Assembly: GCF_021222645.1 (NCBI RefSeq)
Contig: NZ_CP089520.1
Coordinates: forward strand, 1-64,000
Source of the DNA: Candidatus Nanosynbacter sp. HMT-352
GTDB lineage: Bacteria > Patescibacteriota > Saccharimonadia > Saccharimonadales > Saccharimonadaceae
DNA: 64,000 bases
Direction: 5' to 3'
This document shows, in pieces, positions 1 to 64,000 of the stretch (positions within the stretch are counted from its first letter, which is position 1; the number at the start of each line of letters is the position of its first letter). The notes below the pieces were generated by a model that ran no database searches, had not been told where the DNA came from, and saw nothing but the letters and a program-made list of their open reading frames with translations. The position numbers were made by a program, and so were the translations under genes.

Positions 1-22
1 CAATAACAGAGGTAAATAGTGA

Positions 23-28
23 TATAAT
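23..28 (+). promoter_or_regulatory. Extended -10 promoter of dnaG, leaderless type
   Basis: TATAAT preceded by TGA (20-22). Six bases separate the -10 from the ATG at 35, so transcription should start at the A of the start codon. The -35 lies at or beyond the window edge. Confidence 0.75.
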
Positions 29-34
29 AAAAAT

Positions 35-1768
35 ATGAATGATGCCAAAGAAGAAGTGCGGGCGCGACTGAACATCGAGGATGTGATTGGTGAGTATGTT
101 CAGTTGAAGCGAGCGGGGCGCAACTTGAAGGGCTTAAGTCCGTTTACCGACGAGCGAACCCCAAGCTTTATGGTTAGTCCAGAAAAGCAGATTTGGCACG
201 ATTTTTCTTCTGGAAAAGGTGGCGATATTTTTACATTTGTGATGATGGTGGAAGGAATAGATTTTCGTCAATCACTGGAGCATTTGGCTCGAAAGGCGGG
301 CGTTGATCTGACTTTGTTTTCTAATGGCGACGGACGAACGGCCAAGCGTCGCGCCAGGGCTAGGGAAGCACTGAAACTGGCTGCCAATTTTTATCAGCAG
401 AATTTGGTGAAAAATTCATTAGCTCTGAATTATGTGGTTAAAAAACGGCGATTAAATCGTCAAACGATTGGTGATTTTTTGATTGGCTATGCACCGGAGA
501 ATGGCGACGCATTGACTAAAGCATTGGAAAAAAGAGGATTTTCTAGGCAGGAATTGGCGGACGCTGGCTTGTCGAATCGGTTTGGTGGCGATTTGTTTCG
601 TGGGCGAATGATGGTGGCGTTGAGTGACGGCAATGGCGAAGTTGTGGGATTTACGGGCAGAATTATTCATGACGATCCGCGCGCGCCAAAATATCTAAAT
701 ACGCCGCAAACGCTGTTATTCGATAAATCGCGATATATTTTTGGTTTGCATCAAGCCAAGGAGGCGATTCGAAAAAGCGATGTAGCGGTGATTGTTGAGG
801 GCAATCTGGATGTAATTAGCAGTCATCAAGCGGGCGTTAAAAACGTGGTTGCGACTTCTGGAACGGCGATGACGACGCAACATTTGAAGTCGCTTAGTCG
901 ATTGGCGGGGCGGATTCGCTTGGCGTTTGATGGCGATCGAGCGGGAGTTAACGCGACGGAGCGCGCTATCAACTTGGCACAGGAAGTCGGTGTGGAGTTG
1001 GAAGTGGTGAGTTTGCCTGATGGCATTAAAGATCCAGACGAATTGATCCAAAAAGATCCAGCGCTTTGGCAAGCGGCGATTGACCAATCTCAGCCAGCGG
1101 TGGATTGGGTGATTGCCAGATACGCGGAAATGGAGAATTTGAAGTCGGCGGAAGGCAAGCGGCGATTTTCGACTATTGCACTGAGGATTGTCCGAGGTTT
1201 GAAAGATCCGGTGGAGCAAGAGCATTATTTGTCGGTGATTTCTGAAAAAACTGGCGCGTCAATTACTGCGCTGAAGGCAAAATTGTCGAATGAAAAAGTT
1301 GCTGAACATCAATTGAAAAAGGCGAAAATTGAAAAAGAAAAACCGACTCCGGTTCAGGATGAAACTGAAGATATGCTGGCGGGGCTGGCGGCGAGTGAAA
1401 AATCTGTGCGGCGCTGGTTGGCGGCGATTTCTGGAGAAATGCTGGACGGCGACGGTGCGCGGCAATTGATTGGTTATATACGAAAAAACCCAGACGTAGA
1501 CCTGGGTGAAGTTCCTCTGGACTTGCAAAAAATCGAACAGTATGTGAAAATAGTACAGTTGAAAAGTGAAAGTCGTTACGCCAATTGGGAGCAAAAAAGC
1601 TTGGACGAAGAGATGGCTCGGCTAGTCAGACAGATAACAATCAAACATCGCGAAAACAAAAAGAATCAATTATTAACGCAGCTTAGAGAGGCCGAGGCGT
1701 CGGGTGATGAGGTTTTGTCTCAGAATTTGCGCCAGAGCTTAAATAATCTGATTAAGGAGAAAATGTGA
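35..1768 (+). CDS. dnaG: DNA primase without zinc ligands
   Basis: Bacterial replicative primase, which makes RNA primers for chromosome replication. The N-terminal zinc-binding-domain fold is recognisable ([11 protein letters not shown], residues 42-52), but all four zinc ligands of the family are replaced: S35, T38, D56 and S59 stand where the C-H-C-C set normally is. The TOPRIM core is intact, with EGNLDV supplying the glutamate and FDGDRAG the DxD. A helical C-terminal part follows and would contact the DnaB helicase. Its length (577) is typical for DnaG. The last codons overlap the start of rpoD, the common dnaG-rpoD macromolecular-synthesis arrangement. The start has a leaderless promoter and no ribosome binding site. 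Confidence 0.96.
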
Positions 1769-2727
1769 GCGACGATATCACGACGAAGCCAGTAAACTTA
1801 AATGAAGATGATGATTTTGATCCAACACTTATAGACGAAGAAGAATCGGAAGATTTGGATTCGTTGACAACTGGGCAATATTTGGACGACGTGTCGGACG
1901 ACTCAGTCAGGTTGTATCTGCGGGAAATTGGTAAAATCCCACTACTTAGCGCTGAAGAGGAAATGGACTTGGCGCGCCGAATTGTTGAAGGCGATAAAAA
2001 GGCCAAGGACAAGATGGCTGAGGCGAATATGCGTTTGGTGGTATCAATTGCTAAGCGATATTCGGGTCGTGGCTTGGACTTTTTAGATTTGATTCAAGAG
2101 GGAAATACTGGGCTTTTGCGTGCGGTTGAGAAGTTTGATCCAGATAAGGGATTTAAGTTTTCGACCTATGCAACTTGGTGGATTCGTCAGGCAATTACGC
2201 GTGCGATTGCTGATCAGGCGCGAACGATTCGTATTCCAGTTCACATGGTGGAAACGATCAATAAATTGCTGCGTACTCAGCGACGAATGACACAGGAATT
2301 GAACCGTGAGCCGACAATTGAAGAATTGTCTAAAGAATTGGATATGGAGCCAGAGAAAATTGAATATGTCATTAAGATTAAGCAAGACATCTCTTCTTTG
2401 GATGCTGGTGTTGGTCGTGATGGTGAAGATGATGATTCTGTATTACAAGATTTTATCGTTGACGAAGATACGGTTTCACCGGAAGATTCCGCTTCAAATC
2501 AATTGTTAAAAGAGCAAGTTCAGGAAATTCTATCAAGTTTGAGTGATCGCGAGCAGAAAATTGTTCGAATGCGTTTTGGTTTGGATAATGGAAAAAACCA
2601 CACCTTGGAAGAAGTTGGTCAGGAGTTTGCAGTTACGCGTGAGCGAATCCGTCAGATTGAAGCTAAGGCGCTAGCAAAACTTCGCAAACATAAGGATGCG
2701 AAAAAACTTTACGAATATCTGGATTAG
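1765..2727 (+). CDS. rpoD: Primary sigma factor (RpoD/SigA type)
   Basis: Housekeeping sigma-70 factor that directs RNA polymerase to -35/-10 promoters. Region 1.2 starts near residue 50 ([10 protein letters not shown]). Region 2 carries the promoter-melting and -10 recognition helix ([18 protein letters not shown]). Regions 3 and 4 follow, with the -35-reading helix [13 protein letters not shown] at the end. At 320 residues it has only a short acidic region 1.1. The GTG start overlaps the dnaG stop (GTGA), with AAGGAG at 1754-1759 giving translational coupling. The many extended -10 boxes in this window fit a sigma region 3.0 that reads TGN, but that is inference. Confidence 0.97.
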
Positions 2728-3315
2728 TTAACACTGTTCGGGCGATTTACAAAAATGGGCGTCGTGGGTTACGGCGTCTATTTTTTGGTGTAATTGCTCG
2801 AGGCTGCCGTCGTTAATGATGAAATAATCAGCAATAGCAATTGGCCCACCTTTTTCCAGATTCTCGATTTCTGACCAGTCGCGCTGATCAACTTCGTGCG
2901 GTTGCATTGGGCGTTCTGCTCGTTTAATCATCCGCTGATAGCGGAGGTGTTTTGGTGTAACGATGGCAATAACAACAACCTGGCCAGGGAATTCATGTTT
3001 GAGGAATTTATATTCGCTCCAAGTGTATAGTCCATCCAAAACAATTTTATTTTGGCCAGCATTAATCAAATCATGGATGTTTTTTATAACGCGTTTGATT
3101 ACAAAATCTTTGCCTTCGCGGCGACGAATCTCTTCGCGGAATTTTTGTTGATTATCCCAAGTTTTTTCAATTCCGGCCTCATCCATAGCCTTATAGATAA
3201 CGCCACCGAAATAAATTTTTGGAAATCCTTTTTCTGTCAAATATTCGACAGCAGAACTTTTGCCGCTGCCCGCCAATCCAACCAGGGCGATAATTTTTGC
3301 GTGTGGTTGTGTCAT
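2728..3315 (-). CDS. CoaE-like P-loop nucleotide kinase
   Basis: P-loop kinase of 195 residues related to dephospho-CoA kinase and the archaeal UPF0200 kinases. Walker A is GLAGSGKS at residues 13-20. The lid region carries arginines, and the C-terminal segment IADYFIINDGSLEQL matches the CoaE ending. The substrate cannot be settled from sequence; dephospho-CoA or a nucleotide are both possible. It converges exactly on the rpoD stop. A TAAAAT box on the minus strand (3322-3327, preceded by TGT) sits 6 nt before the ATG, so this gene is also predicted to be leaderless. Confidence 0.75.
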   Translation of the reverse strand: MTQPHAKIIALVGLAGSGKSSAVEYLTEKGFPKIYFGGVIYKAMDEAGIEKTWDNQQKFREEIRRREGKDFVIKRVIKNIHDLINAGQNKIVLDGLYTWSEYKFLKHEFPGQVVVIAIVTPKHLRYQRMIKRAERPMQPHEVDQRDWSEIENLEKGGPIAIADYFIINDGSLEQLHQKIDAVTHDAHFCKSPEQC

Positions 3316-3335
3316 GTAATAATTTTAACAATTTG

Positions 3336-3364
3336 TTGACATTCTTCAAAATAGAGCGTATGTT
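3336..3364 (+). promoter_or_regulatory. Sigma-70 promoter of the 184-aa gene
   Basis: Perfect TTGACA (3336-3341), 17-bp spacer, then TATGTT (3359-3364). The predicted transcript start near 3371 lies about 7 nt before ATG 3378. Confidence 0.75.
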
Positions 3365-3377
3365 TAGGGTAAGTATT

Positions 3378-3932
3378 ATGGAAACAGTTCATGGACATGC
3401 TGAAGAGTTGCCTCAGAATTCTCCTTCTGACCTTGATACTAAGGATCAAGAAAAATCGATAAAGAATTATAAGATAATGGCTCAGATTAAGGAGCTGGAG
3501 TCGAAATTTGATCGTAATCCAGACGGCAGTGATAGATGGGAGAGATTCGTTGATAGTCCAGTTCGGGATCAGTACGGACAGCTGTGGATGATTTGGGAAA
3601 ATTCTGCCACATCTTCATGTAAACCAAAGGATCGTTATCAGGTGTATAAGATTTCAGATGGTGAGGTAAGTCTCAAGTATGCCTTCATAAAAGAGCTTGA
3701 GGTCGATCGTTATCCTAGGTATGAAAAAACCTCTTATGAGTTTTTTGTTGGTCCTGACGACGCAGGCATAGATGAGACTATAACGATATTCTTTGATAAT
3801 AATAGAAAAATTGAGTATGCTCATTGTTATAGCTATCTGGAGGAGCGCAAGAGGCTGTATGAGAAATACGAAAGAGCACAGAAGAAACTTGCTGAGGTGT
3901 CAATAACCAATTCTCTGACGATAGCCGCTTAA
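3378..3932 (+). CDS. Hypothetical protein, 184 aa
   Basis: I do not recognise this family. The start at 3378 is chosen because the promoter ends at 3364; the open frame reads back to 3297 but that part lies upstream of or inside the promoter. The protein has no signal peptide or membrane segment. It has a mixed alpha/beta middle with many charged and aromatic residues (WERFVDSP, QLWMIWENS) and a lysine/glutamate-rich helix near the C-terminus that could form a coiled coil. It sits between the CoaE-like kinase and polA, with polA having its own promoter. A cytosolic location is inferred. Confidence 0.65.
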   Translation: METVHGHAEELPQNSPSDLDTKDQEKSIKNYKIMAQIKELESKFDRNPDGSDRWERFVDSPVRDQYGQLWMIWENSATSSCKPKDRYQVYKISDGEVSLKYAFIKELEVDRYPRYEKTSYEFFVGPDDAGIDETITIFFDNNRKIEYAHCYSYLEERKRLYEKYERAQKKLAEVSITNSLTIAA

Positions 3933-3942
3933 ATGCTACAAT
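3915..3942 (+). promoter_or_regulatory. Extended -10 promoter of polA, leaderless type
   Basis: CTGACG (3915-3920), 16-bp spacer, TACAAT (3937-3942) preceded by TGC. Six bases separate it from ATG 3949. Confidence 0.7.
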
Positions 3943-3948
3943 AGAACT

Positions 3949-6486
3949 ATGAAGCGTCTAGTAGTTATTGATGGAAAGTCGGTGTTTTACCGAGGTTATT
4001 ATGCTATGCCGGGATTGTCGATGGCTGACGGAACTCCGACTGGTGGTGTGTATGGATTTGTAAGTTTGGCAATTGAGCTAATTAAGAAATTAGAGCCGGA
4101 TTATGTGGCGGTAGCTTGGGATAAGCGAGGTACGAATATCCGCAAGCGGCGGGAATTATATCCAGAATATAAAGCTGGTCGCAAGCCGGCGCCAGATGAC
4201 TTTTACCAGCAAATTCCGATTTTACACGAGCTGCTTGATGCGTTTGGTTGGCCGCTTTATGAAATTGATGATTACGAGGCGGACGATATTATGGGCGCGT
4301 TTGCCAGGCAAGCAGAATCTCGCGGAATTGAAACGTGCTTGATAACGTCGGATTTGGACGCATTGCAATTGATATCACCGATGACCAAAGTCTACGCCAT
4401 GAAAAATGGTTTAAGGAATATTGAGGAATTTACGGCGGAACACTTTGAAGAAAAATATGGAATTCGGACGGAACAATTCTTAGATTTGAAAGCGCTGAAG
4501 GGTGATTCAAGTGATAATTTACCGGGAGTGCCGGGAATTGGTGAGAAAACGGCGGTGAAATTATTGCAAGAATATGAAACTCTGGACGGAGTTTATGAAC
4601 ATCTGGACGAGCAAAAAGGCGCTTTGCGAACGAAGTTGGAAAATGGTCGCGAGTCGGCATATTTGACCAAGCAAGTGGCGGAAATTTGGACGGACGTGCC
4701 GATTGAGCTGGACTGGGATGTGGCGGATGTTAATGATTGCGACTTTGCGCGAGTAACGGAAATTCTGCAGAAGTTGGAGTTTAATTCGCTGATTGGACGA
4801 TTGCCGCGAACGATGCAAATGGCGGAAAATGAGAAAAAAGAAGAACCGAAGTTGGATATTCCACGAATTGAAAAATTGCCCGACATGCCGATGTTTGAGG
4901 CGGAAAATATAATATATATCGATTCGTCGGAGCCTGACGTAATTTACATAAGCTCAAATCCTGAGTCGGCGTGGACGGCGAAAATTGATGAGATTAGTCA
5001 ATCCGTGTGGCAATTATTGGCGCAGGGAACTGTGATCGCGGCTGATGTCAAACGGTTATATCACGCGTTGGATAATTATGGCGTGGCGGTGCGTTTTCAT
5101 GAAGTTTGGGATGTTGAGCAGGCGGCATTTTTGATTGATCCGCTGAAGCGTGATCGTAGTTTGAATGCACTGTCTGGTGATTTTTCTGACGACAATTCCG
5201 CGCCTTATCAATTGGCTCGCTTGCACAAAATTTATCGTGAACAAAAAGTTTACATGTCGAACAATTCGCAAATTGCGCGTGTGGCTTACGAGTTTGATTT
5301 TCCAGTAATTTGGGCGCTATTCCAGATGGAAAAACGTGGGATGAAGTTGGATGATACGCTATTAAAACAGATGGGCGATGAGCTGGCGGCGGAAGTTGAT
5401 GAGCTTGAACAACAAATGTATTCCATGGCAGGATACGAGTTTAACGCGTCTAGTCCAGCGCAACTTTCTGAGGTTTTGTTTACCAAATTGCAATTACCAA
5501 CTGCGGGCATAAAAAAGGGAAAAACTGGATATTCAACAGGTCAAAAAGAGTTGGACAAATTACGTGGACAACATCCGATTATCGAGTTGATTGAGCGATA
5601 TCGAGAATTGACCAAATTGATCAGTACGTACATTGAGGCGTTACCAAAATTGATGGCGACTGATGGGCGAATTCACACTACATTCAATCAGGATGTAACC
5701 AGCACGGGGCGACTAAGCAGTACAAATCCGAATTTGCAGAATATTCCGGTGCGGACTGAACTGGGTAGGAAAATTCGTCAGGCATTCGTTCCGAGTGATG
5801 GCAAAGTTTTTGTCGGTGCGGATTATTCGCAATTTGAGCTGAGGCTGGCGGCTGTGCTGGCAGGCGACGAGAAATTGATTGAAGACTTTAATAGCGATGT
5901 TGATATTCACGCAAAAACGGCGGCGGAAACATACGGAATATCGATTGACGAAGTAAGCAAATCTCAGCGTCGAGCGGCTAAAGTGATCAATTTTGGTGTA
6001 CTTTACGGAATGAGTCCGCACGGTTTGGCGGCGGCTACGGGAATGTCATTTACAGAGGCGAAAAAGTTTATTGATCATTATTTTGAGGTGCGAAAGCCGA
6101 TTCGTCAGTACTTGGATAAAATTCTAACTCAAGCGCGGGAACAGGGATTTGTTGAGACGTATTTTGGTAGGCGACGACCAACTCCTGATGTAAAATCGAG
6201 CAATTTTATGGTGCGATCTTCGGCAGAAAGAGCTGCGATGAATATGCCAATTCAAGGCACGGAAGCGGATTTGATGAAATTGGCAATGATTCGGCTGGAG
6301 GATAAATTGTCGGGCTTGGCTGATGCGATTTTACAGGTTCATGATTCGATTTTGGTGGAATGCAAACCTGAAGACGTCCAGAAAGTCAGCGAGATTATGA
6401 AAGCGGAAATGGAAGGCGTTTGTCCAGAATTGCCGATTAAATTGAAAGTAGATGTCGGGACGGGCGTAAATTGGGGCGAAGTGTAG
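3949..6486 (+). CDS. polA: DNA polymerase I
   Basis: Repair and Okazaki-fragment polymerase of 845 residues. The N-terminal 5'-3' exonuclease domain has its metal-binding motifs (VIDGKSVFYRG, EADDIMG, TSDLDALQL, GDSSDNLPGVPGIG with the H3TH motif). The middle domain (about residues 300-440) has the 3'-5' exonuclease fold but lacks the catalytic DxE and later aspartates, so proofreading is predicted to be absent, as in Bacillus Pol I. The polymerase domain carries motif A DYSQFELRLAA, the O-helix RRAAKVINFGVLYG and motif C QVHDSILVE. It has its own leaderless promoter. Confidence 0.97.
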   Translation: MKRLVVIDGKSVFYRGYYAMPGLSMADGTPTGGVYGFVSLAIELIKKLEPDYVAVAWDKRGTNIRKRRELYPEYKAGRKPAPDDFYQQIPILHELLDAFGWPLYEIDDYEADDIMGAFARQAESRGIETCLITSDLDALQLISPMTKVYAMKNGLRNIEEFTAEHFEEKYGIRTEQFLDLKALKGDSSDNLPGVPGIGEKTAVKLLQEYETLDGVYEHLDEQKGALRTKLENGRESAYLTKQVAEIWTDVPIELDWDVADVNDCDFARVTEILQKLEFNSLIGRLPRTMQMAENEKKEEPKLDIPRIEKLPDMPMFEAENIIYIDSSEPDVIYISSNPESAWTAKIDEISQSVWQLLAQGTVIAADVKRLYHALDNYGVAVRFHEVWDVEQAAFLIDPLKRDRSLNALSGDFSDDNSAPYQLARLHKIYREQKVYMSNNSQIARVAYEFDFPVIWALFQMEKRGMKLDDTLLKQMGDELAAEVDELEQQMYSMAGYEFNASSPAQLSEVLFTKLQLPTAGIKKGKTGYSTGQKELDKLRGQHPIIELIERYRELTKLISTYIEALPKLMATDGRIHTTFNQDVTSTGRLSSTNPNLQNIPVRTELGRKIRQAFVPSDGKVFVGADYSQFELRLAAVLAGDEKLIEDFNSDVDIHAKTAAETYGISIDEVSKSQRRAAKVINFGVLYGMSPHGLAAATGMSFTEAKKFIDHYFEVRKPIRQYLDKILTQAREQGFVETYFGRRRPTPDVKSSNFMVRSSAERAAMNMPIQGTEADLMKLAMIRLEDKLSGLADAILQVHDSILVECKPEDVQKVSEIMKAEMEGVCPELPIKLKVDVGTGVNWGEV

Positions 6487-6495
6487 AAAATATGG

Positions 6496-6501
6496 TATAA
6501 T
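6496..6501 (+). promoter_or_regulatory. Extended -10 box, leaderless type
   Basis: TATAAT preceded by TGG; six bases before ATG 6508. It lies just after the polA stop. Confidence 0.7.
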
Positions 6502-6507
6502 TACGCC

Positions 6508-7155
6508 ATGAAATACACTCAACGACGAAATTCATTTTCTCGATTTGTACCAATTTTGCTGGTTATTGTTATCACGGTTGTGGCGGTAGCAGCGGTTATT
6601 GCGATTGGTCGAGCATTATTTGGTAAAAATGATTCAGGTCAAACAACAGATCAGAATGTTAACGTAGGACAAGTTGCTTTGTTGTCGACGGACGTGGGAA
6701 GTGCGGTTCGATTGACGGTACGCGGACCAATTGTAGCGAATGAGAATTTCCGCTCATATAGCATCACTATTTCGCCAGAATCTCGCGAAATGACGACGTA
6801 CGAGGGATATTTGGATAAGCCGATTGCAGAGAAAAAATTGGACAATAACAGTAAGGCCTATACGGAGCTGGTTTATGCGCTTGATAAGCGAAAAATGATG
6901 GAAGGTACGCCGCTAACTGAGCAGCAAAACGATTTGCGGGGAATTTGTGCTAGCGGTAAAATTTACAAATTCGAAACTTTGAAGGACAATTCCGTTGTGA
7001 AGAGCTTGTGGACGTCGGATTGTAGCGGCTCTAAAGGTTCGGCGCAAGCTAATGTAAACGAGATTTTGGATATGTTTTTGAAACAAATTCCTGACGGCAA
7101 GAAAATGGCGGCTGGAATTGGTCTAAGTCAAGAAGAAGCTTTGTTTAAGCTGTAG
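6508..7155 (+). CDS. Membrane-anchored hypothetical protein, 215 aa
   Basis: Unrecognised family. A basic N-terminus is followed by one hydrophobic segment (about residues 14-36, PILLVIVITVVAVAAV), then a soluble domain of about 175 residues predicted to face outside. The domain has two cysteines (C149 and C172 approximately) that could form a disulfide, and a segment rich in beta-forming residues. The gene lies between polA and mutM, 10 nt before the mutM start, so it is probably co-transcribed with mutM and holA. No catalytic motif is visible. Confidence 0.7.
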   Translation: MKYTQRRNSFSRFVPILLVIVITVVAVAAVIAIGRALFGKNDSGQTTDQNVNVGQVALLSTDVGSAVRLTVRGPIVANENFRSYSITISPESREMTTYEGYLDKPIAEKKLDNNSKAYTELVYALDKRKMMEGTPLTEQQNDLRGICASGKIYKFETLKDNSVVKSLWTSDCSGSKGSAQANVNEILDMFLKQIPDGKKMAAGIGLSQEEALFKL

Positions 7156-7165
7156 GACTTGCCGA

Positions 7166-8044
7166 ATGCCCGAGCTACCCGAAGTTGAGACAGTTCGTCG
7201 CGGTTTGGCGGATTTGCTGCCAGGTCAGGCTGTTGTGCGAGCGACAGTATTTGATTCGCCAAAAAGCTTTCCGAATTCACCCACTGACGTTCAGCAATTT
7301 TTATACGGTGCGCATGTAACGGCGGTGCGACGTCGCGCAAAAGTGTTGATGATTGATCTTGATACGCGTTATTCGCTGGTGATACATCTTAAGATGACTG
7401 GGCAATTGATTTTTCGTGGGGCTAATAGTTTTGCTGGTGGTCATCCTAGTGACAGTTTGATCGGTGATTTGCCTGATAGATCGACACGCGTGCAGGTTGA
7501 TTTTACTGATGGTTCTCGCTTATTTTTCAATGATCAGCGTAAGTTCGGCTGGATGAAATTAATGCCGACCGATGAGATAGAAAATTTGCCATTTATGCAA
7601 AAGGTTGGGCCAGAGCCGCTTGATAAAAAAACTGAGGCAGGTGATTTTATTAAGCGAATTCGTCGTCGGCAAAATTCGATGATCAAGCCAGCGTTTCTTG
7701 ATCAGTCGGTGATTGCTGGGGTTGGTAATATTTACGCTGATGAAGCTTTGTGGGCTGCAAAAATTCATCCCCAAACGCGAGTTAAAAACGTTAGCGATGA
7801 CCAATTAGAAGATTTGTTTAACGAACTGCGTCAGATTTTGCAATTGAGTATTGATCAGGGAGGCTCGACGGATAAAAATTATGTTGACGCTGAAGGCAGG
7901 AGGGGTAATTATTTGTCGTTTGCGCACGTATTTCGTCGGGAAGGTCAGCCGTGTCATCGGCATCCTGACCAAGAAATTGTAAAGATGAAGGTTTCTGGAC
8001 GAGGTACTCATATTTGTCCAGTTTGCCAAGTGGAGGCGAAGTGA
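7166..8044 (+). CDS. mutM: Formamidopyrimidine-DNA glycosylase
   Basis: Base-excision repair enzyme that removes oxidised purines such as 8-oxoguanine and cleaves the abasic site. The mature N-terminus PELPEVE supplies the catalytic proline and glutamate; the conserved lysine lies in RRRAKVLMI. The helix-two-turn-helix segment GNIYADEALW is present. The C-terminal zinc finger ends in SGRGTHICPVCQ; its first pair reads C-x-x-H instead of the usual C-x-x-C, which still offers four possible ligands. It overlaps holA by 4 nt and sits in a repair/replication operon. Confidence 0.96.
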   Translation: MPELPEVETVRRGLADLLPGQAVVRATVFDSPKSFPNSPTDVQQFLYGAHVTAVRRRAKVLMIDLDTRYSLVIHLKMTGQLIFRGANSFAGGHPSDSLIGDLPDRSTRVQVDFTDGSRLFFNDQRKFGWMKLMPTDEIENLPFMQKVGPEPLDKKTEAGDFIKRIRRRQNSMIKPAFLDQSVIAGVGNIYADEALWAAKIHPQTRVKNVSDDQLEDLFNELRQILQLSIDQGGSTDKNYVDAEGRRGNYLSFAHVFRREGQPCHRHPDQEIVKMKVSGRGTHICPVCQVEAK

Positions 8045-8955
8045 TTTATCTTTTTTACGGTGAAAATGAATTCGAGAAACGACAAGCAATTACTAAGCTG
8101 ATCGGCAACGAAAAAGCAGCGCGACATGATGGCGAAGATTTGACGCTGGCTGGAATGCAGGAAATAGCAATTGGGCAGACGCTGTTTATCAACTCATCGG
8201 TGTATTTGATTTCAAAATTGAGCGAAAATTCTGAGGTTTGGTCGCAACTTCCAGATATGAAGTTTGATGATGACAGGACAATTATTTTGGTGGAAGATAA
8301 AATTGATAAGCGAACGAAAACGTATAAGTGGCTGCAGAAAAATGCCAAAGTTCAGGAATTTTCACCGCTTAGCGATCGTCAAAAATCGCAGCTTTTAAAG
8401 TGGTGTGTAGCGGAGACGAAGGCTCGTAGGTGTGAATTAACGAATCATCAAGCAGAGATAATTGTTGATCGCTTGGGATTTGATCAGTTGCGACTGAGCA
8501 ACTTTTTGGATCAATTGGCGCTGACGGAAAAAGTGACAGATGATTTAATTGACAACTTCATACCTCTAGGGAGGACGGAAAATATATTTGATTTGTTTGT
8601 TTCGGCGCTGGCGGGTGATTATGATAAAGTTCACGATATAATTAGCTATTTGGAGTCGGAAAGTGGCGTTGACGGCGCTTATCAGACAATGGGGTTGCTC
8701 GCTTCGCAGGCAACTAACTTGACGGCGTTGGTTTTGGCTGACGGCGACAGTAAGTTGGTGGCTTCGGATTTTTCGGCTAGTCCGTATGTTTTACGAAAAT
8801 TGGCGTCTTCAGCAAAAGGTATCGATAAGGAAAAACTGAAGAGGATAAATGATGCGCTGCTTCGGGCGGACTTGCAAATGAAAACAACTTCTGTAAATCC
8901 GTGGTTGCTTGTGGAGGCGGCGCTGGTTGGAATTGGAAAATACACCAAGGAATAG
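8041..8955 (+). CDS. holA: DNA polymerase III delta subunit
   Basis: Clamp-loader subunit that opens the beta sliding clamp. It starts IYLFYGENEF, the usual HolA N-terminus after the initiator. The central AAA-like fold lacks a working Walker A, as is normal for delta, and the C-terminal helical collar holds conserved leucines (PWLLVEAALVGI). I chose GTG 8041, which overlaps the mutM stop (GTGA) and is preceded by GGAGG at 8032-8036. The product is 304 aa. The frame extends further upstream inside mutM but without a ribosome binding site. Confidence 0.88.
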   Translation: MIYLFYGENEFEKRQAITKLIGNEKAARHDGEDLTLAGMQEIAIGQTLFINSSVYLISKLSENSEVWSQLPDMKFDDDRTIILVEDKIDKRTKTYKWLQKNAKVQEFSPLSDRQKSQLLKWCVAETKARRCELTNHQAEIIVDRLGFDQLRLSNFLDQLALTEKVTDDLIDNFIPLGRTENIFDLFVSALAGDYDKVHDIISYLESESGVDGAYQTMGLLASQATNLTALVLADGDSKLVASDFSASPYVLRKLASSAKGIDKEKLKRINDALLRADLQMKTTSVNPWLLVEAALVGIGKYTKE

Positions 8956-8972
8956 GGAGGTTGCTGGATTTT

Positions 8973-9604
8973 ATGGATGATATTCGCGTAAAAGAATATA
9001 TTGCGAGTTTAGAAAAAGAATTTTCTTTGATAGAAAATGGTTTCAAATAGGAAGAAAAAAGAGCCTTAACCGATTATAAATCTAATGCTAATGAACATAT
9101 CAAGAAGTTGGCGTTTTTAGATTATAAATCTGACACATATCAAGTAAGGATGTATGGTGTATTTCTTTTTGGATACTTATCAGAACAAAATGATATTCTG
9201 GCATTTATGCGAGATGAAGTTTCCAAAGATGACAATTGGAGAGTTCAGGAAGTATTGGCAAAGGCATTTGATGAATTTTGCAAGAAAATAGGATATGAAA
9301 AAGCACTTCCAATAATTGATGAATGGTTAAAAACAATAATCCAAATACAAGGAGAGCCGTAACGGAGGGACTAAGAATATGGACGAGTCGACCATATTTC
9401 AGGGAAAATCCGAGCGAAGCCATTAGACTAATTGCTGCATTAAAAGAAGATTCCAGTGAATATGTTAGAAAGTCGGCAGGAAATGCTTTGAGAGATATTA
9501 GCAAGAAATTTCCAGAGTTGATTAAAATGGAGCTCAGCAGCTGGAAATTAGAGAGCAGAGAAATTAAACAGGTATATAAATTGGCGAGTCGATTAGTCGA
9601 CTGA
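8973..9604 (+). pseudogene. Decayed AlkD-like DNA alkylation repair gene
   Basis: HEAT-repeat DNA alkylation-repair (AlkD/COG4912) reading frame broken twice. ATG 8973 follows GGAGG and reads for 25 codons into an in-frame TAG at 9048-9050. The same frame continues through the first HEAT repeats to a TAA at 9360-9362. Family similarity then continues in the -1 frame from about 9329, where DEWLK joins NNNPNTRRAVTEGLRIWTSRP, down to a stop at 9602-9604. The family normally has about 210-240 residues, and the joined fragments give roughly that length. Two separate lesions make a sequencing error unlikely as the only cause. Confidence 0.8.
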
Positions 9605-9613
9605 TGTTAAATA

Positions 9614-9643
9614 AAAATACCCCAGTTAATTCCGGGGTATTTT
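9614..9643. terminator. Bidirectional terminator
   Basis: Stem AAAATACCCC (9614-9623) with GGGGTATTTT (9634-9643). It is flanked by A and T runs, so it serves the alkD remnant on the plus strand and rpsT on the minus strand. Confidence 0.85.
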
Positions 9644-9660
9644 CTAGTAATCTTTATAGA

Positions 9661-10011
9661 TTATTTTTCAGTTTTCTTAGTAGCTGGCTTCTTTGCTGGA
9701 GCTTTTTTAGCGGCAGTTTTCTTAGCCGTTGCTGGCTTTGCGGCTGGTTTTTTAGCAGTTTCTAATGTGACGTCTGCTTTTTTAGCAATTTTGCTCAATG
9801 CGCTCTTTCGACGAGCAGCGGTATTTTTCTTAATCAAGCCTTTTTTAACAGCGGTGTCAATTTCGCTTTGTGCTGCAGCAAGAGTCTTTGCGCTTGGTTC
9901 TGCAGAGAAGGCTTTAACGGCAGTCTTAATGTCTTTTTTAATACTGATGTTTCGCTCGCGGCGCTTTAGGGTTTGTTTAGCACGCTTAATGGCGGATTTG
10001 ATGATTGGCAT
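9661..10011 (-). CDS. rpsT: Ribosomal protein S20 with basic tail
   Basis: Small-subunit protein binding 16S rRNA. The first about 85 residues match S20 (PIIKSAIKRAKQTLKRRERN). The remaining about 30 residues are a low-complexity Lys/Ala/Pro tail (AAKKAPAKKPATKKTEK) like the tails of histone H1 or HU-type proteins. At 116 residues it is longer than the usual 85-90. AAAGGAG lies upstream of the ATG. The promoter is on the minus strand at 10056-10084, and the gene ends at a bidirectional terminator. Confidence 0.93.
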   Translation of the reverse strand: MPIIKSAIKRAKQTLKRRERNISIKKDIKTAVKAFSAEPSAKTLAAAQSEIDTAVKKGLIKKNTAARRKSALSKIAKKADVTLETAKKPAAKPATAKKTAAKKAPAKKPATKKTEK

Positions 10012-10055
10012 GTTTCTCCTTTACCTCTATAGATTTGTATCGCTAATCAGGAAGA

Positions 10056-10084
10056 ATTATACAGAAAATAGCATAAATTGTAAA
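10056..10084 (-). promoter_or_regulatory. Promoter of rpsT
   Basis: On the minus strand: TTTACA (complement of 10079-10084), 17-bp spacer, TATAAT (complement of 10056-10061). The leader is about 37 nt with an AAAGGAG site. Confidence 0.75.
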
Positions 10085-10099
10085 GAGGTGGCTTAGATA

Positions 10100-10129
10100 T
10101 TGACTTTACGGTAGTGCTTATGGTATAGT
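10100..10129 (+). promoter_or_regulatory. Promoter of the DHH-fold gene
   Basis: TTGACT (10100-10105), 18-bp spacer, TATAGT (10124-10129) preceded by TGG. It is followed by a leader of about 33 nt and AGGA before ATG 10169. Confidence 0.7.
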
Positions 10130-10168
10130 GATGCCAAGCGTAATTACAAAACAAACATAGGAAAAATC

Positions 10169-11863
10169 ATGTCAAACGGATCAGCAAAGCAAAAAGTAAT
10201 CCAGAGCATAAAGGATGTAACGAATATTTTAGTGACGGTGAGTTCTAGCCCGTCAGTCGATGAATTGTCGGCAGCATTAGGATTGACGATTTTCCTCAAT
10301 AGACTAGGGAAGCACGCTACGGCTGTGTTTAGTGGTGACATTCCGCCAGCAATTACGTTCTTGAATCCTGATAAGACGTTTGAGCAGACTGCAGATTCTT
10401 TACGTGATTTTATTATTGCTTTAGATAAAGAGAAGGCTGACCATTTGCGCTATAAAGTTGTTGACGATGCCGTAAAGATTTTCATTACGCCATATCGTAC
10501 GACAATTACCGATAAAGACTTGGAATTTTCACAGGGCGATTATAACGTTGAGTTGGTTTTGGCACTAAATGTTGAAAATAGTGAAAGTATTGACACGGCT
10601 TTGACTGCGCACGGTAAGATTTTACACGATGCTACGGTTGTGGCTATAACGGCGGGCGACATAAAGAGCGGTCTGGGTTCCGTTGATTGGCACGAATCTA
10701 ATGCTAGTGGTGTGAGCGAAATGGTCGTGGAGTTGCTTGATGACCTGAAAACGCCAAAGGTAACTCTGGACGAGCAGATGGCGACGGCTTTGCTTACGGG
10801 AATTGTTGCAGTGACTGACCGATTTAGTAATAGCAATACGTCATCAAAGGTTATGACTACAGCCGCAGAACTTATGGCGGCTGGCGCGAATCAGCAATTG
10901 GTGGTTTCAAAGATCGCAGAGAGTGAAGTAGAGGACGAGCCACAGAAGATTGAAAAGATCGAAGAAAAATCTCCAGAAAAAGAAGAAGTTTCAGAGGGTA
11001 AAACTGAAGAAGCGGAGAAAGATGAGGAAACTGTACACGCGGACGGAACTTTGTCGATTAGCCACGAAAAGAAGGGCGATGTTGATGAAGTCGCCGAACA
11101 AACAGCGAAGGAAAAGCAAGAAGAATCTGCTAGGATTGCTGAAGAGAAATTGGCTAAAATTGAGCCAATAAAAGAGGAGCCGCAAGCCGAGGAAGAAAAG
11201 CCGAGTGAAAAAATAGTTTCAAAGGGCGAGCTTTCTTTTGAGGAAACTCCACTGATGGGTGGCACTCTGAACGCAACGACTACACAAGCTGCCGAGGATA
11301 AGATTAGGGAATTGGCTAACGACCAAAATAAAACCATTTTAACGCACGGTAAATATGTGGGTGATAGTACGCCGTCGTTTGGCGATGCTCCGTTAAATGC
11401 GGCTATGGGCGCGTCTGATGAACCACCAAAGATTGATCCGTTCGCGACAACTAATGCCGCTGAGCAAAAATTGTCGACAATACCTGTTGCACCGCAATCT
11501 GAAGAGTCGATTATTTCGGCAATTACCAACGACACAAATCAATTAAACAATCCAGCGACTTCAGTGTCGAGCCAGCCGATTGCGCCAATTGAGCCAGCAA
11601 TAACAAATCCTGAAAATAACATACCAGGCTTTGATTTGCTGATGCCGCCAGCAATGCCGGATTTCGGTGCCTTGCCGCCGATGCCGCCAGCGCCTACGGG
11701 TGTTGATGTAAGTGGAATGCCACAGATTGCGCCGTTAGGGGTAGCTCCCGAGCCAGTAACCGCTCCGCAAGCTCCAGCACCTGCGCCGATCACCGCAATG
11801 CCAACTCAGCCAGCTCAAAACGCAGATTTCAATCCAGCACAATTCCAGATTCCAGGACAATAG
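10169..11863 (+). CDS. DHH-fold pseudoenzyme with long disordered tail
   Basis: The N-terminal about 250 residues resemble the NrnA/RecJ-type DHH phosphoesterase fold (ILVTVSSSPSVDELSAALGL; then a TDRF segment and AAELMAAGA), but the metal-binding motifs are gone. The usual PDGD is SVDE, and the DHH triad position reads VDWHES. Catalysis is therefore unlikely. Residues about 250-360 are highly charged (Glu/Lys-rich, coiled-coil-prone). The last about 150 are Pro/Ala/Gln-rich and disordered. At 564 residues it is much longer than NrnA. It precedes truB by 3 nt and likely shares its transcript. A scaffold or nucleotide/RNA-binding role is only a guess. Confidence 0.7.
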   Translation: MSNGSAKQKVIQSIKDVTNILVTVSSSPSVDELSAALGLTIFLNRLGKHATAVFSGDIPPAITFLNPDKTFEQTADSLRDFIIALDKEKADHLRYKVVDDAVKIFITPYRTTITDKDLEFSQGDYNVELVLALNVENSESIDTALTAHGKILHDATVVAITAGDIKSGLGSVDWHESNASGVSEMVVELLDDLKTPKVTLDEQMATALLTGIVAVTDRFSNSNTSSKVMTTAAELMAAGANQQLVVSKIAESEVEDEPQKIEKIEEKSPEKEEVSEGKTEEAEKDEETVHADGTLSISHEKKGDVDEVAEQTAKEKQEESARIAEEKLAKIEPIKEEPQAEEEKPSEKIVSKGELSFEETPLMGGTLNATTTQAAEDKIRELANDQNKTILTHGKYVGDSTPSFGDAPLNAAMGASDEPPKIDPFATTNAAEQKLSTIPVAPQSEESIISAITNDTNQLNNPATSVSSQPIAPIEPAITNPENNIPGFDLLMPPAMPDFGALPPMPPAPTGVDVSGMPQIAPLGVAPEPVTAPQAPAPAPITAMPTQPAQNADFNPAQFQIPGQ

Positions 11864-11866
11864 TTG

Positions 11867-12523
11867 ATGGACGAAGTGATTATCATAGATAAACCCCAGG
11901 GAATGACTAGCTTTGGGGTGGTGGCACGCTTGCGACGAGTTTTATCTAATCAGGCGGGAAAGAAGGTGAAGGTTGGCCATACGGGTACGCTTGATCCGTT
12001 TGCTACTGGGCTAATGATTATTGTGACTGGAAAGAAATGCCGCGAAGCTGAAACTTTCACTAAGTTAGATAAGTGGTACGAGGCGGAAATTATTCTGGGC
12101 AAGAATAGTTCGACAGGTGATCCGGAAGGCGAAATTACTGATGTGTCTGATTATGAGCCGAGTTTGGAAGAAGTTCAGTGGGTAATCGGTCAATTTGTGG
12201 GAAAAATTGAGCAAACACCGCCAATTTTTAGCGCAATAAAGATTAATGGTGAAAGAGCGTATAAATTGGCGCGCGAAGGTAAACAAGTTGAGATTCCTAA
12301 GCGCGTGATAGAAATTTACTCATTGGAACTATTGACATATGAATATCCCAAATTAAAGATCAGAACTCACGTTTCAAGTGGAACTTATATTCGGACGCTG
12401 GCGGTGGATATTGGCGAGAAATTGGGGACGGGCGCGTATTGTGAGAATTTGCGTCGAACAAAAATAGCCGACTATTCTATTGATCAGGCGAAGACTCTGG
12501 CGGACTTTGGGATTACTAGCTAA
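11867..12523 (+). CDS. truB: tRNA pseudouridine-55 synthase, short form
   Basis: Makes pseudouridine 55 in the T-loop of tRNAs. The catalytic aspartate lies in GHTGTLDPFATG near residue 44, and KLDKWYEAEI and the SGTYIRTLA motif are present. At about 218 residues it ends shortly after the catalytic domain and lacks the C-terminal PUA-like extension of many TruB proteins. A TTG directly before ATG 11867 is an alternative start. It is followed by rpsO with its own promoter, the frequent truB-rpsO-pnp neighbourhood. Confidence 0.93.
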   Translation: MDEVIIIDKPQGMTSFGVVARLRRVLSNQAGKKVKVGHTGTLDPFATGLMIIVTGKKCREAETFTKLDKWYEAEIILGKNSSTGDPEGEITDVSDYEPSLEEVQWVIGQFVGKIEQTPPIFSAIKINGERAYKLAREGKQVEIPKRVIEIYSLELLTYEYPKLKIRTHVSSGTYIRTLAVDIGEKLGTGAYCENLRRTKIADYSIDQAKTLADFGITS

Positions 12524-12552
12524 TTGCAAAAAACAGAGAAGCTTGGTATAAT
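12524..12552 (+). promoter_or_regulatory. Promoter of rpsO
   Basis: TTGCAA (12524-12529), 17-bp spacer, TATAAT (12547-12552) preceded by TGG. The predicted 5' leader is only about 3 nt before ATG 12562, with no ribosome binding site. Confidence 0.8.
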
Positions 12553-12561
12553 TACAAAGCT

Positions 12562-12828
12562 ATGATTAGCAAAGAAAATAAAGCGAAAGCAATTGCTTTG
12601 ACTCAGGTCAATAAAAACGATGTCGGTAGCCCACAAGCTCAGGTGTCAGTTTTGACGGCTCGTATCAAAGAAGTCACGGAGCATTTGAAGGCGAATAAGC
12701 ACGACTTCATGGCTCGTCGCGGCTTGATCCAAATGGTTGGTAAGCGCAAGCGTTTGCTGAAATATTTGGAGCGAACTGATTTTGAGAGTTACAAAGCAGT
12801 TGTTGCCAAGTTAGGTTTGCGTAAATAA
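12562..12828 (+). CDS. rpsO: Ribosomal protein S15
   Basis: 16S rRNA-binding protein of 88 residues. The family pattern is complete, with GSPQAQVSVLTARIKEVTEHL, HDFMARRGL and GKRKRLLKYLE. It lies between truB and pnp, with the sortase gene interposed on the other strand, and has its own nearly leaderless promoter and a strong terminator. Confidence 0.97.
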   Translation: MISKENKAKAIALTQVNKNDVGSPQAQVSVLTARIKEVTEHLKANKHDFMARRGLIQMVGKRKRLLKYLERTDFESYKAVVAKLGLRK

Positions 12829-12847
12829 TTTACGCTAAAAACTGCTT

Positions 12848-12874
12848 AAATCCCCTTTGACGAAAAGGGGATTT
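12848..12874. terminator. Bidirectional terminator of rpsO and sortase
   Basis: AAATCCCCTTT pairs with AAAGGGGATTT around the loop near 12859-12863; T-run TTTTTGTTG on the plus side and A-rich sequence on the other. Confidence 0.85.
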
Positions 12875-12886
12875 TTGTTGTTCTGG

Positions 12887-13495
12887 CTATTTTTTCAATT
12901 TGGCGATAATCACATCTCGTCCGTCGTTTGCGCCGCCCAAAGTACAGGAATAAAGAGTTAATTGCGGCTGATCTGTACGTTGTTCGATCTCTATGGCATC
13001 TGGTTTAACGCTTTGTTTTTCGCTGATGACGTAATTGTAACGCACGCCGTTATAGTCAATGATAATTTCATCGCCGACAGTTAATTTGTCGATATTATAA
13101 AAAGGTGATTTTCTGAGCGTCTGCTGAGGAGTTAATCCCATAATAAAACGGTGCGCAGATAAGACAAAATTGCCACCATCCTTTGGACTGCCATTTTCTG
13201 GTTTACGCCACCATGCGCCACGTTCCATTGTTTCGGCGCCACCAGTACTATAAGGCAAATTTATGTCGATTTTCGGTATATAAAGTCGATTTTCGGTAAT
13301 TTTATTCTCAGTTTTAGTGATGAGCTGAGTGGTGTGGTTGTCTTTTGGGTTAATGTTTTGCGACAAAATAAGGGGCGTGCTGATGAGAGCAAGCAAATAA
13401 ACTCCGCCAAGAATCATTAAGATTGCGATTATAGTTAAGATATAGCTTTTCCAGCTTTTCTGGCGATTTTTTACTGAATCTAGCTGAAGTGACAT
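12887..13495 (-). CDS. Sortase
   Basis: Membrane-anchored cysteine transpeptidase that attaches LPxTG proteins to the cell surface. An N-terminal transmembrane segment (YILTIIAILMILGGVYLLAL) precedes the beta-barrel domain. The catalytic triad is visible: His in LSAHRF, Cys in LYSCTLGG and Arg in DGRDVI. The start at 13495 (MSLQLDS, 202 aa) is preferred because a -10 lies exactly 6 nt before it; the frame extends six codons further upstream. The window also contains an LPKTG substrate at its right end. The class (D/E-like) was not determined. Confidence 0.92.
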   Translation of the reverse strand: MSLQLDSVKNRQKSWKSYILTIIAILMILGGVYLLALISTPLILSQNINPKDNHTTQLITKTENKITENRLYIPKIDINLPYSTGGAETMERGAWWRKPENGSPKDGGNFVLSAHRFIMGLTPQQTLRKSPFYNIDKLTVGDEIIIDYNGVRYNYVISEKQSVKPDAIEIEQRTDQPQLTLYSCTLGGANDGRDVIIAKLKK

Positions 13496-13501
13496 GAATA
13501 A

Positions 13502-13507
13502 ATTATA
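13502..13507 (-). promoter_or_regulatory. Extended -10 box of sortase gene, leaderless type
   Basis: TATAAT on the minus strand preceded by TGC; six bases before the ATG at 13495. Confidence 0.7.
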
Positions 13508-13574
13508 GCACACTCATCTGTTAATAGGGTTATGTTAAGTGCGCTCGTGGCTGGCGTTTGGGTTGAGGTTTTAG

Positions 13575-13580
13575 TATAAT
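13575..13580 (+). promoter_or_regulatory. -10 box of pnp promoter
   Basis: TATAAT; the predicted transcript start is near 13587, about 90 nt before the pnp start codon. No convincing -35 is visible. Confidence 0.6.
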
Positions 13581-13586
13581 ATAAGG

Positions 13587-13633
13587 AGCAATTTGTAACG
13601 CGGAAGTGATAGAGATGAGACGACTAAATTGCT
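13587..13633 (+). promoter_or_regulatory. 5' leader hairpin of pnp
   Basis: AGCAATTT (13587-13594) pairs with AAATTGCT (13626-13633), extended inward by GT/AC and CG/CG pairs. It begins at the predicted transcript start. PNPase genes in enterobacteria are autoregulated through a leader stem cut by RNase III; a similar role here is inference. Confidence 0.5.
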
Positions 13634-13676
13634 AAGTAATTTCATCCCTGTTACTACCGCAAGAAAGGAGCTCTTT

Positions 13677-15794
13677 ATGAGTATTATCAATCCAAGCGGC
13701 AAGGAGATTTTTAGTGTTACCACTGATTTTTGTGGTCGACCGCTGACTTTAGAAGTGAATCGCGTCGGTTTTAGGACGACTGGTAGCGTTTTGGTGCGCT
13801 ATGGCGATACTGTAGTTTTGGGTAGCGCTCAAGTTAGCTCGCGTCCAGTGCAATTGGATTATTTTCCATTGTCGATTGATTACGAAGAAAAATTTTATGC
13901 AGCAGGTAAGATTTCTGGCAGCCGATTTATCAAGCGTGAAGGTCGCCCGAGTGATGAAGCTGTATTGATTGGTCGATTGATTGATCGTCCGATTCGTCCG
14001 CTTTTCCCGAAGGGTTATAGACAAGAAATCCAAGTCGTTGCAACTGTTTTGAGTATGGATCCGAGTTTCCGTCCAGATGTAATTGCGATGATCGCTGCGT
14101 CTAGTGCGTTAATGTTAACTGGCACGCCGTTTGACGGTCCAGTGGCTGGTTTGCGCGTGGGTCGAGTGAATGGCGAATTTAAGGCGTTCTTGACTCCGGA
14201 AGAGCGCGAAAAGTCAGATCTTGACTTGGTTGTGGCTGGTATTGAAAGCGGCATAACAATGGTAGAGGCTGGTGCTAAAGAAGTTTCAGAAGACGTTATC
14301 GTTGATGCGATGGCGTGGGCCCACCAGATGATGCAGCCAGCAATTGCCTTGCAGCGCGAATTGGCGGAAAAAGTTGCGCCAGCACAGCAGGAATATGATC
14401 TAATTTTGCCAGATGAATCAATTCAGCAAACGGTTGACGCGTGGGTTGATGGAAAATTTGGTGAGAAAATTCGTCGACCATATCCAGAGCGCAATGAAAT
14501 GATAAGCGAAATTCGCGCCGAGTTCCATGAGGCGATGGTGGAAAAATTGGGACTGGACGAGGAAGAATATAGCGAAGTTCGTGGTGATTATGATGAAGCG
14601 TTTACTTTGGCTTTACATAAAGATGTTCGTCGAGGAATTGTCGCTGAGCGAGTTCGTCCTGACGGTCGACAATTGACCGAGATTCGTCCGCTTAGCTCAG
14701 AAGTTGGATTCTTGCCGCGCGCTCACGGTTCCAGCTTATTTACGCGTGGCGTAACTCAGGGAATGAATATTGTGACTTTGGCGCCACTGAGTTATTCGCA
14801 ATTGATTGACACTATGGAAATTACCGACGGTGAGCGACGTTATATGCATCACTACAATGCGCCGGGCTATACAGTTGGTGAGGTTAAGCGAATGGGCAGT
14901 CCAGGTCGACGTGAAATTGGTCACGGATATTTGGCGGAACGTGCTTTGCTTCCAGTTTTGCCAACTGAAGAGGATTTTCCATACGCTATTCGCTCAGTTA
15001 CTGAGATTATGAGTCAGAATGGCTCTACTTCGATGGCGGCGACCTGTTCTAGCTGCTTGGCGTTGATGGACGCTGGCGTGCCAATTTCGGCTCCAGTGAG
15101 TGGAATTGCGATGGGTCTAATGATGGACGGCGATACTCCGTATGTGTTGAGCGATATCGCTGATGCTGAGGACTTTGCTGGCGATATGGACTTTAAGGTA
15201 ACCGGAACCTCAAAGGGTATTACGGCTCTTCAAATGGATATGAAGGTTCATGGCCTGCCAGTGGCGATATTGCGTCAGGCAATTGAGCAGAGTAAAGCGG
15301 GGCGTGCGCACATTTTGGAACATATGCTTAGCGTGCTTCCGGAGCCTCGTGAGTCGCTCAGTCCGTATGCGCCACGAATTGAGAAGATTAAGATTGACCC
15401 AGATAAGATTGGCGTGATTATTGGTAAGGGTGGCGAGACGATCAATAAGATCACTTCGGAAACTGGTGCTGAGATTGACATTAAGGAAGATGGTTTGATT
15501 ACTGTGGCTAGCCCAGACGGCGCGTCGATTGAAAAGGCTATGAATTGGATTAAGGGTCTGGTTGAGGAGCCAGAAGTCGGCAAGATTTACGAAGGTAAAG
15601 TTGTTGGCATTAAAGATTTTGGTGCATTTGTGAATATACTTCCTGGTGTTGACGGAATGGTTCATATTTCAAAATTGGCAGAACGTCGAGTTGAAAAAGT
15701 GACTGATGTTGTGAAAGAAGGGCAAACTGTTCGCGTGAAAATTACTGGAATTGACGAGCGCGGTAAGATTAATTTGACGATGATTGGTTTGTAA
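13677..15794 (+). CDS. pnp: Polyribonucleotide nucleotidyltransferase
   Basis: 3'-5' phosphorolytic exoribonuclease of the mRNA decay machinery. Two RNase PH domains are linked by a helical domain; the conserved GRPSDEAVLIGRLIDRPIRPLF and FTRGVTQ blocks are present. They are followed by a KH domain (IGVIIGKGGETINKI) and an S1 domain (GKVVGIKDFGAFVNI). I chose ATG 13677 because AAGGAG precedes it (13665-13670) and MSIINPSGKEIF matches the usual beginning; a longer frame starts at 13629. The product is 705 aa. It works with RNase J, also encoded in this window. Confidence 0.96.
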   Translation: MSIINPSGKEIFSVTTDFCGRPLTLEVNRVGFRTTGSVLVRYGDTVVLGSAQVSSRPVQLDYFPLSIDYEEKFYAAGKISGSRFIKREGRPSDEAVLIGRLIDRPIRPLFPKGYRQEIQVVATVLSMDPSFRPDVIAMIAASSALMLTGTPFDGPVAGLRVGRVNGEFKAFLTPEEREKSDLDLVVAGIESGITMVEAGAKEVSEDVIVDAMAWAHQMMQPAIALQRELAEKVAPAQQEYDLILPDESIQQTVDAWVDGKFGEKIRRPYPERNEMISEIRAEFHEAMVEKLGLDEEEYSEVRGDYDEAFTLALHKDVRRGIVAERVRPDGRQLTEIRPLSSEVGFLPRAHGSSLFTRGVTQGMNIVTLAPLSYSQLIDTMEITDGERRYMHHYNAPGYTVGEVKRMGSPGRREIGHGYLAERALLPVLPTEEDFPYAIRSVTEIMSQNGSTSMAATCSSCLALMDAGVPISAPVSGIAMGLMMDGDTPYVLSDIADAEDFAGDMDFKVTGTSKGITALQMDMKVHGLPVAILRQAIEQSKAGRAHILEHMLSVLPEPRESLSPYAPRIEKIKIDPDKIGVIIGKGGETINKITSETGAEIDIKEDGLITVASPDGASIEKAMNWIKGLVEEPEVGKIYEGKVVGIKDFGAFVNILPGVDGMVHISKLAERRVEKVTDVVKEGQTVRVKITGIDERGKINLTMIGL

Positions 15795-15813
15795 ATATAT
15801 AACCGTAATTTTA

Positions 15814-16204
15814 GGAGGTAATCCTTTCAAAAGAAGGTGTCGATGATAAGTGTAACGATATCAACGTAAGAGAATACTTTGAAAAATCTAAAGATGAGGC
15901 AGAAAAACATTTTGACTCTGTAATGAAGAGTTGCGTGGATTCTTTGAATAGACTATCGAAGACTGATAGTGTCGGAGTCAAGAAATATAGCGAAGATCTA
16001 AAAAAGTACTATGAAAAGATGAGACGGTACTATGCGCAAGTAGGAACATTTAGACGAGATTATTTGCAAAAATATAGTCGTGAGCCTTCGTTGCCGTCTA
16101 CGGTTTCACTTAGGCCACATTTTGGTGACTATGAAGTAGCCAGAAAACTAGAAGATAGTTTCAGCAATTTCAAAAGGATATTGGAAGAAAAAGCCAATAA
16201 ATAG
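15814..16204 (+). pseudogene. N-terminally truncated paralogue remnant
   Basis: The frame is open from about 15817 with no usable start codon before ATG 15923. Its translation (CNDINVREYFEKSKDEAEKH onward) aligns with the extracellular helical half of the intact neighbour at 16314-17204: Y-x-D-S-x-M-K-x-C near the start and LKKYY further on are shared. The Gln/Pro-rich region and transmembrane segment of the intact copy are missing. A strong AGGAGG remains at its left end (15813-15818) but no ATG, GTG or TTG follows at a working distance. This looks like a tandem duplication followed by deletion. A short protein from ATG 15923 (93 aa) remains possible. Confidence 0.65.
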
Positions 16205-16219
16205 TCTGTAATTAAAAAT

Positions 16220-16247
16220 AAAGCATCCTGAGGAATCGGGGTGTTTT
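16220..16247 (+). terminator. Intrinsic terminator
   Basis: AAAGCATCCT (16220-16229) pairs with GGGGTGTTTT (16238-16247) including G-T pairs, followed by ATTT. Confidence 0.6.
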
Positions 16248-16249
16248 AT

Positions 16250-16279
16250 TTGACTATAACTAATCTATAGCGATATAAT
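16250..16279 (+). promoter_or_regulatory. Promoter of the 296-aa membrane protein
   Basis: TTGACT (16250-16255), 18-bp spacer, TATAAT (16274-16279). A leader of about 28 nt with AGGAGA (16299-16304) leads to ATG 16314, so this promoter is not of the leaderless type. Confidence 0.75.
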
Positions 16280-16313
16280 GTCAAAGAGTATAAAAGTCAG
16301 GAGAATATTATTT

Positions 16314-17204
16314 ATGGATGATAGTAGCAACAGTAAGAATCGACAGCAAATACCACCGCAGCCGCAGCCGCAGTTTCAACAGTTTCCACAGTCGCAGCAG
16401 CCGCAATTCCAGCAGCCTCAACCGCAACAACAATTCCCGCAACAACCAGTCATGGGAACTCCATACCAAATGCCACCAAAAAAGAAAATGAGTAAAGGTG
16501 CTCTATGGGGAATCATTGGCGGAATAATTGGGTTAACTATAACCATAGTTGGTGTAGTGTTGGCTGTAATACTTTTGAGTGGTCCGAGTAAAGAGGATTA
16601 TAAAGATCTACTTTCGCAATTTACAAGCATCGACTTAAAGAGCTCTTTCGTGTCTGACAACAGTAAAAAAAATATAAAAGCTGAAACAGATAAAATGGTT
16701 GGGAAGGTTGATGACCTCAATAAGAAGATGAGTTCTCATAGGGCGCTTAAAGATAAAGAGGTTAAAGAGGCTTACGATAAGTATATAGACAGCTGGAATA
16801 ACGGGGCGAAAGAATATATTGAATTTGTTGGTGCATATACAGAATATAATTTTAGTAAGACATGCTCGTTACCTTCTGGACTTAGTGGATATATTAGGGA
16901 GGCTAAAGATGAGGTTGCCGAGTACTACGACTCTAAGATGAAGGATTGTATGGATTATCTGGACAAGATGTCAAAATCTGATAATAAAACAGTTTCCGAA
17001 TATGGTAAAAATCTGAAAAAATATTACACAGAAATAAGACAGTATATCCTAGATGCCGTAAAGTATATTAAGAATAATCGAGAAGGTACACCTCCAAAAG
17101 CTCCAAAGCATCCACAAAAAATCACTAAAGAAGAGGTATTGAATAAGTGGAAAGAGAGTGGAGAAAAATTCAAGAAGACTTTAGAGGATAAGGTCAATAG
17201 TTAA
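16314..17204 (+). CDS. Gln/Pro-rich membrane-anchored helical protein
   Basis: Unrecognised family. The start at ATG 16314 is set by AGGAGA 10 nt upstream and by a promoter that covers the earlier in-frame codons. Residues about 12-46 are a Gln/Pro/Phe low-complexity stretch; a KKKMSK cluster and one transmembrane helix (about residues 58-82) follow; the remaining 210 residues are charged helices with a pair of cysteines and are predicted to be outside. The same architecture is common in surface proteins of actinobacteria-associated reduced bacteria, but no function can be assigned. A truncated paralogue lies directly upstream. Confidence 0.75.
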   Translation: MDDSSNSKNRQQIPPQPQPQFQQFPQSQQPQFQQPQPQQQFPQQPVMGTPYQMPPKKKMSKGALWGIIGGIIGLTITIVGVVLAVILLSGPSKEDYKDLLSQFTSIDLKSSFVSDNSKKNIKAETDKMVGKVDDLNKKMSSHRALKDKEVKEAYDKYIDSWNNGAKEYIEFVGAYTEYNFSKTCSLPSGLSGYIREAKDEVAEYYDSKMKDCMDYLDKMSKSDNKTVSEYGKNLKKYYTEIRQYILDAVKYIKNNREGTPPKAPKHPQKITKEEVLNKWKESGEKFKKTLEDKVNS

Positions 17205-17222
17205 TATTCTCTATTAATCAGA

Positions 17223-17251
17223 AGCGCCTCGTTTCTTGCGGGGCGTTTTTT
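17223..17251 (+). terminator. Intrinsic terminator
   Basis: AGCGCCTCG (17223-17231) pairs with CGGGGCGTT (17239-17247), followed by a T-run to 17251. Confidence 0.85.
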
Positions 17252-17253
17252 GA

Positions 17254-17259
17254 TAGAAT
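17254..17259 (+). promoter_or_regulatory. Extended -10 box of the UDG gene, leaderless type
   Basis: TAGAAT preceded by TGA; six bases before ATG 17266. Confidence 0.65.
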
Positions 17260-17265
17260 AAATAT

Positions 17266-17847
17266 ATGGACAAGCAGGTTAAATTGGACGCGTTGGCGGA
17301 AGAAATTGTAAAAGAGAAGGTTTGCTCGGATCTGGCGGATCAGGCGACGCAGCTTGTTATGGGCGATGGAAATCCTGATGCTGATATCGTTTTTATTGGC
17401 GAGGCGCCGGGGAAGAATGAAGATTTGCAGGGCAAGCCGTTCGTTGGCGCTGCGGGAAAATTCCTTGATGAAATGTTAAAGTCTGCTGATCTGCAACGTT
17501 CAGATGTGTATATTACTAATATTGTTAAATATCGACCGCCGAATAATCGTGACCCGTTACCAGAGGAAAAGCGCCAATTTTGGCCATATTTACTCAGGCA
17601 ATTAGAAATCATCCAGCCAAAGGCTATTTTGACCTTAGGGCGGCACAGTGGCGGCGGATTTATTCCAGGATTGCAGATCAGTAAAGAACACGGTCGTCCA
17701 CGTAAAGTGCGTCTGCATGAGCTTGAATTCGTAGTGATTCCGCTATATCATCCGGCGGCCGCGCTTTATAACGGCGGTATGCGCCAGACATTAATTGACG
17801 ATTTTATTCAGGCTGTGGAATTTGTGAAGAATAATAGCGGCGCTTAA
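17266..17847 (+). CDS. Family-4 uracil-DNA glycosylase lacking Fe-S cysteines
   Basis: Removes uracil from DNA. The active-site loop GEAPGKNEDLQGKPFVG and the HPAA motif place it in family 4 (UdgA type). That family normally holds a [4Fe-4S] cluster through four cysteines. Here KCRPP is KYRPP, the later cysteine in the PEE...C..L segment is phenylalanine, and the N-terminal C-x2-C pair is reduced to one cysteine at residue 20. Cluster binding is therefore unlikely while the catalytic motifs persist. Length 193 is normal. It is preceded by a terminator and a leaderless promoter. Confidence 0.9.
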   Translation: MDKQVKLDALAEEIVKEKVCSDLADQATQLVMGDGNPDADIVFIGEAPGKNEDLQGKPFVGAAGKFLDEMLKSADLQRSDVYITNIVKYRPPNNRDPLPEEKRQFWPYLLRQLEIIQPKAILTLGRHSGGGFIPGLQISKEHGRPRKVRLHELEFVVIPLYHPAAALYNGGMRQTLIDDFIQAVEFVKNNSGA

Positions 17848-17860
17848 TTAGACTATTTTC

Positions 17861-17889
17861 TTGCAAAAGTTTCCCAGGCGTAGTATAGT
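17861..17889 (+). promoter_or_regulatory. Promoter of the rrf2-yhgE operon
   Basis: TTGCAA (17861-17866), 17-bp spacer, TATAGT (17884-17889). The leader is about 37 nt with AAGGA before ATG 17933. A repressor site may overlap it but none is obvious. Confidence 0.75.
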
Positions 17890-17932
17890 GGATAGTCGAT
17901 ATCTATTATATCTAAGTCAAGAAAGGATTTGT

Positions 17933-18367
17933 ATGAGATTATCGGGAGCTGTTGAGCAAGCGTGCTGTATTATGGCGATTCTGGCGGATCCGAAAAGGAC
18001 GACGCCGGTAACTAATGATGCGCTGGCGGAAAAGATGATGGTTTCGCCGACGTACTTGAAGAAAATTAGTCGGAAATTGGTAATAGCAAAGTTAATCACT
18101 TCAACGCAGGGAACTGGCGGTGGATTTATTTTAGCGAGAAAAATGAACGAAGTTACGTTGCATGATGTTGTCCTTGCAATTGAGGGGGAATCGCCATTTT
18201 TTCAACCCCAGGGAATTGTTGAGAGAGTTTTTCATTCGCGTCCTCGTCAGGTGGAAATTGGTATGAATATGATAGAAAAGGTTTTCTCTGAAGCGCAGGA
18301 AAAGTGGAGTGAATATTTGAAAACTGTGACGCTGGAAGATATCGCAGAGGAGGTTACACATGATTAA
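17933..18367 (+). CDS. Rrf2-family transcriptional regulator
   Basis: Winged-helix DNA-binding protein of 144 residues. The N-terminal MRLSGAVEQACCIMAIL and VSPTYLKKISRKL form the HTH, and TGGGFILAR is the wing. The three cluster-binding cysteines that IscR/NsrR-type members carry in the loop after residue 90 are absent, so metal-cofactor sensing is unlikely. The start at 17933 follows AAGGA; the frame runs further upstream through the promoter and is not used. It overlaps the YhgE-like gene by 8 nt, so it probably autoregulates and controls that membrane protein (inference). Confidence 0.85.
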   Translation: MRLSGAVEQACCIMAILADPKRTTPVTNDALAEKMMVSPTYLKKISRKLVIAKLITSTQGTGGGFILARKMNEVTLHDVVLAIEGESPFFQPQGIVERVFHSRPRQVEIGMNMIEKVFSEAQEKWSEYLKTVTLEDIAEEVTHD

Positions 18368-20447
18368 AAATAAGATGTTACGAGCCGAGTGGAAACATTT
18401 GTTTAGTAATAAAATATTGCTAATATCCATGGCTGTGATTTCGTTTATCCCGATTTTGTACAGTGGATTTTTCTTAGGTTCAATTTGGGATCCGTACGGA
18501 CAAACAAAAAACTTGCCGGTGGCGTTTGTGAACGAAGATAAGGGCGCCAGCTTAAATGGCAAATCGCTGAATGTCGGCGAATCTGTCGAGAAAAAACTGA
18601 AAGATAATCACGATTTGGGCTGGGAGTTTGTCAGTAAGCAACAAGCAGACGAAGGCGTGAATAGCGGGCATTTTTATGCAGTGGTAACTATTCCGTCCGA
18701 CTTTTCGCAGAAAGCGGCGTCAATTACCGAATCTGAACCTCAGCAAGCGGTTATTAATTTTACGACCACGCCAGCGAAAAACTATATCGGTTCGCTAGTC
18801 AGCAATCAAGCTGCCGCCAAGGTTAAATCTTCGGTGTCTGAACAAATCACTCAGGCGTACGCTAAGGGAATTTTGGAGAATTTGGACAAGCTTGGAATAG
18901 GGCTGGACACGGCAGCTAACGGCGCGTCAACTTTGCACGACGGATTAGGGCGATTGCAATCTGGCACACAAGCATACGTTGGCGGCGTTAAGCAATTAGC
19001 GGTAAATCAGCAATCCTTGACTGGCGGACTGGCACAACTTAGCGACGGTTCTCGTAAATTACAGGCGGGATTGGGGCAATTGTCGAACAATTTGCCGACC
19101 GAATCTCAATTGTCACAATTATCTGACGGCATGAAACAATTGCAATCGGGCATAAATCAGTTAAACGCCAGCGTGAGTAATCCATCGCCAGCGCTCGTGG
19201 CTCAGCAAAACAAGGTAGAAACGACCGCGCAAACTTTAAAGGAAACAATAGAAGATTCGAAATCCGACTTGTTGACGGCGGGCGGCACTTTGCGGACCTT
19301 GGGCGCGCAAGCAGCCGCTCCTGGTGGCAATTCTACGACGACGATAAGTTTGCCGCAAATTAGCAATATTTCTCGAGCATTCACGAAAACTCAGACGATT
19401 ATCGCGCAGATGGGGACGCTACGTGACGATCTTCAAACGCTAACTCAACAATTATCAGCACAACAAACGCAGCTTCAGGCTGGAGTTTCTATATTGAATA
19501 ACGGCGTCAATCAATTGACACCAAACGCAATCACCGCATTTAACGGCTATAACAGCGTGCGATTTGCGAATAATCAATTGTTGGCGGGCTCGGCAAGCTT
19601 AACAAACGGCTTAAGCGAAGCAAAATCGGGCAGTCAAAAATTGGCGAATGGCGCGAGTTTATTAGAAAGTCGCTCGGGCGCGTTAATTGATGGAACTTCG
19701 CAACTGGCAAGCGGCGCGGATACGCTGGCGAATAAATTGGCGGACGCTTCTAATCGCATAAAAATTCAACCAACTGGCGCTACGACTCAGCAGCAAATTG
19801 CGAATCCAGTGAAGTCGGAAATGACCGAAAAGGGCAATGTTCCGAACTATGGCTACGCTTTGTCGCCGTATGTTTTGTCGCTAAGTTTGTTCGTTGGGGC
19901 AATTGTCCTGAATGTTATTTATCCGATTCGCAAAACTTTTTCTGAACAGGAAAGTGCGATTCGTTGGTGGCTATCTAAAGCTTCAGTGGCTGGCGTGGCG
20001 GCCTTTATGCAAGCAACGATTTTGATGTTGGTGATGGTATTTTTCTTAGGACTAACTCCAGAGCATCCAGCGCATTTCATCGGGGCAGTTTATCTGACGT
20101 CGTTTGCGTATATGTCGATTGTGTCGCTTTTGGTGATTGTTTTGGACAATCCGGGGCGATTCCTAGCGATGGTTCTTTTGGTGCTTCAATTGGGCTCCAG
20201 CGAAGGAACATTCCCAATCCAAACTGCCAACGGATTCTTCCAAGCAATTAATCCGCTAGTGCCGATGACTTACTCGATTCGCGCATTGCGTCAGGCTATT
20301 TCGGGTGGGCTAGATAACGCATTTTACGGCGGCAGTATGTGGGTTTTGATTGGATTCTTGTTGGTGGCTAATTTATTGACAATCGGCTTCTTTGCTTATC
20401 GCGGCAAGCGTAAATTCGCACACACGTCGGTGGATGGCGATGATTAA
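18360..20447 (+). CDS. YhgE/Pip-like membrane protein
   Basis: Large membrane protein of the YhgE/Pip (phage infection protein, ABC-2-related) family. A first transmembrane helix at residues about 18-40 is followed by a long extracellular region. That region begins with the family signature NLPVAFVNEDKGASLNG and continues with repeated L-x(2)-G heptads (SLTGGLAQLSDGSRKLQAG and similar) forming a coiled stalk. The C-terminal third holds about five membrane helices. Related proteins act in phage infection and in ESX-type secretion (EsaA); no ESX genes are seen here. Length is 695 aa, and it is translationally coupled to the Rrf2 gene. Confidence 0.88.
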   Translation: MIKNKMLRAEWKHLFSNKILLISMAVISFIPILYSGFFLGSIWDPYGQTKNLPVAFVNEDKGASLNGKSLNVGESVEKKLKDNHDLGWEFVSKQQADEGVNSGHFYAVVTIPSDFSQKAASITESEPQQAVINFTTTPAKNYIGSLVSNQAAAKVKSSVSEQITQAYAKGILENLDKLGIGLDTAANGASTLHDGLGRLQSGTQAYVGGVKQLAVNQQSLTGGLAQLSDGSRKLQAGLGQLSNNLPTESQLSQLSDGMKQLQSGINQLNASVSNPSPALVAQQNKVETTAQTLKETIEDSKSDLLTAGGTLRTLGAQAAAPGGNSTTTISLPQISNISRAFTKTQTIIAQMGTLRDDLQTLTQQLSAQQTQLQAGVSILNNGVNQLTPNAITAFNGYNSVRFANNQLLAGSASLTNGLSEAKSGSQKLANGASLLESRSGALIDGTSQLASGADTLANKLADASNRIKIQPTGATTQQQIANPVKSEMTEKGNVPNYGYALSPYVLSLSLFVGAIVLNVIYPIRKTFSEQESAIRWWLSKASVAGVAAFMQATILMLVMVFFLGLTPEHPAHFIGAVYLTSFAYMSIVSLLVIVLDNPGRFLAMVLLVLQLGSSEGTFPIQTANGFFQAINPLVPMTYSIRALRQAISGGLDNAFYGGSMWVLIGFLLVANLLTIGFFAYRGKRKFAHTSVDGDD

Positions 20448-20474
20448 TTGACCTCTGTTATAAAACATTGTTCT

Positions 20475-20503
20475 TTGACAAAAAATGAGCGGTTTGCTAA
20501 TAT
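20475..20503 (+). promoter_or_regulatory. Promoter of rnj
   Basis: TTGACA (20475-20480), 17-bp spacer, TAATAT (20498-20503) preceded by TGC. The leader of about 80 nt can form a small hairpin (TAGAGG 20516-20521 with CCTCTA 20538-20543). Confidence 0.8.
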
Positions 20504-20589
20504 AAGAGTACTAACTAGAGGAATTTACATCAGTTTACCTCTATACCTGGTTTTTGAATTATATTGTAATAAAAAAGGAGTATAACAAT

Positions 20590-22749
20590 ATGGGTCAGCG
20601 GCGACTAGCAACACCGCAAAAAGACGACGCCAACAAGCGTCCACAGTCAAAGAAAAACAATAATGCAGTTTTGAATAGTACAACTACTCGTAAGGGTGAA
20701 GTTTTTCGAGCTCAGCGACGAACAAGCGAGAACGTTAATCTCAGGGCTTCACAGCACTTGATTGATATTCCTGTAAATAAGTCGGTTTACAACGGATATG
20801 GCGGTGAGCAATTTAGTGCCAAAATGCAACCAAAACCTGTTCGCGGCGGTCAGCCGAAACTTCGGATTATTCCGATTGGTGGCGTGGGCGAAATGGGAAT
20901 TGGTAAGAATATGAACGCCATCGAATATGATGATGAGATTATCATCGTAGATATGGGATTTCTGTTCCCAGGCAGTGATTATCCAGGCATTAATTACATC
21001 ACGCCAGATATCACTTGGCTGGAAGAGAATAAGCATAAAATTAAGGCACACGTATTTACGCACGGGCACCTTGATCACATTGGTTCGTTCCGTCACTTCA
21101 TTCATCGTATTCCAGCGCCAGTTTATGGCTCTAAGTTTACGATTGGCATGCTTGATCGAACGATGGACGATTCAGAAGTGGATTTTAAGCCAGATTATCG
21201 AGTGATGGATCCGCTGAGTCACGAAATTGTTCAAGTTTCTAAGCATTTTTCAATCGAGTTGGTGCGAGTTAACCACTCAATTCCTGATTCTACGGCGGTT
21301 ATTATTCGAACCCCAATGGGTGTGATTGTCGATTCTGGTGACTGGAGATTTGAGGAGAGTCCAGTTGACGGCCAGAAGTTTGACCTTGAGCGGCTGACTG
21401 AAGTGGCTTCAAAAGAAGGCATTTTAATGTTTATGAATGAATCGACTAACTGTGAGTCGGCCGGTACACATACGCATACGGAATTTGATATTCAGTATTC
21501 TATCGGTCAGGTGATGGACAAGTTTAGTAATAGTCGAGTTATTTTAAGCTGTTTCTCATCGCAGGTGCATCGCTTGCAATTAATTTTGGAAGAGGCGCAT
21601 AAGCACGGACGCAAGGTGGCATTTGCTGGATTCTCGATGATTCAAAACCTAGAGGTGGCGCTGCGTTCGGGAACGATTAAGATTCCTAAAGACACCATCA
21701 TGAAGATGGAAGATATTGTTAAATTGCCAGATAATCAAATTGCCGTAGTTTGTACTGGCTCGCAGGGTGAATTTAATGCTGTCTTAAATCGCATGGCGAC
21801 GGGTGCTCATAAATATATGAAAATTAAGGGCTCGGACGTTGTGGTGTTTAGCTCAAATCCAATTCCTGGCAATGAAAAAAGCGTGGTGCGAACGGTTGAC
21901 GGTCTGATGCGTGAGGGTTCTGATGTTATTCAAAACGGAAAGACTCACTTGACGGGTGTTGGTCCATTACACTTGTCGGGTCATGGATATTATGACGACC
22001 ACGTTAAATTGATCAATGCACTTAACCCAACTTATTACATGCCAATTCACGGTGAATTCCACATGTTGGTGCATAATGCCAGGTTGGCGGAAAAGGAATG
22101 CGGAATTCCTCGTAAGAATATTTTTGTGTGTGATGCTGGAGATATTATTGAGATTGATATTGAAAGGCAAGCAAAGAAAGCTGGGCGAATTCATGTTGGT
22201 GGCGTTATGTATGATGATACTGGTGCGATTGTTTCTGAGGTTGTACTGAAAGATCGCATTCACATGTCGCAAGAGGGAATGTTTGTTGTGGTGTTGACCG
22301 TACAGCGTGGCACGGGACGATTATTGACTAGCCCAGACATTATTTCTCGCGGATTTATTTACTTGCGCGACTCTGAAGAATTGATGAATATGATTCGCCA
22401 GTACTTGAAGCAAAAAGCGGCACGTAGTTTTTCTGGTAAATATGATTTAGATGTGATCAAAAAAGAAATTAAAGATGAGATTACGCATATATTGTACGAT
22501 CAGACTCGCCGAACACCGATTGTCATTCCGGTGATAAATGAGGTTGGTGGCTTGAAGTCTGTTAAGTCGGCAGCTACGCCAACGCATTCTGTCGTGAAAT
22601 CGCCAGCGCGTGGTAAAAAGCCTGACTCAGACGAGCCAAAGATGACTTTTCCAACTGCTCCACGCCGCCGTTTCCCGCAGCGCCAAGTGCCGGATACTGA
22701 AGCAAATGACACAAAAGCCAGAGAGCGACAGAACGTACGCCCGTACTAG
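20590..22749 (+). CDS. rnj: Ribonuclease J
   Basis: Metallo-beta-lactamase/beta-CASP ribonuclease with 5'-3' exonuclease and endonuclease activity, central to mRNA turnover in bacteria without RNase E. The zinc site HGHLDHIG and the later histidines (NHSIPDS, SGHGYYDD, PIHGEFHML) are all present. The N-terminal 80 residues and C-terminal 70 residues are basic, low-complexity extensions. ATG 20590 is chosen because AAGGAG lies 9 nt upstream; the 12 codons before it cover that site. The product is 719 aa, longer than the usual 555-600 because of the extensions. Confidence 0.95.
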   Translation: MGQRRLATPQKDDANKRPQSKKNNNAVLNSTTTRKGEVFRAQRRTSENVNLRASQHLIDIPVNKSVYNGYGGEQFSAKMQPKPVRGGQPKLRIIPIGGVGEMGIGKNMNAIEYDDEIIIVDMGFLFPGSDYPGINYITPDITWLEENKHKIKAHVFTHGHLDHIGSFRHFIHRIPAPVYGSKFTIGMLDRTMDDSEVDFKPDYRVMDPLSHEIVQVSKHFSIELVRVNHSIPDSTAVIIRTPMGVIVDSGDWRFEESPVDGQKFDLERLTEVASKEGILMFMNESTNCESAGTHTHTEFDIQYSIGQVMDKFSNSRVILSCFSSQVHRLQLILEEAHKHGRKVAFAGFSMIQNLEVALRSGTIKIPKDTIMKMEDIVKLPDNQIAVVCTGSQGEFNAVLNRMATGAHKYMKIKGSDVVVFSSNPIPGNEKSVVRTVDGLMREGSDVIQNGKTHLTGVGPLHLSGHGYYDDHVKLINALNPTYYMPIHGEFHMLVHNARLAEKECGIPRKNIFVCDAGDIIEIDIERQAKKAGRIHVGGVMYDDTGAIVSEVVLKDRIHMSQEGMFVVVLTVQRGTGRLLTSPDIISRGFIYLRDSEELMNMIRQYLKQKAARSFSGKYDLDVIKKEIKDEITHILYDQTRRTPIVIPVINEVGGLKSVKSAATPTHSVVKSPARGKKPDSDEPKMTFPTAPRRRFPQRQVPDTEANDTKARERQNVRPY

Positions 22750-22758
22750 GGTTCTAGA

Positions 22759-22787
22759 TTGATTTTACTAGTTAATTATGCTATAAT
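22759..22787 (+). promoter_or_regulatory. Upstream promoter of ftsK
   Basis: TTGATT (22759-22764), 17-bp spacer, TATAAT (22782-22787) preceded by TGC. Confidence 0.65.
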
Positions 22788-22839
22788 ACTAAGCACATTA
22801 AATTGATTTTTATATCTGTTAATAAGTATAAAATCAGTG

Positions 22840-22845
22840 TATAAT
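22840..22845 (+). promoter_or_regulatory. Second -10 box before ftsK
   Basis: TATAAT placing a transcript start near 22852, between ATG 22850 and ATG 22856. This supports the later ATG as a leaderless start. A tandem arrangement with the promoter at 22759-22787 is likely. Confidence 0.55.
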
Positions 22846-22855
22846 AAAAATGATT

Positions 22856-25069
22856 ATGGCAAAAAAACGAAAGAGCACGAAAAAATCTACACCAGCCAAG
22901 CCTCAACATAGTTTGCCGGCGGGTTTTTGGTCGCAAGTTGGCGCGGTGATGCTTATTCTTTTGTCGCTACTACTCGTCGTGTCGTGGTTTGGCGTCGGTG
23001 GTCCGGTTTTACAGTGGATTGATATGGCGACTGTAAAAACTATTGGCTATACCGCGTACGCCCTACCGATATTACTGATTTATTTAGCGGTTGAGACTTT
23101 CCGGGCGGAAGAGAATCAGTTGCCTGTAGTAGTGAAGTTTGCGGCAGTTTTGGAAATTGTGTGGTTTTCTGGATTGTTTGGGTTAATGAAGACGGCTTCG
23201 CATCCGAATTCTGGTGGATTTGTGGGCGATATATTGAATACGGCCACACTGAAAATGGTAGATTCGGCAATTGCTGTGATTATTTATCTAGTTTTGGCGT
23301 TTATAACAGTTCTATTTATTACTCAGACGTCGCCGTTTACAGTTTTCAGTAAACTTTGGGAGATGATTAAGAGCAATACTAAGGAAGACGATAATAATCG
23401 TTCTATTATGAAGAAGGCGTCAATTGCTCAGCCGGCAGAAGAAGAGAAAAAGACCGACTTGGGAGAAATTAAGCTAAACGCTGGTGTGCCAATAATTGAT
23501 ACAGCCAAAGAGAAAAAGAGCTTATTAAAGAAAGTAGAGAAGCCGGAAAAGGTCAATGAAGAGCAGGCTTTGGTGGCAACTCGTGATCCAAATTGGGAAG
23601 CGCCAAGTTTGGAATTATTAGAGAAGAATGAAAGTGGCGCTGACGCTGGAGATACGCGCCAGAACGCCCAAATAATTCATGATACACTGTCTGAATTTAA
23701 TATTGAGGCAGCGATGGGTGATATTAATGTTGGCCCAAAAGTTACGCAATATACCCTAAGACCGCCAAGTGGAGTTAAATTGACGCGAATTACAGCGCTA
23801 GAAACTAATATCGCACTTAATTTGGCGGCACAGAGCTTAAGAATTGAGGCGCCAATTCCTGGTCAAAAGGCTGTTGGTATTGAAGTGCCTAACCGTAAGG
23901 CTGCTGAGGTACGGCTGCGAAGTACGCTGTCATCAAAGCAATGGGCTGCTGCTCGTGATCCTTTGAGTTTTGGAATTGGTAAAGATATATCCGGTCAAGT
24001 TGTTGTGGGTGAGCTGGGAAAGATGCCGCATTTGTTGATTGCTGGACAAACGGGTTCTGGTAAGTCTGTTATGATTAATACTTTGCTGTGTAGCTTGCTA
24101 TATCGCAATAGTCCGAGTGATATGAAGTTGATTTTAGTTGACCCGAAGCAAGTCGAAATGGCGCCGTACGCTGATATTCCGCACCTTCTTACTCCGGTGA
24201 TCAATGAACCAGAGAAGACTATCTCAGCCTTGAAGTGGGCGGTGAATGAGATGGAGCGACGCTACAAATTATTGGCGGGCGAGAAAATCCGTAACATTAA
24301 GGAATATAACAAGAGGCTGCAGTCGCGCGCTAAGAAGATTGCAATTGCTGATGAAAACGGCAACGTTCAGGAGCATGAAGATGGATCGATGCCGTATATC
24401 GTGATTGTGATAGACGAGATGTCCGATCTCATGATGATGGCTAAAAAGGATGTTGAGACGTTAATTGTTCGTTTGGCGCAGAAATCGCGAGCGGTTGGTA
24501 TTCACTTGGTGTTGGCGACGCAGCGTCCTAGCGTAAACGTGATTACTGGTTTGATTAAGGCGAACGTTCCAGCGCGAATTGCCTTTACGGTGGCTAGCCA
24601 GGTCGACAGTATAACAATTCTAGACCAATCTGGTGCTGAAAAGCTATTAGGTCAGGGTGACATGCTATTTTACGTAACAAGTATGAGCAAGCCAAAACGT
24701 ATTCAGGGCGCCTGGGTGACAGATGACGAGGTGAATAAAATTACTGATCATTTGCGTATGCAGATGGCTCCGCAGTACAACGACGAAGTGGTGGCTCAGC
24801 CAGTTCAATTGGATGGCAAGGGTGGCGTCGTGATGGACTTATCTGAAGGTGGTGACGATAAGTTTAAGGATGCGGTTCGTGTGGTGGTTGAGCGACGCAA
24901 GGCCTCAACAAGTATGCTGCAAACGCGTCTGGGAATTGGTTATCAGCGAGCAGCTCGAATCATCGAAGAGATGGAAGAGCGGGGAATCATTGGTCCGCAG
25001 AATGGTTCTAAGCCACGCGAAGTTTTGATTTCTAGTCCAGAAGAATTAGATGAATTGTTGGCGGAATAG
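22856..25069 (+). CDS. ftsK: FtsK/SpoIIIE DNA translocase
   Basis: Septal DNA pump that clears chromosomes during division. The N-terminus has about four membrane helices (residues 20-170), shorter than in E. coli. A linker follows, then the motor: Walker A GQTGSGKS and Walker B IVIVIDEMSDLMM. The C-terminal winged-helix gamma domain (STSMLQTRLGIGYQRAARI) reads polar DNA sequences. Its length of about 737 aa is close to SpoIIIE. In the same growth machinery, the tyrosine recombinase at 43140 could be its partner at dif sites (inference). An alternative start is ATG 22850. Confidence 0.95.
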   Translation: MAKKRKSTKKSTPAKPQHSLPAGFWSQVGAVMLILLSLLLVVSWFGVGGPVLQWIDMATVKTIGYTAYALPILLIYLAVETFRAEENQLPVVVKFAAVLEIVWFSGLFGLMKTASHPNSGGFVGDILNTATLKMVDSAIAVIIYLVLAFITVLFITQTSPFTVFSKLWEMIKSNTKEDDNNRSIMKKASIAQPAEEEKKTDLGEIKLNAGVPIIDTAKEKKSLLKKVEKPEKVNEEQALVATRDPNWEAPSLELLEKNESGADAGDTRQNAQIIHDTLSEFNIEAAMGDINVGPKVTQYTLRPPSGVKLTRITALETNIALNLAAQSLRIEAPIPGQKAVGIEVPNRKAAEVRLRSTLSSKQWAAARDPLSFGIGKDISGQVVVGELGKMPHLLIAGQTGSGKSVMINTLLCSLLYRNSPSDMKLILVDPKQVEMAPYADIPHLLTPVINEPEKTISALKWAVNEMERRYKLLAGEKIRNIKEYNKRLQSRAKKIAIADENGNVQEHEDGSMPYIVIVIDEMSDLMMMAKKDVETLIVRLAQKSRAVGIHLVLATQRPSVNVITGLIKANVPARIAFTVASQVDSITILDQSGAEKLLGQGDMLFYVTSMSKPKRIQGAWVTDDEVNKITDHLRMQMAPQYNDEVVAQPVQLDGKGGVVMDLSEGGDDKFKDAVRVVVERRKASTSMLQTRLGIGYQRAARIIEEMEERGIIGPQNGSKPREVLISSPEELDELLAE

Positions 25070-25097
25070 TAATTGTTGCGACTTATCAGTAGTGAGA

Positions 25098-25127
25098 TTG
25101 GCAATATTGGCTGTTTAGTGATATAAT
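25098..25127 (+). promoter_or_regulatory. Promoter of the rpsF-ssb-rpsR operon
   Basis: TTGGCA (25098-25103), 18-bp spacer, TATAAT (25122-25127) preceded by TGA. The leader is about 65 nt. Confidence 0.7.
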
Positions 25128-25148
25128 AACAATTGAATATTAACCTAA

Positions 25149-25184
25149 GCTTACGTGAGACAGCGTAAGCATCCGTAAATGGAT
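25149..25184 (+). promoter_or_regulatory. Structured leader of rpsF
   Basis: Stem GCTTACG/CGTAAGC (25149-25155 with 25164-25170) is followed by ATCC/GGAT (25171-25174 with 25181-25184), whose CCG lies at the loop edge. S6:S18-binding leaders in other bacteria carry a CCG element, so autoregulation is plausible. Confidence 0.45.
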
Positions 25185-25199
25185 TCCAGAGGAGGAAAC

Positions 25200-25553
25200 A
25201 TGAACGAATACGAACTAACTGTTCTTATTCACCCGGATTTAGAGGCTAATCTAGATTCAGCGTTGGATAAGGTGCGTGGTTTAATCACTACTAACGGTGG
25301 TGAAATTACCAAAGAAGAAAACTGGGGCAAGAAAAAATTGGCCTACACAATCAAGCGTGAAGACTTTGCAGTTTACGTTTGCTTTGAGGTTAAATTGCCA
25401 GCACCAGCTTTGTTGAAGATTTCAAATACGCTTAATATTACTGATGAAGTTTTGCGTTACCTATTGGTAAAAACTGATGAAAAAACTCGTCAAGCATTAA
25501 GCGAGCAAAAAGCACGCAACGAAGAATCTGATTCAAGCGAATCAAGTAAATAA
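25200..25553 (+). CDS. rpsF: Ribosomal protein S6
   Basis: Small-subunit protein that pairs with S18. MNEYELTVLIHPDLE and the EENWGKKKLAYTIKRE segment match the family; a short acidic Ser/Glu tail follows. ATG 25200 follows GGAGGAAAC (25190-25198) and is preferred over a GTG-less frame extension to 25179. The product is 117 aa. It is the first gene of the classical rpsF-ssb-rpsR operon. Confidence 0.95.
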   Translation: MNEYELTVLIHPDLEANLDSALDKVRGLITTNGGEITKEENWGKKKLAYTIKREDFAVYVCFEVKLPAPALLKISNTLNITDEVLRYLLVKTDEKTRQALSEQKARNEESDSSESSK

Positions 25554-25588
25554 GCCTAACTGCCGTAAGGTAAAAGAGGGGATAGAAT

Positions 25589-26011
25589 ATGGCACGAAGT
25601 ATCAATCAAGTGATTTTGTTGGGTAGATTGACACGCGATCCAGAACAGCGAACAACCGCTTCTGGTAAGAACGTGGTTAGCTTCAGTATTGCTGTTGATC
25701 GACAATCTCAAGACGATCAGGCTGACTTTTTCAATATCACAGCCTGGGATAAACTTGGTGATTTGGTAATGCAATATCTAAGCAAAGGTCGTCGGGTTTT
25801 GATCCAAGGACGACTACGACAGGATAGCTGGGAAGATAAGGATACTGGTAAAAGACAGAGTCGAATTGAAGTTACTGCTTCAGATGTAACGTTCTTAGAC
25901 GGTCCAAGCGGCGACAATTCAGGTTCTGCAGCACCAAAGACTACTAAAAAAGAGGAAGTCGTAACGGAAATTGACGATAAGCCAATTGACTTAAGCGAAA
26001 TTCCATTCTAA
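25589..26011 (+). CDS. ssb: Single-stranded DNA-binding protein
   Basis: OB-fold protein that coats single-stranded DNA in replication and repair. [14 protein letters not shown] opens the fold and [15 protein letters not shown] continues it. A flexible linker leads to the acidic tip IDLSEIPF that recruits partner proteins. Length 140 fits the compact SSB form. It lies between rpsF and rpsR with a purine-rich ribosome binding site. Confidence 0.96.
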
Positions 26012-26024
26012 TAAGGAGATTAAA

Positions 26025-26222
26025 ATGGCACAATTGAAGAAAAATCCACCGATTATTTTTGACTATAAAGATGTAAAAACTTTGCAACGTTACATCAATG
26101 TTTACGGTCAAATCGAGCCAATCAGCAAGACTGGTTTGAGTGAAAAGCAACAGCGAAGCTTGGCAGTAGCAATTAAGCGCGCTCGCCACTTGGCTTTGTT
26201 GCCATTTGTTACTAGCAACTAG
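26025..26222 (+). CDS. rpsR: Ribosomal protein S18
   Basis: 65-residue basic protein that binds S6 on the 30S platform. [21 protein letters not shown] and [18 protein letters not shown] match the family; it is of the cysteine-free type. It is preceded by TAAGGAG and followed by a strong hairpin. Confidence 0.95.
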
Positions 26223-26237
26223 GAACGTTTAATGCGC

Positions 26238-26279
26238 AATATCTCGTTGCTATTACATATTTGGCAGCGAGATATTTTA
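26238..26279 (+). terminator. Terminator or attenuator between rpsR and efp
   Basis: A 13-bp stem (26238-26250 with 26264-26276) is followed by TTTAT. No separate promoter for efp is visible after it, so partial read-through into efp is probable. Confidence 0.7.
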
Positions 26280-26295
26280 TTGAAAAGGAGAAAAT

Positions 26296-26856
26296 ATGTA
26301 TCAGCCAACTGATTTGAAAAAAGGCGTAGTTTGTCAAATTGACGGCAAGCCATATCGCGTCGTAGAGTACGGCCAAAAGGTTATGGGTCGTGGCGGTTCG
26401 ATTGTTAACGTGAAATTGAAAAACCTAATTGACGGAAGTGTTATTCCAAAGACTTTCAAGGGTCAAGAGCGAATCGAAGCTGCGGAAGTAAATAATAAAA
26501 CTGCGCAATATTTGTATAACGACGGCGATAAGTTCTATTTCATGGATCCGACTAGCTTTGAGCAATTTGAGCTGGCTGCGGAAATCGTGGATGATGCTAG
26601 TAAATACCTGAAAGAAGGTGATGAATTAAGCCTTCAATTTTTCGATGGTCGAGTGATCAACGTTGAACTACCAAAGAATAAATATTTGGAAGTTACCTAT
26701 ACGGAAGATGTGGTTAAGGGTGATACGACTTCATCTGTGCTAAAAGACGCTACTTTGGAGACAGGGCTAGTTGTCAAAGTTCCAGCATTTATCAAGCAGG
26801 GCGATATTATTAGCGTTGACACTTCAACTGGTGAATATCGCGAGCGAAAGAAATAG
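26296..26856 (+). CDS. efp: Elongation factor P with Arg32
   Basis: Translation factor that rescues ribosomes stalled at polyproline. All three OB-like domains are present in 186 residues, with the C-terminal family segment GDIISVDTSTGEYRER. The tip of domain I, which carries the modified residue, reads MGRGGS, placing arginine at position 32 where E. coli has a lysine. Arg32 forms are rhamnosylated by EarP in some proteobacteria. No EarP gene occurs in this window, so the modification state is unknown. AAAGGAG precedes the ATG. Confidence 0.95.
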   Translation: MYQPTDLKKGVVCQIDGKPYRVVEYGQKVMGRGGSIVNVKLKNLIDGSVIPKTFKGQERIEAAEVNNKTAQYLYNDGDKFYFMDPTSFEQFELAAEIVDDASKYLKEGDELSLQFFDGRVINVELPKNKYLEVTYTEDVVKGDTTSSVLKDATLETGLVVKVPAFIKQGDIISVDTSTGEYRERKK

Positions 26857-26865
26857 TCATATTTA

Positions 26866-27588
26866 ATGAAACAGCGATTAGATAAAGCTCTAGTCGAGCG
26901 CGGTTTGGTGACAACAAGGTCTCAGGCGGATAATTTTATTCGCCTGGGCTATGTTTTTTTGAATAAGAAAATTGTCCAGAAATCAGGGACTATGGTATCT
27001 GATTCGGACGAAATAAAGCTCGAGAAGAAGGAAACTTACGTTTCGCGAGCCGGCTTAAAACTGGCAAGCGTAGCGGAGTATTTTCATCTTAATTTTCAGG
27101 ATAAAATTGTTCTGGATATTGGTTCGAGTACGGGCGGATTTACCGACTATTCACTGCGTCACGGCGCCAAAAAGGTGTTTGCTGTTGATGTTGGAACGGA
27201 TCAGCTCCATCCAAGTTTGAGGTCGAATCCAAAAATTGCTCTCTACGAAAAGACCGATATTCGTGATTTTTATGCCGATGAATCAATTGATATTATTGTG
27301 GGCGATGTGTCGTTTATATCTCTGAGAGAAATTTTGCCGCATGTAGCAGAAAATTTGATGAATACAAATACGGTGTTGATTGCTATGGTGAAACCTCAAT
27401 TTGAAGCGGGGCGACATCAGGTTAATAAGGGCATTATTAAAAACGACAAAGTTCGTCGACAGATTTTATCCGATTTTGAAGATTGGGCGAAAAAGTATTT
27501 TATTATCTTAGATAAAAAAGATAGTGAAGTAGCTGGTAGTAAGGGTAATCTTGAGCGATTTTACAAATTGAAATTAACTAAACGTTAA
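26866..27588 (+). CDS. tlyA: TlyA-type rRNA 2'-O-methyltransferase
   Basis: S4 RNA-binding domain (residues 1-60, RLDKALVERGLVTTRSQAD) followed by an FtsJ-like methyltransferase. The SAM-binding motif is LDIGSSTGGFTD and catalytic-region motifs are VGDVSFISL and VKPQFEAG. TlyA homologues methylate 16S and 23S rRNA and were once called hemolysins. It begins 10 nt after the efp stop and likely shares its transcript. Its last 11 nt overlap the convergent ychF gene. Confidence 0.9.
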   Translation: MKQRLDKALVERGLVTTRSQADNFIRLGYVFLNKKIVQKSGTMVSDSDEIKLEKKETYVSRAGLKLASVAEYFHLNFQDKIVLDIGSSTGGFTDYSLRHGAKKVFAVDVGTDQLHPSLRSNPKIALYEKTDIRDFYADESIDIIVGDVSFISLREILPHVAENLMNTNTVLIAMVKPQFEAGRHQVNKGIIKNDKVRRQILSDFEDWAKKYFIILDKKDSEVAGSKGNLERFYKLKLTKR

Positions 27589-28657
27589 ACCGAAACTCAA
27601 CGACGTCATTTGGCTGCATAACGTAAGTTTTTCCTTCGGTACGAATTTTACCGTTTTCGCGGGCCTTAACTTCGGATCCCGCGGTGACTAAATCGTCAAA
27701 ATCAACAATCTGTGCGGCAATAAATCCGCGCTCAAAATCCGAGTGAATAACGCCCGCGGCTTGCGGTGCAGTCCAACCTTTGTGAATTGTCCAGGCACGA
27801 ATTTCTTTTTCTCCAGCGGTCAGATAGCTTTGCAAACCTAACGTGTCATATGCTGCGTGAATAAGTTTGGCAAGCCCAGTCTCCTCGACACCGTAACTTT
27901 CTAATAGCTCTTTGGCGTCATTTTCAGATAATCCCTTCAATTCTTCTTCCAGTTTTGCACAGACAAAGACGGTTTTTGCGGGACTTACGAGTTCGGTCAA
28001 TTGACCCTGTAGATCGGAATTGTTCAATCCTTCCTCGTCGACATTAAATGCGTAGATAACGGGTTTGGCGGTAAGAAGGTGCAGGTCGGAAATTGCCTCA
28101 AAATCCACATCTGTCATTGCGGAAATTGGTACGCCTTTTTGTAAATTGTCGATTAAAGACTGCAGATATTCAACTTTTTGGCGAGCTTTTGGGTTTGCTT
28201 TAGCTTCTTTTTGAAGCTGGGGCAGACGTTTTTCAAGAGTTTGTAGATCGGCCAGAATAAGCTCGGTATTTATAACCTCAATGTCTTTCTTAGGGTCAAT
28301 CGGTGCTTCATCATGGCGCAGAATCTTTGAATTCTCAAATGCACGAACAACATGAATAATTGCGTCACACTCTCTGATGTTGTGAAGAAACTTATTGCCC
28401 AAACCTTCACCCTTAGACGCGCCAGCAACCAGCCCAGCGATATCGACGAAAGTAACGGTGGCTGGAATAATTTTTTGCGCATGATAAAGATCGGCTAAAA
28501 TTTGCAGGCGATTATCTGGTACGGGAACAATTCCTGTGTTCGGCTCAATTGTCGCAAACGGATAATTAGCCGCCAAAATGTCGTTATTTGTTAAAGCGTT
28601 AAAAAGTGTCGATTTGCCGACATTTGGTAAACCAACGATTCCAATAGATAAACTCAT
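27578..28657 (-). CDS. ychF: GTP/ATP-binding protein YchF (OLA1 family)
   Basis: Ribosome-associated P-loop ATPase. G1 is [10 protein letters not shown]3 is [10 protein letters not shown], and the family's altered G4 lies in the NVDEEGLNN region. The C-terminal TGS-like domain ([26 protein letters not shown]) is conserved. Length 359 is typical. The start is leaderless: its -10 lies 6 nt upstream on the minus strand. It shares a 44-bp intergenic region with the divergent 991-aa gene. Confidence 0.95.
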
Positions 28658-28663
28658 ATATTT

Positions 28664-28669
28664 ATTATA
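28664..28669 (-). promoter_or_regulatory. -10 box of ychF, leaderless type
   Basis: TATAAT on the minus strand, six bases before the ATG at 28657. Confidence 0.7.
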
Positions 28670-28688
28670 TCATCTGCGTAATCTTTGA

Positions 28689-28694
28689 TATAAT
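28689..28694 (+). promoter_or_regulatory. Extended -10 box of the 991-aa gene
   Basis: TATAAT preceded by TGA; seven bases before ATG 28702. Confidence 0.7.
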
Positions 28695-28701
28695 TATAAG
28701 C

Positions 28702-31677
28702 ATGAGAAGAAAATACTCATTGCCTAAGGTGGGCATGTTGGCAATAGTAGTGGCTTTGGCTATTTCGGTAACGGCTTTTTTTATCTATACATACGCGGCG
28801 CCAAGCTCGCCAAATTGGACGATAACTGGTAAATCTTGGGTGACGAAGAAATTTAATTCGTCAGATACAAATAATTACGGCTCCGACTGGGTGGTAGCGC
28901 CTGGGCGACTTAAGGATGTGAAGCCCGGAGATACGGTTGATTGGTGGCATAGTCTTTTTGTTAGCGGTGGGCCTACTGATAATGTTATAACTGGCGTTCA
29001 GCAGGATGTATTTGATATTAGATCGAACCAGCCGATGGATAATGATGTCAGTCTGAACGACAGGGGGGCTTGGCATAATGAAAAATCCCGATGGTTTAAC
29101 GTTATGACGAATTGGAAGGATTATGCTTGGAAACGAATGAACAATCCAAAGTGGGTGGATTATCACACTACCACTATGGAGGCATTGAACGGAAAATCTA
29201 GATTAGAGGATGTTCGTGGTCCGCTTGGAGAAAATAAATTTATGTTTACGCGAGTTATTCGAAAAGAAGACATGGGTAAGCGTATCTGTCAGCGAATCTA
29301 CTGGGATAGGCGTAATTCTTTGGCGCCAACTGGCTGGGTGTATTCGTCATATGCCTGTGCTGAGGTTCCGTACGATTATGACGTAGAGCCTTCAGTTAGT
29401 GTTAATTCGGATTATATTGACGCAGAAAATGTCACGAAAATTGAGGGAATAAATGCTGGGTTGAATAACAAGGGGACTTTAAAGACTCAAAATTCTTCGT
29501 ATGCACTTGCGCGATTTGTTGTCAGAGGGGCTGAAGTATCGGAGCTTACAGGAAAGAGTAATGAAGTTTCACTTCCTGGAGGTACTGCTGATGGCGACTG
29601 GCCGTGCGCCGTTGTGCGACTGATTAAAGGACAATATAGAGATAGCTTAAACATTGATAGTGGCGCGTGTGGAAAAATTGTTCAAAACACCGGCAGTCAA
29701 TTAAACACCGGTCAGACTCCAGTGGCTACAAATAAGATAGATGATCTGGACAGGGTTAAGCTAAGTGCTAACGACAGTCTATGTTACGTGGTTATGGTTA
29801 GCGATTATAATGGTTCGGCTCCTTCTACGGATTTTAGGTACGCAGTTAAGTGTATCAGGTCGTCAAAAAGACCAAAGGTTCAGGTTTGGGGCGGTGATAT
29901 TAAGACTGACAAAGAAGTTATTACTAGCAAGACATCAAACAATGTGAATGTTCCTGATGAGAATCTTAGCCGTATTGAGCTAGATAAGACTTCTATACGA
30001 GCAAAGGGCCTGTGGGGTACAGGGTTAGACAAAGATGGTAATAAAATTGGAGACGATGTTCACTTTAGCCCTGGCGAATACGGCTTTAAGGGGGGCAACG
30101 ACGCTGATCTGCACTGGTCTATAGTTTGTGCTGAGGATCAGTATGGCGGTAATGGAAACCAGAGGGCGTATAAGAAGTCTACTAAAAAACCAGACTATCT
30201 TCCGAGTTGTCATGGTGATGCGACTAACTTAAAAGACGATTACCAAGCCAGAACGGTAGTAACGACACAGTGGCGCAATCCTAGTGGTGGCGATGTATTG
30301 CAGGACGGTTATATTACATGTACACCCGATTCTATGTATCACGGTATAGTCGGTGACGCATCGCTCGTCAATAATCCTGATTATTGCAAGAGGGGTGTTT
30401 GGAGGATATCTGACTCTGCAAAGTGGATTAGTATAAATAGTTTTGGTCGGCATACGCATTCTAATAGTAAACCAGATCCAGCGAATCTAAATTGTTATAA
30501 TAATACTCGTCCTGTATTAGAAATTATTTCGTGTTCAAATACGTACGTCTTTAGATTGAAAGGCATCAACTTGGGAGAGCTAAAAGACGCTAAGAAGCTG
30601 GAAATTGGTTTTAATGGATCTGTGGATAACTTTGTTAGAGTGAAGATTAATGGTCATGAAATGAGGGTATTGGGTAATGAAAACGGCGCAAGACCTGAGG
30701 GGACTCAGTACTCTGGTTGGGGTCTTCCGGGCTATGCTGTAAATTCTCGATTTACTGCCGAGACACAGCCAGGTACTGTTTTATATGAGAATAATAATTT
30801 CATCGATATTTACATAAAATCTAATCCGTCACACATGGGGCTACTGATCGAGGATATATCATTGGCCTATAAGATGGCTTATACAAATCAGAATGTGTAC
30901 GGCTCTTGGGGTGAATATGGAATTATTGCTAACGGCAAGGCGGATTCGGCTTCGGGTGCTGGATTGTCATCGTCGTTTAATGGTCGTTCGGGAGTAACTC
31001 CACGTGACTATAATAAGCTAACTTTTGCTAATATTCCAAAGTTTGGTAATTTCAGTAGTACCAGTTCAGTTCCAGATAACTTTACTTTACCGTCGGTTGG
31101 TGGCGTCAAGGGCAATGTCTCCGGTAGCGTGGATGTCAACAGCTTGGCTTCGGGTGAATATAACGCTGGAAACGTAACCTTAACAGGGTCAAAATTAAGC
31201 GTAGGCAAGAGTATAGTCATAAAGTCCTCGGGTGTAGTTAGGATTTCGGGCGATTTGCTATACACAGATACGAATGATGTGCACCAATTGCCACAACTAA
31301 TTATCTACGCGAAGAATATTATTATAGAGCCTTCGGTTGGGGAAGTGAATGCTTGGTTGATTACTCAGAAAGACGGATATGTTAGTACTTGTGGCGTAGT
31401 GATTAATACCGGAAGTTGGCTGAGTAGTGTTTCTGATGCTTCTTGTGGCAAGCAATTGAAAATCAACGGACCAATTAAAACTGGACACTTGTTCTTGCGG
31501 CGAACATACGGTGGAAAGCATGCTTCGTCTGCAAAGAATGATCCGAATATGCACCCTGGAACTCCAGCAGAAATCATCAATTTGAGGGCTGACACTTATA
31601 TTTGGGCTTACAATAATTATCGAAACACTGGCGCGATTAGCACGATGAATGTTCGCGAATTGCCGCCAAGATATTAA
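28702..31677 (+). CDS. Large exported surface protein
   Basis: 991 residues, family not recognised. A signal peptide or anchor at residues about 12-32 (MLAIVVALAISVTAFFIYT) ends in an AAP sequence. The rest is rich in Trp, Gly, Asn and Tyr, with scattered cysteines that could pair. The last about 200 residues (from GSVDVNSLASGEYNAGNVTL on) alternate short beta strands and glycine turns, suggesting a beta-solenoid of the type seen in adhesins or polymer-forming proteins. There is no LPxTG and no C-terminal membrane helix. It lies directly before pilM, so a role as a pilus-associated adhesin is a reasonable guess but unproven. Repeats were not evident. Confidence 0.75.
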   Translation: MRRKYSLPKVGMLAIVVALAISVTAFFIYTYAAPSSPNWTITGKSWVTKKFNSSDTNNYGSDWVVAPGRLKDVKPGDTVDWWHSLFVSGGPTDNVITGVQQDVFDIRSNQPMDNDVSLNDRGAWHNEKSRWFNVMTNWKDYAWKRMNNPKWVDYHTTTMEALNGKSRLEDVRGPLGENKFMFTRVIRKEDMGKRICQRIYWDRRNSLAPTGWVYSSYACAEVPYDYDVEPSVSVNSDYIDAENVTKIEGINAGLNNKGTLKTQNSSYALARFVVRGAEVSELTGKSNEVSLPGGTADGDWPCAVVRLIKGQYRDSLNIDSGACGKIVQNTGSQLNTGQTPVATNKIDDLDRVKLSANDSLCYVVMVSDYNGSAPSTDFRYAVKCIRSSKRPKVQVWGGDIKTDKEVITSKTSNNVNVPDENLSRIELDKTSIRAKGLWGTGLDKDGNKIGDDVHFSPGEYGFKGGNDADLHWSIVCAEDQYGGNGNQRAYKKSTKKPDYLPSCHGDATNLKDDYQARTVVTTQWRNPSGGDVLQDGYITCTPDSMYHGIVGDASLVNNPDYCKRGVWRISDSAKWISINSFGRHTHSNSKPDPANLNCYNNTRPVLEIISCSNTYVFRLKGINLGELKDAKKLEIGFNGSVDNFVRVKINGHEMRVLGNENGARPEGTQYSGWGLPGYAVNSRFTAETQPGTVLYENNNFIDIYIKSNPSHMGLLIEDISLAYKMAYTNQNVYGSWGEYGIIANGKADSASGAGLSSSFNGRSGVTPRDYNKLTFANIPKFGNFSSTSSVPDNFTLPSVGGVKGNVSGSVDVNSLASGEYNAGNVTLTGSKLSVGKSIVIKSSGVVRISGDLLYTDTNDVHQLPQLIIYAKNIIIEPSVGEVNAWLITQKDGYVSTCGVVINTGSWLSSVSDASCGKQLKINGPIKTGHLFLRRTYGGKHASSAKNDPNMHPGTPAEIINLRADTYIWAYNNYRNTGAISTMNVRELPPRY

Positions 31678-31681
31678 AAGT

Positions 31682-31710
31682 TTGCAAATTAAAACGCTAA
31701 TGTATATAAT
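31682..31710 (+). promoter_or_regulatory. Promoter of the pil operon
   Basis: TTGCAA (31682-31687), 17-bp spacer, TATAAT (31705-31710). The start of pilM (31722) is about 5 nt after the expected transcript start. Confidence 0.8.
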
Positions 31711-31721
31711 TACTATTAGTT

Positions 31722-32768
31722 ATGAAATTAGCAAAAGGGTTGGGCGAATTCTTCGGACTGGACATCGATACGAATGCGGTGCGGGTGGTTCAATTGTCTC
31801 GTACTGGCACGGGATGGAGTTTGTCGCATTACGGTTATACGCCAGTTGATTCTAAGATAGCAGGAGGTGATTCTCCAGAGGCTAAGCGACGCTTGGGTGA
31901 GGCTATTATGACTGCTGTTGGTCAAGCTGGAATTAAAACCTCTAATGTAGCTGTTGGTTTGCCGTCAAATAAGACATTTTCGACTATTATTGATGTGCCA
32001 AAGGTTTCTGAGCAGGAATTGAAGGCAATGATGAAATATCAAATTGACCAATATATTCCAATGTCTTTGGATGAGGCAGAAGTTGACTGGGCTTTATTGG
32101 GTGATAGTTTGCATGCTCAGAATCAGTATGAGATTCTGCTGACAAGTACAGCAAAGTCTTATGCGGAAGAGCGTCTGGAATTAGTTGAAAATCTCGGCTT
32201 TAATGTGATTGCTGAAGAGCCGAACGCTATTGCTATGGTTCGCTCTTTATCAGCTACCGATTCTCAGGATGCGCGTTTGATTATCAATATGGGCGAAAAT
32301 TCAACGGATTTGGCGGTTGTCTATAATGGGGCGCCGCGACTTATTCGTATGATTCCAACTGGGCTTTCGTCTTTGGTTCGATCGGCGGTTCAGAATCTTA
32401 GCGTCCAGGAAGATCAAGCTCGTCAATTTATTTTGAAATTTGGTTTGTCACCGGATAAACTAGATGGTCAAGTGTTAAGGGCTATTGATTCAACTCTCGA
32501 CAATTTTTCTTCAGAGCTAGTAAAATCTATAAAGTTTTTCCAAACTCGATATCCAAGCGTAGCGGTTTCTGGAATTTTGTTATCGGGGTTTGGTTCAGCT
32601 ATTCCGCAACTTGATGGATATGTAATGAATAAAACTGGAGTCCAGTCAATTACCGCAGATCCGTGGCAGCGCGTTCAAGTTTCTCAGTCAGATCAACAGC
32701 AATTGGCGCCGATTGCTTCAGAATTTGCTATTGCCGTAGGTCTGGCACAAAGGAGTAATATATCATGA
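31722..32768 (+). CDS. pilM: Type IV pilus assembly protein PilM
   Basis: Actin-like (ASKHA) cytoplasmic protein that links the pilus inner-membrane platform to PilN. Phosphate-binding segments are FGLDIDTNAVRVVQL and INMGENSTDLAVV; the IPMSLDEAEVDW motif is typical of PilM. Length 348 is normal. It overlaps pilN by 4 nt (ATGA). It heads the pilM-N-O-(small)-B-T-C series. Confidence 0.93.
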   Translation: MKLAKGLGEFFGLDIDTNAVRVVQLSRTGTGWSLSHYGYTPVDSKIAGGDSPEAKRRLGEAIMTAVGQAGIKTSNVAVGLPSNKTFSTIIDVPKVSEQELKAMMKYQIDQYIPMSLDEAEVDWALLGDSLHAQNQYEILLTSTAKSYAEERLELVENLGFNVIAEEPNAIAMVRSLSATDSQDARLIINMGENSTDLAVVYNGAPRLIRMIPTGLSSLVRSAVQNLSVQEDQARQFILKFGLSPDKLDGQVLRAIDSTLDNFSSELVKSIKFFQTRYPSVAVSGILLSGFGSAIPQLDGYVMNKTGVQSITADPWQRVQVSQSDQQQLAPIASEFAIAVGLAQRSNIS

Positions 32769-33490
32769 TTGAGATAAATCTTCTCCCAAACGTTAAGCGC
32801 GAGCTATTGAAGACTCGGGCTATGCGCAATCGGGTTATTTCGATATCGTTCTTGGTGGGCGGTGCTTCGATTGCGGCAGTAGTTGTTTTGGCGTTGATTT
32901 TGGGTAGCCAAATTGCAGCCGAGGCGGTCCAGAACGGAGTTATTAAAGATAGGAACGATAAATTGATGGCGGTCGAAGATCTCAATAAGGTTGTAACGAT
33001 TCAGAATCAATTGACAAAGATCAATGAGCAACATTCTGGAAAGAAGATTAATTCAAGGATCTTTGATGTTGTAACGGCAGTTAATCCTGTTGCACCAAAT
33101 AATGTTAGTTTTTCGGATATAAAAGTCAATCCTGAGTCAAAAACTATTACTCTGGAGGGCAGTGCGGTTAATGGCTATAGTGCATTAGAGACCTTAAAGA
33201 AAACCATCTTGAATACGAAGGTCCAGACTACTGACGGCGATAAAAGTTCCGAAGTTAGTCTGACTAAGGAGATAAAAGATGGCGATACTAGTTTTGGAGA
33301 GAACTCAGAAGGTAAAAAAGTGTTGCAATTCTCGTTCTCGTTTGAATACGCAGAAGAATTACTAGCGCCTGCAAATAATGGTACAGTTTCCGTATTGACG
33401 CCGACTGGTAAGGTTGATGTGACAGATTCTCGCCGGGGTATTCCAGACAGCTTGTTTAAGAGTAACTCGAAAAAACAGGAGAAGAAATAA
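32765..33490 (+). CDS. pilN: PilN-like pilus platform protein
   Basis: Begins IEINLLPNVKRE, the short cytoplasmic motif with which PilN binds PilM. One transmembrane helix follows (residues about 27-48), then an outside domain with a coiled coil and a ferredoxin-like fold. Length 241 is slightly above the usual 180-200 because of a C-terminal charged extension. It overlaps pilM by 4 nt and pilO by 1 nt. Confidence 0.85.
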   Translation: MIEINLLPNVKRELLKTRAMRNRVISISFLVGGASIAAVVVLALILGSQIAAEAVQNGVIKDRNDKLMAVEDLNKVVTIQNQLTKINEQHSGKKINSRIFDVVTAVNPVAPNNVSFSDIKVNPESKTITLEGSAVNGYSALETLKKTILNTKVQTTDGDKSSEVSLTKEIKDGDTSFGENSEGKKVLQFSFSFEYAEELLAPANNGTVSVLTPTGKVDVTDSRRGIPDSLFKSNSKKQEKK

Positions 33491-34158
33491 TGGCGACCGA
33501 TAATAAAGAAGTTGCAATACGTAAGCGGCAACAGATTGACTCATCAAAAAAGACTATGTTTATTTTTGTAGCTTCTGCGGCATTTTTGGCGGGAATTGCG
33601 CTTGTTGTGAGCATATTTTTGGTACAACAAATTGTATTTCATTCGAAGATTCTTCTGGAGAAGCAAAATACTATTTCTCGTCTAGATAAAAACTTGTCAT
33701 CAGTTGATGAATTAAAGAAGAATATCCGAGTTTTAGACACGAACAATGCTCTTAACTCTATAAAATCAAGCAGCGAAAGTAATGCTCTTCAGACGATACT
33801 GGATGCATTGCCGGATAATGCGAATGCCGACGCTCTTGGTGCTTCATTGAAGAATAAATTCATTGACACGACCACCGGTGTGACTATTCAAAACCTGACC
33901 GTTGCTCAATCTGGATCTGATAGCGAAAGCTCTGGGTCAACATCTGAAAACGCCATATCATTTACTATGGAAGTGAGCGGTCCGGCTGAAAAATTGAAAG
34001 AATTGCTAACTAAGTTAGAGGCGTCTATTCGAGTCATTGACCTAAAGACCGTGGAAATCCAGCGAAATGAAGATAGATTGAGCTTGGTGGTTCGAGGTGT
34101 CGCTTATTACGAGCCAGCACAAACAATACAACTAGAGAATAAGGTGGTTAAGCCATGA
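33490..34158 (+). CDS. pilO: PilO-like pilus platform protein
   Basis: One membrane helix (residues about 20-43) is followed by a coiled coil and an extracytoplasmic domain of ferredoxin-like type, as in PilO, which dimerises with PilN. Sequence similarity is weak, so the call rests mainly on topology, length (222) and the position after pilN. Confidence 0.7.
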   Translation: MATDNKEVAIRKRQQIDSSKKTMFIFVASAAFLAGIALVVSIFLVQQIVFHSKILLEKQNTISRLDKNLSSVDELKKNIRVLDTNNALNSIKSSSESNALQTILDALPDNANADALGASLKNKFIDTTTGVTIQNLTVAQSGSDSESSGSTSENAISFTMEVSGPAEKLKELLTKLEASIRVIDLKTVEIQRNEDRLSLVVRGVAYYEPAQTIQLENKVVKP

Positions 34159-34385
34159 AGAAAACAGATATAGCAATGGTAGTATTGATCGCAGGTGTGG
34201 GTGTAGCAATCGGCTATATTGTCGCCTCTAACATCTCGTTCTTAAAAGTTCCAGAATCTGGCACAAAAGTACAGACTATTCGAGAAATATCACCTGACGT
34301 CGAAAAACCAAACCCAGCGATTTTTAATAATAATGCGATAAATCCAACTGTTGAAATATTCGTAGGTCAAGATGCAGCCAAATAG
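34155..34385 (+). CDS. Small pilus-locus membrane protein
   Basis: 76 residues: one N-terminal membrane helix (ATVVLIAGVGV-type segment, residues about 7-27) and a short extracytoplasmic tail. It overlaps pilO by 4 nt and precedes pilB by 13 nt, in the slot where pilP often sits. It is far shorter than PilP and has no lipobox, so it is not called PilP. Confidence 0.7.
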   Translation: MKKTDIAMVVLIAGVGVAIGYIVASNISFLKVPESGTKVQTIREISPDVEKPNPAIFNNNAINPTVEIFVGQDAAK

Positions 34386-34398
34386 AGAAGGGGCGTAA

Positions 34399-36159
34399 AT
34401 GGCTTTACTGACGGACGACATCCAAGATAAGTTGATCGAGCTGCTCGTAAACGAGGGGCTTATTGAGAAGTCTGTCATTGATGATGCCTTAAAGCGCGCC
34501 TCTGAGAGCGGTAAACCTCTGTTTAGTCTGCTTAGTGAAGAGGGGTTGCTTGACAATGAACTATTAGTTCATGGTGTGGCTCAAGTTTCGGGCGTGCCGT
34601 ATGTCAATCTGTCGAATAGTGTTATTAGCCAGGATATTTTATCTCTATTACCGTCCGACGTTGCTGAGAGATTTATGGCTGTGCCGCTGGCCGAGGTTCA
34701 GAACCGACTAGCAGTAGCGATGATCGACGCGAATAATGTTCAAGCGGTGGACTATTTGTCGAATCGCATCCAGCGTCCGATAAAAGTTTTCATGGCCTCA
34801 GAAGAGAGTGTTCGTCACGTCTTGGATCAATATAAGACTGACTTGTCGTCTGTTAATGTGGCTGCACAGGCTTCGCAGGAAGAGTCTTTGTCGGAGGCTG
34901 GCAATATTAAAACGATTGTCCAAGATTCACCGATATCACGAGCGTTATCGACAATTTTGGAGTATGCGGTAAAAAGTCATGCGTCCGACGTGCATATTGA
35001 GCCATTAGAGAAGGCTTTGAAGATTCGTTGTCGTGTTGACGGTGTTTTGCGTGAAATAATGCAGCTCCCAAAGAGTATTGAGCCGGCGTTAGTTAGTCGC
35101 ATTAAGATTCTTTCCAATCTGAAAATTGACGAGCATCGAATTCCTCAGGATGGTCAATTTGCGGTTAACGTCGCAGGCAAGGAGGTTGATCTTCGTATTG
35201 CTATCTCTCCAGTTGTCTGGGGTGAACAAGTGGTTATTCGTCTGCTTGATAAGAGTGGAAGTTCTTTTAATCTGGAAGATATGGGCTACGCTGGGCGCGC
35301 ATTAAGAACGATCCGTAAGGGGATTAAGCGACCAAATGGAATGATTCTGACGTCAGGTCCAACTGGTTCTGGTAAGTCAACGAGTTTGTATGCGTTGATT
35401 AAAGAGATTAAAGACGACACTGTGAATATTGTGACGCTTGAAGATCCGGTTGAGTATAAGATGGATGGCGTCAATCAGATTCAGGTGAATGCGGAAGTTG
35501 GCTTGACGTTTGCTTCTGGATTGCGCTCAATTTTGCGTCAAGACCCAGACATTGTGATGGTTGGTGAGATTCGCGATAATGAAACGGCGAATTTGGCCAT
35601 TCAGGCAGCCTTAACGGGGCACTTGGTTTTCTCAACACTTCACACTAATTCTGCCGCTGGTGTGTTGCCGCGTCTATTAGATATGGGAATTGAGCCGTTT
35701 CTTATCGCCAGTACGGTTAACACAATTATCGGTCAGCGTTTGGTGAGGCGAGTGGCGCGCCATCGGGATATCTATCAATCATCGCCGTTAGAGACGCAGG
35801 CAATTCGCGAGGCGGTTGGTGGATTATTGCCGCAAACAAGGGAGCAGGTTGCTCAATACGCGCAAGATTTGGGATATGAAAGTTTGCCGCTAGCGACACA
35901 GACGTCGTTTGCCTTGGCAAAAGGAAAAGATACGCCGCAAACTCCTCGCGGTTATGCTGGTCGAGCTGGTTTGTATGAGGTCATGGATATTACTGAAGAG
36001 ATTCAGAATTTGATTGTTAAGCGCGCGACCTCAGCGGAAATTCAGCGAATGGCAATTCAACAGGGTATGATTACGATGCGTCAAGATGGTTATTTGAAGG
36101 CGTTGAACGGAATAACGACAATAGAAGAAGTTAATAGGGTAGCGGCGGATACCGCGTAA
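34399..36159 (+). CDS. pilB: Pilus extension ATPase PilB without tetracysteine
   Basis: GspE/PilB-type hexameric ATPase. The N-terminal MshEN-like domains (residues 1-150) precede the ATPase core. Walker A is GPTGSGKST, the Asp box is TLEDPVEYK, Walker B is MVGEIRDNETA and the His box is STLHTNSAAG. The C-terminal zinc-binding tetracysteine normally found after QRLVRR (C-x2-C ... C-x2-C) is missing; that stretch reads RRVARHRDIY and later TPQTPRGYAGR, with no cysteines. Length 586. Confidence 0.95.
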   Translation: MALLTDDIQDKLIELLVNEGLIEKSVIDDALKRASESGKPLFSLLSEEGLLDNELLVHGVAQVSGVPYVNLSNSVISQDILSLLPSDVAERFMAVPLAEVQNRLAVAMIDANNVQAVDYLSNRIQRPIKVFMASEESVRHVLDQYKTDLSSVNVAAQASQEESLSEAGNIKTIVQDSPISRALSTILEYAVKSHASDVHIEPLEKALKIRCRVDGVLREIMQLPKSIEPALVSRIKILSNLKIDEHRIPQDGQFAVNVAGKEVDLRIAISPVVWGEQVVIRLLDKSGSSFNLEDMGYAGRALRTIRKGIKRPNGMILTSGPTGSGKSTSLYALIKEIKDDTVNIVTLEDPVEYKMDGVNQIQVNAEVGLTFASGLRSILRQDPDIVMVGEIRDNETANLAIQAALTGHLVFSTLHTNSAAGVLPRLLDMGIEPFLIASTVNTIIGQRLVRRVARHRDIYQSSPLETQAIREAVGGLLPQTREQVAQYAQDLGYESLPLATQTSFALAKGKDTPQTPRGYAGRAGLYEVMDITEEIQNLIVKRATSAEIQRMAIQQGMITMRQDGYLKALNGITTIEEVNRVAADTA

Positions 36160-36170
36160 AAGGAGGAAAC

Positions 36171-37241
36171 ATGAATAATCAAGAATTGCGAATTGAGATT
36201 TTGCTGGAAGAGGTCGTTAAGAAGCGAGCTTCAGACCTTCATATTCAAGTTGGTTTGCCGCCAATGCTACGAATTGACGGTTCATTGATGCCGGCCGCCG
36301 GAACTCAACCATTGGACGAGCCTGCAGTTGAGAGATTGGTATTTCAGATTCTCGATGAAGATCAGCGACAGATTTTGCTAAAAGATAAGGAATTCGACTT
36401 TTCGTTTGCGTTTGGCACATTGGGGCGATTCCGAGTTAATGCCTTTCATGAGCGTGGCAATTTGGCTGCAGCTCTACGTTTGATTCCAAATGAAATTAAG
36501 TCGGCGTCTGAGCTGGGTATGCCACCAGTTGTTAATACGTTTGCAGATTTTCCTCGTGGTTTGGTGTTGGTCACTGGTCCAACTGGTTCCGGTAAGTCAA
36601 CGACTTTGGCGGCGCTGGTTGATAAAATTAATTCTGAGCGCTCACAGCATATTATTACCATTGAAGACCCTATCGAGTTTACCCACAAGTCGAAAAAATC
36701 AGTGGTAGTTCAGCGTGAAGTTCATTACGATACTTATTCGTTCTCTGCGGCTTTGCGCTCGAGTCTTCGCCAAGACCCAGATGTTGTGTTGATTGGTGAG
36801 ATGCGCGACCTCGAGACGATTTCAGCAGCGATTACAATTGCTGAAACTGGACACTTGGTGTTTGCGACGCTACACACAAACTCCGCTGCGCAATCAATCG
36901 ACCGTATGATTGACGTGTTCCCGCCACACCAGCAGCCGCAGATTCGCGCTCAGCTCAGTAATATTTTGATGGCAATTTGTTCGCAGCGACTAGTCCCGGC
37001 TATTGGTGGTGGACGAGTCGTGGCGGCAGAGGTTTTGATTGCTAATCCAGCGGTGCGCAACATTATCCGCGAAGGTAAATCTCACCAATTGGATGCCGTG
37101 ATTCAGACTGGTGCTGATCAGGGAATGCAGACAATGGATCGAACTTTGGTCAATTTGGTGCAGAACGGTACGATTACGTATGATAGTGCTCGTGAATTTG
37201 CTGTCGATTTGACGGAATTTGAGAGGCTGATGAGGGGGTAA
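36171..37241 (+). CDS. pilT: Pilus retraction ATPase PilT
   Basis: Hexameric ATPase that depolymerises the pilus for twitching, attachment and DNA uptake. The ASDLHIQVGLPPMLRIDG opening is typical of PilT. Walker A is GPTGSGKST, and the Asp box (TIEDPIEF), Walker B (IGEMRDLETI) and His box (ATLHTNSA) are all present. AAAGGAGG precedes the ATG. The presence of both PilB and PilT indicates retractable pili. Confidence 0.95.
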   Translation: MNNQELRIEILLEEVVKKRASDLHIQVGLPPMLRIDGSLMPAAGTQPLDEPAVERLVFQILDEDQRQILLKDKEFDFSFAFGTLGRFRVNAFHERGNLAAALRLIPNEIKSASELGMPPVVNTFADFPRGLVLVTGPTGSGKSTTLAALVDKINSERSQHIITIEDPIEFTHKSKKSVVVQREVHYDTYSFSAALRSSLRQDPDVVLIGEMRDLETISAAITIAETGHLVFATLHTNSAAQSIDRMIDVFPPHQQPQIRAQLSNILMAICSQRLVPAIGGGRVVAAEVLIANPAVRNIIREGKSHQLDAVIQTGADQGMQTMDRTLVNLVQNGTITYDSAREFAVDLTEFERLMRG

Positions 37242-37244
37242 TAA

Positions 37245-38459
37245 ATGAAGAAATATGATTACGAAGCCAGAGATAGCGCAAGTAATAAAATCGTTAAATC
37301 AGTTGTTCAGGCTGATAGTGAAAATGCCGCCGCGAAGCTTTTGACGTCACAAGGGTTTGTGCCATTAAAAATTGAACTACAAGACGATAAGACCAGCTTA
37401 TTTGCAAAGTTTTCTGGCAGAATTACCACCAAGGATAAGGTTGTATTTACTCGTCAGCTGGCTACACTTATTGGTGCAGGACTACCTTTGGCACAAAGTC
37501 TTCGAACGGTTCAGGAGCAAACTACGAATAAGCGCATGCAGGAAATTGTTCAAGAGATTATTTCTGACGTTGAAGGCGGTAAATCCTTGTCCGATTCGTT
37601 CGCAAAGCATCCAGAAGCTTTTAACAAAGTTTATGTAGCTTTAGTCTCGGCCGGCGAGACGTCAGGTACGATGGATGATTCGCTTAAGAGGTTAGCTGCT
37701 CAGCAGGAAAAAGACGCCGCTATGATGAGTAAAATTAGAGGTGCTATGATGTATCCGTCAATCGTCTTGGTAGTGATTATATTGGTCATCGGATTTATGT
37801 TATTTACGGTTGTTCCGCAAGTTGAGGGGCTGTACCGTGACTTAAATAAAGAGTTGCCATTTGTAACTCTTGTGATGATTAAAATAGCGAACTTTTTTAT
37901 TCATCTTTGGTGGCTTGTTATATTGGCAATGATTATCGGCGGTTATTTCCTAGTACAATATTTGAAAACTGAGCAGGGAATTAGGACTAAAGACACCTTT
38001 AAGCTCAATATCCCAATGTTCAAGGGGATGTTCAGAAAAATGTATATGGCACGATTTGCCAGGACTGGTCAAGTTCTTCTGAGTACTGGCGTTCCGATGC
38101 TTGATATGCTTCGTATTACGTCTGATGCTGTCAATAACGTGATTATTAGCGAAAGCATACTTCGCGCATCAGACAAGGTGAAGGGTGGTAAGGCTTTGTC
38201 GACTTCTTTATCTAATGAAGATTATTTCCTAGCAATGGTGCCGCAGATGATTAAAATCGGTGAGCAGTCGGGTAAAATTGATGAGATGATGGGTAAGACC
38301 GCTCAAGTGTATGAAGATGAGCTTGATGAGGAAATTCGCGCCTTGTCGACGGCGATAGAGCCAGTTTTGATGGTCTTCTTAGCTATAGTTGCAGGTACGA
38401 TGGTCGCGGCTATCTTGCTTCCAATCTATAGCTTGGTTGGCAACATCAATATTCGCTAG
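37245..38459 (+). CDS. pilC: Pilus inner-membrane platform protein PilC
   Basis: Polytopic GspF/PilC protein. Two T2SSF helical domains alternate with about three membrane helices; FTRQLATLIGAGLPLAQSL is the family signature. Length 404. It starts 4 nt after pilT and acts as the rotor on which PilB and PilT work. Confidence 0.94.
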   Translation: MKKYDYEARDSASNKIVKSVVQADSENAAAKLLTSQGFVPLKIELQDDKTSLFAKFSGRITTKDKVVFTRQLATLIGAGLPLAQSLRTVQEQTTNKRMQEIVQEIISDVEGGKSLSDSFAKHPEAFNKVYVALVSAGETSGTMDDSLKRLAAQQEKDAAMMSKIRGAMMYPSIVLVVIILVIGFMLFTVVPQVEGLYRDLNKELPFVTLVMIKIANFFIHLWWLVILAMIIGGYFLVQYLKTEQGIRTKDTFKLNIPMFKGMFRKMYMARFARTGQVLLSTGVPMLDMLRITSDAVNNVIISESILRASDKVKGGKALSTSLSNEDYFLAMVPQMIKIGEQSGKIDEMMGKTAQVYEDELDEEIRALSTAIEPVLMVFLAIVAGTMVAAILLPIYSLVGNINIR

Positions 38460-38540
38460 ACTGACTTATATTTTTAGTGTATTATAAACGTAAGCATTTT
38501 TGCGTAAATATAGGTAAACCATAGAAAGGTGGGAAATCTA

Positions 38541-39020
38541 ATGATAAAAAAAGATAATAAAAAGGGATTTACAATCATCGAGGTTGTGTTGGTCTTGGCT
38601 ATTGCTGGACTTATCTTTGCGATGGTGTTTATCGCATTGCCAGCTTTGCAGCGTAGCCAGCGCGACCAGTCAAGGAAGAATGATGCTTCAACAGTTGCCG
38701 CAGCTATTACCAATTGGAATTCAGCTAATCGTAACGGCGGCACGTTTAATGAAGAGTCTCTACGCAAGTATGTCGATAAGCTTGATCAGTATGATAAAGA
38801 TTCAGAGCTGAAGGTTGCTGCGACTGGATCATCAATGTCGGTTGCCGGTAATGAAATTAAGGTTATGCGCGGCAAAAAATGTCCTACAAGCACGCCAGCT
38901 CCATCTGCTGACGATCCGGCAAACATAACTTTGCAAAACGGATCTTCACGCAACGCAGCAGTTGTAGTTCTACTGGAGAATAACGGTTCTCAAAAGCAAT
39001 TGTATTGCCAGGATGTATAA
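38541..39020 (+). CDS. Major type IV pilin candidate
   Basis: Prepilin with a short basic leader ending in KKG and the mature start FTIIEVVLVLAI, including Glu5. The hydrophobic helix is followed by a globular domain with two cysteines (CPTSTP and LYCQDV) that could form the C-terminal D-loop. ATG 38541 is chosen over GTG 38529 because AAAGGTGGG covers the latter. The product is 159 aa. It has its own leader and is followed by a strong terminator, as expected for an abundant pilin. Confidence 0.88.
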   Translation: MIKKDNKKGFTIIEVVLVLAIAGLIFAMVFIALPALQRSQRDQSRKNDASTVAAAITNWNSANRNGGTFNEESLRKYVDKLDQYDKDSELKVAATGSSMSVAGNEIKVMRGKKCPTSTPAPSADDPANITLQNGSSRNAAVVVLLENNGSQKQLYCQDV

Positions 39021-39036
39021 TCCATAGATAAATTAC

Positions 39037-39067
39037 AAATCAGCCTCGGTATGGGGCTGATTTTTTT
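39037..39067 (+). terminator. Terminator after the major pilin gene
   Basis: AAATCAGCC (39037-39045) pairs with GGCTGATTT (39055-39063), followed by TTTT. Confidence 0.85.
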
Positions 39068-39092
39068 ATGGTTTTTTGTTACCATAAGAAGT

Positions 39093-39974
39093 ATGATTGA
39101 ATTTGTATTAGTGGGATTTTTAGGGGCTATTTTAGGTAGTTTCGCCGGAGCGCAGATTTGGCGCTTGCGAGCTCGTCAATTGATGGAAGATAAAAAAGCT
39201 GGAGAAAAAGTCAACCAAAAGGAATTAAAGAAATTATCTCCATTGATAAAAAAAATTTCCAAAGATAGATCTCGCTGTTTATCTTGCGGACATGAGCTTA
39301 AGTGGTACGATTTGATTCCTGTGGTAAGTTGGGCTGCTGGACTGGGGCGGTGCAGATATTGCAAAGCATTTATCGGTTGGATGGAAATCTTGCTAGAGCT
39401 AGTGATGGCTGGATTATTCGTTGCATCCGTGGTTTTTTGGCCTGGATCATTGACGGATATCTGGCAAGTCGCGTTGCTGGTCTTGTGGTTAGCAAGTTTG
39501 GTGCTGCTGGCGATTTTATTTGTCTATGACCTCAGATGGCTACTTCTTCCAGATGTAATTAATATTCCGTTTATCATTCTTGGTGCTATTTTTGCAGGAA
39601 TAAAAGTATGTCTATCTGGCGATTTCTCAAAAAGCTTGATGACGTTATTTGGGTCGATTGCGATTCTGAGCGGAATATATATGGTGCTATATTTATTCTC
39701 GAAATATCGTTACGGGGAAGATAAAACTTGGATTGGTTTTGGTGATGTTAAGCTTGGACTTGGATTGGGTTTGTTCTTAGGAAACTGGCTTTTAGCTTTT
39801 GCAGCTTTATTTATCGCAAATCTTATCGGCACGCTTCTTGTCTTGCCGTCAATGATGCGAGGAAAATTGCAAGCCACTTCACGGATATGCTTCGGTCCAT
39901 TGCTTATCGTAGGGTTTTTACTCGCTTGGTTCTTTAGCCGACAAATTTTAGAGTGGGGCTTTCTTATTGTCTAA
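39093..39974 (+). CDS. pilD: Prepilin peptidase/N-methyltransferase
   Basis: Bifunctional membrane aspartyl protease that cleaves and methylates prepilins. The N-terminal zinc site is intact (CLSCGHE and CRYCKAF). The catalytic aspartates lie in DLRWLLLPDVIN and GFGDVKLGLG. About seven membrane helices. ATG 39093 is preferred because the longer frame starts inside the upstream terminator; a weak TACCAT lies 7 nt before it. The product is 293 aa. Its substrates are the pilins before and after it. Confidence 0.94.
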   Translation: MIEFVLVGFLGAILGSFAGAQIWRLRARQLMEDKKAGEKVNQKELKKLSPLIKKISKDRSRCLSCGHELKWYDLIPVVSWAAGLGRCRYCKAFIGWMEILLELVMAGLFVASVVFWPGSLTDIWQVALLVLWLASLVLLAILFVYDLRWLLLPDVINIPFIILGAIFAGIKVCLSGDFSKSLMTLFGSIAILSGIYMVLYLFSKYRYGEDKTWIGFGDVKLGLGLGLFLGNWLLAFAALFIANLIGTLLVLPSMMRGKLQATSRICFGPLLIVGFLLAWFFSRQILEWGFLIV

Positions 39975-39991
39975 GTAAAAAGCGCTTATGC

Positions 39992-39997
39992 TATAAT
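39992..39997 (+). promoter_or_regulatory. Extended -10 box before the minor pilin cluster
   Basis: TATAAT preceded by TGC; six bases before GTG 40004 and nine before ATG 40007. Confidence 0.65.
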
Positions 39998-40003
39998 GGA
40001 GAA

Positions 40004-40747
40004 GTGATGGGCAATAAACAAAAAGGTTTTACTATAATTGAAGTGATTTTGTTTGTGGCTATTTCTGGTTTGCTGACCTCTATGCTGATGGTTGGCGTAA
40101 GTATGTCAATTAATCGTCAGCAATATCGCGATTCGGTGCAGTCTTATGCTGGTTTTTTGCGAAATGAATACTCGAAGGTAGTCAATGTTGAGAATGAGCG
40201 ATCTAAGGGTGCTTGTCCAATTGAAAGCTCTGATGGTCGAGCTGAAACTCTACGTGGCCAATCTGATTGTGTGATTGTCGGTCGCTATATTACCACTGAA
40301 GGTTCTCTGGGCTCAACGGACGGCAATCTGTACAAAACTTATCCAGTTTATGCTTATAGATCAGATAAGGGTAGTGCGTGGACTTATAAACGCGGCGCTG
40401 AGTCTGACAAATATATCGTTAATTGGCAAGCAAAAACTAGGTTCTCTAACCAAGCCAAAGATAGTGCGTATATTTCTATTTTGATGTACCGCCACCCAGA
40501 GACGGGACAGTTGGACATTAGAACTGATACGAGCCGATTCGGTGACAATTTAACTGATTTCGTCAATAATAAAAATAGTGCTGGAGTTGTGCAATCTGCT
40601 GGCGAGCAGCGTCAACAAAGGGAAATTTGTGTTTATGATGACGGTTGGTTGCCGGGAGAGAGGTTATCTATTTTTCTACGATCGCATGCAGGTTCTGCTG
40701 ATGCTGTAGTTATGGGTAATGCTACGGGAGGTTGTGCTGATGCGTAA
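40004..40747 (+). CDS. Type IV pilin-like protein
   Basis: Prepilin-type N-terminus KQKGFTIIEVILFVAISGLL with cleavage expected after the Gly. The remaining about 220 residues are extracytoplasmic with three or four cysteines. GTG 40004 is chosen on the 6-nt leaderless spacing; the adjacent in-frame ATG 40007 is equally possible. It overlaps the next pilin gene by 8 nt. It is larger than a typical major pilin, so it is probably a minor pilin or pseudopilin. Confidence 0.85.
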   Translation: MMGNKQKGFTIIEVILFVAISGLLTSMLMVGVSMSINRQQYRDSVQSYAGFLRNEYSKVVNVENERSKGACPIESSDGRAETLRGQSDCVIVGRYITTEGSLGSTDGNLYKTYPVYAYRSDKGSAWTYKRGAESDKYIVNWQAKTRFSNQAKDSAYISILMYRHPETGQLDIRTDTSRFGDNLTDFVNNKNSAGVVQSAGEQRQQREICVYDDGWLPGERLSIFLRSHAGSADAVVMGNATGGCADA

Positions 40748-41321
40748 GTTTAACAGAGGCGACACACTTGTCGAAGTGTTGCTTGGAGTAACCATTTTTA
40801 GCCTAGTTGCCGTTATTGCATTAGAAACCATGAATCGCGGGATGGCTATTGCTCAGTATTCTTTAGAGACGACGTTGGTTCGTCAACAGGTTGACGCTCA
40901 GGCTGAAATGATAAGATATGCACATGATATGAAAAATGATACTTGGAAGAAATTGGTAGACAATAATTCGGTGAGCGTTTCTGCTGTTAATGGCAATGAA
41001 GGAAACTTGGGTGTTGAAAAATGTTCTGATGATTTTTCTACGAAAGAGTTTGCATTGGCTGCGACGCCTTCGCTCGCTTCGAAGATTAGTATATTGAACA
41101 ATCCTGGAGATTATAAAGCGACAGAAACATACGCGCGGGTTGATAGCGATACTAAAAAAACGTATGGAATATCAGTTAGATTGGTTAAGCCGAGTACGGC
41201 TACTGGAAGCAGGGACAGTAACAAGTACGATGCGTACATAAAAGCATGCTGGATGCCTGTTGGTAGCAAAATGCCGGCGACTCTTGGTACGATTGTGAGG
41301 CTATATGATTCGGGGTTATAA
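40740..41321 (+). CDS. Minor pilin-like protein (GD-type cleavage site)
   Basis: N-terminus MRKFNRGDTLVEVLLGVTIF: the processing site is G|D, with the charged residue of the mature protein retained (Glu5 equivalent). The rest is a soluble domain of about 160 residues with two cysteines. It is translationally coupled to its neighbours. The change from the usual Phe/Met to Asp at position +1 is unusual but seen in some PulG/PilV-like proteins. Confidence 0.82.
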   Translation: MRKFNRGDTLVEVLLGVTIFSLVAVIALETMNRGMAIAQYSLETTLVRQQVDAQAEMIRYAHDMKNDTWKKLVDNNSVSVSAVNGNEGNLGVEKCSDDFSTKEFALAATPSLASKISILNNPGDYKATETYARVDSDTKKTYGISVRLVKPSTATGSRDSNKYDAYIKACWMPVGSKMPATLGTIVRLYDSGL

Positions 41322-42003
41322 AAAAGGATTTACACTTATCGAATTGATGCTCGCCATGAGTTTTATTTCTGTTCTTTTGTTGTCGATTGCTATGGTGGGT
41401 ATTCAAGCGGGAAAAATGTATAGCAGGGGTATTGTGCTTCGTGATGTTAATCAAGCGGGGCGAGATATTTCAGACACTATTCGACGCGATTTTCTTCAGG
41501 CGAATGCCGAAAAGATTGATGGTACGGGATTGAGGGTACCGAATAATAGCAATTGGTCAACTGGTCGACTTTGCCTTGGCTCTCATTCTTATGTGTGGAA
41601 TAATCCGAAGTATTTGGATGATCCTAGCCTGTTGGGCGGAAATAGTCTGTTTAAGGTTAATGGTAATCCAGTGAATTTGGTGCGCGTAGTTGATGCGGAT
41701 AGCGGATTATGTAAAAAAGATGCTTCTGGCAAATATCCGGAAACCGTCGATCTTGCAAAATCATCCAATTTGCTCAGAGCTATTAATAGTGGCGATGGCT
41801 CAATTGGCGTGCACGAAGTTACGTTAGAAAAGGTTACCTCAGATAATTCAAGGGAGGCGCTGTATAAATTGACTTTTACGCTGGGGACGAGCAAGATGAG
41901 CGAAATAAGGAATTCTTCCTGTAAAGCTCCGACTGAAGATGATAGTAATTTTGAGTTCTGTGCTATAAATAAATTTGAGATGATTGTGAGGACAAATGGG
42001 TAA
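41305..42003 (+). CDS. PilW-like minor pilin
   Basis: Leader MIRGYKKG followed by FTLIELMLAMSFISVLLL. The domain of about 210 residues has four or more cysteines and a repeated beta pattern. It overlaps the preceding gene by 17 nt and the next by 8 nt. The PilW-like call is from position and domain size and is weak; prepilin status is secure. Confidence 0.8.
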   Translation: MIRGYKKGFTLIELMLAMSFISVLLLSIAMVGIQAGKMYSRGIVLRDVNQAGRDISDTIRRDFLQANAEKIDGTGLRVPNNSNWSTGRLCLGSHSYVWNNPKYLDDPSLLGGNSLFKVNGNPVNLVRVVDADSGLCKKDASGKYPETVDLAKSSNLLRAINSGDGSIGVHEVTLEKVTSDNSREALYKLTFTLGTSKMSEIRNSSCKAPTEDDSNFEFCAINKFEMIVRTNG

Positions 42004-43138
42004 AAATGCGCGACAATCAGGTGCTGTATCTCTTTTTGCGGTTATATTTGGCGCGATGTTGCTAACTATTGTTACTATTGGGTTTATCAAGTTGATGATT
42101 ATGGATCAGCGACAATCTTCGAATAATGATCTGTCGCAAAGTGCTTATGACGCGGCTTTGGCTGGGGTTGAGGATGCTAAGCGTGTGGTTCGTGCCGCTC
42201 AAACGGGCAATATTCAAGCGGCAGGAGTATTGAATGGTCCAATTAATTGTAATATGGTCGCGGCATCTGGTGTTGTTGGAGGTAGCTCTTCTGGCGAAAC
42301 TATTATTAAAACTGGCACGGATGCGGGTAAAAAATTTGATCAAGCGTATACTTGTGTAAAAATCACTATGAAATCTCAAGATTTTATATATAAGTCTATT
42401 GAGGAAAAATCTCAAATTGTGCCACTACGCACAACTGGTTCGTTCAACAAAATATCTATCGAATGGTATAGGCGTGATGATGAGAGCAATTTGAATGGCG
42501 CCAACGCCGCCAACACTGAAATATCTACTTCTGGGGATTTGCCGACGAAAAACAACTGGAATGCTAATTCGCCACAATTGATGCGCGTGCAGCTTATTAA
42601 CCCAGGCGCCACCTTTAATTTAGCGGCGTTAGATTCAACTGGTGTCACTTCTTTCTTACGACCGAACGTTTTAAGGTCAGACGTAGCAAGTCAGAATGGT
42701 ACTGCTGTTTCTGGTAAGATTTCTGATCATCCACGCGCAACTGATGGTAACGAACATAATAATGGAACAAGTGTGGTTTCTTGTAGCAAGACATTCAAGT
42801 TTTCTGGCGAATATTCATGTAAAGCGGTGATTGATGTTGATGAGATTCCAGCTGGTAGTGAAACAGCATTCTTAAGGCTATTGCCTATATATAAAGGTGG
42901 CAGTGTGAAGATTTCTCTTCAAAAAACTGACGGAACGATTGTCAATTTTGATGGAGTTCAGCCAATTGTCGATTCCACGGGGCGGGCAAGTGATTTGTTC
43001 AGAAGAGTTGAAGCTCGATTGCAAATTGGAGATGATTTCGCATATCCTAACAATGCGGTTGAATTAAAGAATAGTCTATGTAAAGATTTCTCTGTATCTG
43101 GCGGCGGATCTGCTACCACAGGTCAATGTAAGCCATAA
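41996..43138 (+). CDS. PilX-like pilus-locus protein
   Basis: 380 residues with an N-terminal helix SGAVSLFAVIFGAMLLTIVTIGF of the type found in PilX/tight-adherence-like proteins, without the GFTxxE cleavage motif. The outside domain contains paired cysteines and an A-L-A-G-V-E-D-A-K-R stretch typical of PilX. It ends the pil cluster, one nt away from the convergent recombinase gene, with no terminator in between. Confidence 0.72.
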   Translation: MGKNARQSGAVSLFAVIFGAMLLTIVTIGFIKLMIMDQRQSSNNDLSQSAYDAALAGVEDAKRVVRAAQTGNIQAAGVLNGPINCNMVAASGVVGGSSSGETIIKTGTDAGKKFDQAYTCVKITMKSQDFIYKSIEEKSQIVPLRTTGSFNKISIEWYRRDDESNLNGANAANTEISTSGDLPTKNNWNANSPQLMRVQLINPGATFNLAALDSTGVTSFLRPNVLRSDVASQNGTAVSGKISDHPRATDGNEHNNGTSVVSCSKTFKFSGEYSCKAVIDVDEIPAGSETAFLRLLPIYKGGSVKISLQKTDGTIVNFDGVQPIVDSTGRASDLFRRVEARLQIGDDFAYPNNAVELKNSLCKDFSVSGGGSATTGQCKP

Positions 43139-43139
43139 G

Positions 43140-44063
43140 TTAAGCTTCTGTATCACTATGGAATCGGTCGTGAATGTCTTTCAGGTGCTGGTCGGTAACA
43201 TGCGTATATACCTGTGTTGTTGATATATTGCTATGTCCCAGCATTGATTGGACTGAACGCAAGTCTGCACCGTTCATAAGTAGGTCGGTGGCAAAGCTAT
43301 GGCGCATAGTGTGTGGGCTTACATGTTTTGTGATACCAGCTAATCTAGCATATTGACCAACCATTCTCTGAATACTGCGCGCGCTTAACCTACGGTAGTC
43401 TCCGGAGGTGTTGGGGGTTGCGTGGCGTTTGCTATAGCTTAAAAATAGAGCGGGTAGGTTATCTGTTCTAGCTTCCAGGTACGCCGATATGTGTTCGGCA
43501 GCACTTTTTGAAATAAAAACAGGGCGATCCTTTTGTCCTTTTCCTCGCACCATAAATTCGCGCCTCTTTAGGTTTATATGATCTCGGTTTAAATTGACCA
43601 ATTCTGAAACACGCAGTCCGCTGGAAAATAGCAACTCAACGATTGCTCGATCTCTCAGTCCAGATTCCGTATCGGTTGGTATTTGATCAATCATACGTAA
43701 AATCTCGTCATATTGTAAAAAAGTCACTTGTTTACGGACTACTTTGGGTAATATAATTCTGTCGGCTGCTAGACTTTTGATATTACGACGAGAAAGGTAA
43801 GTTAATAGACCTCGCAATGCAATAAGATGATAACTTTGGGTGATTAGAGATAACTCTTCGCCGGTGTTGTCGTTTTTATAACGGTTTAACCAGAGACGAT
43901 ACTGACGTATTAATTCTGATGTAATTTTCTCAACATCTATATCCCCGGCAAAATCGATAAATCTCTCCAAGTACAGTTGATAATTTATGATAGTTTTCTG
44001 GCTACGTCCACCTTCAACTTCTAGGTGCTCTAAGAAATCAGTTAAAGCTTCAGATATAAACAT
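43140..44063 (-). CDS. Tyrosine recombinase of the XerC/XerD family
   Basis: Site-specific recombinase; the N-terminal SAM-like core-binding domain (FLEHLEVEGGRSQKTIINY) is followed by the catalytic domain. The active residues are visible: Arg in SGLRVSELV, Lys in GKGQKDR, HxxR in SPHTMRHSFA, His in GHSNIS and Tyr in TQVYTHV. The start at 44063 (MFISEAL, 307 aa) is chosen because TAGAAT sits 7 nt upstream. As the only such enzyme in the window and near the usual 300-residue length, chromosome-dimer resolution is the likely role. Confidence 0.9.
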   Translation of the reverse strand: MFISEALTDFLEHLEVEGGRSQKTIINYQLYLERFIDFAGDIDVEKITSELIRQYRLWLNRYKNDNTGEELSLITQSYHLIALRGLLTYLSRRNIKSLAADRIILPKVVRKQVTFLQYDEILRMIDQIPTDTESGLRDRAIVELLFSSGLRVSELVNLNRDHINLKRREFMVRGKGQKDRPVFISKSAAEHISAYLEARTDNLPALFLSYSKRHATPNTSGDYRRLSARSIQRMVGQYARLAGITKHVSPHTMRHSFATDLLMNGADLRSVQSMLGHSNISTTQVYTHVTDQHLKDIHDRFHSDTEA

Positions 44064-44070
44064 AATATTT

Positions 44071-44076
44071 ATTCTA
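44071..44076 (-). promoter_or_regulatory. -10 box of the recombinase gene, leaderless type
   Basis: TAGAAT on the minus strand, seven bases before the ATG at 44063. Confidence 0.6.
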
Positions 44077-44114
44077 TCGCTAATGAATATGTTTATCAAA
44101 TTATTTATTTCTGC

Positions 44115-44120
44115 TACTAT
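44115..44120 (+). promoter_or_regulatory. Extended -10 box of ndk
   Basis: TACTAT preceded by TGC; the leader is about 22 nt and contains AGAGGAG before ATG 44150. Confidence 0.55.
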
Positions 44121-44149
44121 ATTAGAAAATAATAAGCAGAGGAGTATCT

Positions 44150-44674
44150 ATGGCAGAAAGTGAAAAAAACTACTGTGGCGTTGAAAGGACATTGGTCGTC
44201 TTTAAGCCTGACGCAGTTCAACGAGGTATAGTTGGGGAAATTTTACAACGTTTTGAGCGAGTTGGTCTAAAAATAGTTGGTGTAAAAATGACATCGCCGT
44301 CTAGAGATCACTACTATGCTCATTACGAGGACATCGGTAAATTGGCTACTCGTAGGGGCGAGGGAACTTTGAATATAACACTGGATATGATGATGGATGG
44401 TCCAGTCATAGCAATGGTATTAGAGGGTGTCGAAGCTGTTGCTGTTGTTAGAAAGATTGTTGGTCCAACAGAGCCAAAGTCAGCCGATATGGGAACAATT
44501 CGTGGCGACTACTCACACATCAGTTTTGGTTATGCAGATGAGTGTCAAAAGGGTGTTCCAAATTTGATTCATGCTTCTGGCGATTCAGATGAGGCTGCGC
44601 GTGAAGTTGAACATTGGTTTAAGCCAGAAGAGTTAGTGAATTATCATACATTGAGCGAGAAATTTACTCGATAG
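44150..44674 (+). CDS. ndk: Nucleoside diphosphate kinase
   Basis: Balances NTP pools by phosphate transfer through a histidine. LVVFKPDAVQRGIVGEIL opens the fold, and the catalytic histidine is in PNLIHASGDSDEA. Length 174 is longer than the usual 130-150 because of an insertion around residues 60-75 and a C-terminal tail ending WFKPEELVNYH. It has an SD-type start. Nucleotide salvage is a sensible priority for an organism lacking biosynthesis, though no salvage genes surround it. Confidence 0.94.
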   Translation: MAESEKNYCGVERTLVVFKPDAVQRGIVGEILQRFERVGLKIVGVKMTSPSRDHYYAHYEDIGKLATRRGEGTLNITLDMMMDGPVIAMVLEGVEAVAVVRKIVGPTEPKSADMGTIRGDYSHISFGYADECQKGVPNLIHASGDSDEAAREVEHWFKPEELVNYHTLSEKFTR

Positions 44675-44701
44675 ACTAGTCTTTCCTGAGACCTACCGTG
44701 G

Positions 44702-44707
44702 TATAAT
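44702..44707 (+). promoter_or_regulatory. Extended -10 box of tRNA-Arg
   Basis: TATAAT preceded by TGG; eight bases before the tRNA 5' end. The same promoter must serve the two genes that follow. Confidence 0.7.
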
Positions 44708-44715
44708 GGTTGTAT

Positions 44716-44792
44716 GCCTCGGTAGCTCAACTGGATAGAGCAGATCCGTCCTAAGGATAAGGTTGTAGGTTCGACTCCTGCCCGGGGTACCA
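44716..44792 (+). tRNA. tRNA-Arg (anticodon CCT)
   Basis: 77 nt with all four arms: the acceptor GCCTCGG pairs with CCGGGGT, the anticodon loop is GTCCTAA with stem ATCC/GGAT, and the T-arm is GTAGG-TTCGACT-CCTGC. The CCA is encoded (44790-44792). It decodes AGG. A protein gene starts 5 nt after the CCA. Confidence 0.93.
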
Positions 44793-44797
44793 GATAT

Positions 44798-45328
44798 ATG
44801 ACAGAGAGTATTAAAGATAAGCAGTTCGACGGGCAACGTGATGGTGAGCGATTGCTGTTTGTATTTCGTCGCCATATAATCGCTATGCGAAAAGGATTTT
44901 ATCTACTTCTTGGGTCTATGGCGTTTGGTTCGTTGCCTTTTTTAATTTGGCAAGATAACTTAAGCTTTTTGTGGGTATTTATTGGTGGGTTTATTTTTGG
45001 GTTAATACTATTTTTCTATCATTTTTTGATGTGGTTTTATACCTACTACATTGTTACTGATCAGAGAATTCGTCAAATTACTCAGCATGGATTTTTTGGT
45101 AAAGACGTCATTGAGTTAAAATTATCAAAAATTCAAAATATTAGCTATAGTGTCCCGGGGTTTAGTGGTGAAATGTTTAAGTTTGGTACAATAGTTATTC
45201 AAACTTTTGTTGGAGATCTTGTTATAAAAAACGTAGAACATCCAGATAAGATCTATAATAAACTACAAGACGCAGTGGAAATTTCGACAAAGAAGGAGGA
45301 TAGCAATGAAGAACCTATTGAACCGTAA
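44798..45328 (+). CDS. Bacterial PH-domain membrane protein
   Basis: YdbS/bPH2-like protein: two membrane helices (residues about 34-80) followed by a PH-like domain (YYIVTDQRIRQITQHGFFGKDVIELKLSKIQNISY). The 176-aa frame ends in an acidic tail overlapping the next gene by 23 nt. No ribosome binding site and no -10 exists in the 5 nt after the tRNA CCA, so its mRNA must come from the tRNA transcript; cutting at the tRNA 3' end would leave a 5'-GATAT leader before the ATG. Confidence 0.85.
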   Translation: MTESIKDKQFDGQRDGERLLFVFRRHIIAMRKGFYLLLGSMAFGSLPFLIWQDNLSFLWVFIGGFIFGLILFFYHFLMWFYTYYIVTDQRIRQITQHGFFGKDVIELKLSKIQNISYSVPGFSGEMFKFGTIVIQTFVGDLVIKNVEHPDKIYNKLQDAVEISTKKEDSNEEPIEP

Positions 45329-46304
45329 AGATAAAAAACAATCAAAAACACTACCAAAAAGAATTACGAATGATACAGTAGCTCAGCATCGGGAAAAGGT
45401 TTTGGCGGCTGGTCGTAAGCATAAATACCCCGTACAATACACCAAACGTCGATTAGTATGGATAACTATGTTTGTTAGTATTATTATATTGGCTATTTTT
45501 GTTGTTATTGGCTGGATGCAGTTATATGTTTGGAGAGATACGAGCGATATTGCATACAGGATAACCAAGATCTTACCTCTTCCAGTGGCTAATATTGATG
45601 GAGAAAATGCCGAGTATAGCGACTATCTTTTGTATCATCGTAGCTCATTGGCAGTATTACAGTCTCAGGGACAAGCAGATCAAAAGGACAAAGTTAAGTT
45701 CTATCAAAACCAATCCATAAACAAAGCCTTAGAGGTTGCGTATGCTAAAAAGCTTGCAAGAGAGAATAATATCACGATTGATGATAAAAGAGCTCAAGAT
45801 TTAATTAAAAGTCAACAGGAATCTAGTAAGCTTTCGCAGACTGCTTACGCATCCGTAGTAAAAGATAACCTCCATTGGTCAATGGATGAGTTGAAGATTG
45901 CTATGAAATACACCTTATTAAAACAAGAAGTTTCTTTTAAGGTTGATAAGACTGCGGGCAGTCTAGCATCTGATATCGAGAAGAAGCTGCGAGCAGGTAA
46001 ATCTCTAAAGGATGTCGCTACAGAGATGGGTGATAAAGTACAACCTGTGTTTGACCTGTCTGTGTCTGTAGATAATTCCGATGGAGGCTTAACGAAATCA
46101 GCTATGTCCTTAGTAAAGGGTAAAACTTCAGGCCCCATAAAAACCCTTTCCGGTGATGGGTATTATTTCGTGACACTTAATAATATCGAGGGTAATGTCG
46201 TAAATTATTCCTACATAAAAGTTCCGCTAACAGAATTTAATAGTCGTCTTAACTACTTAAAAAATAACAACAAGGTAAAGTACTTCATTTCTATAGACAA
46301 ATAA
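45306..46304 (+). CDS. Membrane-anchored SurA/PrsA-like foldase
   Basis: 332 residues. A basic cytoplasmic N-terminus (residues 1-50) precedes one membrane helix (about 52-74). The outside part has a SurA-N-like helical region with conserved INKALEVAYAKKLARENNITI and a parvulin-like PPIase region near residues 215-300 (AGKSLKDVATEMGD, LVKGKTSGPIKTLSGDGYYFV). This suggests a peptidyl-prolyl isomerase or chaperone for exported proteins, possibly the pilus and sorted surface proteins. AAGGAGG lies within the preceding gene. Confidence 0.75.
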   Translation: MKNLLNRKDKKQSKTLPKRITNDTVAQHREKVLAAGRKHKYPVQYTKRRLVWITMFVSIIILAIFVVIGWMQLYVWRDTSDIAYRITKILPLPVANIDGENAEYSDYLLYHRSSLAVLQSQGQADQKDKVKFYQNQSINKALEVAYAKKLARENNITIDDKRAQDLIKSQQESSKLSQTAYASVVKDNLHWSMDELKIAMKYTLLKQEVSFKVDKTAGSLASDIEKKLRAGKSLKDVATEMGDKVQPVFDLSVSVDNSDGGLTKSAMSLVKGKTSGPIKTLSGDGYYFVTLNNIEGNVVNYSYIKVPLTEFNSRLNYLKNNNKVKYFISIDK

Positions 46305-46314
46305 TCGCTCTAGT

Positions 46315-46342
46315 TTGAAAAAGCTTCTATTTTTGCTATAAT
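46315..46342 (+). promoter_or_regulatory. Promoter of tRNA-Thr
   Basis: TTGAAA (46315-46320), 16-bp spacer, TATAAT (46337-46342) preceded by TGC. The tRNA 5' end follows 14 nt later. Confidence 0.75.
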
Positions 46343-46356
46343 CTCCTAAGGAGCTT

Positions 46357-46432
46357 GCCGTTGTAGCTCAGCTGGTAGAGCAGCTCATTCGTAACGAGCA
46401 GGTCGCTGGTTCAAGCCCAGTCAACGGCTCCA
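46357..46432 (+). tRNA. tRNA-Thr (anticodon CGT)
   Basis: 76 nt. The acceptor GCCGTTG pairs with CAACGGC; the anticodon loop is TTCGTAA; the T-arm is GCTGG-TTCAAGC-CCAGT; CCA is encoded at 46430-46432. It decodes ACG. A protein gene starts 4 nt after the CCA. Confidence 0.94.
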
Positions 46433-46436
46433 TTTT

Positions 46437-46814
46437 ATGAAAGATACTATAAAGAAATTGATAAAAATTGTTTTTAGCGACAGGACTGTGGCAACTCTTT
46501 TGATCGTTAATGTTGTTGTGGCTATTGTTGTGTCTGTATTTTTAGGATTGTCGATAAAGCATAGCGAGGCTCAGGTTATTACGCGCTATACCGCGTATGG
46601 TGATGCAAATTTCTATAGGAGCCACTGGTTTGGTCTGTTTAGTTATATTGTTTTAGCGTTTATGGTAGCTCTTGGTCATTCTGTGTTAAGTGTTAAATTA
46701 ATATCGCTAGAGAAGCGAAGCTTGGCTATGTTTCTTCTGTGGCTGACTCTGGGCATCTTGGTTATTTTATCTATTTTAGGATATTCAATTATTAAAATTG
46801 CATCGATAGGGTAA
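46437..46814 (+). CDS. Small polytopic membrane protein
   Basis: 125 residues, family unknown. Three membrane helices (residues about 18-40, 68-88, 98-120) with a loop carrying YTAYGDANFYRSHWFG between the first two. The start codon lies 4 nt after the CCA of tRNA-Thr and has no ribosome binding site, so this is a second tRNA-linked start. It is 3 nt before the glycosyltransferase gene and probably forms an operon with it; a role as membrane partner of that enzyme is inferred. Confidence 0.75.
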   Translation: MKDTIKKLIKIVFSDRTVATLLIVNVVVAIVVSVFLGLSIKHSEAQVITRYTAYGDANFYRSHWFGLFSYIVLAFMVALGHSVLSVKLISLEKRSLAMFLLWLTLGILVILSILGYSIIKIASIG

Positions 46815-46817
46815 TGT

Positions 46818-48506
46818 ATGGACATTGAAATTCCACTTGGCAAACGAACGAAAAAATATCGTTTTCTTGAGATGCTCCCAGGAATATTGAGTTACGGAGC
46901 TGTCATTCTTTTGATAATTTTGTCTATTTTAAGTCCTGTTTTGGCGTCAATTTATCTATTGTCTATAATCCTAGCCGCGTTCGTGAAGGCTATAGCGATT
47001 AGCTATAGAGTAATCAATGGCCACAATAACATGGAAAGGGCATCAAAAGTTGATTGGAATGGGCGATTGTCTGATTTAGAAAGCCCAAAAGAAGCGTACT
47101 CTAAACTGAGGGGGGTTGAGTCTAAAGAGTTGCTATACCAGCAGCATTTAGATAATCTAAAGTTTATGTCTGCTGCGGAAGATGGATATTTTCCTAAGCC
47201 AAGTAGTATTTACAACGCTCTTATTATGCCTGCGTATAATGAGAGCATAGAGGTTATTGAACCTGCTCTTAAGTCAGTCTTAGATACAACATACGACAAA
47301 AAGCGGCTGATAGTGGTTTTTGCGTATGAAGAGCGTGGTGGTGTTGATATTGATACAACAGCCAAGACATTGAAGAAGAAATACGGTAAATATTTTCACT
47401 CTTTTCATATCGTAAAACACCCAAAGGACCTGCCAAACGAAGTAGTCGGTAAAGGTGGAAATATTACATATGCGGGTAAGTGGCTGGAGAGATATTTACA
47501 GCAAGAGGGAATAGCTTTTTCTGATGTTATTGTTACAACAATGGACTGCGATAATAAGCCGCATAAGTATTACTTTGATTATGTAACATATGAATATGTT
47601 ACCCGCGAGGACAGGAAACATTTATCATTTCAGCCAATATGTTTGTTTACTAATAATATATGGGATGTTCCTGCTCCCATGAGAGTGGTGGCGACGGGGA
47701 ATTCGTTTTGGAACATCATTAGTTCTATGCGTCCATACTCTTTGCGTAATTTCGCGTCACATTCTCAGCCGATGAGTGCACTTGTTGAGATGAATTTTTG
47801 GAGCACTAGAACGATTGTTGAGGATGGGCACCAATATTGGCGAAGTTATTTCTATTTTAGTGGTAATTATGAGGTTGTGCCTATTTTTGTGCCAATTTAT
47901 CAAGATGCGGTATTGTCTAATGGATATAGGAAGACACTAAAGGCTCAGTTTATTCAGTTGCGCCGCTGGAGTTATGGGGCTTCTGATGTGGCTTATGTGG
48001 GTAACAATGTGTTTAATAGGAATAGAACTACAAAATTTTGGCCTAGCTTAGCTAGGTTCATAAGGTTACTAGATGGTCACGTAACGCAGGCTTGTATCGC
48101 TTTGATCGTTGCTTTTGGCGGATGGGCACCGCTTGTGCTGAATGGTGAGGCTGCTCGTAGTGTTGCTGCACATCAACTGCCAGATACAGTTAGCTTAATA
48201 CAACAGATAGCTATGGTGGGTATTCTGGTTTCAATTTTCGTATCATTTAAACTTCTGCCTCCGCGTCCAGAAAGATATAAAAAGAGTAGGAATATATTGA
48301 TGGTCTTGCAATGGGCTCTGATGCCTGTAATTGCTATAGTATACAGCTCAATGGCTTCGTACAATGCTCAGACTCATCTTCTGATCGGTAAATACCTTGA
48401 TAAGTTTGATGTAACAGAGAAGACTACAGTGGAGATGAATGATCAGAGTCGTGCTCAGAATAAGAAAAAGAAGGGCGACCCCGACGCTTCTTCCTCTGGG
48501 GAGTAA
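46818..48506 (+). CDS. Family-2 membrane glycosyltransferase
   Basis: Processive-type GT2 enzyme of 562 residues. Two N-terminal membrane helices are followed by the catalytic domain: PAYNESIEVIEPAL (nucleotide-sugar site), TTMDCDNKPH (metal-binding DxD-like), VEDGHQYWRSYF (ED acceptor site) and QLRRWSYGA (Q-x-x-R-W). Four C-terminal helices and a charged tail follow. It most likely makes a cell-surface polysaccharide. Its last 83 nt overlap the convergent nrdR gene. Confidence 0.88.
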   Translation: MDIEIPLGKRTKKYRFLEMLPGILSYGAVILLIILSILSPVLASIYLLSIILAAFVKAIAISYRVINGHNNMERASKVDWNGRLSDLESPKEAYSKLRGVESKELLYQQHLDNLKFMSAAEDGYFPKPSSIYNALIMPAYNESIEVIEPALKSVLDTTYDKKRLIVVFAYEERGGVDIDTTAKTLKKKYGKYFHSFHIVKHPKDLPNEVVGKGGNITYAGKWLERYLQQEGIAFSDVIVTTMDCDNKPHKYYFDYVTYEYVTREDRKHLSFQPICLFTNNIWDVPAPMRVVATGNSFWNIISSMRPYSLRNFASHSQPMSALVEMNFWSTRTIVEDGHQYWRSYFYFSGNYEVVPIFVPIYQDAVLSNGYRKTLKAQFIQLRRWSYGASDVAYVGNNVFNRNRTTKFWPSLARFIRLLDGHVTQACIALIVAFGGWAPLVLNGEAARSVAAHQLPDTVSLIQQIAMVGILVSIFVSFKLLPPRPERYKKSRNILMVLQWALMPVIAIVYSSMASYNAQTHLLIGKYLDKFDVTEKTTVEMNDQSRAQNKKKKGDPDASSSGE

Positions 48507-48909
48507 TAAGATTGTGTTGTGCTGCGTATTGCAGTGCGGCTATTTGATCAAAATTCTGTAATGTCGAGTGAGTTATTTCGGCGATATATTGTGGCGATAT
48601 CGTGTACTCGTTTTGTAAAAGCGTCAACTTGTCTTGTATAGTATTGGCTAAGTCGTAACTATATGAGGCTGCTAATCTATCGTCATGATTAAAACTTCGC
48701 GCAATACTAAGCATTAGCTTTCCTATAGAAAAATTATTTTTCTTGCCATTTTGTGATATAACAATGAGGTCAATCACAGGCTTTTCGTAGGTTGTAAAAG
48801 AATAGCCACATTGGTCGCATATATGTCTGCGCCAGGTTATTGGGTATTTTTTATTTTGACGAGAATTTGTTATGTGGGTTTTTCCGTGAAAACATTTTAT
48901 ACATATCAT
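48424..48909 (-). CDS. nrdR: NrdR-like ribonucleotide reductase repressor
   Basis: Zinc-ribbon plus ATP-cone repressor that senses dATP/ATP and binds NrdR boxes. Both zinc knuckles are present (CIKC near residue 3 and CDQC near residue 31). The ATP-cone follows (VIVISQNGKKNNFSIGKLMLSIARSF). A Lys/Arg-rich, Ser-rich C-terminal tail is unusual. At 161 residues it is near the family length. An NrdR box lies directly upstream of its start (48912-48921). No nrdA/nrdB or nrdD gene is in the window. Confidence 0.85.
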   Translation of the reverse strand: MICIKCFHGKTHITNSRQNKKYPITWRRHICDQCGYSFTTYEKPVIDLIVISQNGKKNNFSIGKLMLSIARSFNHDDRLAASYSYDLANTIQDKLTLLQNEYTISPQYIAEITHSTLQNFDQIAALQYAAQHNLITPQRKKRRGRPSFSYSEHDSDHSSPL

Positions 48910-48911
48910 AT

Positions 48912-48921
48912 CAATATATTG
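48912..48921 (-). promoter_or_regulatory. NrdR box at nrdR
   Basis: CAATATATTG is a perfect match to the core C-W-A-T-A-T-A-T-W-G of NrdR operators and lies 2 nt before the nrdR start codon, inside a longer palindrome (48911-48922). It suggests autorepression. Only one box was found, while reductase promoters often have two. Confidence 0.6.
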
Positions 48922-48960
48922 ACATATAGCTATAAAAAAATCCAGTGGAAAAGTACTGTG

Positions 48961-48993
48961 TAAAACAAAAATCGCCTCATTCTAGAGGCGATT
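48961..48993 (-). terminator. Terminator of the 41-aa gene
   Basis: AATCGCCTC (48970-48978) pairs with GAGGCGATT (48985-48993). In the minus-strand direction the hairpin is followed by TTTTGTTTT. Confidence 0.85.
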
Positions 48994-49012
48994 GCTTCGT
49001 AAATATAGAAAC

Positions 49013-49138
49013 TTAACTAAGTATAGATCTTTCTTCGTTAATCTTCTTGTTGTATTCGTAGTGAATTTTGGTCTTGCTCAATAAAGAACAATGTTGTGGC
49101 TTTTTTGTGCCTAAATTAGGCGAGTCATATTTACTCAT
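49013..49138 (-). CDS. Putative 41-residue protein
   Basis: Small open frame: ATG at 49138 (minus strand), TAA at 49013-49015. It begins MSKYDSPNLGTKKP and is rich in Lys, Tyr, Asn and Ser, with one Cys and no membrane segment. It has a complete promoter on the minus strand (TTGACT, 17-bp spacer, TAGAAT) with 7 nt to the ATG, and a strong terminator 20 nt after the stop. Together these make an independent single-gene unit. I do not recognise the family; a small ribosome-associated or basic regulatory protein is possible but unsupported. Confidence 0.6.
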   Translation of the reverse strand: MSKYDSPNLGTKKPQHCSLLSKTKIHYEYNKKINEERSILS

Positions 49139-49145
49139 GTTCCAA

Positions 49146-49174
49146 ATTCTAACATACTTATTGAATAAAGTCAA
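49146..49174 (-). promoter_or_regulatory. Promoter of the 41-aa gene
   Basis: On the minus strand: TTGACT (complement of 49169-49174), 17-bp spacer, TAGAAT (complement of 49146-49151), 7 nt to the ATG. Confidence 0.75.
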
Positions 49175-49230
49175 GGTCTGTGCGGAAAATCTGTAGGTTT
49201 GATTGTTTTTTGTATTAACTAACTCTATCT

Positions 49231-49259
49231 ATAAAAAGCCTCGTCTACTATCGACGAGG
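49231..49259 (-). terminator. Terminator of tRNA-Val
   Basis: CCTCGTC (49239-49245) pairs with GACGAGG (49253-49259); in the minus direction it is followed by CTTTTTAT. Confidence 0.8.
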
Positions 49260-49274
49260 TTTATTTATCGTATC

Positions 49275-49351
49275 TGGTGGGCAATAGAGGATTCGAACCT
49301 CTCACCTCTTCAACGTCAATGAAGCGCTCTAGCCAAATGAGCTAATCGCCC
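49275..49351 (-). tRNA. tRNA-Val (anticodon GAC)
   Basis: 77 nt on the minus strand: the acceptor GGGCGAT pairs with ATTGCCC; the anticodon arm is CTTCA-TTGACGT-TGAAG; the T-arm is AGAGG-TTCGAAT-CCTCT; CCA is encoded (complement of 49275-49277). It decodes GUC and GUU. Unlike the other two tRNAs here it has its own terminator and no linked protein gene. Confidence 0.93.
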
Positions 49352-49361
49352 AGATATAATA

Positions 49362-49390
49362 ATATTATCACAACAGATGTCTAGTAGCAA
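49362..49390 (-). promoter_or_regulatory. Promoter of tRNA-Val
   Basis: On the minus strand: TTGCTA (complement of 49385-49390), 17-bp spacer, TAATAT (complement of 49362-49367) preceded by TGA. It overlaps the thrS promoter region. Confidence 0.6.
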
Positions 49391-49399
49391 GGAGCGTGG

Positions 49400-49405
49400 T
49401 ATAAT
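49400..49405 (+). promoter_or_regulatory. Extended -10 box of thrS, leaderless type
   Basis: TATAAT preceded by TGG; six bases before ATG 49412. Confidence 0.75.
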
Positions 49406-49411
49406 ACTGAT

Positions 49412-51223
49412 ATGAGCGAAGAAGAATTAAGATCTATGAGACATAGTCTAGCGCACATTATGGCGCAGGCTATTCAGCATTTATGGCCTCAAGCGAAGTT
49501 CGGTGTGGGTCCAGCTATCGATAATGGCTTTTACTATGATGTCTATCTTGACAACGGGACAATTTCTGAAGCTGATCTTCCGAAGATAGAAAAGGAGATG
49601 CGAAAGATCATAGCGGCTGATTATCCGCTTGAAAGGCGCGATGTGTCGGTAGAAGAGGCTATTGATTGGGCTATAAAGGGAGATCAGTCATTTAAGGTGG
49701 AACTACTGAATGACCTTAAGCGATCTGGTACTACAGTTGCTAGTGAATTGACTGGAGAAAAAATGGGGTCTGTGTCTGATGGCGATAGTAAAGTTGAGAC
49801 TGTTTCTTTGTATTCTCAGGGTGATTACACTGATTTGTGTAGGGGCGGACATGTGGATAGCACTGGAAAGGTTGGCGTATTTAAACTTACTAAGACGGCT
49901 GGAGCGTATTGGCGAGGCAGTGAAAATAATCCACAAATGCAACGAATATATGGTGTAGCGTTTGCTACGCAGGAAGAGCTGGATGAATATCTGAATAGAT
50001 TGGAGATTGCAAAACAGCGAGATCATCGCAAATTAGGTAGGGAGCTTGATTTGTATACAACTTCACCCTTGGTGGGGATTGGTTTACCTTTGTTTACTCC
50101 TCGCGGTACGATTTTACGAGATATAGTGGCTCAATATTCGAACCAGCTGAGACAGAAGTTTGGCTTTGAAAAAGTATGGACGCCTCATATTACGAAAAAA
50201 GATCTATATGAAACATCGGGACATTGGGCTAAGTTTGGAGAGGAATTATTTTTAGTTAAAAGCCAGGAAACTAGCGACGAGATGGCTCTTAAGCCTATGA
50301 ACTGTCCACATCATACGCAAATTTTTGCCTCACGACCGCGAAGTTATCGTGATATGCCGGTAAGATACTTGGAGACGACAACAGATTATCGTGACGAAAA
50401 AACTGGCGAGCTGGGCGGATTGAATCGAGTTCGCTCACTAACGCAAGATGATAGCCATATATTTTGTCGTACTGATCAGATTGAAGATGAGATTAATAAT
50501 TTATTGTCGGCTGCCCGCGAGCTATATAGATCAATTGATATGAAGCTCAGGGTTCGCTTGAGCTACCGTGATGAATCCAACTCGTACCTGGGTGACCTTG
50601 GCTTATGGGATTCCGCACAGAACCAGTTAAAGTCTGCTGTTGAGAAAGTAGGTTTGGATTATTTCGAACAAGAGGGTGAGGCGGCATTTTATGGTCCAAA
50701 GATTGACTTTATGGCGACGGATGCAATCGGTCGTGAACATCAAGTTGCAACTGTGCAGCTGGATTTTGTGCAACCACAAAGGTTTGGTTTGGAATATACG
50801 GATAATGATGGCAATTTTACAGCACCAGTTATGATTCACTGTGCCTTATTGGGCTCAATTGAGCGATTCTTAAGTGTGTTTATAGAACATACTGGCGGAT
50901 GGTTTCCGTTTTGGGCGGCTCCGGAACAAGTTCGTATTTTGACGATTAACGACACGGTGTTAGAGTATGTTGATAAAATAACAACTATATTATCAGACAT
51001 TACTCTCATGAAGCCAGTTAGATATAACGATGTAAGATTTACAATAAACTCTAGAAATGAATCATTAGGCAAGAAGATTAGGGAAGCTACTTCTATGAAG
51101 ATACCTGTTCAACTTATCGTAGGACCAAAGGATATGGAAGCTAGTGAGGTTAGTGTTCGCACGCAATCTGGTGAAGAAAAAATATCATTGGAGCAGCTTG
51201 CTGAGTATATAAAATCTTTATAG
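49412..51223 (+). CDS. thrS: Threonyl-tRNA synthetase without TGS domain
   Basis: Class II synthetase charging tRNA-Thr. The editing domain begins almost at the N-terminus (MRHSLAHIMAQAIQHLWP) and includes the CRGGHV motif; the aminoacylation core has LKPMNCPHH with the zinc-binding cysteine, and the anticodon-binding domain closes the protein. The N-terminal TGS domain of about 60 residues usual in ThrRS is absent, and the leaderless promoter at the start shows it is not missed by annotation. A tRNA-Thr gene lies 3 kb upstream. Confidence 0.95.
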   Translation: MSEEELRSMRHSLAHIMAQAIQHLWPQAKFGVGPAIDNGFYYDVYLDNGTISEADLPKIEKEMRKIIAADYPLERRDVSVEEAIDWAIKGDQSFKVELLNDLKRSGTTVASELTGEKMGSVSDGDSKVETVSLYSQGDYTDLCRGGHVDSTGKVGVFKLTKTAGAYWRGSENNPQMQRIYGVAFATQEELDEYLNRLEIAKQRDHRKLGRELDLYTTSPLVGIGLPLFTPRGTILRDIVAQYSNQLRQKFGFEKVWTPHITKKDLYETSGHWAKFGEELFLVKSQETSDEMALKPMNCPHHTQIFASRPRSYRDMPVRYLETTTDYRDEKTGELGGLNRVRSLTQDDSHIFCRTDQIEDEINNLLSAARELYRSIDMKLRVRLSYRDESNSYLGDLGLWDSAQNQLKSAVEKVGLDYFEQEGEAAFYGPKIDFMATDAIGREHQVATVQLDFVQPQRFGLEYTDNDGNFTAPVMIHCALLGSIERFLSVFIEHTGGWFPFWAAPEQVRILTINDTVLEYVDKITTILSDITLMKPVRYNDVRFTINSRNESLGKKIREATSMKIPVQLIVGPKDMEASEVSVRTQSGEEKISLEQLAEYIKSL

Positions 51224-51234
51224 GATTGAATTAA

Positions 51235-52137
51235 TTGGATAAGTTTGCGGAATTAGATAATAGCGTTAGTGAAAGTCACCTACCGCTAATTGTAATTATT
51301 GGCCCTACCGCTAGCGGCAAAACATCGTTGGCTATACAATTAGCGAAGAAGTATAGAGGAGAGATAATTTGCGCTGACAGCAGGACTGTCTATCGTGGTA
51401 TGAATATCGGGACAGCTAAGCCTTCTTTAGGTGAACAGCAAGTAGTGCCTCATTGGGGTCTTGACTTAGTAGATCCAGGAGATTCTTTCAGTGCGTCGCA
51501 ATTTAAGGATTATGCCTGTCAAAAGATTAAAGAAATCCGAAGTCGAGGAAATATTCCATTTCTTGTTGGTGGAACAGGGTTGTATATTGATTCTGTTATT
51601 TTTGATTTTCAATTTGGGGCTAAGTCTAATGAAGATAAGAGGTGTGATTTACAGGAAATGACGGTGTCTGAGCTTCAGCAATACTGCGCTAATCATAATA
51701 TACTCTTGCCGGAGAATAGTAAAAATAAAAGATATCTAGTTAGGGCTATTGAACGAGCCGATGAAAAGCCGTCTAGACTGGAGGTTCCATTGAATAATAC
51801 TATCGTTGTTGGAATTACTACAGATAAGCAGTTGTTGAAGCAAAGAATTACAGATAGGGCAAAAAAAATGTTCAAGGATGGTGTTGTAGAAGAAACAATA
51901 GAATTAGCCAATAATTCCGGGTGGTGCAATGAGGCTATGACGGGTAATGTTTATCCTATTATTAAGAAATTAATCGAGAAAGAAATAGATGAAGATCAGA
52001 CTATTCGGGAGTTTATCGTTAGTGATGTAAACTTAGTAAAACGTCAGTTGACGTGGTTTAGACGAAACCCATTTATTGAATGGGGAGATATTCGTTCGTG
52101 TGAACAATATTTATCTCGAGTATTAGATAGTAAGTAA
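51235..52137 (+). CDS. miaA: tRNA dimethylallyltransferase MiaA
   Basis: Adds a dimethylallyl group to A37 of tRNAs reading U-first codons. P-loop GPTASGKTSLAIQLA, the ADSRTVYRGMNIGTAKP segment and the VGGTGLYIDSV segment are all present; the C-terminal arm ends WFRRNPFIEW. It starts with TTG 51235, 11 nt after thrS, with only a weak ribosome binding site; the first about 15 residues are not family-conserved and a later internal start is possible. Length 300 is typical. Confidence 0.92.
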   Translation: MDKFAELDNSVSESHLPLIVIIGPTASGKTSLAIQLAKKYRGEIICADSRTVYRGMNIGTAKPSLGEQQVVPHWGLDLVDPGDSFSASQFKDYACQKIKEIRSRGNIPFLVGGTGLYIDSVIFDFQFGAKSNEDKRCDLQEMTVSELQQYCANHNILLPENSKNKRYLVRAIERADEKPSRLEVPLNNTIVVGITTDKQLLKQRITDRAKKMFKDGVVEETIELANNSGWCNEAMTGNVYPIIKKLIEKEIDEDQTIREFIVSDVNLVKRQLTWFRRNPFIEWGDIRSCEQYLSRVLDSK

Positions 52138-52146
52138 AAAATATGT

Positions 52147-52152
52147 TACAAT
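52147..52152 (+). promoter_or_regulatory. Extended -10 box before the HTH gene
   Basis: TACAAT preceded by TGT; nine bases before ATG 52162. Confidence 0.55.
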
Positions 52153-52161
52153 TATAGTGCA

Positions 52162-52752
52162 ATGATTGATTCATTATTTGGTTCAAAAACTAGGGTAAAA
52201 TTACTTCATCTTTTTCTGAACAATCCAGAAAAGTCATTTTACGTGAGAGAGATCACTAGGCTGATTGATGAGCAGATAAACTCCGTTCGTCGAGAACTGG
52301 CTAATATGGTATCTGTGGGTATAGTGCAGCAAGACGCTATTGATAATAAGCTATATTATAGTGTAAATGAGACTTATCTTTATATTAAGCCGCTTACGGC
52401 TATATTTTCAGACAAGAGTGCGGAAGGGTGTGCAGATGTAGGTGATATTTCCTGGGAGGATTCCCTGAAGAGAGTGAAGGGTTTAAAGTTGGCTATTATC
52501 TCAGGAAAGCTGGTAGTTGGGTCAAACTCTTCTATTGATCTATTGTTAGTTGGTGATGATATATCCACTTTAGCGATAAAAAATCTCACCAAAAAAATTG
52601 AAAAAGATAAAAAAACAGAGATAAATTATACTGTTATGTCCTATGACGATTTTTATTATAGGATGAGTGTCAAGGATAGATTTATAATGGATATTGTAAG
52701 AAATAAGCATTCAGTAGTAGTAGATATAGAAAATATAATGAGGAAGGAGTAG
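52162..52752 (+). CDS. Winged-HTH regulator with NTase-like C-terminus
   Basis: Residues 1-75 form an ArsR/MarR-like winged helix (SKTRVKLLHLFLNNPEKSFYVREITRLID). Residues about 105-190 resemble a minimal nucleotidyltransferase fold of the type attached to such HTH proteins (LKLAIISGKLVVGSNSSIDLLLVGDD). The usual G-S-x(n)-D-x-D metal site is partly changed: S-N-S-S-I-D-L-L remains. Length 196. It lies 2 nt before the MBL-fold gene with which it is probably co-transcribed. Its target is unknown. Confidence 0.7.
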   Translation: MIDSLFGSKTRVKLLHLFLNNPEKSFYVREITRLIDEQINSVRRELANMVSVGIVQQDAIDNKLYYSVNETYLYIKPLTAIFSDKSAEGCADVGDISWEDSLKRVKGLKLAIISGKLVVGSNSSIDLLLVGDDISTLAIKNLTKKIEKDKKTEINYTVMSYDDFYYRMSVKDRFIMDIVRNKHSVVVDIENIMRKE

Positions 52753-52754
52753 GA

Positions 52755-53393
52755 ATGTTTGAAGTAGAGTATAAAGGGGCAAATGCTGTCATTGTTACTA
52801 CAAAGAAGCTTCGCGTAGTATTTGATCCAAACTTAGAAATCGTCGGAGGGAAAAATGTTTCCGTAAGCAATGATGTGGAGGTGGTTACGGAGGATAGATT
52901 TACTGTTGCAGATTCTGTGCCAAGACTATTATTCTCTGGTCCAGGCGAATATGAAGTTGGGGATATTTCATTGCTAGGAATTCCAGCACGCCGATATATC
53001 GACGCCGCAGATGATGTTAAAAAATCTACAATATATAAAATTACGGTTGGTGAAGCTAAGGGGGTGATTGTTGGTAATATTGAGAATAAACTAACTGATA
53101 ATCAGCTCGAAAATATAGGTGTTGTTGATTTTGCAATATTACCTGTCGGTGGAAATGGATATACATTAGACGCAATAGGAGCAACTTCAATAATTCGTCA
53201 ATTGGATCCTAAGGTGGTGATTCCAGTGCATTACAATGACGCTACTTTGCGTTATGAAGTTCCACAGGATAGTGTGGATGAGTTTGTAAAAAACCTAGGA
53301 GCTCCAGTTGTTGAGGCTGGTTCAAAGTGGAAGTTAAAGAAAATAACCGATTTACCGGATAATTTAACAGTTATTCAAATATCGAAAAGTTAG
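52755..53393 (+). CDS. Metallo-beta-lactamase-fold pseudoenzyme
   Basis: 212 residues in the UlaG-like MBL fold family (COG2220-like): VIVTTKKLRVVFDPN, LLFSGPGEYEVGDI, then DPKVVIPVHYND. The H-x-H-x-D-H metal motif expected after DP...DVEVVT is missing; the segment reads VVTEDRFT. Only the terminal VHYND histidine is kept. Metal-dependent hydrolysis is therefore unlikely. AAGGAG precedes the start. It follows an HTH gene and may be its sensor partner (inference). Confidence 0.75.
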   Translation: MFEVEYKGANAVIVTTKKLRVVFDPNLEIVGGKNVSVSNDVEVVTEDRFTVADSVPRLLFSGPGEYEVGDISLLGIPARRYIDAADDVKKSTIYKITVGEAKGVIVGNIENKLTDNQLENIGVVDFAILPVGGNGYTLDAIGATSIIRQLDPKVVIPVHYNDATLRYEVPQDSVDEFVKNLGAPVVEAGSKWKLKKITDLPDNLTVIQISKS

Positions 53394-53411
53394 AGCCTTC
53401 TCGCTGAATTA

Positions 53412-53445
53412 AAAATAACTCCGATAACGTAATCGGAGTTATTTT
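53412..53445. terminator. Bidirectional terminator
   Basis: Stem AAAATAACTCCGAT (53412-53425) with ATCGGAGTTATTTT (53432-53445). It ends the MBL-fold gene and, on the other strand, rpmB. Confidence 0.9.
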
Positions 53446-53468
53446 ATTAAAAAATTTAATCTTAGTGA

Positions 53469-53678
53469 TTACTTATTAGTAGTTGCGCCTAGAATACCTT
53501 TTTTCTTCAGGGTGCGAATAGCTTTTGTGCTTAAAGTCATGGTAATTTTTTGACCGTCAACGACAAAAGTTTTCTTCTGAAGGTTTGGTTTGAAGACGCG
53601 TTTAGTGCGGCGCAGGGAGAAGCTGACGTTGTTACCGTACTGCTTTCCTTTGCCTGTTAAATCACATCGTGATGCCAT
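53469..53678 (-). CDS. rpmB: Ribosomal protein L28
   Basis: Large-subunit protein of 69 residues starting MASRCDLTGKGKQYGNNVS, followed by RRTKRVFKPNLQKKTF. The internal start at 53678 is preferred over the frame start at 53684 because MASRCD is the conserved N-terminus and a purine-rich site lies upstream. Confidence 0.95.
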   Translation of the reverse strand: MASRCDLTGKGKQYGNNVSFSLRRTKRVFKPNLQKKTFVVDGQKITMTLSTKAIRTLKKKGILGATTNK

Positions 53679-53718
53679 TTCCACTCTCTTTACTTTATTA
53701 TTAATAACAATCCTTATT

Positions 53719-53747
53719 ATTGTAGCGGCATTTGCTTAATTAGTCAA
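53719..53747 (-). promoter_or_regulatory. Promoter of rpmB
   Basis: On the minus strand: TTGACT (complement of 53742-53747), 17-bp spacer, TACAAT (complement of 53719-53724). Confidence 0.75.
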
Positions 53748-53763
53748 GATCGCGTATTAATGC

Positions 53764-53769
53764 TATAAT
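53764..53769 (+). promoter_or_regulatory. Extended -10 box of the M50 gene, leaderless type
   Basis: TATAAT preceded by TGC; seven bases before ATG 53777. Confidence 0.65.
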
Positions 53770-53776
53770 AACACTT

Positions 53777-54421
53777 ATGATTTTAGAAATAATAATAGTT
53801 TTGATTGTTATATTGCTGTCTATGACTATTCATGAGGCTATGCATGCTTTTATGGGGTATATACTGGGCGATAATACCGCAAAAGAAGAAGGAAGGTTAA
53901 CTCTTAATCCTGTGAAGCATATTGACCCAGTGATGACTATTTTGCTTCCCTTGATTATGGTTATTTTACACGCTCCAGTCTTCGGAGGGGCTAAACCTGT
54001 TCCGTTTAATCCAAGTAGAGTCCGTTTTGGCGATTGGGGAGCAGTCCTTGTTGCCCTTTCCGGTCCGATTACTAACTTAATAATCGCCTTTATCGCATTT
54101 GGCGTAGGGGTTTTTGGTGGTGTTATTAATAATTCCGGAGTAGTACAGCCTACGATATTTGGATTGATTATTTCTACTGCTGTATCGGTAAATCTGGGAT
54201 TTTTTGTTTTTAATATGCTACCAATTCCGCCTCTAGACGGATCTAGAATATTATATGCCGTAGCGCCAAATAGTGTAAGGAGTGTTATGCAAAAAATTGA
54301 GCAAAATGGCATTCTTTTAGTGATGATTATAGTTGTGCTGTTTTCTGATGTGATCGGACAGGTTATGTCGGGTTGTATTCAGGCAATTTTGCGTGTATTT
54401 ATGAACATATTTAGTGTATAA
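53777..54421 (+). CDS. Site-2-protease-like M50 membrane metalloprotease
   Basis: Membrane-embedded zinc protease of the rhomboid-unrelated M50 (SpoIVFB/YwhC-like) group. The zinc motif HEAMH (residues about 18-22) lies in the first helix; NPVKHIDP and PPLDGSRIL supply the further ligand region. About five to six helices and no PDZ domain. Length 214. Such small S2P proteins are common in reduced bacteria; substrates are unknown. Confidence 0.88.
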   Translation: MILEIIIVLIVILLSMTIHEAMHAFMGYILGDNTAKEEGRLTLNPVKHIDPVMTILLPLIMVILHAPVFGGAKPVPFNPSRVRFGDWGAVLVALSGPITNLIIAFIAFGVGVFGGVINNSGVVQPTIFGLIISTAVSVNLGFFVFNMLPIPPLDGSRILYAVAPNSVRSVMQKIEQNGILLVMIIVVLFSDVIGQVMSGCIQAILRVFMNIFSV

Positions 54422-54428
54422 TATAGGC

Positions 54429-54578
54429 AGACCCTGGATTTATCCGTGGGCGCGTATGATTTTCCTAACATCATATGATAGGGAGCTTTAATGATTTATT
54501 GTCGTGGCAATAAGTTGCGAGCACCCACCTTGCATTTATGCGGGGAATATCTAGCGCCCACAGACAAGTCTAGGGTTT
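54429..54578 (+). ncRNA. ssrS: 6S RNA candidate
   Basis: A -10 TATAAT (54417-54422) sets the 5' end at 54429. The first 25 nt (54429-54453) pair with the last 25 (54554-54578) with two mismatches, giving a long closing stem. The central about 100 nt form a large bubble with hairpins TTATTG/CAATAA (54496-54501 with 54508-54513) and GCATTTATGC (54532-54541). The motif GAGCACCCACCTTG lies on the 3' side of the bubble, similar to 6S RNAs of other phyla. 6S RNA mimics an open promoter and sequesters RNA polymerase. Size (150 nt) is slightly small. It lies directly before rnpB. Confidence 0.6.
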
Positions 54579-54583
54579 AGTGC

Positions 54584-54589
54584 TATAAT
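54584..54589 (+). promoter_or_regulatory. Extended -10 box of rnpB
   Basis: TATAAT preceded by TGC; seven bases before the RNase P RNA 5' end. Confidence 0.75.
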
Positions 54590-54596
54590 ATATCGT

Positions 54597-54935
54597 GTAG
54601 TCTGTTGGGCAATCGCTTAAGTTATACTTAAGAGGAAAGTCCGGGCAGCAAAGGATACGACAGTCGTTAACGGCGACCGGAGGTAACTCTAGGGAAAGTG
54701 CCACAGAAACGAAACTACCCTTGTATTTTATATACGAGGGAAAAGGTGAAACGAGTGGGGTAAGAGCCCACAGTCGTCTATGGCGACATAGACGAGAGGT
54801 AAACCCTGTCGGCTGCAAGGAGATTTGCAAATAGGATTATCCGTCCGCAGATCGATAACCGCTTGATTTGTTTGGCAACAAGCAAACTAGATAGATGATT
54901 ACCCTAGACAGAACCCGGCTTATAGACAGACTATG
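54597..54935 (+). ncRNA. rnpB: RNase P RNA
   Basis: Catalytic RNA that trims tRNA 5' ends. The conserved GAGGAAAGTCCGGGC (from 54631) and AGAACCCGGCTTAT blocks are present, and the 5' TAGTCTGT (54598-54605) pairs with ACAGACTA (54926-54933). Length about 339 nt. The protein frame on the opposite strand of this region is a shadow. It ends at a terminator shared with rplT. Confidence 0.96.
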
Positions 54936-54938
54936 AAT

Positions 54939-54968
54939 AAAACACCCTGCGTAATGCTAGGGTGTTTT
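54939..54968. terminator. Bidirectional terminator of rnpB and rplT
   Basis: AAAACACCCT (54939-54948) pairs with AGGGTGTTTT (54959-54968). Confidence 0.9.
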
Positions 54969-54988
54969 ATATTGATAGATTTGTCCTA

Positions 54989-55330
54989 CTATAGACTTGC
55001 TTTTACTATTTCAGCAAAAGCTTTTGGCTCGTTAACAGCCAATTCTGCTAATATTTTTCTATCAATCTCAATGTTTTTAGATTTCATAGAAGCTATAAGT
55101 TTGCCGTAAGTTGTGCCTTCTTGTCGAGCGGCTGCATTGATTCGGGTAATCCATAAGCCGCGTAGATCACGCTTCTTGTTTCGGCGATCGCGGTATGCAT
55201 ATTGTAGAGCCCTAATAACACCTTGTTTTGCAAGACGAAAACTTCTGGTGCGGTTATGTTGCATTCCTTCAGCTGCTTTTAAGATTTTTTTATGCTTAGC
55301 GTGTGCGGCAACTCCTCGTTTTACTCGCAT
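54989..55330 (-). CDS. rplT: Ribosomal protein L20
   Basis: 113-residue 23S rRNA-binding protein: [42 protein letters not shown] and the C-terminal [16 protein letters not shown]. It is third in the infC-rpmI-rplT operon, 2 nt after rpmI. In other bacteria L20 represses this operon; no candidate site was worked out here. Confidence 0.97.
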
Positions 55331-55332
55331 AA

Positions 55333-55527
55333 CTATACTCCCATTGCTCGACGGGCGTTCTTGGCCATCGAACCAGTTACTGTTGCTGTTGTATTGATTG
55401 CGCGTTTACGACTTTTTGACTTTTTAGCCAATAAGTGGCCGCCAAATGCGCGCTGGCGGGTCAATTTTCCGGTGCTGGTTAGCTTGATACGCTTCGCAGT
55501 GCCTTTGTGGGTCTTTAGCTTTGGCAT
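55333..55527 (-). CDS. rpmI: Ribosomal protein L35
   Basis: 64-residue basic protein: [21 protein letters not shown] and the [12 protein letters not shown] stretch match L35. It overlaps the infC stop by one base and precedes rplT by 2 nt. Confidence 0.96.
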
Positions 55528-56033
55528 TATTTACTCCTTATTACTACGCTCAGATTGCGACCAGCCATCTGAGGTTTTTGCTCTAATATTGCATCCTCAC
55601 TAAGGTGTTCCATGATTTTGTCGATCAATTCGTAGCCGATCTCTTTATGGGCCATTTCGCGACCTTTATAGACCACTTGTATGCGGACTTTATGTCCGCC
55701 CTCTAAAAACTTACGGATCTTCTTCAGTTTAACCTCTAGGTCTCCGGCCCCTATCTTTAGACCGAAGCGCATTTGCTTTAGGTCTCCAGATTTGGCTTGA
55801 CGCCGATTCTTCTGTTGATCCTTCATTTTTTGATACTGGTACTTACCCCAGTCAATGATTTTAGCAACTGGCGGATTGGCGCCTGGCGATATTTCAACTA
55901 GATCGAGATTCATGTCGTTGGCTTTATTTAAGGCCTCCTTAAGGGGCATGATTCCGAGCTGTTCGCCATCAGGACCAATTATCCGCAGTTCTCTTGCACG
56001 GATTGCTCCGTTGATACGGATTGATTTATTAAT
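55527..56033 (-). CDS. infC: Translation initiation factor IF-3, ATT start
   Basis: Both IF3 domains are present: NKSIRINGAIRARELRII at the N-terminus, then QRNRRQAKSGDLKQMRFG-like linker and the C-terminal EMAHKEIGYELIDKI. The family's beginning is preceded by no ATG, GTG or TTG at a working distance; instead an ATT at 56033-56031 lies 8 nt after AAGGAG. infC in E. coli and many bacteria starts at AUU, which lets IF3 repress its own translation. An upstream TTG at 56057 lies before the ribosome binding site and is unlikely. Product 168 aa. Confidence 0.85.
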   Translation of the reverse strand: MNKSIRINGAIRARELRIIGPDGEQLGIMPLKEALNKANDMNLDLVEISPGANPPVAKIIDWGKYQYQKMKDQQKNRRQAKSGDLKQMRFGLKIGAGDLEVKLKKIRKFLEGGHKVRIQVVYKGREMAHKEIGYELIDKIMEHLSEDAILEQKPQMAGRNLSVVIRSK

Positions 56034-56078
56034 CTCTGGCTCTCCTTTTTGAAGCAATTTTAGATTAACTCAGTTGCT

Positions 56079-56107
56079 ATTGTAACAGAGATGCTTGTTA
56101 TTTTCAA
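56079..56107 (-). promoter_or_regulatory. Promoter of infC-rpmI-rplT
   Basis: On the minus strand: TTGAAA (complement of 56102-56107), 17-bp spacer, TACAAT (complement of 56079-56084) preceded by TGT. The leader is about 38 nt. Confidence 0.8.
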
Positions 56108-56116
56108 GAACAATAA

Positions 56117-57640
56117 TTAACCTATGTTAATCTGTCTGTATTGTAGGCTTTCTGCTATGTGTGGAACTTCTATAGACGTGGATCCTTCTAAATCTGCGAT
56201 AGTGCGAGAAACTTTTATGACCTTAAAGTAGCTGCGAGTGCTTAAATCTAGTTTTTTGGCTGCGTTCGTCAAGAAGGTTTTTGCAGATTCTGAGATTGAT
56301 GTAATTTTGTCAACGTTACTACTTGGAATGTCATTGTTGTATTTATAACTACACTTATATCTGTCTCTCTGAATGGAGTAGGCTTTATGTATCTCAGATA
56401 AAAATGTCTCTTGTTGTGATTTTGTCGACATTTTATTATTTAATAATTTTTCATGGGGGACTCGTGAAACCGATACTGTTAGGTCTATTCGATCAAGTAA
56501 CGGCCCTGATAATCTTTTTTGATAATTGAGAATTTGATTTTGTGAGCATATGCAAGTTTTTTCTGTGTCTCCAAGAAATCCACAAGGACAAGGATTCATT
56601 GTGGCTACTAATAAAAAATTGGCAGGGAAGTTGAATTTACCATTTGCACGACTGACGGTAATTTCGTGATCCTCTAAGGGTTGACGAAGTGATTCAAGCA
56701 CAGTGCGTGGATATTCAAGTAGCTCATCAAGAAATAGGACGCCTCTATGAGCTAAACTGATTTCTCCCGGCTGCACTTTCGATCCTCCGCCAATAATAGA
56801 GGCTCTACTTGCGGTGTGGTGTGGCGACCTGAATGGTCTATCTACTATGGGATTATTTATTATAGTGTGTTCTCCAAGGCTGTGAAGTTTTGTCACTTCC
56901 ACTATCTCATCCTCCGACAGGGCTGGTAATAGATTCTTCAAGGATTTTGCCAACATAGTTTTTCCTGATCCCGGAGGGCCGGACAATAAAATATTATGTC
57001 TTCCGGCAACGGCTATCTGGATAGCTCTCTTTGCTTGCTCTTGTCCGTAGATATCATCAATGGTTGGAGTGTTTTTATGATTGGAAAATATATTTTTTAC
57101 TGACGATCTATCTATTGGTTTAATAATCTTTTCTTTTTTGAGATGTAAGAAGAGTGACTTCAGGTTTTCTACTGGAAATACATCAACTCCAGTCGTCAGC
57201 GCCGCTTGTTCGGCGTTTTGAGCTGGTACGTATATTGATTTAATTTTTTGATTTTTAGCTACTTCGGCTGTAATAATTGCTGATCGTATTGGACGTAGGC
57301 TGCCGTCTAGTGCCAATTCACCCGCAAAAACCGCATTATTTATATCGCTTTGGTTGAGCGCGCCGCTGATACATAAAATAGACAGGGCAATAGGAAGATC
57401 GAAGTGAGATCCGTCTTTTGGCAGTTCTGCTGGTGCTAAGTTGATAATTATTTTTCCTTTCGGAAAGTCCAAGGAAGAGTTTTTTATTGCGCTACGCACT
57501 CGGTCTCTGGACTCATCGATGGCTTTATTGCCCATTCCGACAATTTGTAAGCTAGGGAGTCCTTTTGACATATCTCCTTCAACCTCGATGATTTGCCCGT
57601 TAAATCCATAGGGAGTAGCTGAAATAACTCTACTTATCAT
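56117..57640 (-). CDS. comM: ComM/YifB Mg-chelatase-like helicase
   Basis: AAA+ protein of 507 residues. The Lon-like N-terminal domain (GLPSLQIVGMGNKAIDESRDRV) is followed by the AAA module: Walker A GPPGSGKT, Walker B VLFLDELLEY, and the zinc-like cluster CPCGFLGDTEKTC. ComM is the branch-migration helicase that speeds integration of taken-up DNA in naturally competent bacteria. With the retractable pilus in this window it supports, but does not prove, natural transformation. It reads into infC. Confidence 0.92.
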   Translation of the reverse strand: MISRVISATPYGFNGQIIEVEGDMSKGLPSLQIVGMGNKAIDESRDRVRSAIKNSSLDFPKGKIIINLAPAELPKDGSHFDLPIALSILCISGALNQSDINNAVFAGELALDGSLRPIRSAIITAEVAKNQKIKSIYVPAQNAEQAALTTGVDVFPVENLKSLFLHLKKEKIIKPIDRSSVKNIFSNHKNTPTIDDIYGQEQAKRAIQIAVAGRHNILLSGPPGSGKTMLAKSLKNLLPALSEDEIVEVTKLHSLGEHTIINNPIVDRPFRSPHHTASRASIIGGGSKVQPGEISLAHRGVLFLDELLEYPRTVLESLRQPLEDHEITVSRANGKFNFPANFLLVATMNPCPCGFLGDTEKTCICSQNQILNYQKRLSGPLLDRIDLTVSVSRVPHEKLLNNKMSTKSQQETFLSEIHKAYSIQRDRYKCSYKYNNDIPSSNVDKITSISESAKTFLTNAAKKLDLSTRSYFKVIKVSRTIADLEGSTSIEVPHIAESLQYRQINIG

Positions 57641-57686
57641 GAATCTATTAAAACATAAGCATGTAGATTTTTGAATGAGGTCAGGG

Positions 57687-57692
57687 TATAAT
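57687..57692 (+). promoter_or_regulatory. -10 box of ssrA
   Basis: TATAAT; the predicted transcript start is near 57699, 8 nt before the mature tmRNA. Confidence 0.65.
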
Positions 57693-57706
57693 ATGAACTG
57701 ATATGT

Positions 57707-58096
57707 GGGGCTGATATAGCTTTCGACAATTGGACCTTATCAGGATATTCTGCAAGCCGATGATACGCGTAACGTATATTTTTAGATGCAAAAAACTTTG
57801 CAAGCAAAGTTGCGGGCCTGTTCCAGGTTCGTGCTTTCGCACCAGCTGTAGCGTAATTTTCTATAGCCATCTTGTCGTGCAGGCAACATAGCGTGGACGA
57901 GGTGTTATATTTATGTTGCTCGCTGTGATTCTGGAAGTAGCAGACTCATGGGACTTTTTCTACGTAACGTAGCTCGGTATTTTTGGCTTATTTTTAAGTC
58001 GAGTGGCGTTATAAATTAAATTGAAATAAGACTATGCTTGTAGACGAATATCATGATACCAATTGGACCCGGGGGCAGTACCCGGCAGCTCCACCA
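57707..58096 (+). ncRNA. ssrA: tmRNA
   Basis: Rescues stalled ribosomes and tags their products. The 5' GGGGCTG pairs with 3' CAGCTCC (58086-58092) to form the tRNA-like acceptor, ending ACCA with CCA encoded. The resume codon is GCA at 57788, after the usual TAG-rich approach. The tag frame reads AKNFASKV... to ...FAPAVA (22 codons), with TAA at 57854-57856. The T-loop reads GGCAGTA between the CCGGG and CCCGG stem strands rather than TTC. Length 390 nt. The protein frame on the opposite strand here is a shadow. Confidence 0.92.
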
Positions 58097-58116
58097 AATA
58101 GATTAAGATTAGATTA

Positions 58117-58140
58117 AAAGTCAGCCCTATCGCTGGCTTT
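58117..58140 (+). terminator. Hairpin after ssrA
   Basis: AAAGTCAGC (58117-58125) pairs with GCTGGCTTT (58132-58140); weak T-run. Confidence 0.55.
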
Positions 58141-58179
58141 ACTTACTGTCAAAGAGTAGAACTTATCTTTAATATAGAA

Positions 58180-58210
58180 AAAACAACCACCTGCGAGTAG
58201 TGGTTGTTTT
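58180..58210. terminator. Strong terminator
   Basis: AAAACAACCAC (58180-58190) pairs with GTGGTTGTTTT (58200-58210). It ends the minus-strand small RNA and can backstop tmRNA. Confidence 0.85.
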
Positions 58211-58277
58211 CAAAAAAGTGGAGTTTTACAATTTCTTTTTATTTTTGGCCTCCGTATAACTTTTTTATTCAGAAGCT
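58180..58277 (-). ncRNA. Candidate small RNA, about 98 nt
   Basis: A minus-strand promoter (58284-58312) sets the 5' end near 58277; the hairpin at 58180-58210 followed by TTTTTT ends the RNA. The body carries a GGAGG but no ATG, GTG or usable TTG frame after it (the only TTG is followed at once by TAA). No known RNA family was recognised. Confidence 0.5.
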
Positions 58278-58283
58278 ACCCCT

Positions 58284-58312
58284 ATAATAAGCTATATAAA
58301 TGCTTATGTCAA
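58284..58312 (-). promoter_or_regulatory. Promoter of the candidate small RNA
   Basis: On the minus strand: TTGACA (complement of 58307-58312), 17-bp spacer, TATTAT (complement of 58284-58289). Confidence 0.7.
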
Positions 58313-59022
58313 CAATATTTTTGTAAAAAGTTTAGTAAAAAATACTACACATTTTATAATCTTCTTTATAATTTTCGCAACTATTTTTTCTAATAGCTTT
58401 TACTATGAAGTTATATGCCAGAGGCTGGCGTTTGTTTGGCTGCTTTTTATGTTTTTTATGTGTGCGACAAATTAAATTGTCGCACATTCTCTAGGACTCA
58501 TTTTATTGAAGTGTAAAAGGTAGCTTTGTGTACTATGAATAAACTTTATACTTTCGTTTTGTAATTTTTAATTAAAACTGTTGTATAGCATTTTGATGTA
58601 TAAGATTTAATATGCATACTGATGCTTGGATGTTCTTATAATAATATAAAAATAATTTTGTTAAGTTTGCTGTAGTGCGACAATGAAAGTGAATAGAGTT
58701 TTATAAAGCGGGGAATAGAGGATATTATTTTATTGCGGATTTGAGTGTTGGGTGTCAGTCTAATATTGGCTGTACGAACCTATTTTTGTGGCAATGTTTG
58801 GACGACAGGTAATCATAGGCTAGTCGTGTAATTGGGCGGTTGATAAGTCGACGATATCTTCATTGAATGGTGTGTAATCCGTACTAGATAATACTCAAAA
58901 ATGACAAGCTTGTTGTAAAATGCACAGATAGCTATAAAGCGATAAGAGAATAATTAACAGATGATAATTTTAACAACATTAAAAAATAGGTGAAAATTAC
59001 AATATTTTTGGCCGAGTAATGG
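58313..59022. other. AT-rich stretch without genes
   Basis: No credible coding frame on either strand. It contains the inverted repeat at 58462-58487, a short GCCAG/CTGGC hairpin (58417-58429) and a repeated half-site near 58676. Nothing else was found. Confidence 0.6.
58462..58487. repeat. Perfect 10-bp inverted repeat
   Basis: TGTGCGACAA (58462-58471) and TTGTCGCACA (58478-58487) around ATTAAA. There is no T-run after it, so it is not a terminator. A related half-site GTGCGACAA recurs near 58675-58683. Confidence 0.7.
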
Positions 59023-59051
59023 TTGACATATAAATAGGGCTATGCTAACAT
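59023..59051 (+). promoter_or_regulatory. Strong promoter of the structured RNA
   Basis: TTGACA (59023-59028), 17-bp spacer, TAACAT (59046-59051) preceded by TGC. Predicted start near 59058. Confidence 0.8.
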
Positions 59052-59057
59052 AAGGTT

Positions 59058-59370
59058 AAGCTTTTAGAAAAACAAAAAAGCAAAAATACATTAACAATAA
59101 AATTTATATAAAGCCGCGTTTTTACGTATAAATCGACGGATAGTTGGCTGCATGATTTTTATAATGACGCAGCCAATGCTCCGCCTTTTAAAAGCGTTGA
59201 GCGCGCGGTTAGTACCGCATACATCCAGTTAATCCTCGTTAAAGAATTAGTGGTGAGAGTCCTGGATGTATGCAGAGGAAAACTGCAAGGATGCTCCTTA
59301 ATTAAGGAGCGGTCAAATCGCCTCGAGCGGTAATGGGCAAGTAGCACCCGCGCCTAATAGTTATTTTTTA
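59058..59370 (+). ncRNA. Candidate structured RNA of unknown class
   Basis: About 310 nt between a strong promoter and a T-run (59361-59368). Visible helices: TTGGCTGC/GCAGCCAA (59144-59151 with 59169-59176); a 12-bp perfect stem (59217-59228 with 59262-59273) with a 33-nt loop; a GCTCCTT/AAGGAGC hairpin (59293-59299 with 59304-59310); and GCGCGG/CCGCGC (59203-59208 with 59348-59353) closing a multibranched core. The first about 80 nt are A-rich and unpaired. The local GC is higher than its surroundings. It is not tmRNA, RNase P RNA, 6S or SRP RNA by motif. The protein frame on the opposite strand is created by the helices and is not believed. Confidence 0.6.
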
Positions 59371-59429
59371 TCGGCGGATGGTTTGTGTCTATATGCTATA
59401 GTATTATCGCTCAGGCTTCTTGTATATAG

Positions 59430-59435
59430 TATGAT
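59430..59435 (+). promoter_or_regulatory. -10 box, leaderless type
   Basis: TATGAT; six bases before ATG 59442. Confidence 0.5.
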
Positions 59436-59441
59436 GTGAGT

Positions 59442-59813
59442 ATGGGGATGAAGATAATTAGTTTTATAGCGTTGGTTGCATTGATTTTGACTGCGGTTAT
59501 TTTGAGCGCGACAAACCCGAGCTCTGCTGGTCCGTTTGGGATTTTAGCGTTTTTCGTATGTTTGTATGTACTATTTATCTGTCTAACTTATGTAGTATTT
59601 TTAACATCGGAGCGAATAGCTGCGAAATTTTTTAATTTCAAGAATAGTCGCAATGAATCTAAGTATAAGACGTATTATTACTCTACTGTAATCTCTCTTG
59701 CTCCAGTTATTTATATGGGTATGCAATCGATGGGAGATGTTGGGGTTTTTGAGACATTATTACTTGGTGTGTTTGAGTTGCTGGCGTGTTTTTTTATACA
59801 TAAAAGATACTAA
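59442..59813 (+). CDS. Small polytopic membrane protein
   Basis: 123 residues, family unknown. Three or four hydrophobic helices (residues about 3-25, 32-55, 80-100, 103-120) with a short charged loop FFNFKNSRNESKYK. ATG 59442 is chosen on the 6-nt spacing; a GTG six bases earlier and an ATG six bases later are in frame. It lies upstream of the TraG-like cluster but has its own promoter. Confidence 0.65.
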   Translation: MGMKIISFIALVALILTAVILSATNPSSAGPFGILAFFVCLYVLFICLTYVVFLTSERIAAKFFNFKNSRNESKYKTYYYSTVISLAPVIYMGMQSMGDVGVFETLLLGVFELLACFFIHKRY

Positions 59814-59855
59814 TCCCGTCCTGAATGTAGTCGTGTATTTTAAGTAGTTACGTGG

Positions 59856-59861
59856 TACAAT
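59856..59861 (+). promoter_or_regulatory. Extended -10 box, leaderless type
   Basis: TACAAT preceded by TGG; six bases before ATG 59868. Confidence 0.65.
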
Positions 59862-59867
59862 ATATTT

Positions 59868-60314
59868 ATGAATCCCGAACTGCCACAAGTTAATAGTAAT
59901 CCTGAGGTGCAGCCACAAAATATAGGTGGCGGTGAGTATAATGTAGAAAATACATCATTAAATCCTGAAGTCGGAAGAGAGTCTGAGCAGTCTCTTGGTG
60001 CTAGGGTTGAACAATATAATAATATCCCCGTGGCTTTGCCTGTTGATAATACTACAACAGTTCCTTTATCTCAATCTCAAAACGACGATCAAAGTACGAA
60101 TCAGTCAGGGGTGGTAGCTGATGATGATACTCCTCTAGTGGCAGCGGATGAAGACTTGATAGAAAGAGAGTGGGTGGATAAAGTTAAAAAGATTATAGCT
60201 TTAACAAAAGATAATCCTTATGAGAGGAATAGAGTTATTGCGCAGCTGCAGGCTGATTATTTAAAAAAACGATATAATAAGACTTTAGGTCAAAATGACG
60301 ACGGTAGTAAGTAG
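59868..60314 (+). CDS. Acidic Asn/Gln-rich hypothetical protein
   Basis: 148 residues. Residues 1-95 are disordered (Asn, Gln, Pro, Ser-rich); residues about 98-140 form a basic helix pair (EREWVDKVKKIIALTKDNPYERNRVIAQLQADYLKKRYNK with the length kept short here). There is no membrane segment. It is 8 nt before the TraG-like ATPase gene and is probably its partner. This architecture recurs beside such ATPases in CPR genomes (family knowledge, from memory). Confidence 0.7.
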   Translation: MNPELPQVNSNPEVQPQNIGGGEYNVENTSLNPEVGRESEQSLGARVEQYNNIPVALPVDNTTTVPLSQSQNDDQSTNQSGVVADDDTPLVAADEDLIEREWVDKVKKIIALTKDNPYERNRVIAQLQADYLKKRYNKTLGQNDDGSK

Positions 60315-60322
60315 GGTTTTAT

Positions 60323-63220
60323 ATGGGTGCGGGTCCTTTGATAGTTAGTTTTATCGCGATTGTTATTATAAGCGCTGGTTCTGCGGTAGCTTTTGTATTG
60401 TATCGTAACATGCTGAGGGAAGCCAAAAATTATGAACGAGGCTTGAAGATGGTGCCGTTGCTTATACATTTACCTCCAACAAGTGAAGATGTAGATAGTT
60501 CAAATCGAGATGAGCGAGATTTAACTGAAGAGGTGCTGTCGCAAGCCCAGGTGATGTACAATATTATTTCAAGTACAGCGACTAAAGGATTCAAAAGCAA
60601 AGTCTACGGCCAGCGTCATATGTCGTTTGAGATTGTTGCTCATGGTGGACTGGTTCATTATTACGCCGTCGTTCCGCTAGTGTTGGTTGATGTTATTCGT
60701 CAAGCTGTAGCGGCAGCATATCCTTCTGCTCGACTAGAAGAAGTATCTGATACTAATATATTTAGTAAGGTCGGCAAGATGAGTGGAACTATCGGCGGCG
60801 AATTCACTCTGAAAAAGTCCTTTGTTTATCCAATATCGACTTATCAGGAGTCAAAAAGGGATGCTTCTAGGGCATTATTAAATGCTTTATCTTCGGCGTC
60901 CAAAGAAGATGGAATAGGCGTGCAATTTTTACTACGTCCGGCGTATGACGGCTGGTCCAAAGCATCGGAGTCTCATATTGACGGCATGAAGAAAAATAAG
61001 GGCAAGAAGAAAGGCTTTGGAGGCGTTGCTCCTATGGATATTATGGAGGCCCTGTGGAAACCGCCAGAGAATAATGAAAAAGACGGCGGCTCTAATTCTG
61101 AGGACAAGCAGCTAACGTCTTTAGAGCAGGCGGAAGTGGATGCTATTAGCGAAAAAGCTCGTTATCCTGCATATGAGGTTTTGGTGCGTGTTGTGATTTC
61201 TTCAAATACTGCGGCGCGCTCCCAAGTGTTGTTAAAAAATATAATAGCAGCCTTTTCGCTGTTTGACTCACCTCGTAATAACGGGTTTAAGTTTTCTTTA
61301 ACCAGGAATGTTGAGGAAATGACAACAGCATATATTATGAGATTCTTTCCTCAAGAAACTCGTAGTAATATCCTCAACAGTGTGGAAATGGCAACATTAT
61401 TCCACCTGCCTGGGGCTAGTGCAATTCCAACTTCGCAGGTTAAACGACAAATGTCCAAGCAGGTTGATGGTCCAACGGATGTTTTGGATGAGGGTTTGTT
61501 GATTGGCTATAACGAGTTTCGAGGGGTTAAAAAACCTATTCGCATTGGAACTAAAGATCGCCGCCGTCATGTATATATTATTGGTCAAACGGGTGTTGGT
61601 AAATCTGTCTTGCAGGAGAATATGGCTTATCAAGATATGATGGACGGTCGAGGATTTGCCTTTATTGATCCACATGGTGACTTGGTTGAGTCTTTATTGG
61701 GTAAGGTTCCAAAAGAGCGCGTCGAGGATATTATCTACTTTAATCCTGCTGACATGACTAATCCAATTGGCTTAAATATGTTTGAATTTGATACGCCAGA
61801 TCAAAAGGACTTTTTAGTTCAAGAGGCGATTAATATGTTGTATGGGCTTTATGACCCAGGCCATACAGGAATTGTTGGTCCTCGTTTGGAGCATATTTTT
61901 AGGAACTGTGCCTTGTTATTGATGTCAGATCCTGCTGGCGGGACATTTATTGATGTACCAAAGTGTCTTATCGACCCCGAGTTCGTTAAGAGTAAGCTGA
62001 AATACGTAAAAGATCAGCAGGTTATTGATTTTTGGACAAAGGAATTTCCTGCATCACAGAGGTCAAATGAGGCGGGTGAGGTTATTTCGTGGGTTGTATC
62101 AAAGTTTGGTCCATTTATTTCCAATGATGCAATGCGCAATATCATTGGTCAGACGAAATCTGGATTTAATTTGCGCGAAATTATGGACAATAATAAGATT
62201 TTGCTGGTTAACTTGTCGAAAGGTAAGATGGGTGAGCTTAACTCTAAGCTTTTGGGTATTATCTTTGTGATGAAGTTTCAAGCAGCAGCAATGTCTCGAG
62301 CGGACATTCCAGAGGATCAACGAGTTGACTTTTCGTTGTATGTTGATGAGTTTCAGAACTTTGCTACTGATAGTTTTGAGTCTATTTTATCTGAGGCTCG
62401 TAAGTATAAGCTGAGTCTTATTATGGGTAACCAGTTTATGACTCAGTTAACAGATAAAATACGAGAAGCCATTATTGGTAACGTTGGTACAGTTATCTCT
62501 GGGCGTATTGGTGTAACGGATGCCGAATTGATGGTTAAGAAATTTCAACCAACTTTCGATGTTGATGATTTGGCAAAATTGCCAAACTTCCAATCCATAA
62601 CATCTGTGATGATTAATAATGTTCCGTCTGCGCCATTTAGTATGAATTGGGTTCCTCCGATGGGGCAGGTTAATAGTCAGCTTAGAGATGCGCTAGTAAG
62701 GCTATCTGCCGCTAAATACGGAAGGCCGCGAGCTGTTGTTGAGAAAGAGATATTTGATAGGATTAGAGGTAGTGTACAACCAAAGACAGGCCCTTCTCAG
62801 TTAGCGTCTTCTACTAGCCAGAAACCATCGGGTGGCGGGTCGTCGTTCTTGGATGAGTGGTTAGCAAAGAGGCAGCAGTTGGGTGGAAAGCCGGCTACTA
62901 ATCCGTCGGTAAAACCAATGAATCTGCAGTCTTCTTCGCAAATGCAGAATACACAAAGTCGACCGGAGGTGATCGGTGGTGTTGCTCCGTTTAGTGTGGA
63001 TGGTGTAGATGCTGTGGCTCCTAGCTTTGATAATAGTCGACGAGATCAATCCTCTGTACTAGATAATGCTACTGTTAATAAACCAAGTATATCTATGACT
63101 ACAGGTGATAATTCTACCTATTCCGTAAATACAAAACCGAGCCAACCTGTGGTTAAGAATCGGCTCGATTTGCGTGGCGGTGATGGTGACGATAATGAAA
63201 TAATGATCAGTTTACGATAA
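60323..63220 (+). CDS. TraG/VirD4-like membrane ATPase
   Basis: 965 residues. One membrane helix (about 5-27), then a region of about 350 residues unlike plasmid TraG, with a disordered Lys-rich insert near residues 225-240. The ATPase core follows: Walker A GQTGVGKS near residue 421, FIDPHGDLVESLL, and Walker B LYVDEFQNF. It ends in a disordered Ser/Gln-rich tail of about 130 residues. Such proteins couple DNA or protein substrates to type IV secretion channels. No relaxase, VirB4 or other T4SS gene is in the window, so it may serve a CPR-specific export system. Confidence 0.85.
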   Translation: MGAGPLIVSFIAIVIISAGSAVAFVLYRNMLREAKNYERGLKMVPLLIHLPPTSEDVDSSNRDERDLTEEVLSQAQVMYNIISSTATKGFKSKVYGQRHMSFEIVAHGGLVHYYAVVPLVLVDVIRQAVAAAYPSARLEEVSDTNIFSKVGKMSGTIGGEFTLKKSFVYPISTYQESKRDASRALLNALSSASKEDGIGVQFLLRPAYDGWSKASESHIDGMKKNKGKKKGFGGVAPMDIMEALWKPPENNEKDGGSNSEDKQLTSLEQAEVDAISEKARYPAYEVLVRVVISSNTAARSQVLLKNIIAAFSLFDSPRNNGFKFSLTRNVEEMTTAYIMRFFPQETRSNILNSVEMATLFHLPGASAIPTSQVKRQMSKQVDGPTDVLDEGLLIGYNEFRGVKKPIRIGTKDRRRHVYIIGQTGVGKSVLQENMAYQDMMDGRGFAFIDPHGDLVESLLGKVPKERVEDIIYFNPADMTNPIGLNMFEFDTPDQKDFLVQEAINMLYGLYDPGHTGIVGPRLEHIFRNCALLLMSDPAGGTFIDVPKCLIDPEFVKSKLKYVKDQQVIDFWTKEFPASQRSNEAGEVISWVVSKFGPFISNDAMRNIIGQTKSGFNLREIMDNNKILLVNLSKGKMGELNSKLLGIIFVMKFQAAAMSRADIPEDQRVDFSLYVDEFQNFATDSFESILSEARKYKLSLIMGNQFMTQLTDKIREAIIGNVGTVISGRIGVTDAELMVKKFQPTFDVDDLAKLPNFQSITSVMINNVPSAPFSMNWVPPMGQVNSQLRDALVRLSAAKYGRPRAVVEKEIFDRIRGSVQPKTGPSQLASSTSQKPSGGGSSFLDEWLAKRQQLGGKPATNPSVKPMNLQSSSQMQNTQSRPEVIGGVAPFSVDGVDAVAPSFDNSRRDQSSVLDNATVNKPSISMTTGDNSTYSVNTKPSQPVVKNRLDLRGGDGDDNEIMISLR

Positions 63221-63228
63221 AGCTATTT

Positions 63229-63249
63229 AATATCTAATCAGATATTTTT
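63229..63249. terminator. Weak convergent terminator
   Basis: AATATCT (63229-63235) pairs with AGATATT (63240-63246), followed by TTT. It overlaps the stop of the minus-strand gene. Confidence 0.5.
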
Positions 63250-63807
63250 CCTGTTGTTGATGAAGCCTACTCGAGCGTATTCAATAACAGCACCGATAGA
63301 CCAACCAGCCACAAACAGGATAATAGTTTCTGATCCTGATAGCAGATATCCGTATCGTTTTGCAATAAAATATACAGCAATAGAGGCTATTGCTCCTAGG
63401 GCGCCAGAGATAATTAAGTTAGGGCGGGCGATGGTATTGCCGATTGCATCACTAGTCTTTTCGACAACTGGATTATGAATGACTTTACTGAAAGCTCTGG
63501 ATGGGGCTGACAATTGGTCTTGTACATTTGCCAAAGTCTTCTTGTATGAAGCTTCGATATCTTTTTTGGTAAGAGGTTTATCTTCTTTTATCTCTTTAGA
63601 CTCTTTTTGTTCTTGCTGCTTTTCTTGGCGGGTGGCAATTTCTATAGCCTCGTGCTTGATATTATTCTCGTTCTCAGTATTTGATTTTTCTTTTTCAATC
63701 GCCCTTTCTAGGGATCTTTCGATCTCAGCAGCTTTCTCTCTACTCAAATCTGCTAGTTCTTTTGTATCTACGGCATTCTCTACGGTAGATTTTAATTTTT
63801 CACTCAT
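63238..63807 (-). CDS. Coiled-coil membrane protein
   Basis: 189 residues. A long charged N-terminal helix (residues 1-75, Glu/Lys-rich, strong coiled-coil character) and a linker precede two C-terminal membrane helices (about 130-150 and 156-178). GGAGG lies 8 nt before the ATG and overlaps the stop of the LPKTG gene, so the two genes are translationally coupled. It may organise or anchor the surface protein at the membrane; this is inference. Confidence 0.75.
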   Translation of the reverse strand: MSEKLKSTVENAVDTKELADLSREKAAEIERSLERAIEKEKSNTENENNIKHEAIEIATRQEKQQEQKESKEIKEDKPLTKKDIEASYKKTLANVQDQLSAPSRAFSKVIHNPVVEKTSDAIGNTIARPNLIISGALGAIASIAVYFIAKRYGYLLSGSETIILFVAGWSIGAVIEYARVGFINNRKNI

Positions 63808-63818
63808 TTTTTTACCTC

Positions 63819-64000
63819 CTATAAAGTTCCTGCGGACATATCTCGTCGAACGATTCTAACTTCTTTATTTAATTGACGTGATCTAGCGTAGAAGTATACG
63901 ACCACGGCTGCAATAATTCCTGCGAACATCATGTTCTCGCTAGCACCGGTTTTTGGCAGTTGTGAAGTGGTTTGTTCAATAACTTTCGGTGCAGGGCAGT
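63819..64000 (-). CDS. LPKTG surface protein (3' part)
   Basis: Partial: the frame runs off the window at 64000 and stops at 63819-63821. The visible 60 residues contain the sortase signal QLPKTGASEN, a hydrophobic segment (MMFAGIIAAVVVYFYA) and a basic stretch (RSRQLNKEVRIVRRD). This is a standard sortase-anchored C-terminus, with a slightly longer cytoplasmic tail than usual. Its probable partner is the sortase at 12887-13495. Confidence 0.85.
   Translation of the reverse strand, partial: CPAPKVIEQTTSQLPKTGASENMMFAGIIAAVVVYFYARSRQLNKEVRIVRRDMSAGTL

Follow-up and report, generated by a model that had tools for sequence, protein, structure and literature searches.

Many genes at the heads of transcription units in Candidatus Nanosynbacter sp. 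HMT-352 (Saccharibacteria) and its relatives carry extended -10 promoters 6-10 nt from the ATG. These genes are very probably leaderless or nearly so, and among first genes they form the largest class that can be recognised, without constituting a universal rule. The window analysed comprises 64,000 nt of this organism (NZ_CP089520.1, positions 1 to 64,000); Nk denotes the number of nucleotides between the -10 box and the start codon. The first-pass annotation had listed 15 genes with a -10 box, often TGN-TATAAT, 6 or 7 nt upstream of the start, and all 15 boxes were read at these distances (Table 1), 11 at N6 and four at N7. The extended -10 TG was present in 13 of them (the xer and 59442 boxes lack it), and the hexamers were TATAAT (8), TAGAAT (3), TACAAT (2), TAAAAT (1) and TATGAT (1). 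TAGAAT, TAAAAT and TATGAT, which make up 5 of the 15 boxes, showed weak or no enrichment at N6-N7 in relatives, and the boxes of 3315, UDG and xer scored below the matrix cut of 7 (6.2, 6.8 and 4.5, respectively).

Table 1. Promoter elements read in the window.
Feature	Start	Positions	Strand	Element	Remarks
dnaG	35	23..37	+	TGA-TATAAT-N6-ATG	Pfam DnaG domains
P-loop protein (coaE-like in the first-pass annotation)	3315	3313..3327	-	TGT-TAAAAT-N6-ATG	weak box; Pfam AAA_18/AAA_17; no CoaE model among the Pfam matches listed
polA	3949	3937..3951	+	TGC-TACAAT-N6-ATG	Pfam
215-aa gene	6508	6496..6510	+	TGG-TATAAT-N6-ATG	no Pfam match
sortase	13495	13493..13507	-	TGC-TATAAT-N6-ATG	Pfam
uracil-DNA glycosylase (UDG)	17266	17254..17268	+	TGA-TAGAAT-N6-ATG	Pfam
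ychF	28657	28655..28669	-	TGA-TATAAT-N6-ATG	Pfam
991-aa gene	28702	28689..28704	+	TGA-TATAAT-N7-ATG	divergent from ychF; no Pfam match
prepilin-type gene		39992..40009	+	TGC-TATAAT	N6 to GTG 40004, N9 to ATG 40007
xer-type integrase	44063	44061..44076	-	TAGAAT-N7-ATG	low matrix score; Pfam
41-aa ORF	49138	49136..49151	-	TGT-TAGAAT-N7-ATG	no Pfam match
thrS	49412	49400..49414	+	TGG-TATAAT-N6-ATG	Pfam
M50 peptidase	53777	53764..53779	+	TGC-TATAAT-N7-ATG	Pfam
123-aa gene	59442	59430..59444	+	TATGAT-N6-ATG	no Pfam match
148-aa gene	59868	59856..59870	+	TGG-TACAAT-N6-ATG	no Pfam match
rpsO	12562	12547..12564	+	TGG-TATAAT-N9-ATG	not in first-pass list; predicted leader ~2-3 nt
196-aa gene	52162	52147..52164	+	TGT-TACAAT-N9-ATG	not in first-pass list; no Pfam match
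ComM/Mg-chelatase-like gene	57640	57638..57652	-	TGT-TTTAAT-N6-ATG	not in first-pass list; weak box
ftsK		22840..22858	+	TATAAT	not in first-pass list; N4 to ATG 22850, N10 to ATG 22856
RNase P RNA (54597-54938)		54584..54597	+	TGC-TATAAT-N7	calibration promoter
tRNA-Arg (44716-44792)		44702..44716	+	TGG-TATAAT-N8	promoter element at RNA gene, not leaderless protein gene

An AT-rich genome might yield TATAAT-like strings before many ATGs by chance, and two observations fit such an origin: the degenerate TANNNT showed no N6-N7 excess in the window, and one of the six TATAAT-N6-ATG matches found there (1.16 expected from shuffles) was the tRNA-Arg promoter. This match (44702), which opens no protein gene, also appears among the matches to TGNTANAAT-N6-ATG, for which 10 were observed against 0.30 expected and at most two in any shuffle. 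When window genes were scored with a matrix derived from two other genomes, N6 and N7 together gave 10 matches, as compared with 3 over 26 other spacings (N0-5, N11-30), an excess with a Poisson probability of 1e-13. Shuffles and spacing profile thus agree with the original assertion that the spacing is too uniform for chance, an explanation that the spacing profile refutes and to which we assign practically no weight.

Histograms of the -10-to-ATG distance in the genomes of two relatives (G001 and G005; gene calls from our own simple caller) contained the N6-N7 peak, so the excess extends beyond the window. In both, N0-N5 remained at background, followed abruptly by the peak and a tail to N10. 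Counts of TATAAT-Nk-ATG, which are independent of start calls (any ATG opening a frame of at least 80 codons), were 0, 32, 30, 13, 11, 9 and 3 for N5 to N11 in G005, and 1, 20, 19, 14, 11 and 17 for N5 to N10 in G001. In divergent genes, the three strict hexamers gave 0, 0, 0, 0, 1 and 0 matches at N0-5 and 31, 20, 10, 4 and 5 at N6-10 in G005 (n=192), and 1, 2, 1, 1, 1 and 0, then 25, 25, 9, 11 and 7, in G001 (n=274). The matrix used for the window genes, the 46 loci below, the RNase P RNA genes, the leaderless and SD classes and the orthologue pairs was trained on both genomes, and for these two only the cross-validated net-excess test is therefore held out: at threshold 7, 76/176 and 93/264 divergent genes had a box at N6-10, whereas each of five control ranges gave 7-10 and 6-17 genes, which leaves a net excess of 0.42 and 0.36. 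In 46 loci of other species outside the training set, 50/140 divergent genes had such a box (0, 2, 0, 0, 0 and 1 at N0-5; 19, 13, 11, 4 and 3 at N6-10). A census of the class gave 3852 matches at N6, while the spacings N3-5 averaged 841 each. Of its 99 genomes, 98 had more matches at N6 than the N3-N5 mean, and in 91 the difference was twofold or greater. The N6 excess in G001 is imperfectly specific for ATG, since ATT and ATA were also above their usual counts there (29 and 32), which was not the case in G005 (17 and 19).

A spacing of exactly 6 or 7 nt, as first proposed, holds as the mode, but not as a limit, since the range is N6-N10. In the window, rpsO and the 52162 gene have N9, and the relatives displayed a bump at N10 (28 and 27 matches). 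The N8-N10 group would therefore produce mRNAs with leaders of 1-4 nt, which are not strictly leaderless.

The box has the form of a sigma70/SigA extended -10 promoter, as judged from sequence: TATAAT preceded by TGN, with a weak T at -35 (consensus in relatives TNTGN-TATAAT). The A-rich stretch that follows the box in relatives is what would be expected if the AT-rich element were translational, i.e. an unstructured or A/U-rich ribosome site such as has been proposed for the non-SD genes of some other bacteria. However, only TATAAT and its commonest variants, TATACT and TACAAT, were clearly enriched at N6-7, whereas TATAAA, TATATT and TAAAAT were not, and other T[AG]NNNT hexamers reached at most 1.5-fold. 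The TG extension and the weak -35 T also argue against a ribosome site, as does the occurrence of the element at rnpB and tRNA-Arg, which makes a translational role highly improbable. Among RNase P RNA genes, 27/31 had a box scoring at least 7, of which 20 lay at N6-N9, with a mode at N7 (11 genes, that of the window included). Leaderless-type starts use the same -10 spacing as these RNA genes.

Start codons at the leaderless distance were almost exclusively ATG (ATG/GTG/TTG: 210/5/4 in G001 and 181/15/6 in G005, compared with 24/8/8 and 22/15/14 at control spacing). In this respect Saccharibacteria differ from mycobacteria, whose leaderless mRNAs also use GTG. A leaderless box and a Shine-Dalgarno (SD) sequence were seldom found in one divergent gene (2/274 in G001 and 1/192 in G005; p ~1e-6 each). 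Of 440 orthologue pairs between the two genomes, 65 were leaderless in both (26.4 expected), with identical starts in 39 and starts within 3 residues in 57; among 96 leaderless-type G001 genes with a G005 orthologue, 31 were not of this type in G005. Agreement between the window and the relatives was moderate: 5/54 pairs (2.7 expected) and 7/51 (3.5 expected) were leaderless in both, with starts within 3 residues in 4/5 and 6/7. The codon preference, the rarity of SD co-occurrence and the aligned starts all speak against the idea that the promoters are real and the starts misplaced, i.e. that transcripts begin at the listed ATGs and translation at a later, SD-led codon. Some genes do contain a later in-frame start, and in pilin and ftsK the start shifts by one or two codons, yet as a general explanation we consider it very unlikely.

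The suggestion that start codons can be called from promoters was borne out by the 57/65 orthologue pairs, but it argues against the pilin GTG at 40004 chosen in the first-pass annotation. The ATG at 40007 is probably the true start, because an N_methyl motif occupies residues 3-27 counted from it and because ATG is preferred. For ftsK, the ATG at 22856 is probably the start rather than that at 22850.

Operon-internal genes had been said to use an SD sequence (AAGGAG), which the positions of SD-only genes support in kind. Of the co-directional SD-only genes, 54/132 (G001) and 56/147 (G005) had their start between -20 and +10 nt relative to the stop of the preceding gene, compared with 3/117 and 2/99 leaderless ones; many SD starts lay farther away. 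For most leaderless co-directional genes (106/117 and 91/99) the distance to that stop exceeded 20 nt, which also argues against a translational element. The anti-SD CCTCC was intact in all four 16S genes read (five genomes were queried, one giving no match), so the altered or lost anti-SD of SD-independent genomes was not encountered.

After subtraction of background, a leaderless-type promoter is present at 36-42% of divergent first genes, roughly twice the share of the strict-SD class (44/274 in G001 and 31/192 in G005), and about half fall into neither class at the thresholds used (141/274 and 88/192). Leaderless initiation as the "default" for first genes is thus too strong a term, while the leaderless (or 1-4-nt-leader) state itself is well supported by sequence. 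Nearly all first genes might still follow the rule, if the remaining half have -10 boxes too weak to score, lie behind upstream genes that were missed, or depend on other sigma factors. The net excess was indeed greatest at low thresholds, and 4-7 of 12 divergent window genes had a box depending on the threshold, seven at a low one (at low thresholds the farthest control range gave at most 4/12). However, SD-led divergent genes do occur, and those with an SD only, which lack a box at N6-N10 by construction, had none at N11-N18 except one at N12, boxes reappearing from N19 on. We therefore regard a near-universal rule as unlikely, though less so than the other alternatives.

Transcription with no leader or one of 1-4 nt in Saccharibacteria is well supported by the abrupt rise at N6, the sigma70-type extended -10, the near-exclusive use of ATG, the rarity of SD co-occurrence, the conservation between orthologues and the spacing at RNase P RNA genes. 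The primary sigma factor would open the DNA at the -10 box, and RNA polymerase would start 6-8 nt past it, at the A of the ATG or at most ~4 nt before. Such a transcript start would leave no room for an SD sequence in the mRNA. In leaderless mRNA generally, an AUG at the very 5' end is recognised directly by a 70S ribosome carrying initiator tRNA, and the same would by analogy occur here. The relatives have a normal anti-SD, and in them SD-led initiation serves many genes inside operons as well as a minority of first genes, whose leaders are longer.

Saccharibacteria and their relatives account for a large share of bacterial diversity and are for the most part uncultured, and for this reason their gene starts and expression rules are mostly guessed from models of SD-led bacteria. 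A promoter-to-start rule would improve start codons and mark the heads of transcription units from DNA alone, and builders of expression tools should consider that many Saccharibacteria genes may not naturally have a conventional 5' UTR. The rule is also relevant to drugs that are reported to block the leadered mode of initiation and spare the leaderless one (PMC9581028).

The leaderless mechanism is known from other bacteria; the available portions of the literature contained no report for Saccharibacteria, although priority is uncertain, because the bacterial leaderless class of GeneMarkS-2 may include some of them (Lomsadze 2018; via PMC9581028). In the accessible text of a survey of 953 bacterial genomes, TA-led (leaderless) genes are described in Actinobacteria, Deinococcus-Thermus and others, and the terms 'TM7' and 'candidate division' are absent (Zheng et al. 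2011, PMC3160421). As in the TA-led genes of that text, the -10-like box has its first T ~12 bp upstream of the start codon, such genes coexist with SD-led ones within a genome, and the state is common to related species. Here the position of the box goes beyond chance, an SD is rarely present in the same gene, and the starts have promoter-independent support from orthologues. The box is a degenerate TANNNT in the GC-rich TA-led groups and a near full TATAAT with TG here (42-47% GC), its form not being new, since Aquificae and other medium-GC groups have TAtaaT according to the same text. The Deinococcus-Thermus '-10 motif adjacent to ORFs', likewise a TANNNT box, tested as a promoter of leaderless mRNAs, shares with Saccharibacteria the fixed short distance to the ORF; the accessible text of that study, which includes a domain-wide scan of 'common phyla' (Fig S7), lacks 'TM7' and 'candidate' (PMC12340547). 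The degenerate box of this Actinobacterial/Deinococcal type is not the one found here. In Mycobacterium tuberculosis, leaderless genes (5' UTR -5 to +5) are reported to make up 26% of those for which a primary TSS was mapped (Cortes et al. 2013, PMC3898074); these were established by TSS mapping, whereas those of Saccharibacteria are predicted here from sequence.

The age of leaderless initiation becomes testable in another branch of Bacteria. Chances seem even that AUG-gated leaderless initiation has long been the habit at transcription-unit heads throughout the Candidate Phyla Radiation (CPR; Patescibacteria), that it was kept alongside SD-led initiation within operons, and that a minority of lineages have lost it. 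In a sample of 286 genomes of the phylum, 274 of which had enough background (per-spacing reference at N16-25), TATAAT-N6-ATG had a median of 2.18 times background, with 155 genomes at twofold or more and 26 below 1.

All 15 window genes to which the first-pass annotation had assigned a -10 box 6 or 7 nt upstream of the start codon were checked by reading each place, and every one of the boxes proved correct, 11 with a spacing of N6 and four of N7 (Nk denotes k nt between the box and the start codon). TG occupies the extended -10 position in 13 of them. In ten the hexamer is TATAAT or TACAAT; the remaining boxes (TAGAAT in three cases, TAAAAT and TATGAT) are hexamers that are weakly or not enriched at N6-N7 in relatives. 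As judged by dinucleotide-keeping shuffles, the window contains six matches to TATAAT-N6-ATG (1.16 expected) and ten to TGNTANAAT-N6-ATG (0.30 expected), one match in each list being the promoter of tRNA-Arg (44716), where there is no protein gene. The degenerate pattern TANNNT was rejected for the window alone, since the background was too high and a spacing peak was absent. Pfam matches were obtained for dnaG, polA, sortase, UDG, ychF, thrS, the M50 gene, the prepilin motif and the phage-integrase-type recombinase; the coaE-like gene matched general P-loop models only, and the 6508, 28702, 59442 and 59868 genes and the 41-aa ORF had no Pfam match.

Relatives were collected with the YchF protein, whose nearest matches were Candidatus Saccharibacteria (81% identity and down), followed by Actinobacteria at approximately 60%; 80 loci were kept of 560 relatives. 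Matrices were trained on G001, a complete relative of 1.04 Mb (the record of locus L009), and on G005, the closest relative (the genome of locus L001), most of which was taken (0.85 Mb in six contigs). In both, TATAAT-Nk-ATG counted anywhere, without gene calls, remains at background up to N5, jumps at N6 and is near background again at N11-N12. Frames of at least 80 codons opened by this pattern in G005 numbered 0 at N5, 32 at N6, 30 at N7, 13 at N8, 11 at N9 and 9 at N10. The -10-to-ATG histogram that had been proposed as a check on first genes gave the anticipated peak: with three strict boxes, divergent genes (our stand-in for first genes of transcription units) numbered 25 (G001) and 31 (G005) at N6, vs 0–2 at each spacing from N0 to N5. 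Such a wall is the prediction of leaderless transcription, because any start codon closer to the box than N6 would precede the transcription start and be missing from the mRNA.

The starts preceded by these boxes are almost exclusively ATG. Matrix-found leaderless-type starts (extended -10 box at N6-N10) were ATG, GTG and TTG in 210, 5 and 4 cases in G001 and in 181, 15 and 6 in G005, vs 24, 8 and 8 and 22, 15 and 14, respectively, at the control spacing; no clear N6-N7 peak for GTG or TTG was seen in either genome. TATAAT-N6-ATT (29) and -ATA (32) exceeded the usual counts in G001, and the G005 values (17 and 19) were not raised. TATAAT-N10-ATG formed a second bump (28 matches in G001 and 27 in G005, background about 10), which exceeds N9 and perhaps reflects a preferred leader of 3–4 nt.

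Among T[AG]NNNT hexamers, those clearly enriched at N6 plus N7 in relatives were TATAAT (150 vs 43.5 expected), TATACT (124 vs 45.6) and TACAAT (74 vs 39.9); TATTAT, TATGAT and TATAGT showed a weak excess at most, and TATATT and TAAAAT no notable enrichment; outside this pattern, the same was true of TATAAA. The box is preceded by TNTGN and by a weak T at the expected start of a -35 box with a 17-bp spacer. By its sequence, this element is a predicted sigma70-type extended -10 promoter. RNase P RNA genes (30 loci, from 30 of 39 matching genomes, plus the window) carried a box scoring at least 7 in 27 of 31 cases, one exactly 7.0; 20 of these 27 boxes lie at N6-N9 from the Rfam model start, which only approximates the RNA 5' end, with a mode of N7. 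The tmRNA was rejected as a spacing calibrator, since processing generates its 5' end.

Each of the two genomes was scored by the matrix derived from the other. At a threshold of 7, 76/176 (G005) and 93/264 (G001) of the divergent genes that offer an ATG candidate had a box at N6-N10; five control ranges gave 7–10 and 6–17 genes, respectively, and the net excess peaked at 0.42 and 0.36. These counts, like the matrix counts for other species below, exclude genes that lack an ATG candidate (176 of 192 divergent genes kept in G005, 264 of 274 in G001, 12 of 12 in the window) and contig-edge genes (six, two and two, respectively). The window has such a box in 4–7 of its 12 divergent genes, depending on the threshold (five in a second count), and by itself is a small sample, because its farthest control range reaches 4/12 at the lowest threshold.

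The first-pass annotation had proposed that first genes give leaderless transcripts by default. Leaderless-type starts were present in 91/274 (G001) and 74/192 (G005) divergent genes, approximately twice the number with a strict Shine-Dalgarno (SD) motif (44/274 and 31/192), and they form the larger of the two identified classes; the term default nevertheless goes too far, as 141/274 and 88/192 divergent genes carry neither signal. Both signals occurred together in 2/274 and 1/192. Apart from a single box at N12, the boxes of SD-only divergent genes begin at N19, leaving N11-N18 otherwise empty (N6-N10 is empty by the definition of this class). Among co-directional genes, 54/132 (G001) and 56/147 (G005) of the SD-only class start between -20 and +10 nt from the upstream stop, and in 106/117 and 91/99 of the leaderless class the distance between that stop and the start exceeds 20 nt.

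The signal is often conserved between orthologues. Both partners were leaderless-type in 65 of 440 reciprocal best-hit pairs of G001 and G005, vs 26.4 expected if independent (p 2e-21), and of these 65 pairs, 39 had exactly aligned start codons and 57 agreed to within 3 residues. The partner lacked the signal for 31/96 leaderless-type genes of G001 and 56/121 of G005, and outright leaderless/SD switches occurred in 10/440 pairs. Comparison of the window with the two relatives gave both-leaderless pairs in 5/54 (2.7 expected) and 7/51 (3.5 expected), a moderate agreement on small numbers.

The same spacing profile was found in 46 loci of the ychF scan unused in training (50/140 divergent genes with a box). 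This set left out the training loci L001 and L009, as well as L050 and L040, the latter from a Patescibacteria genome without excess (G004; 12 vs 10 in the reversed control); 41 of the 46 are titled Saccharibacteria or Saccharimonas, the others being L017, L023, L027, L032 and L033. For 99 genomes belonging to the same class as G001 (which we take to be Saccharimonadia, within the phylum Patescibacteria), N6 counts totalled 3852 vs 841 per spacing at N3-N5; N6 exceeded the N3-N5 mean in 98 (exception G016) and was at least twofold in 91. For 286 phylum genomes, N6 was compared with N16-N25; among the 274 with enough background (12 with a background below 2 were left out), the median ratio was 2.18, with values of at least 2 in 155 and below 1 in 26. 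Genomes with a ratio below 1 include G109, G104, G154 and G221; in such genomes the habit seems to have been lost, never to have been present, or to use other -10 sequences. In 30 Actinobacteria loci the relatives-trained matrix found 4/108 divergent genes. TANNNT-N6-ATG occurred 106 times in the Actinobacteria set (which included L050, not actinobacterial) vs 39–92 at other spacings, and TATAAT-N6-ATG 0–9 times per genome in five Actinobacteria genomes. Escherichia coli gave 0/53 divergent and 0/118 co-directional genes at N6-N10, which is a weak spacing control, because the matrix recovers hardly any boxes in this species, whatever the spacing.

The exact string GGATCACCTCCTT, used as a 16S 3' end probe, had no match in 211 loci; the 16S 3' ends read GGATTACCTCC. 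In four relatives (L212, L213, L214, L215) the anti-SD is intact and the 3' end reads GGATTACCTCCTTTCT, followed in L215 by TTTCTT; the usual bacterial sequence is GGATCACCTCC, with C where these four have T. Loss of S1, which might favour leaderless mRNAs, found no support: an S1-like protein was strong in 40 of 41 class genomes (weak in G042), the match spanning approximately model positions 13–350 and none exceeding the rpsA cut-off.

The basis of the predicted leaderless expression is the promoter position, the start-codon rule, the scarcity of such genes that also carry an SD motif, conservation and the intact anti-SD in four relatives. Transcription would start at the A of AUG or up to 4 nt upstream, and the 5' AUG would be recognised directly for translation. 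According to the available part of PMC3898074, the 5-nt rule for Mycobacterium tuberculosis counts leaders of 1–4 nt as leaderless; the N8-N10 class, with predicted leaders of this length, would therefore be leaderless as well. This kind of system is already known, since leaderless genes with a start-adjacent -10 box are established in Actinobacteria, Deinococcus-Thermus and others (available parts of PMC3160421, PMC12340547 and PMC3898074). Searches of open-licence literature, partial in coverage, yielded no title or abstract on leaderless transcription in Saccharibacteria or Patescibacteria, and in the available parts of PMC7441243, PMC6851277 and PMC10434106 the word leaderless occurs in reference lists only.

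In the window, rpsO and the 52162 gene have a box at N9 and belong to the same class as the N6-N7 genes. The ATG rule favours ATG 40007 (N9) over GTG 40004 (N6) as the probable pilin start; for ftsK, ATG 22856 (N10) fits as the predicted start, ATG 22850 (N4) being too close. The 41-aa ORF is a possible small protein, and for the 991-aa protein the similarity in relatives is no more than partial. The last base of a TATAAT lies 14 nt upstream of the tmRNA model start.

Coordinates of selected window features
Feature	Position	Strand	Remarks
41-aa ORF	49013-49138	-	TAGAAT-N7-ATG; no Pfam match
991-aa protein gene	28702-31677	+	strong predicted leaderless promoter; no Pfam match
tmRNA	57707-58096	+	Rfam, 89.9 bits; not reported by ARAGORN

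The 991-aa gene and ychF (28657) form a divergent predicted leaderless pair. Only 44 bp separate their start codons; the promoters consequently overlap and could be mutually exclusive. YchF promotes translation of leaderless mRNA, according to the available part of PMC12641178.
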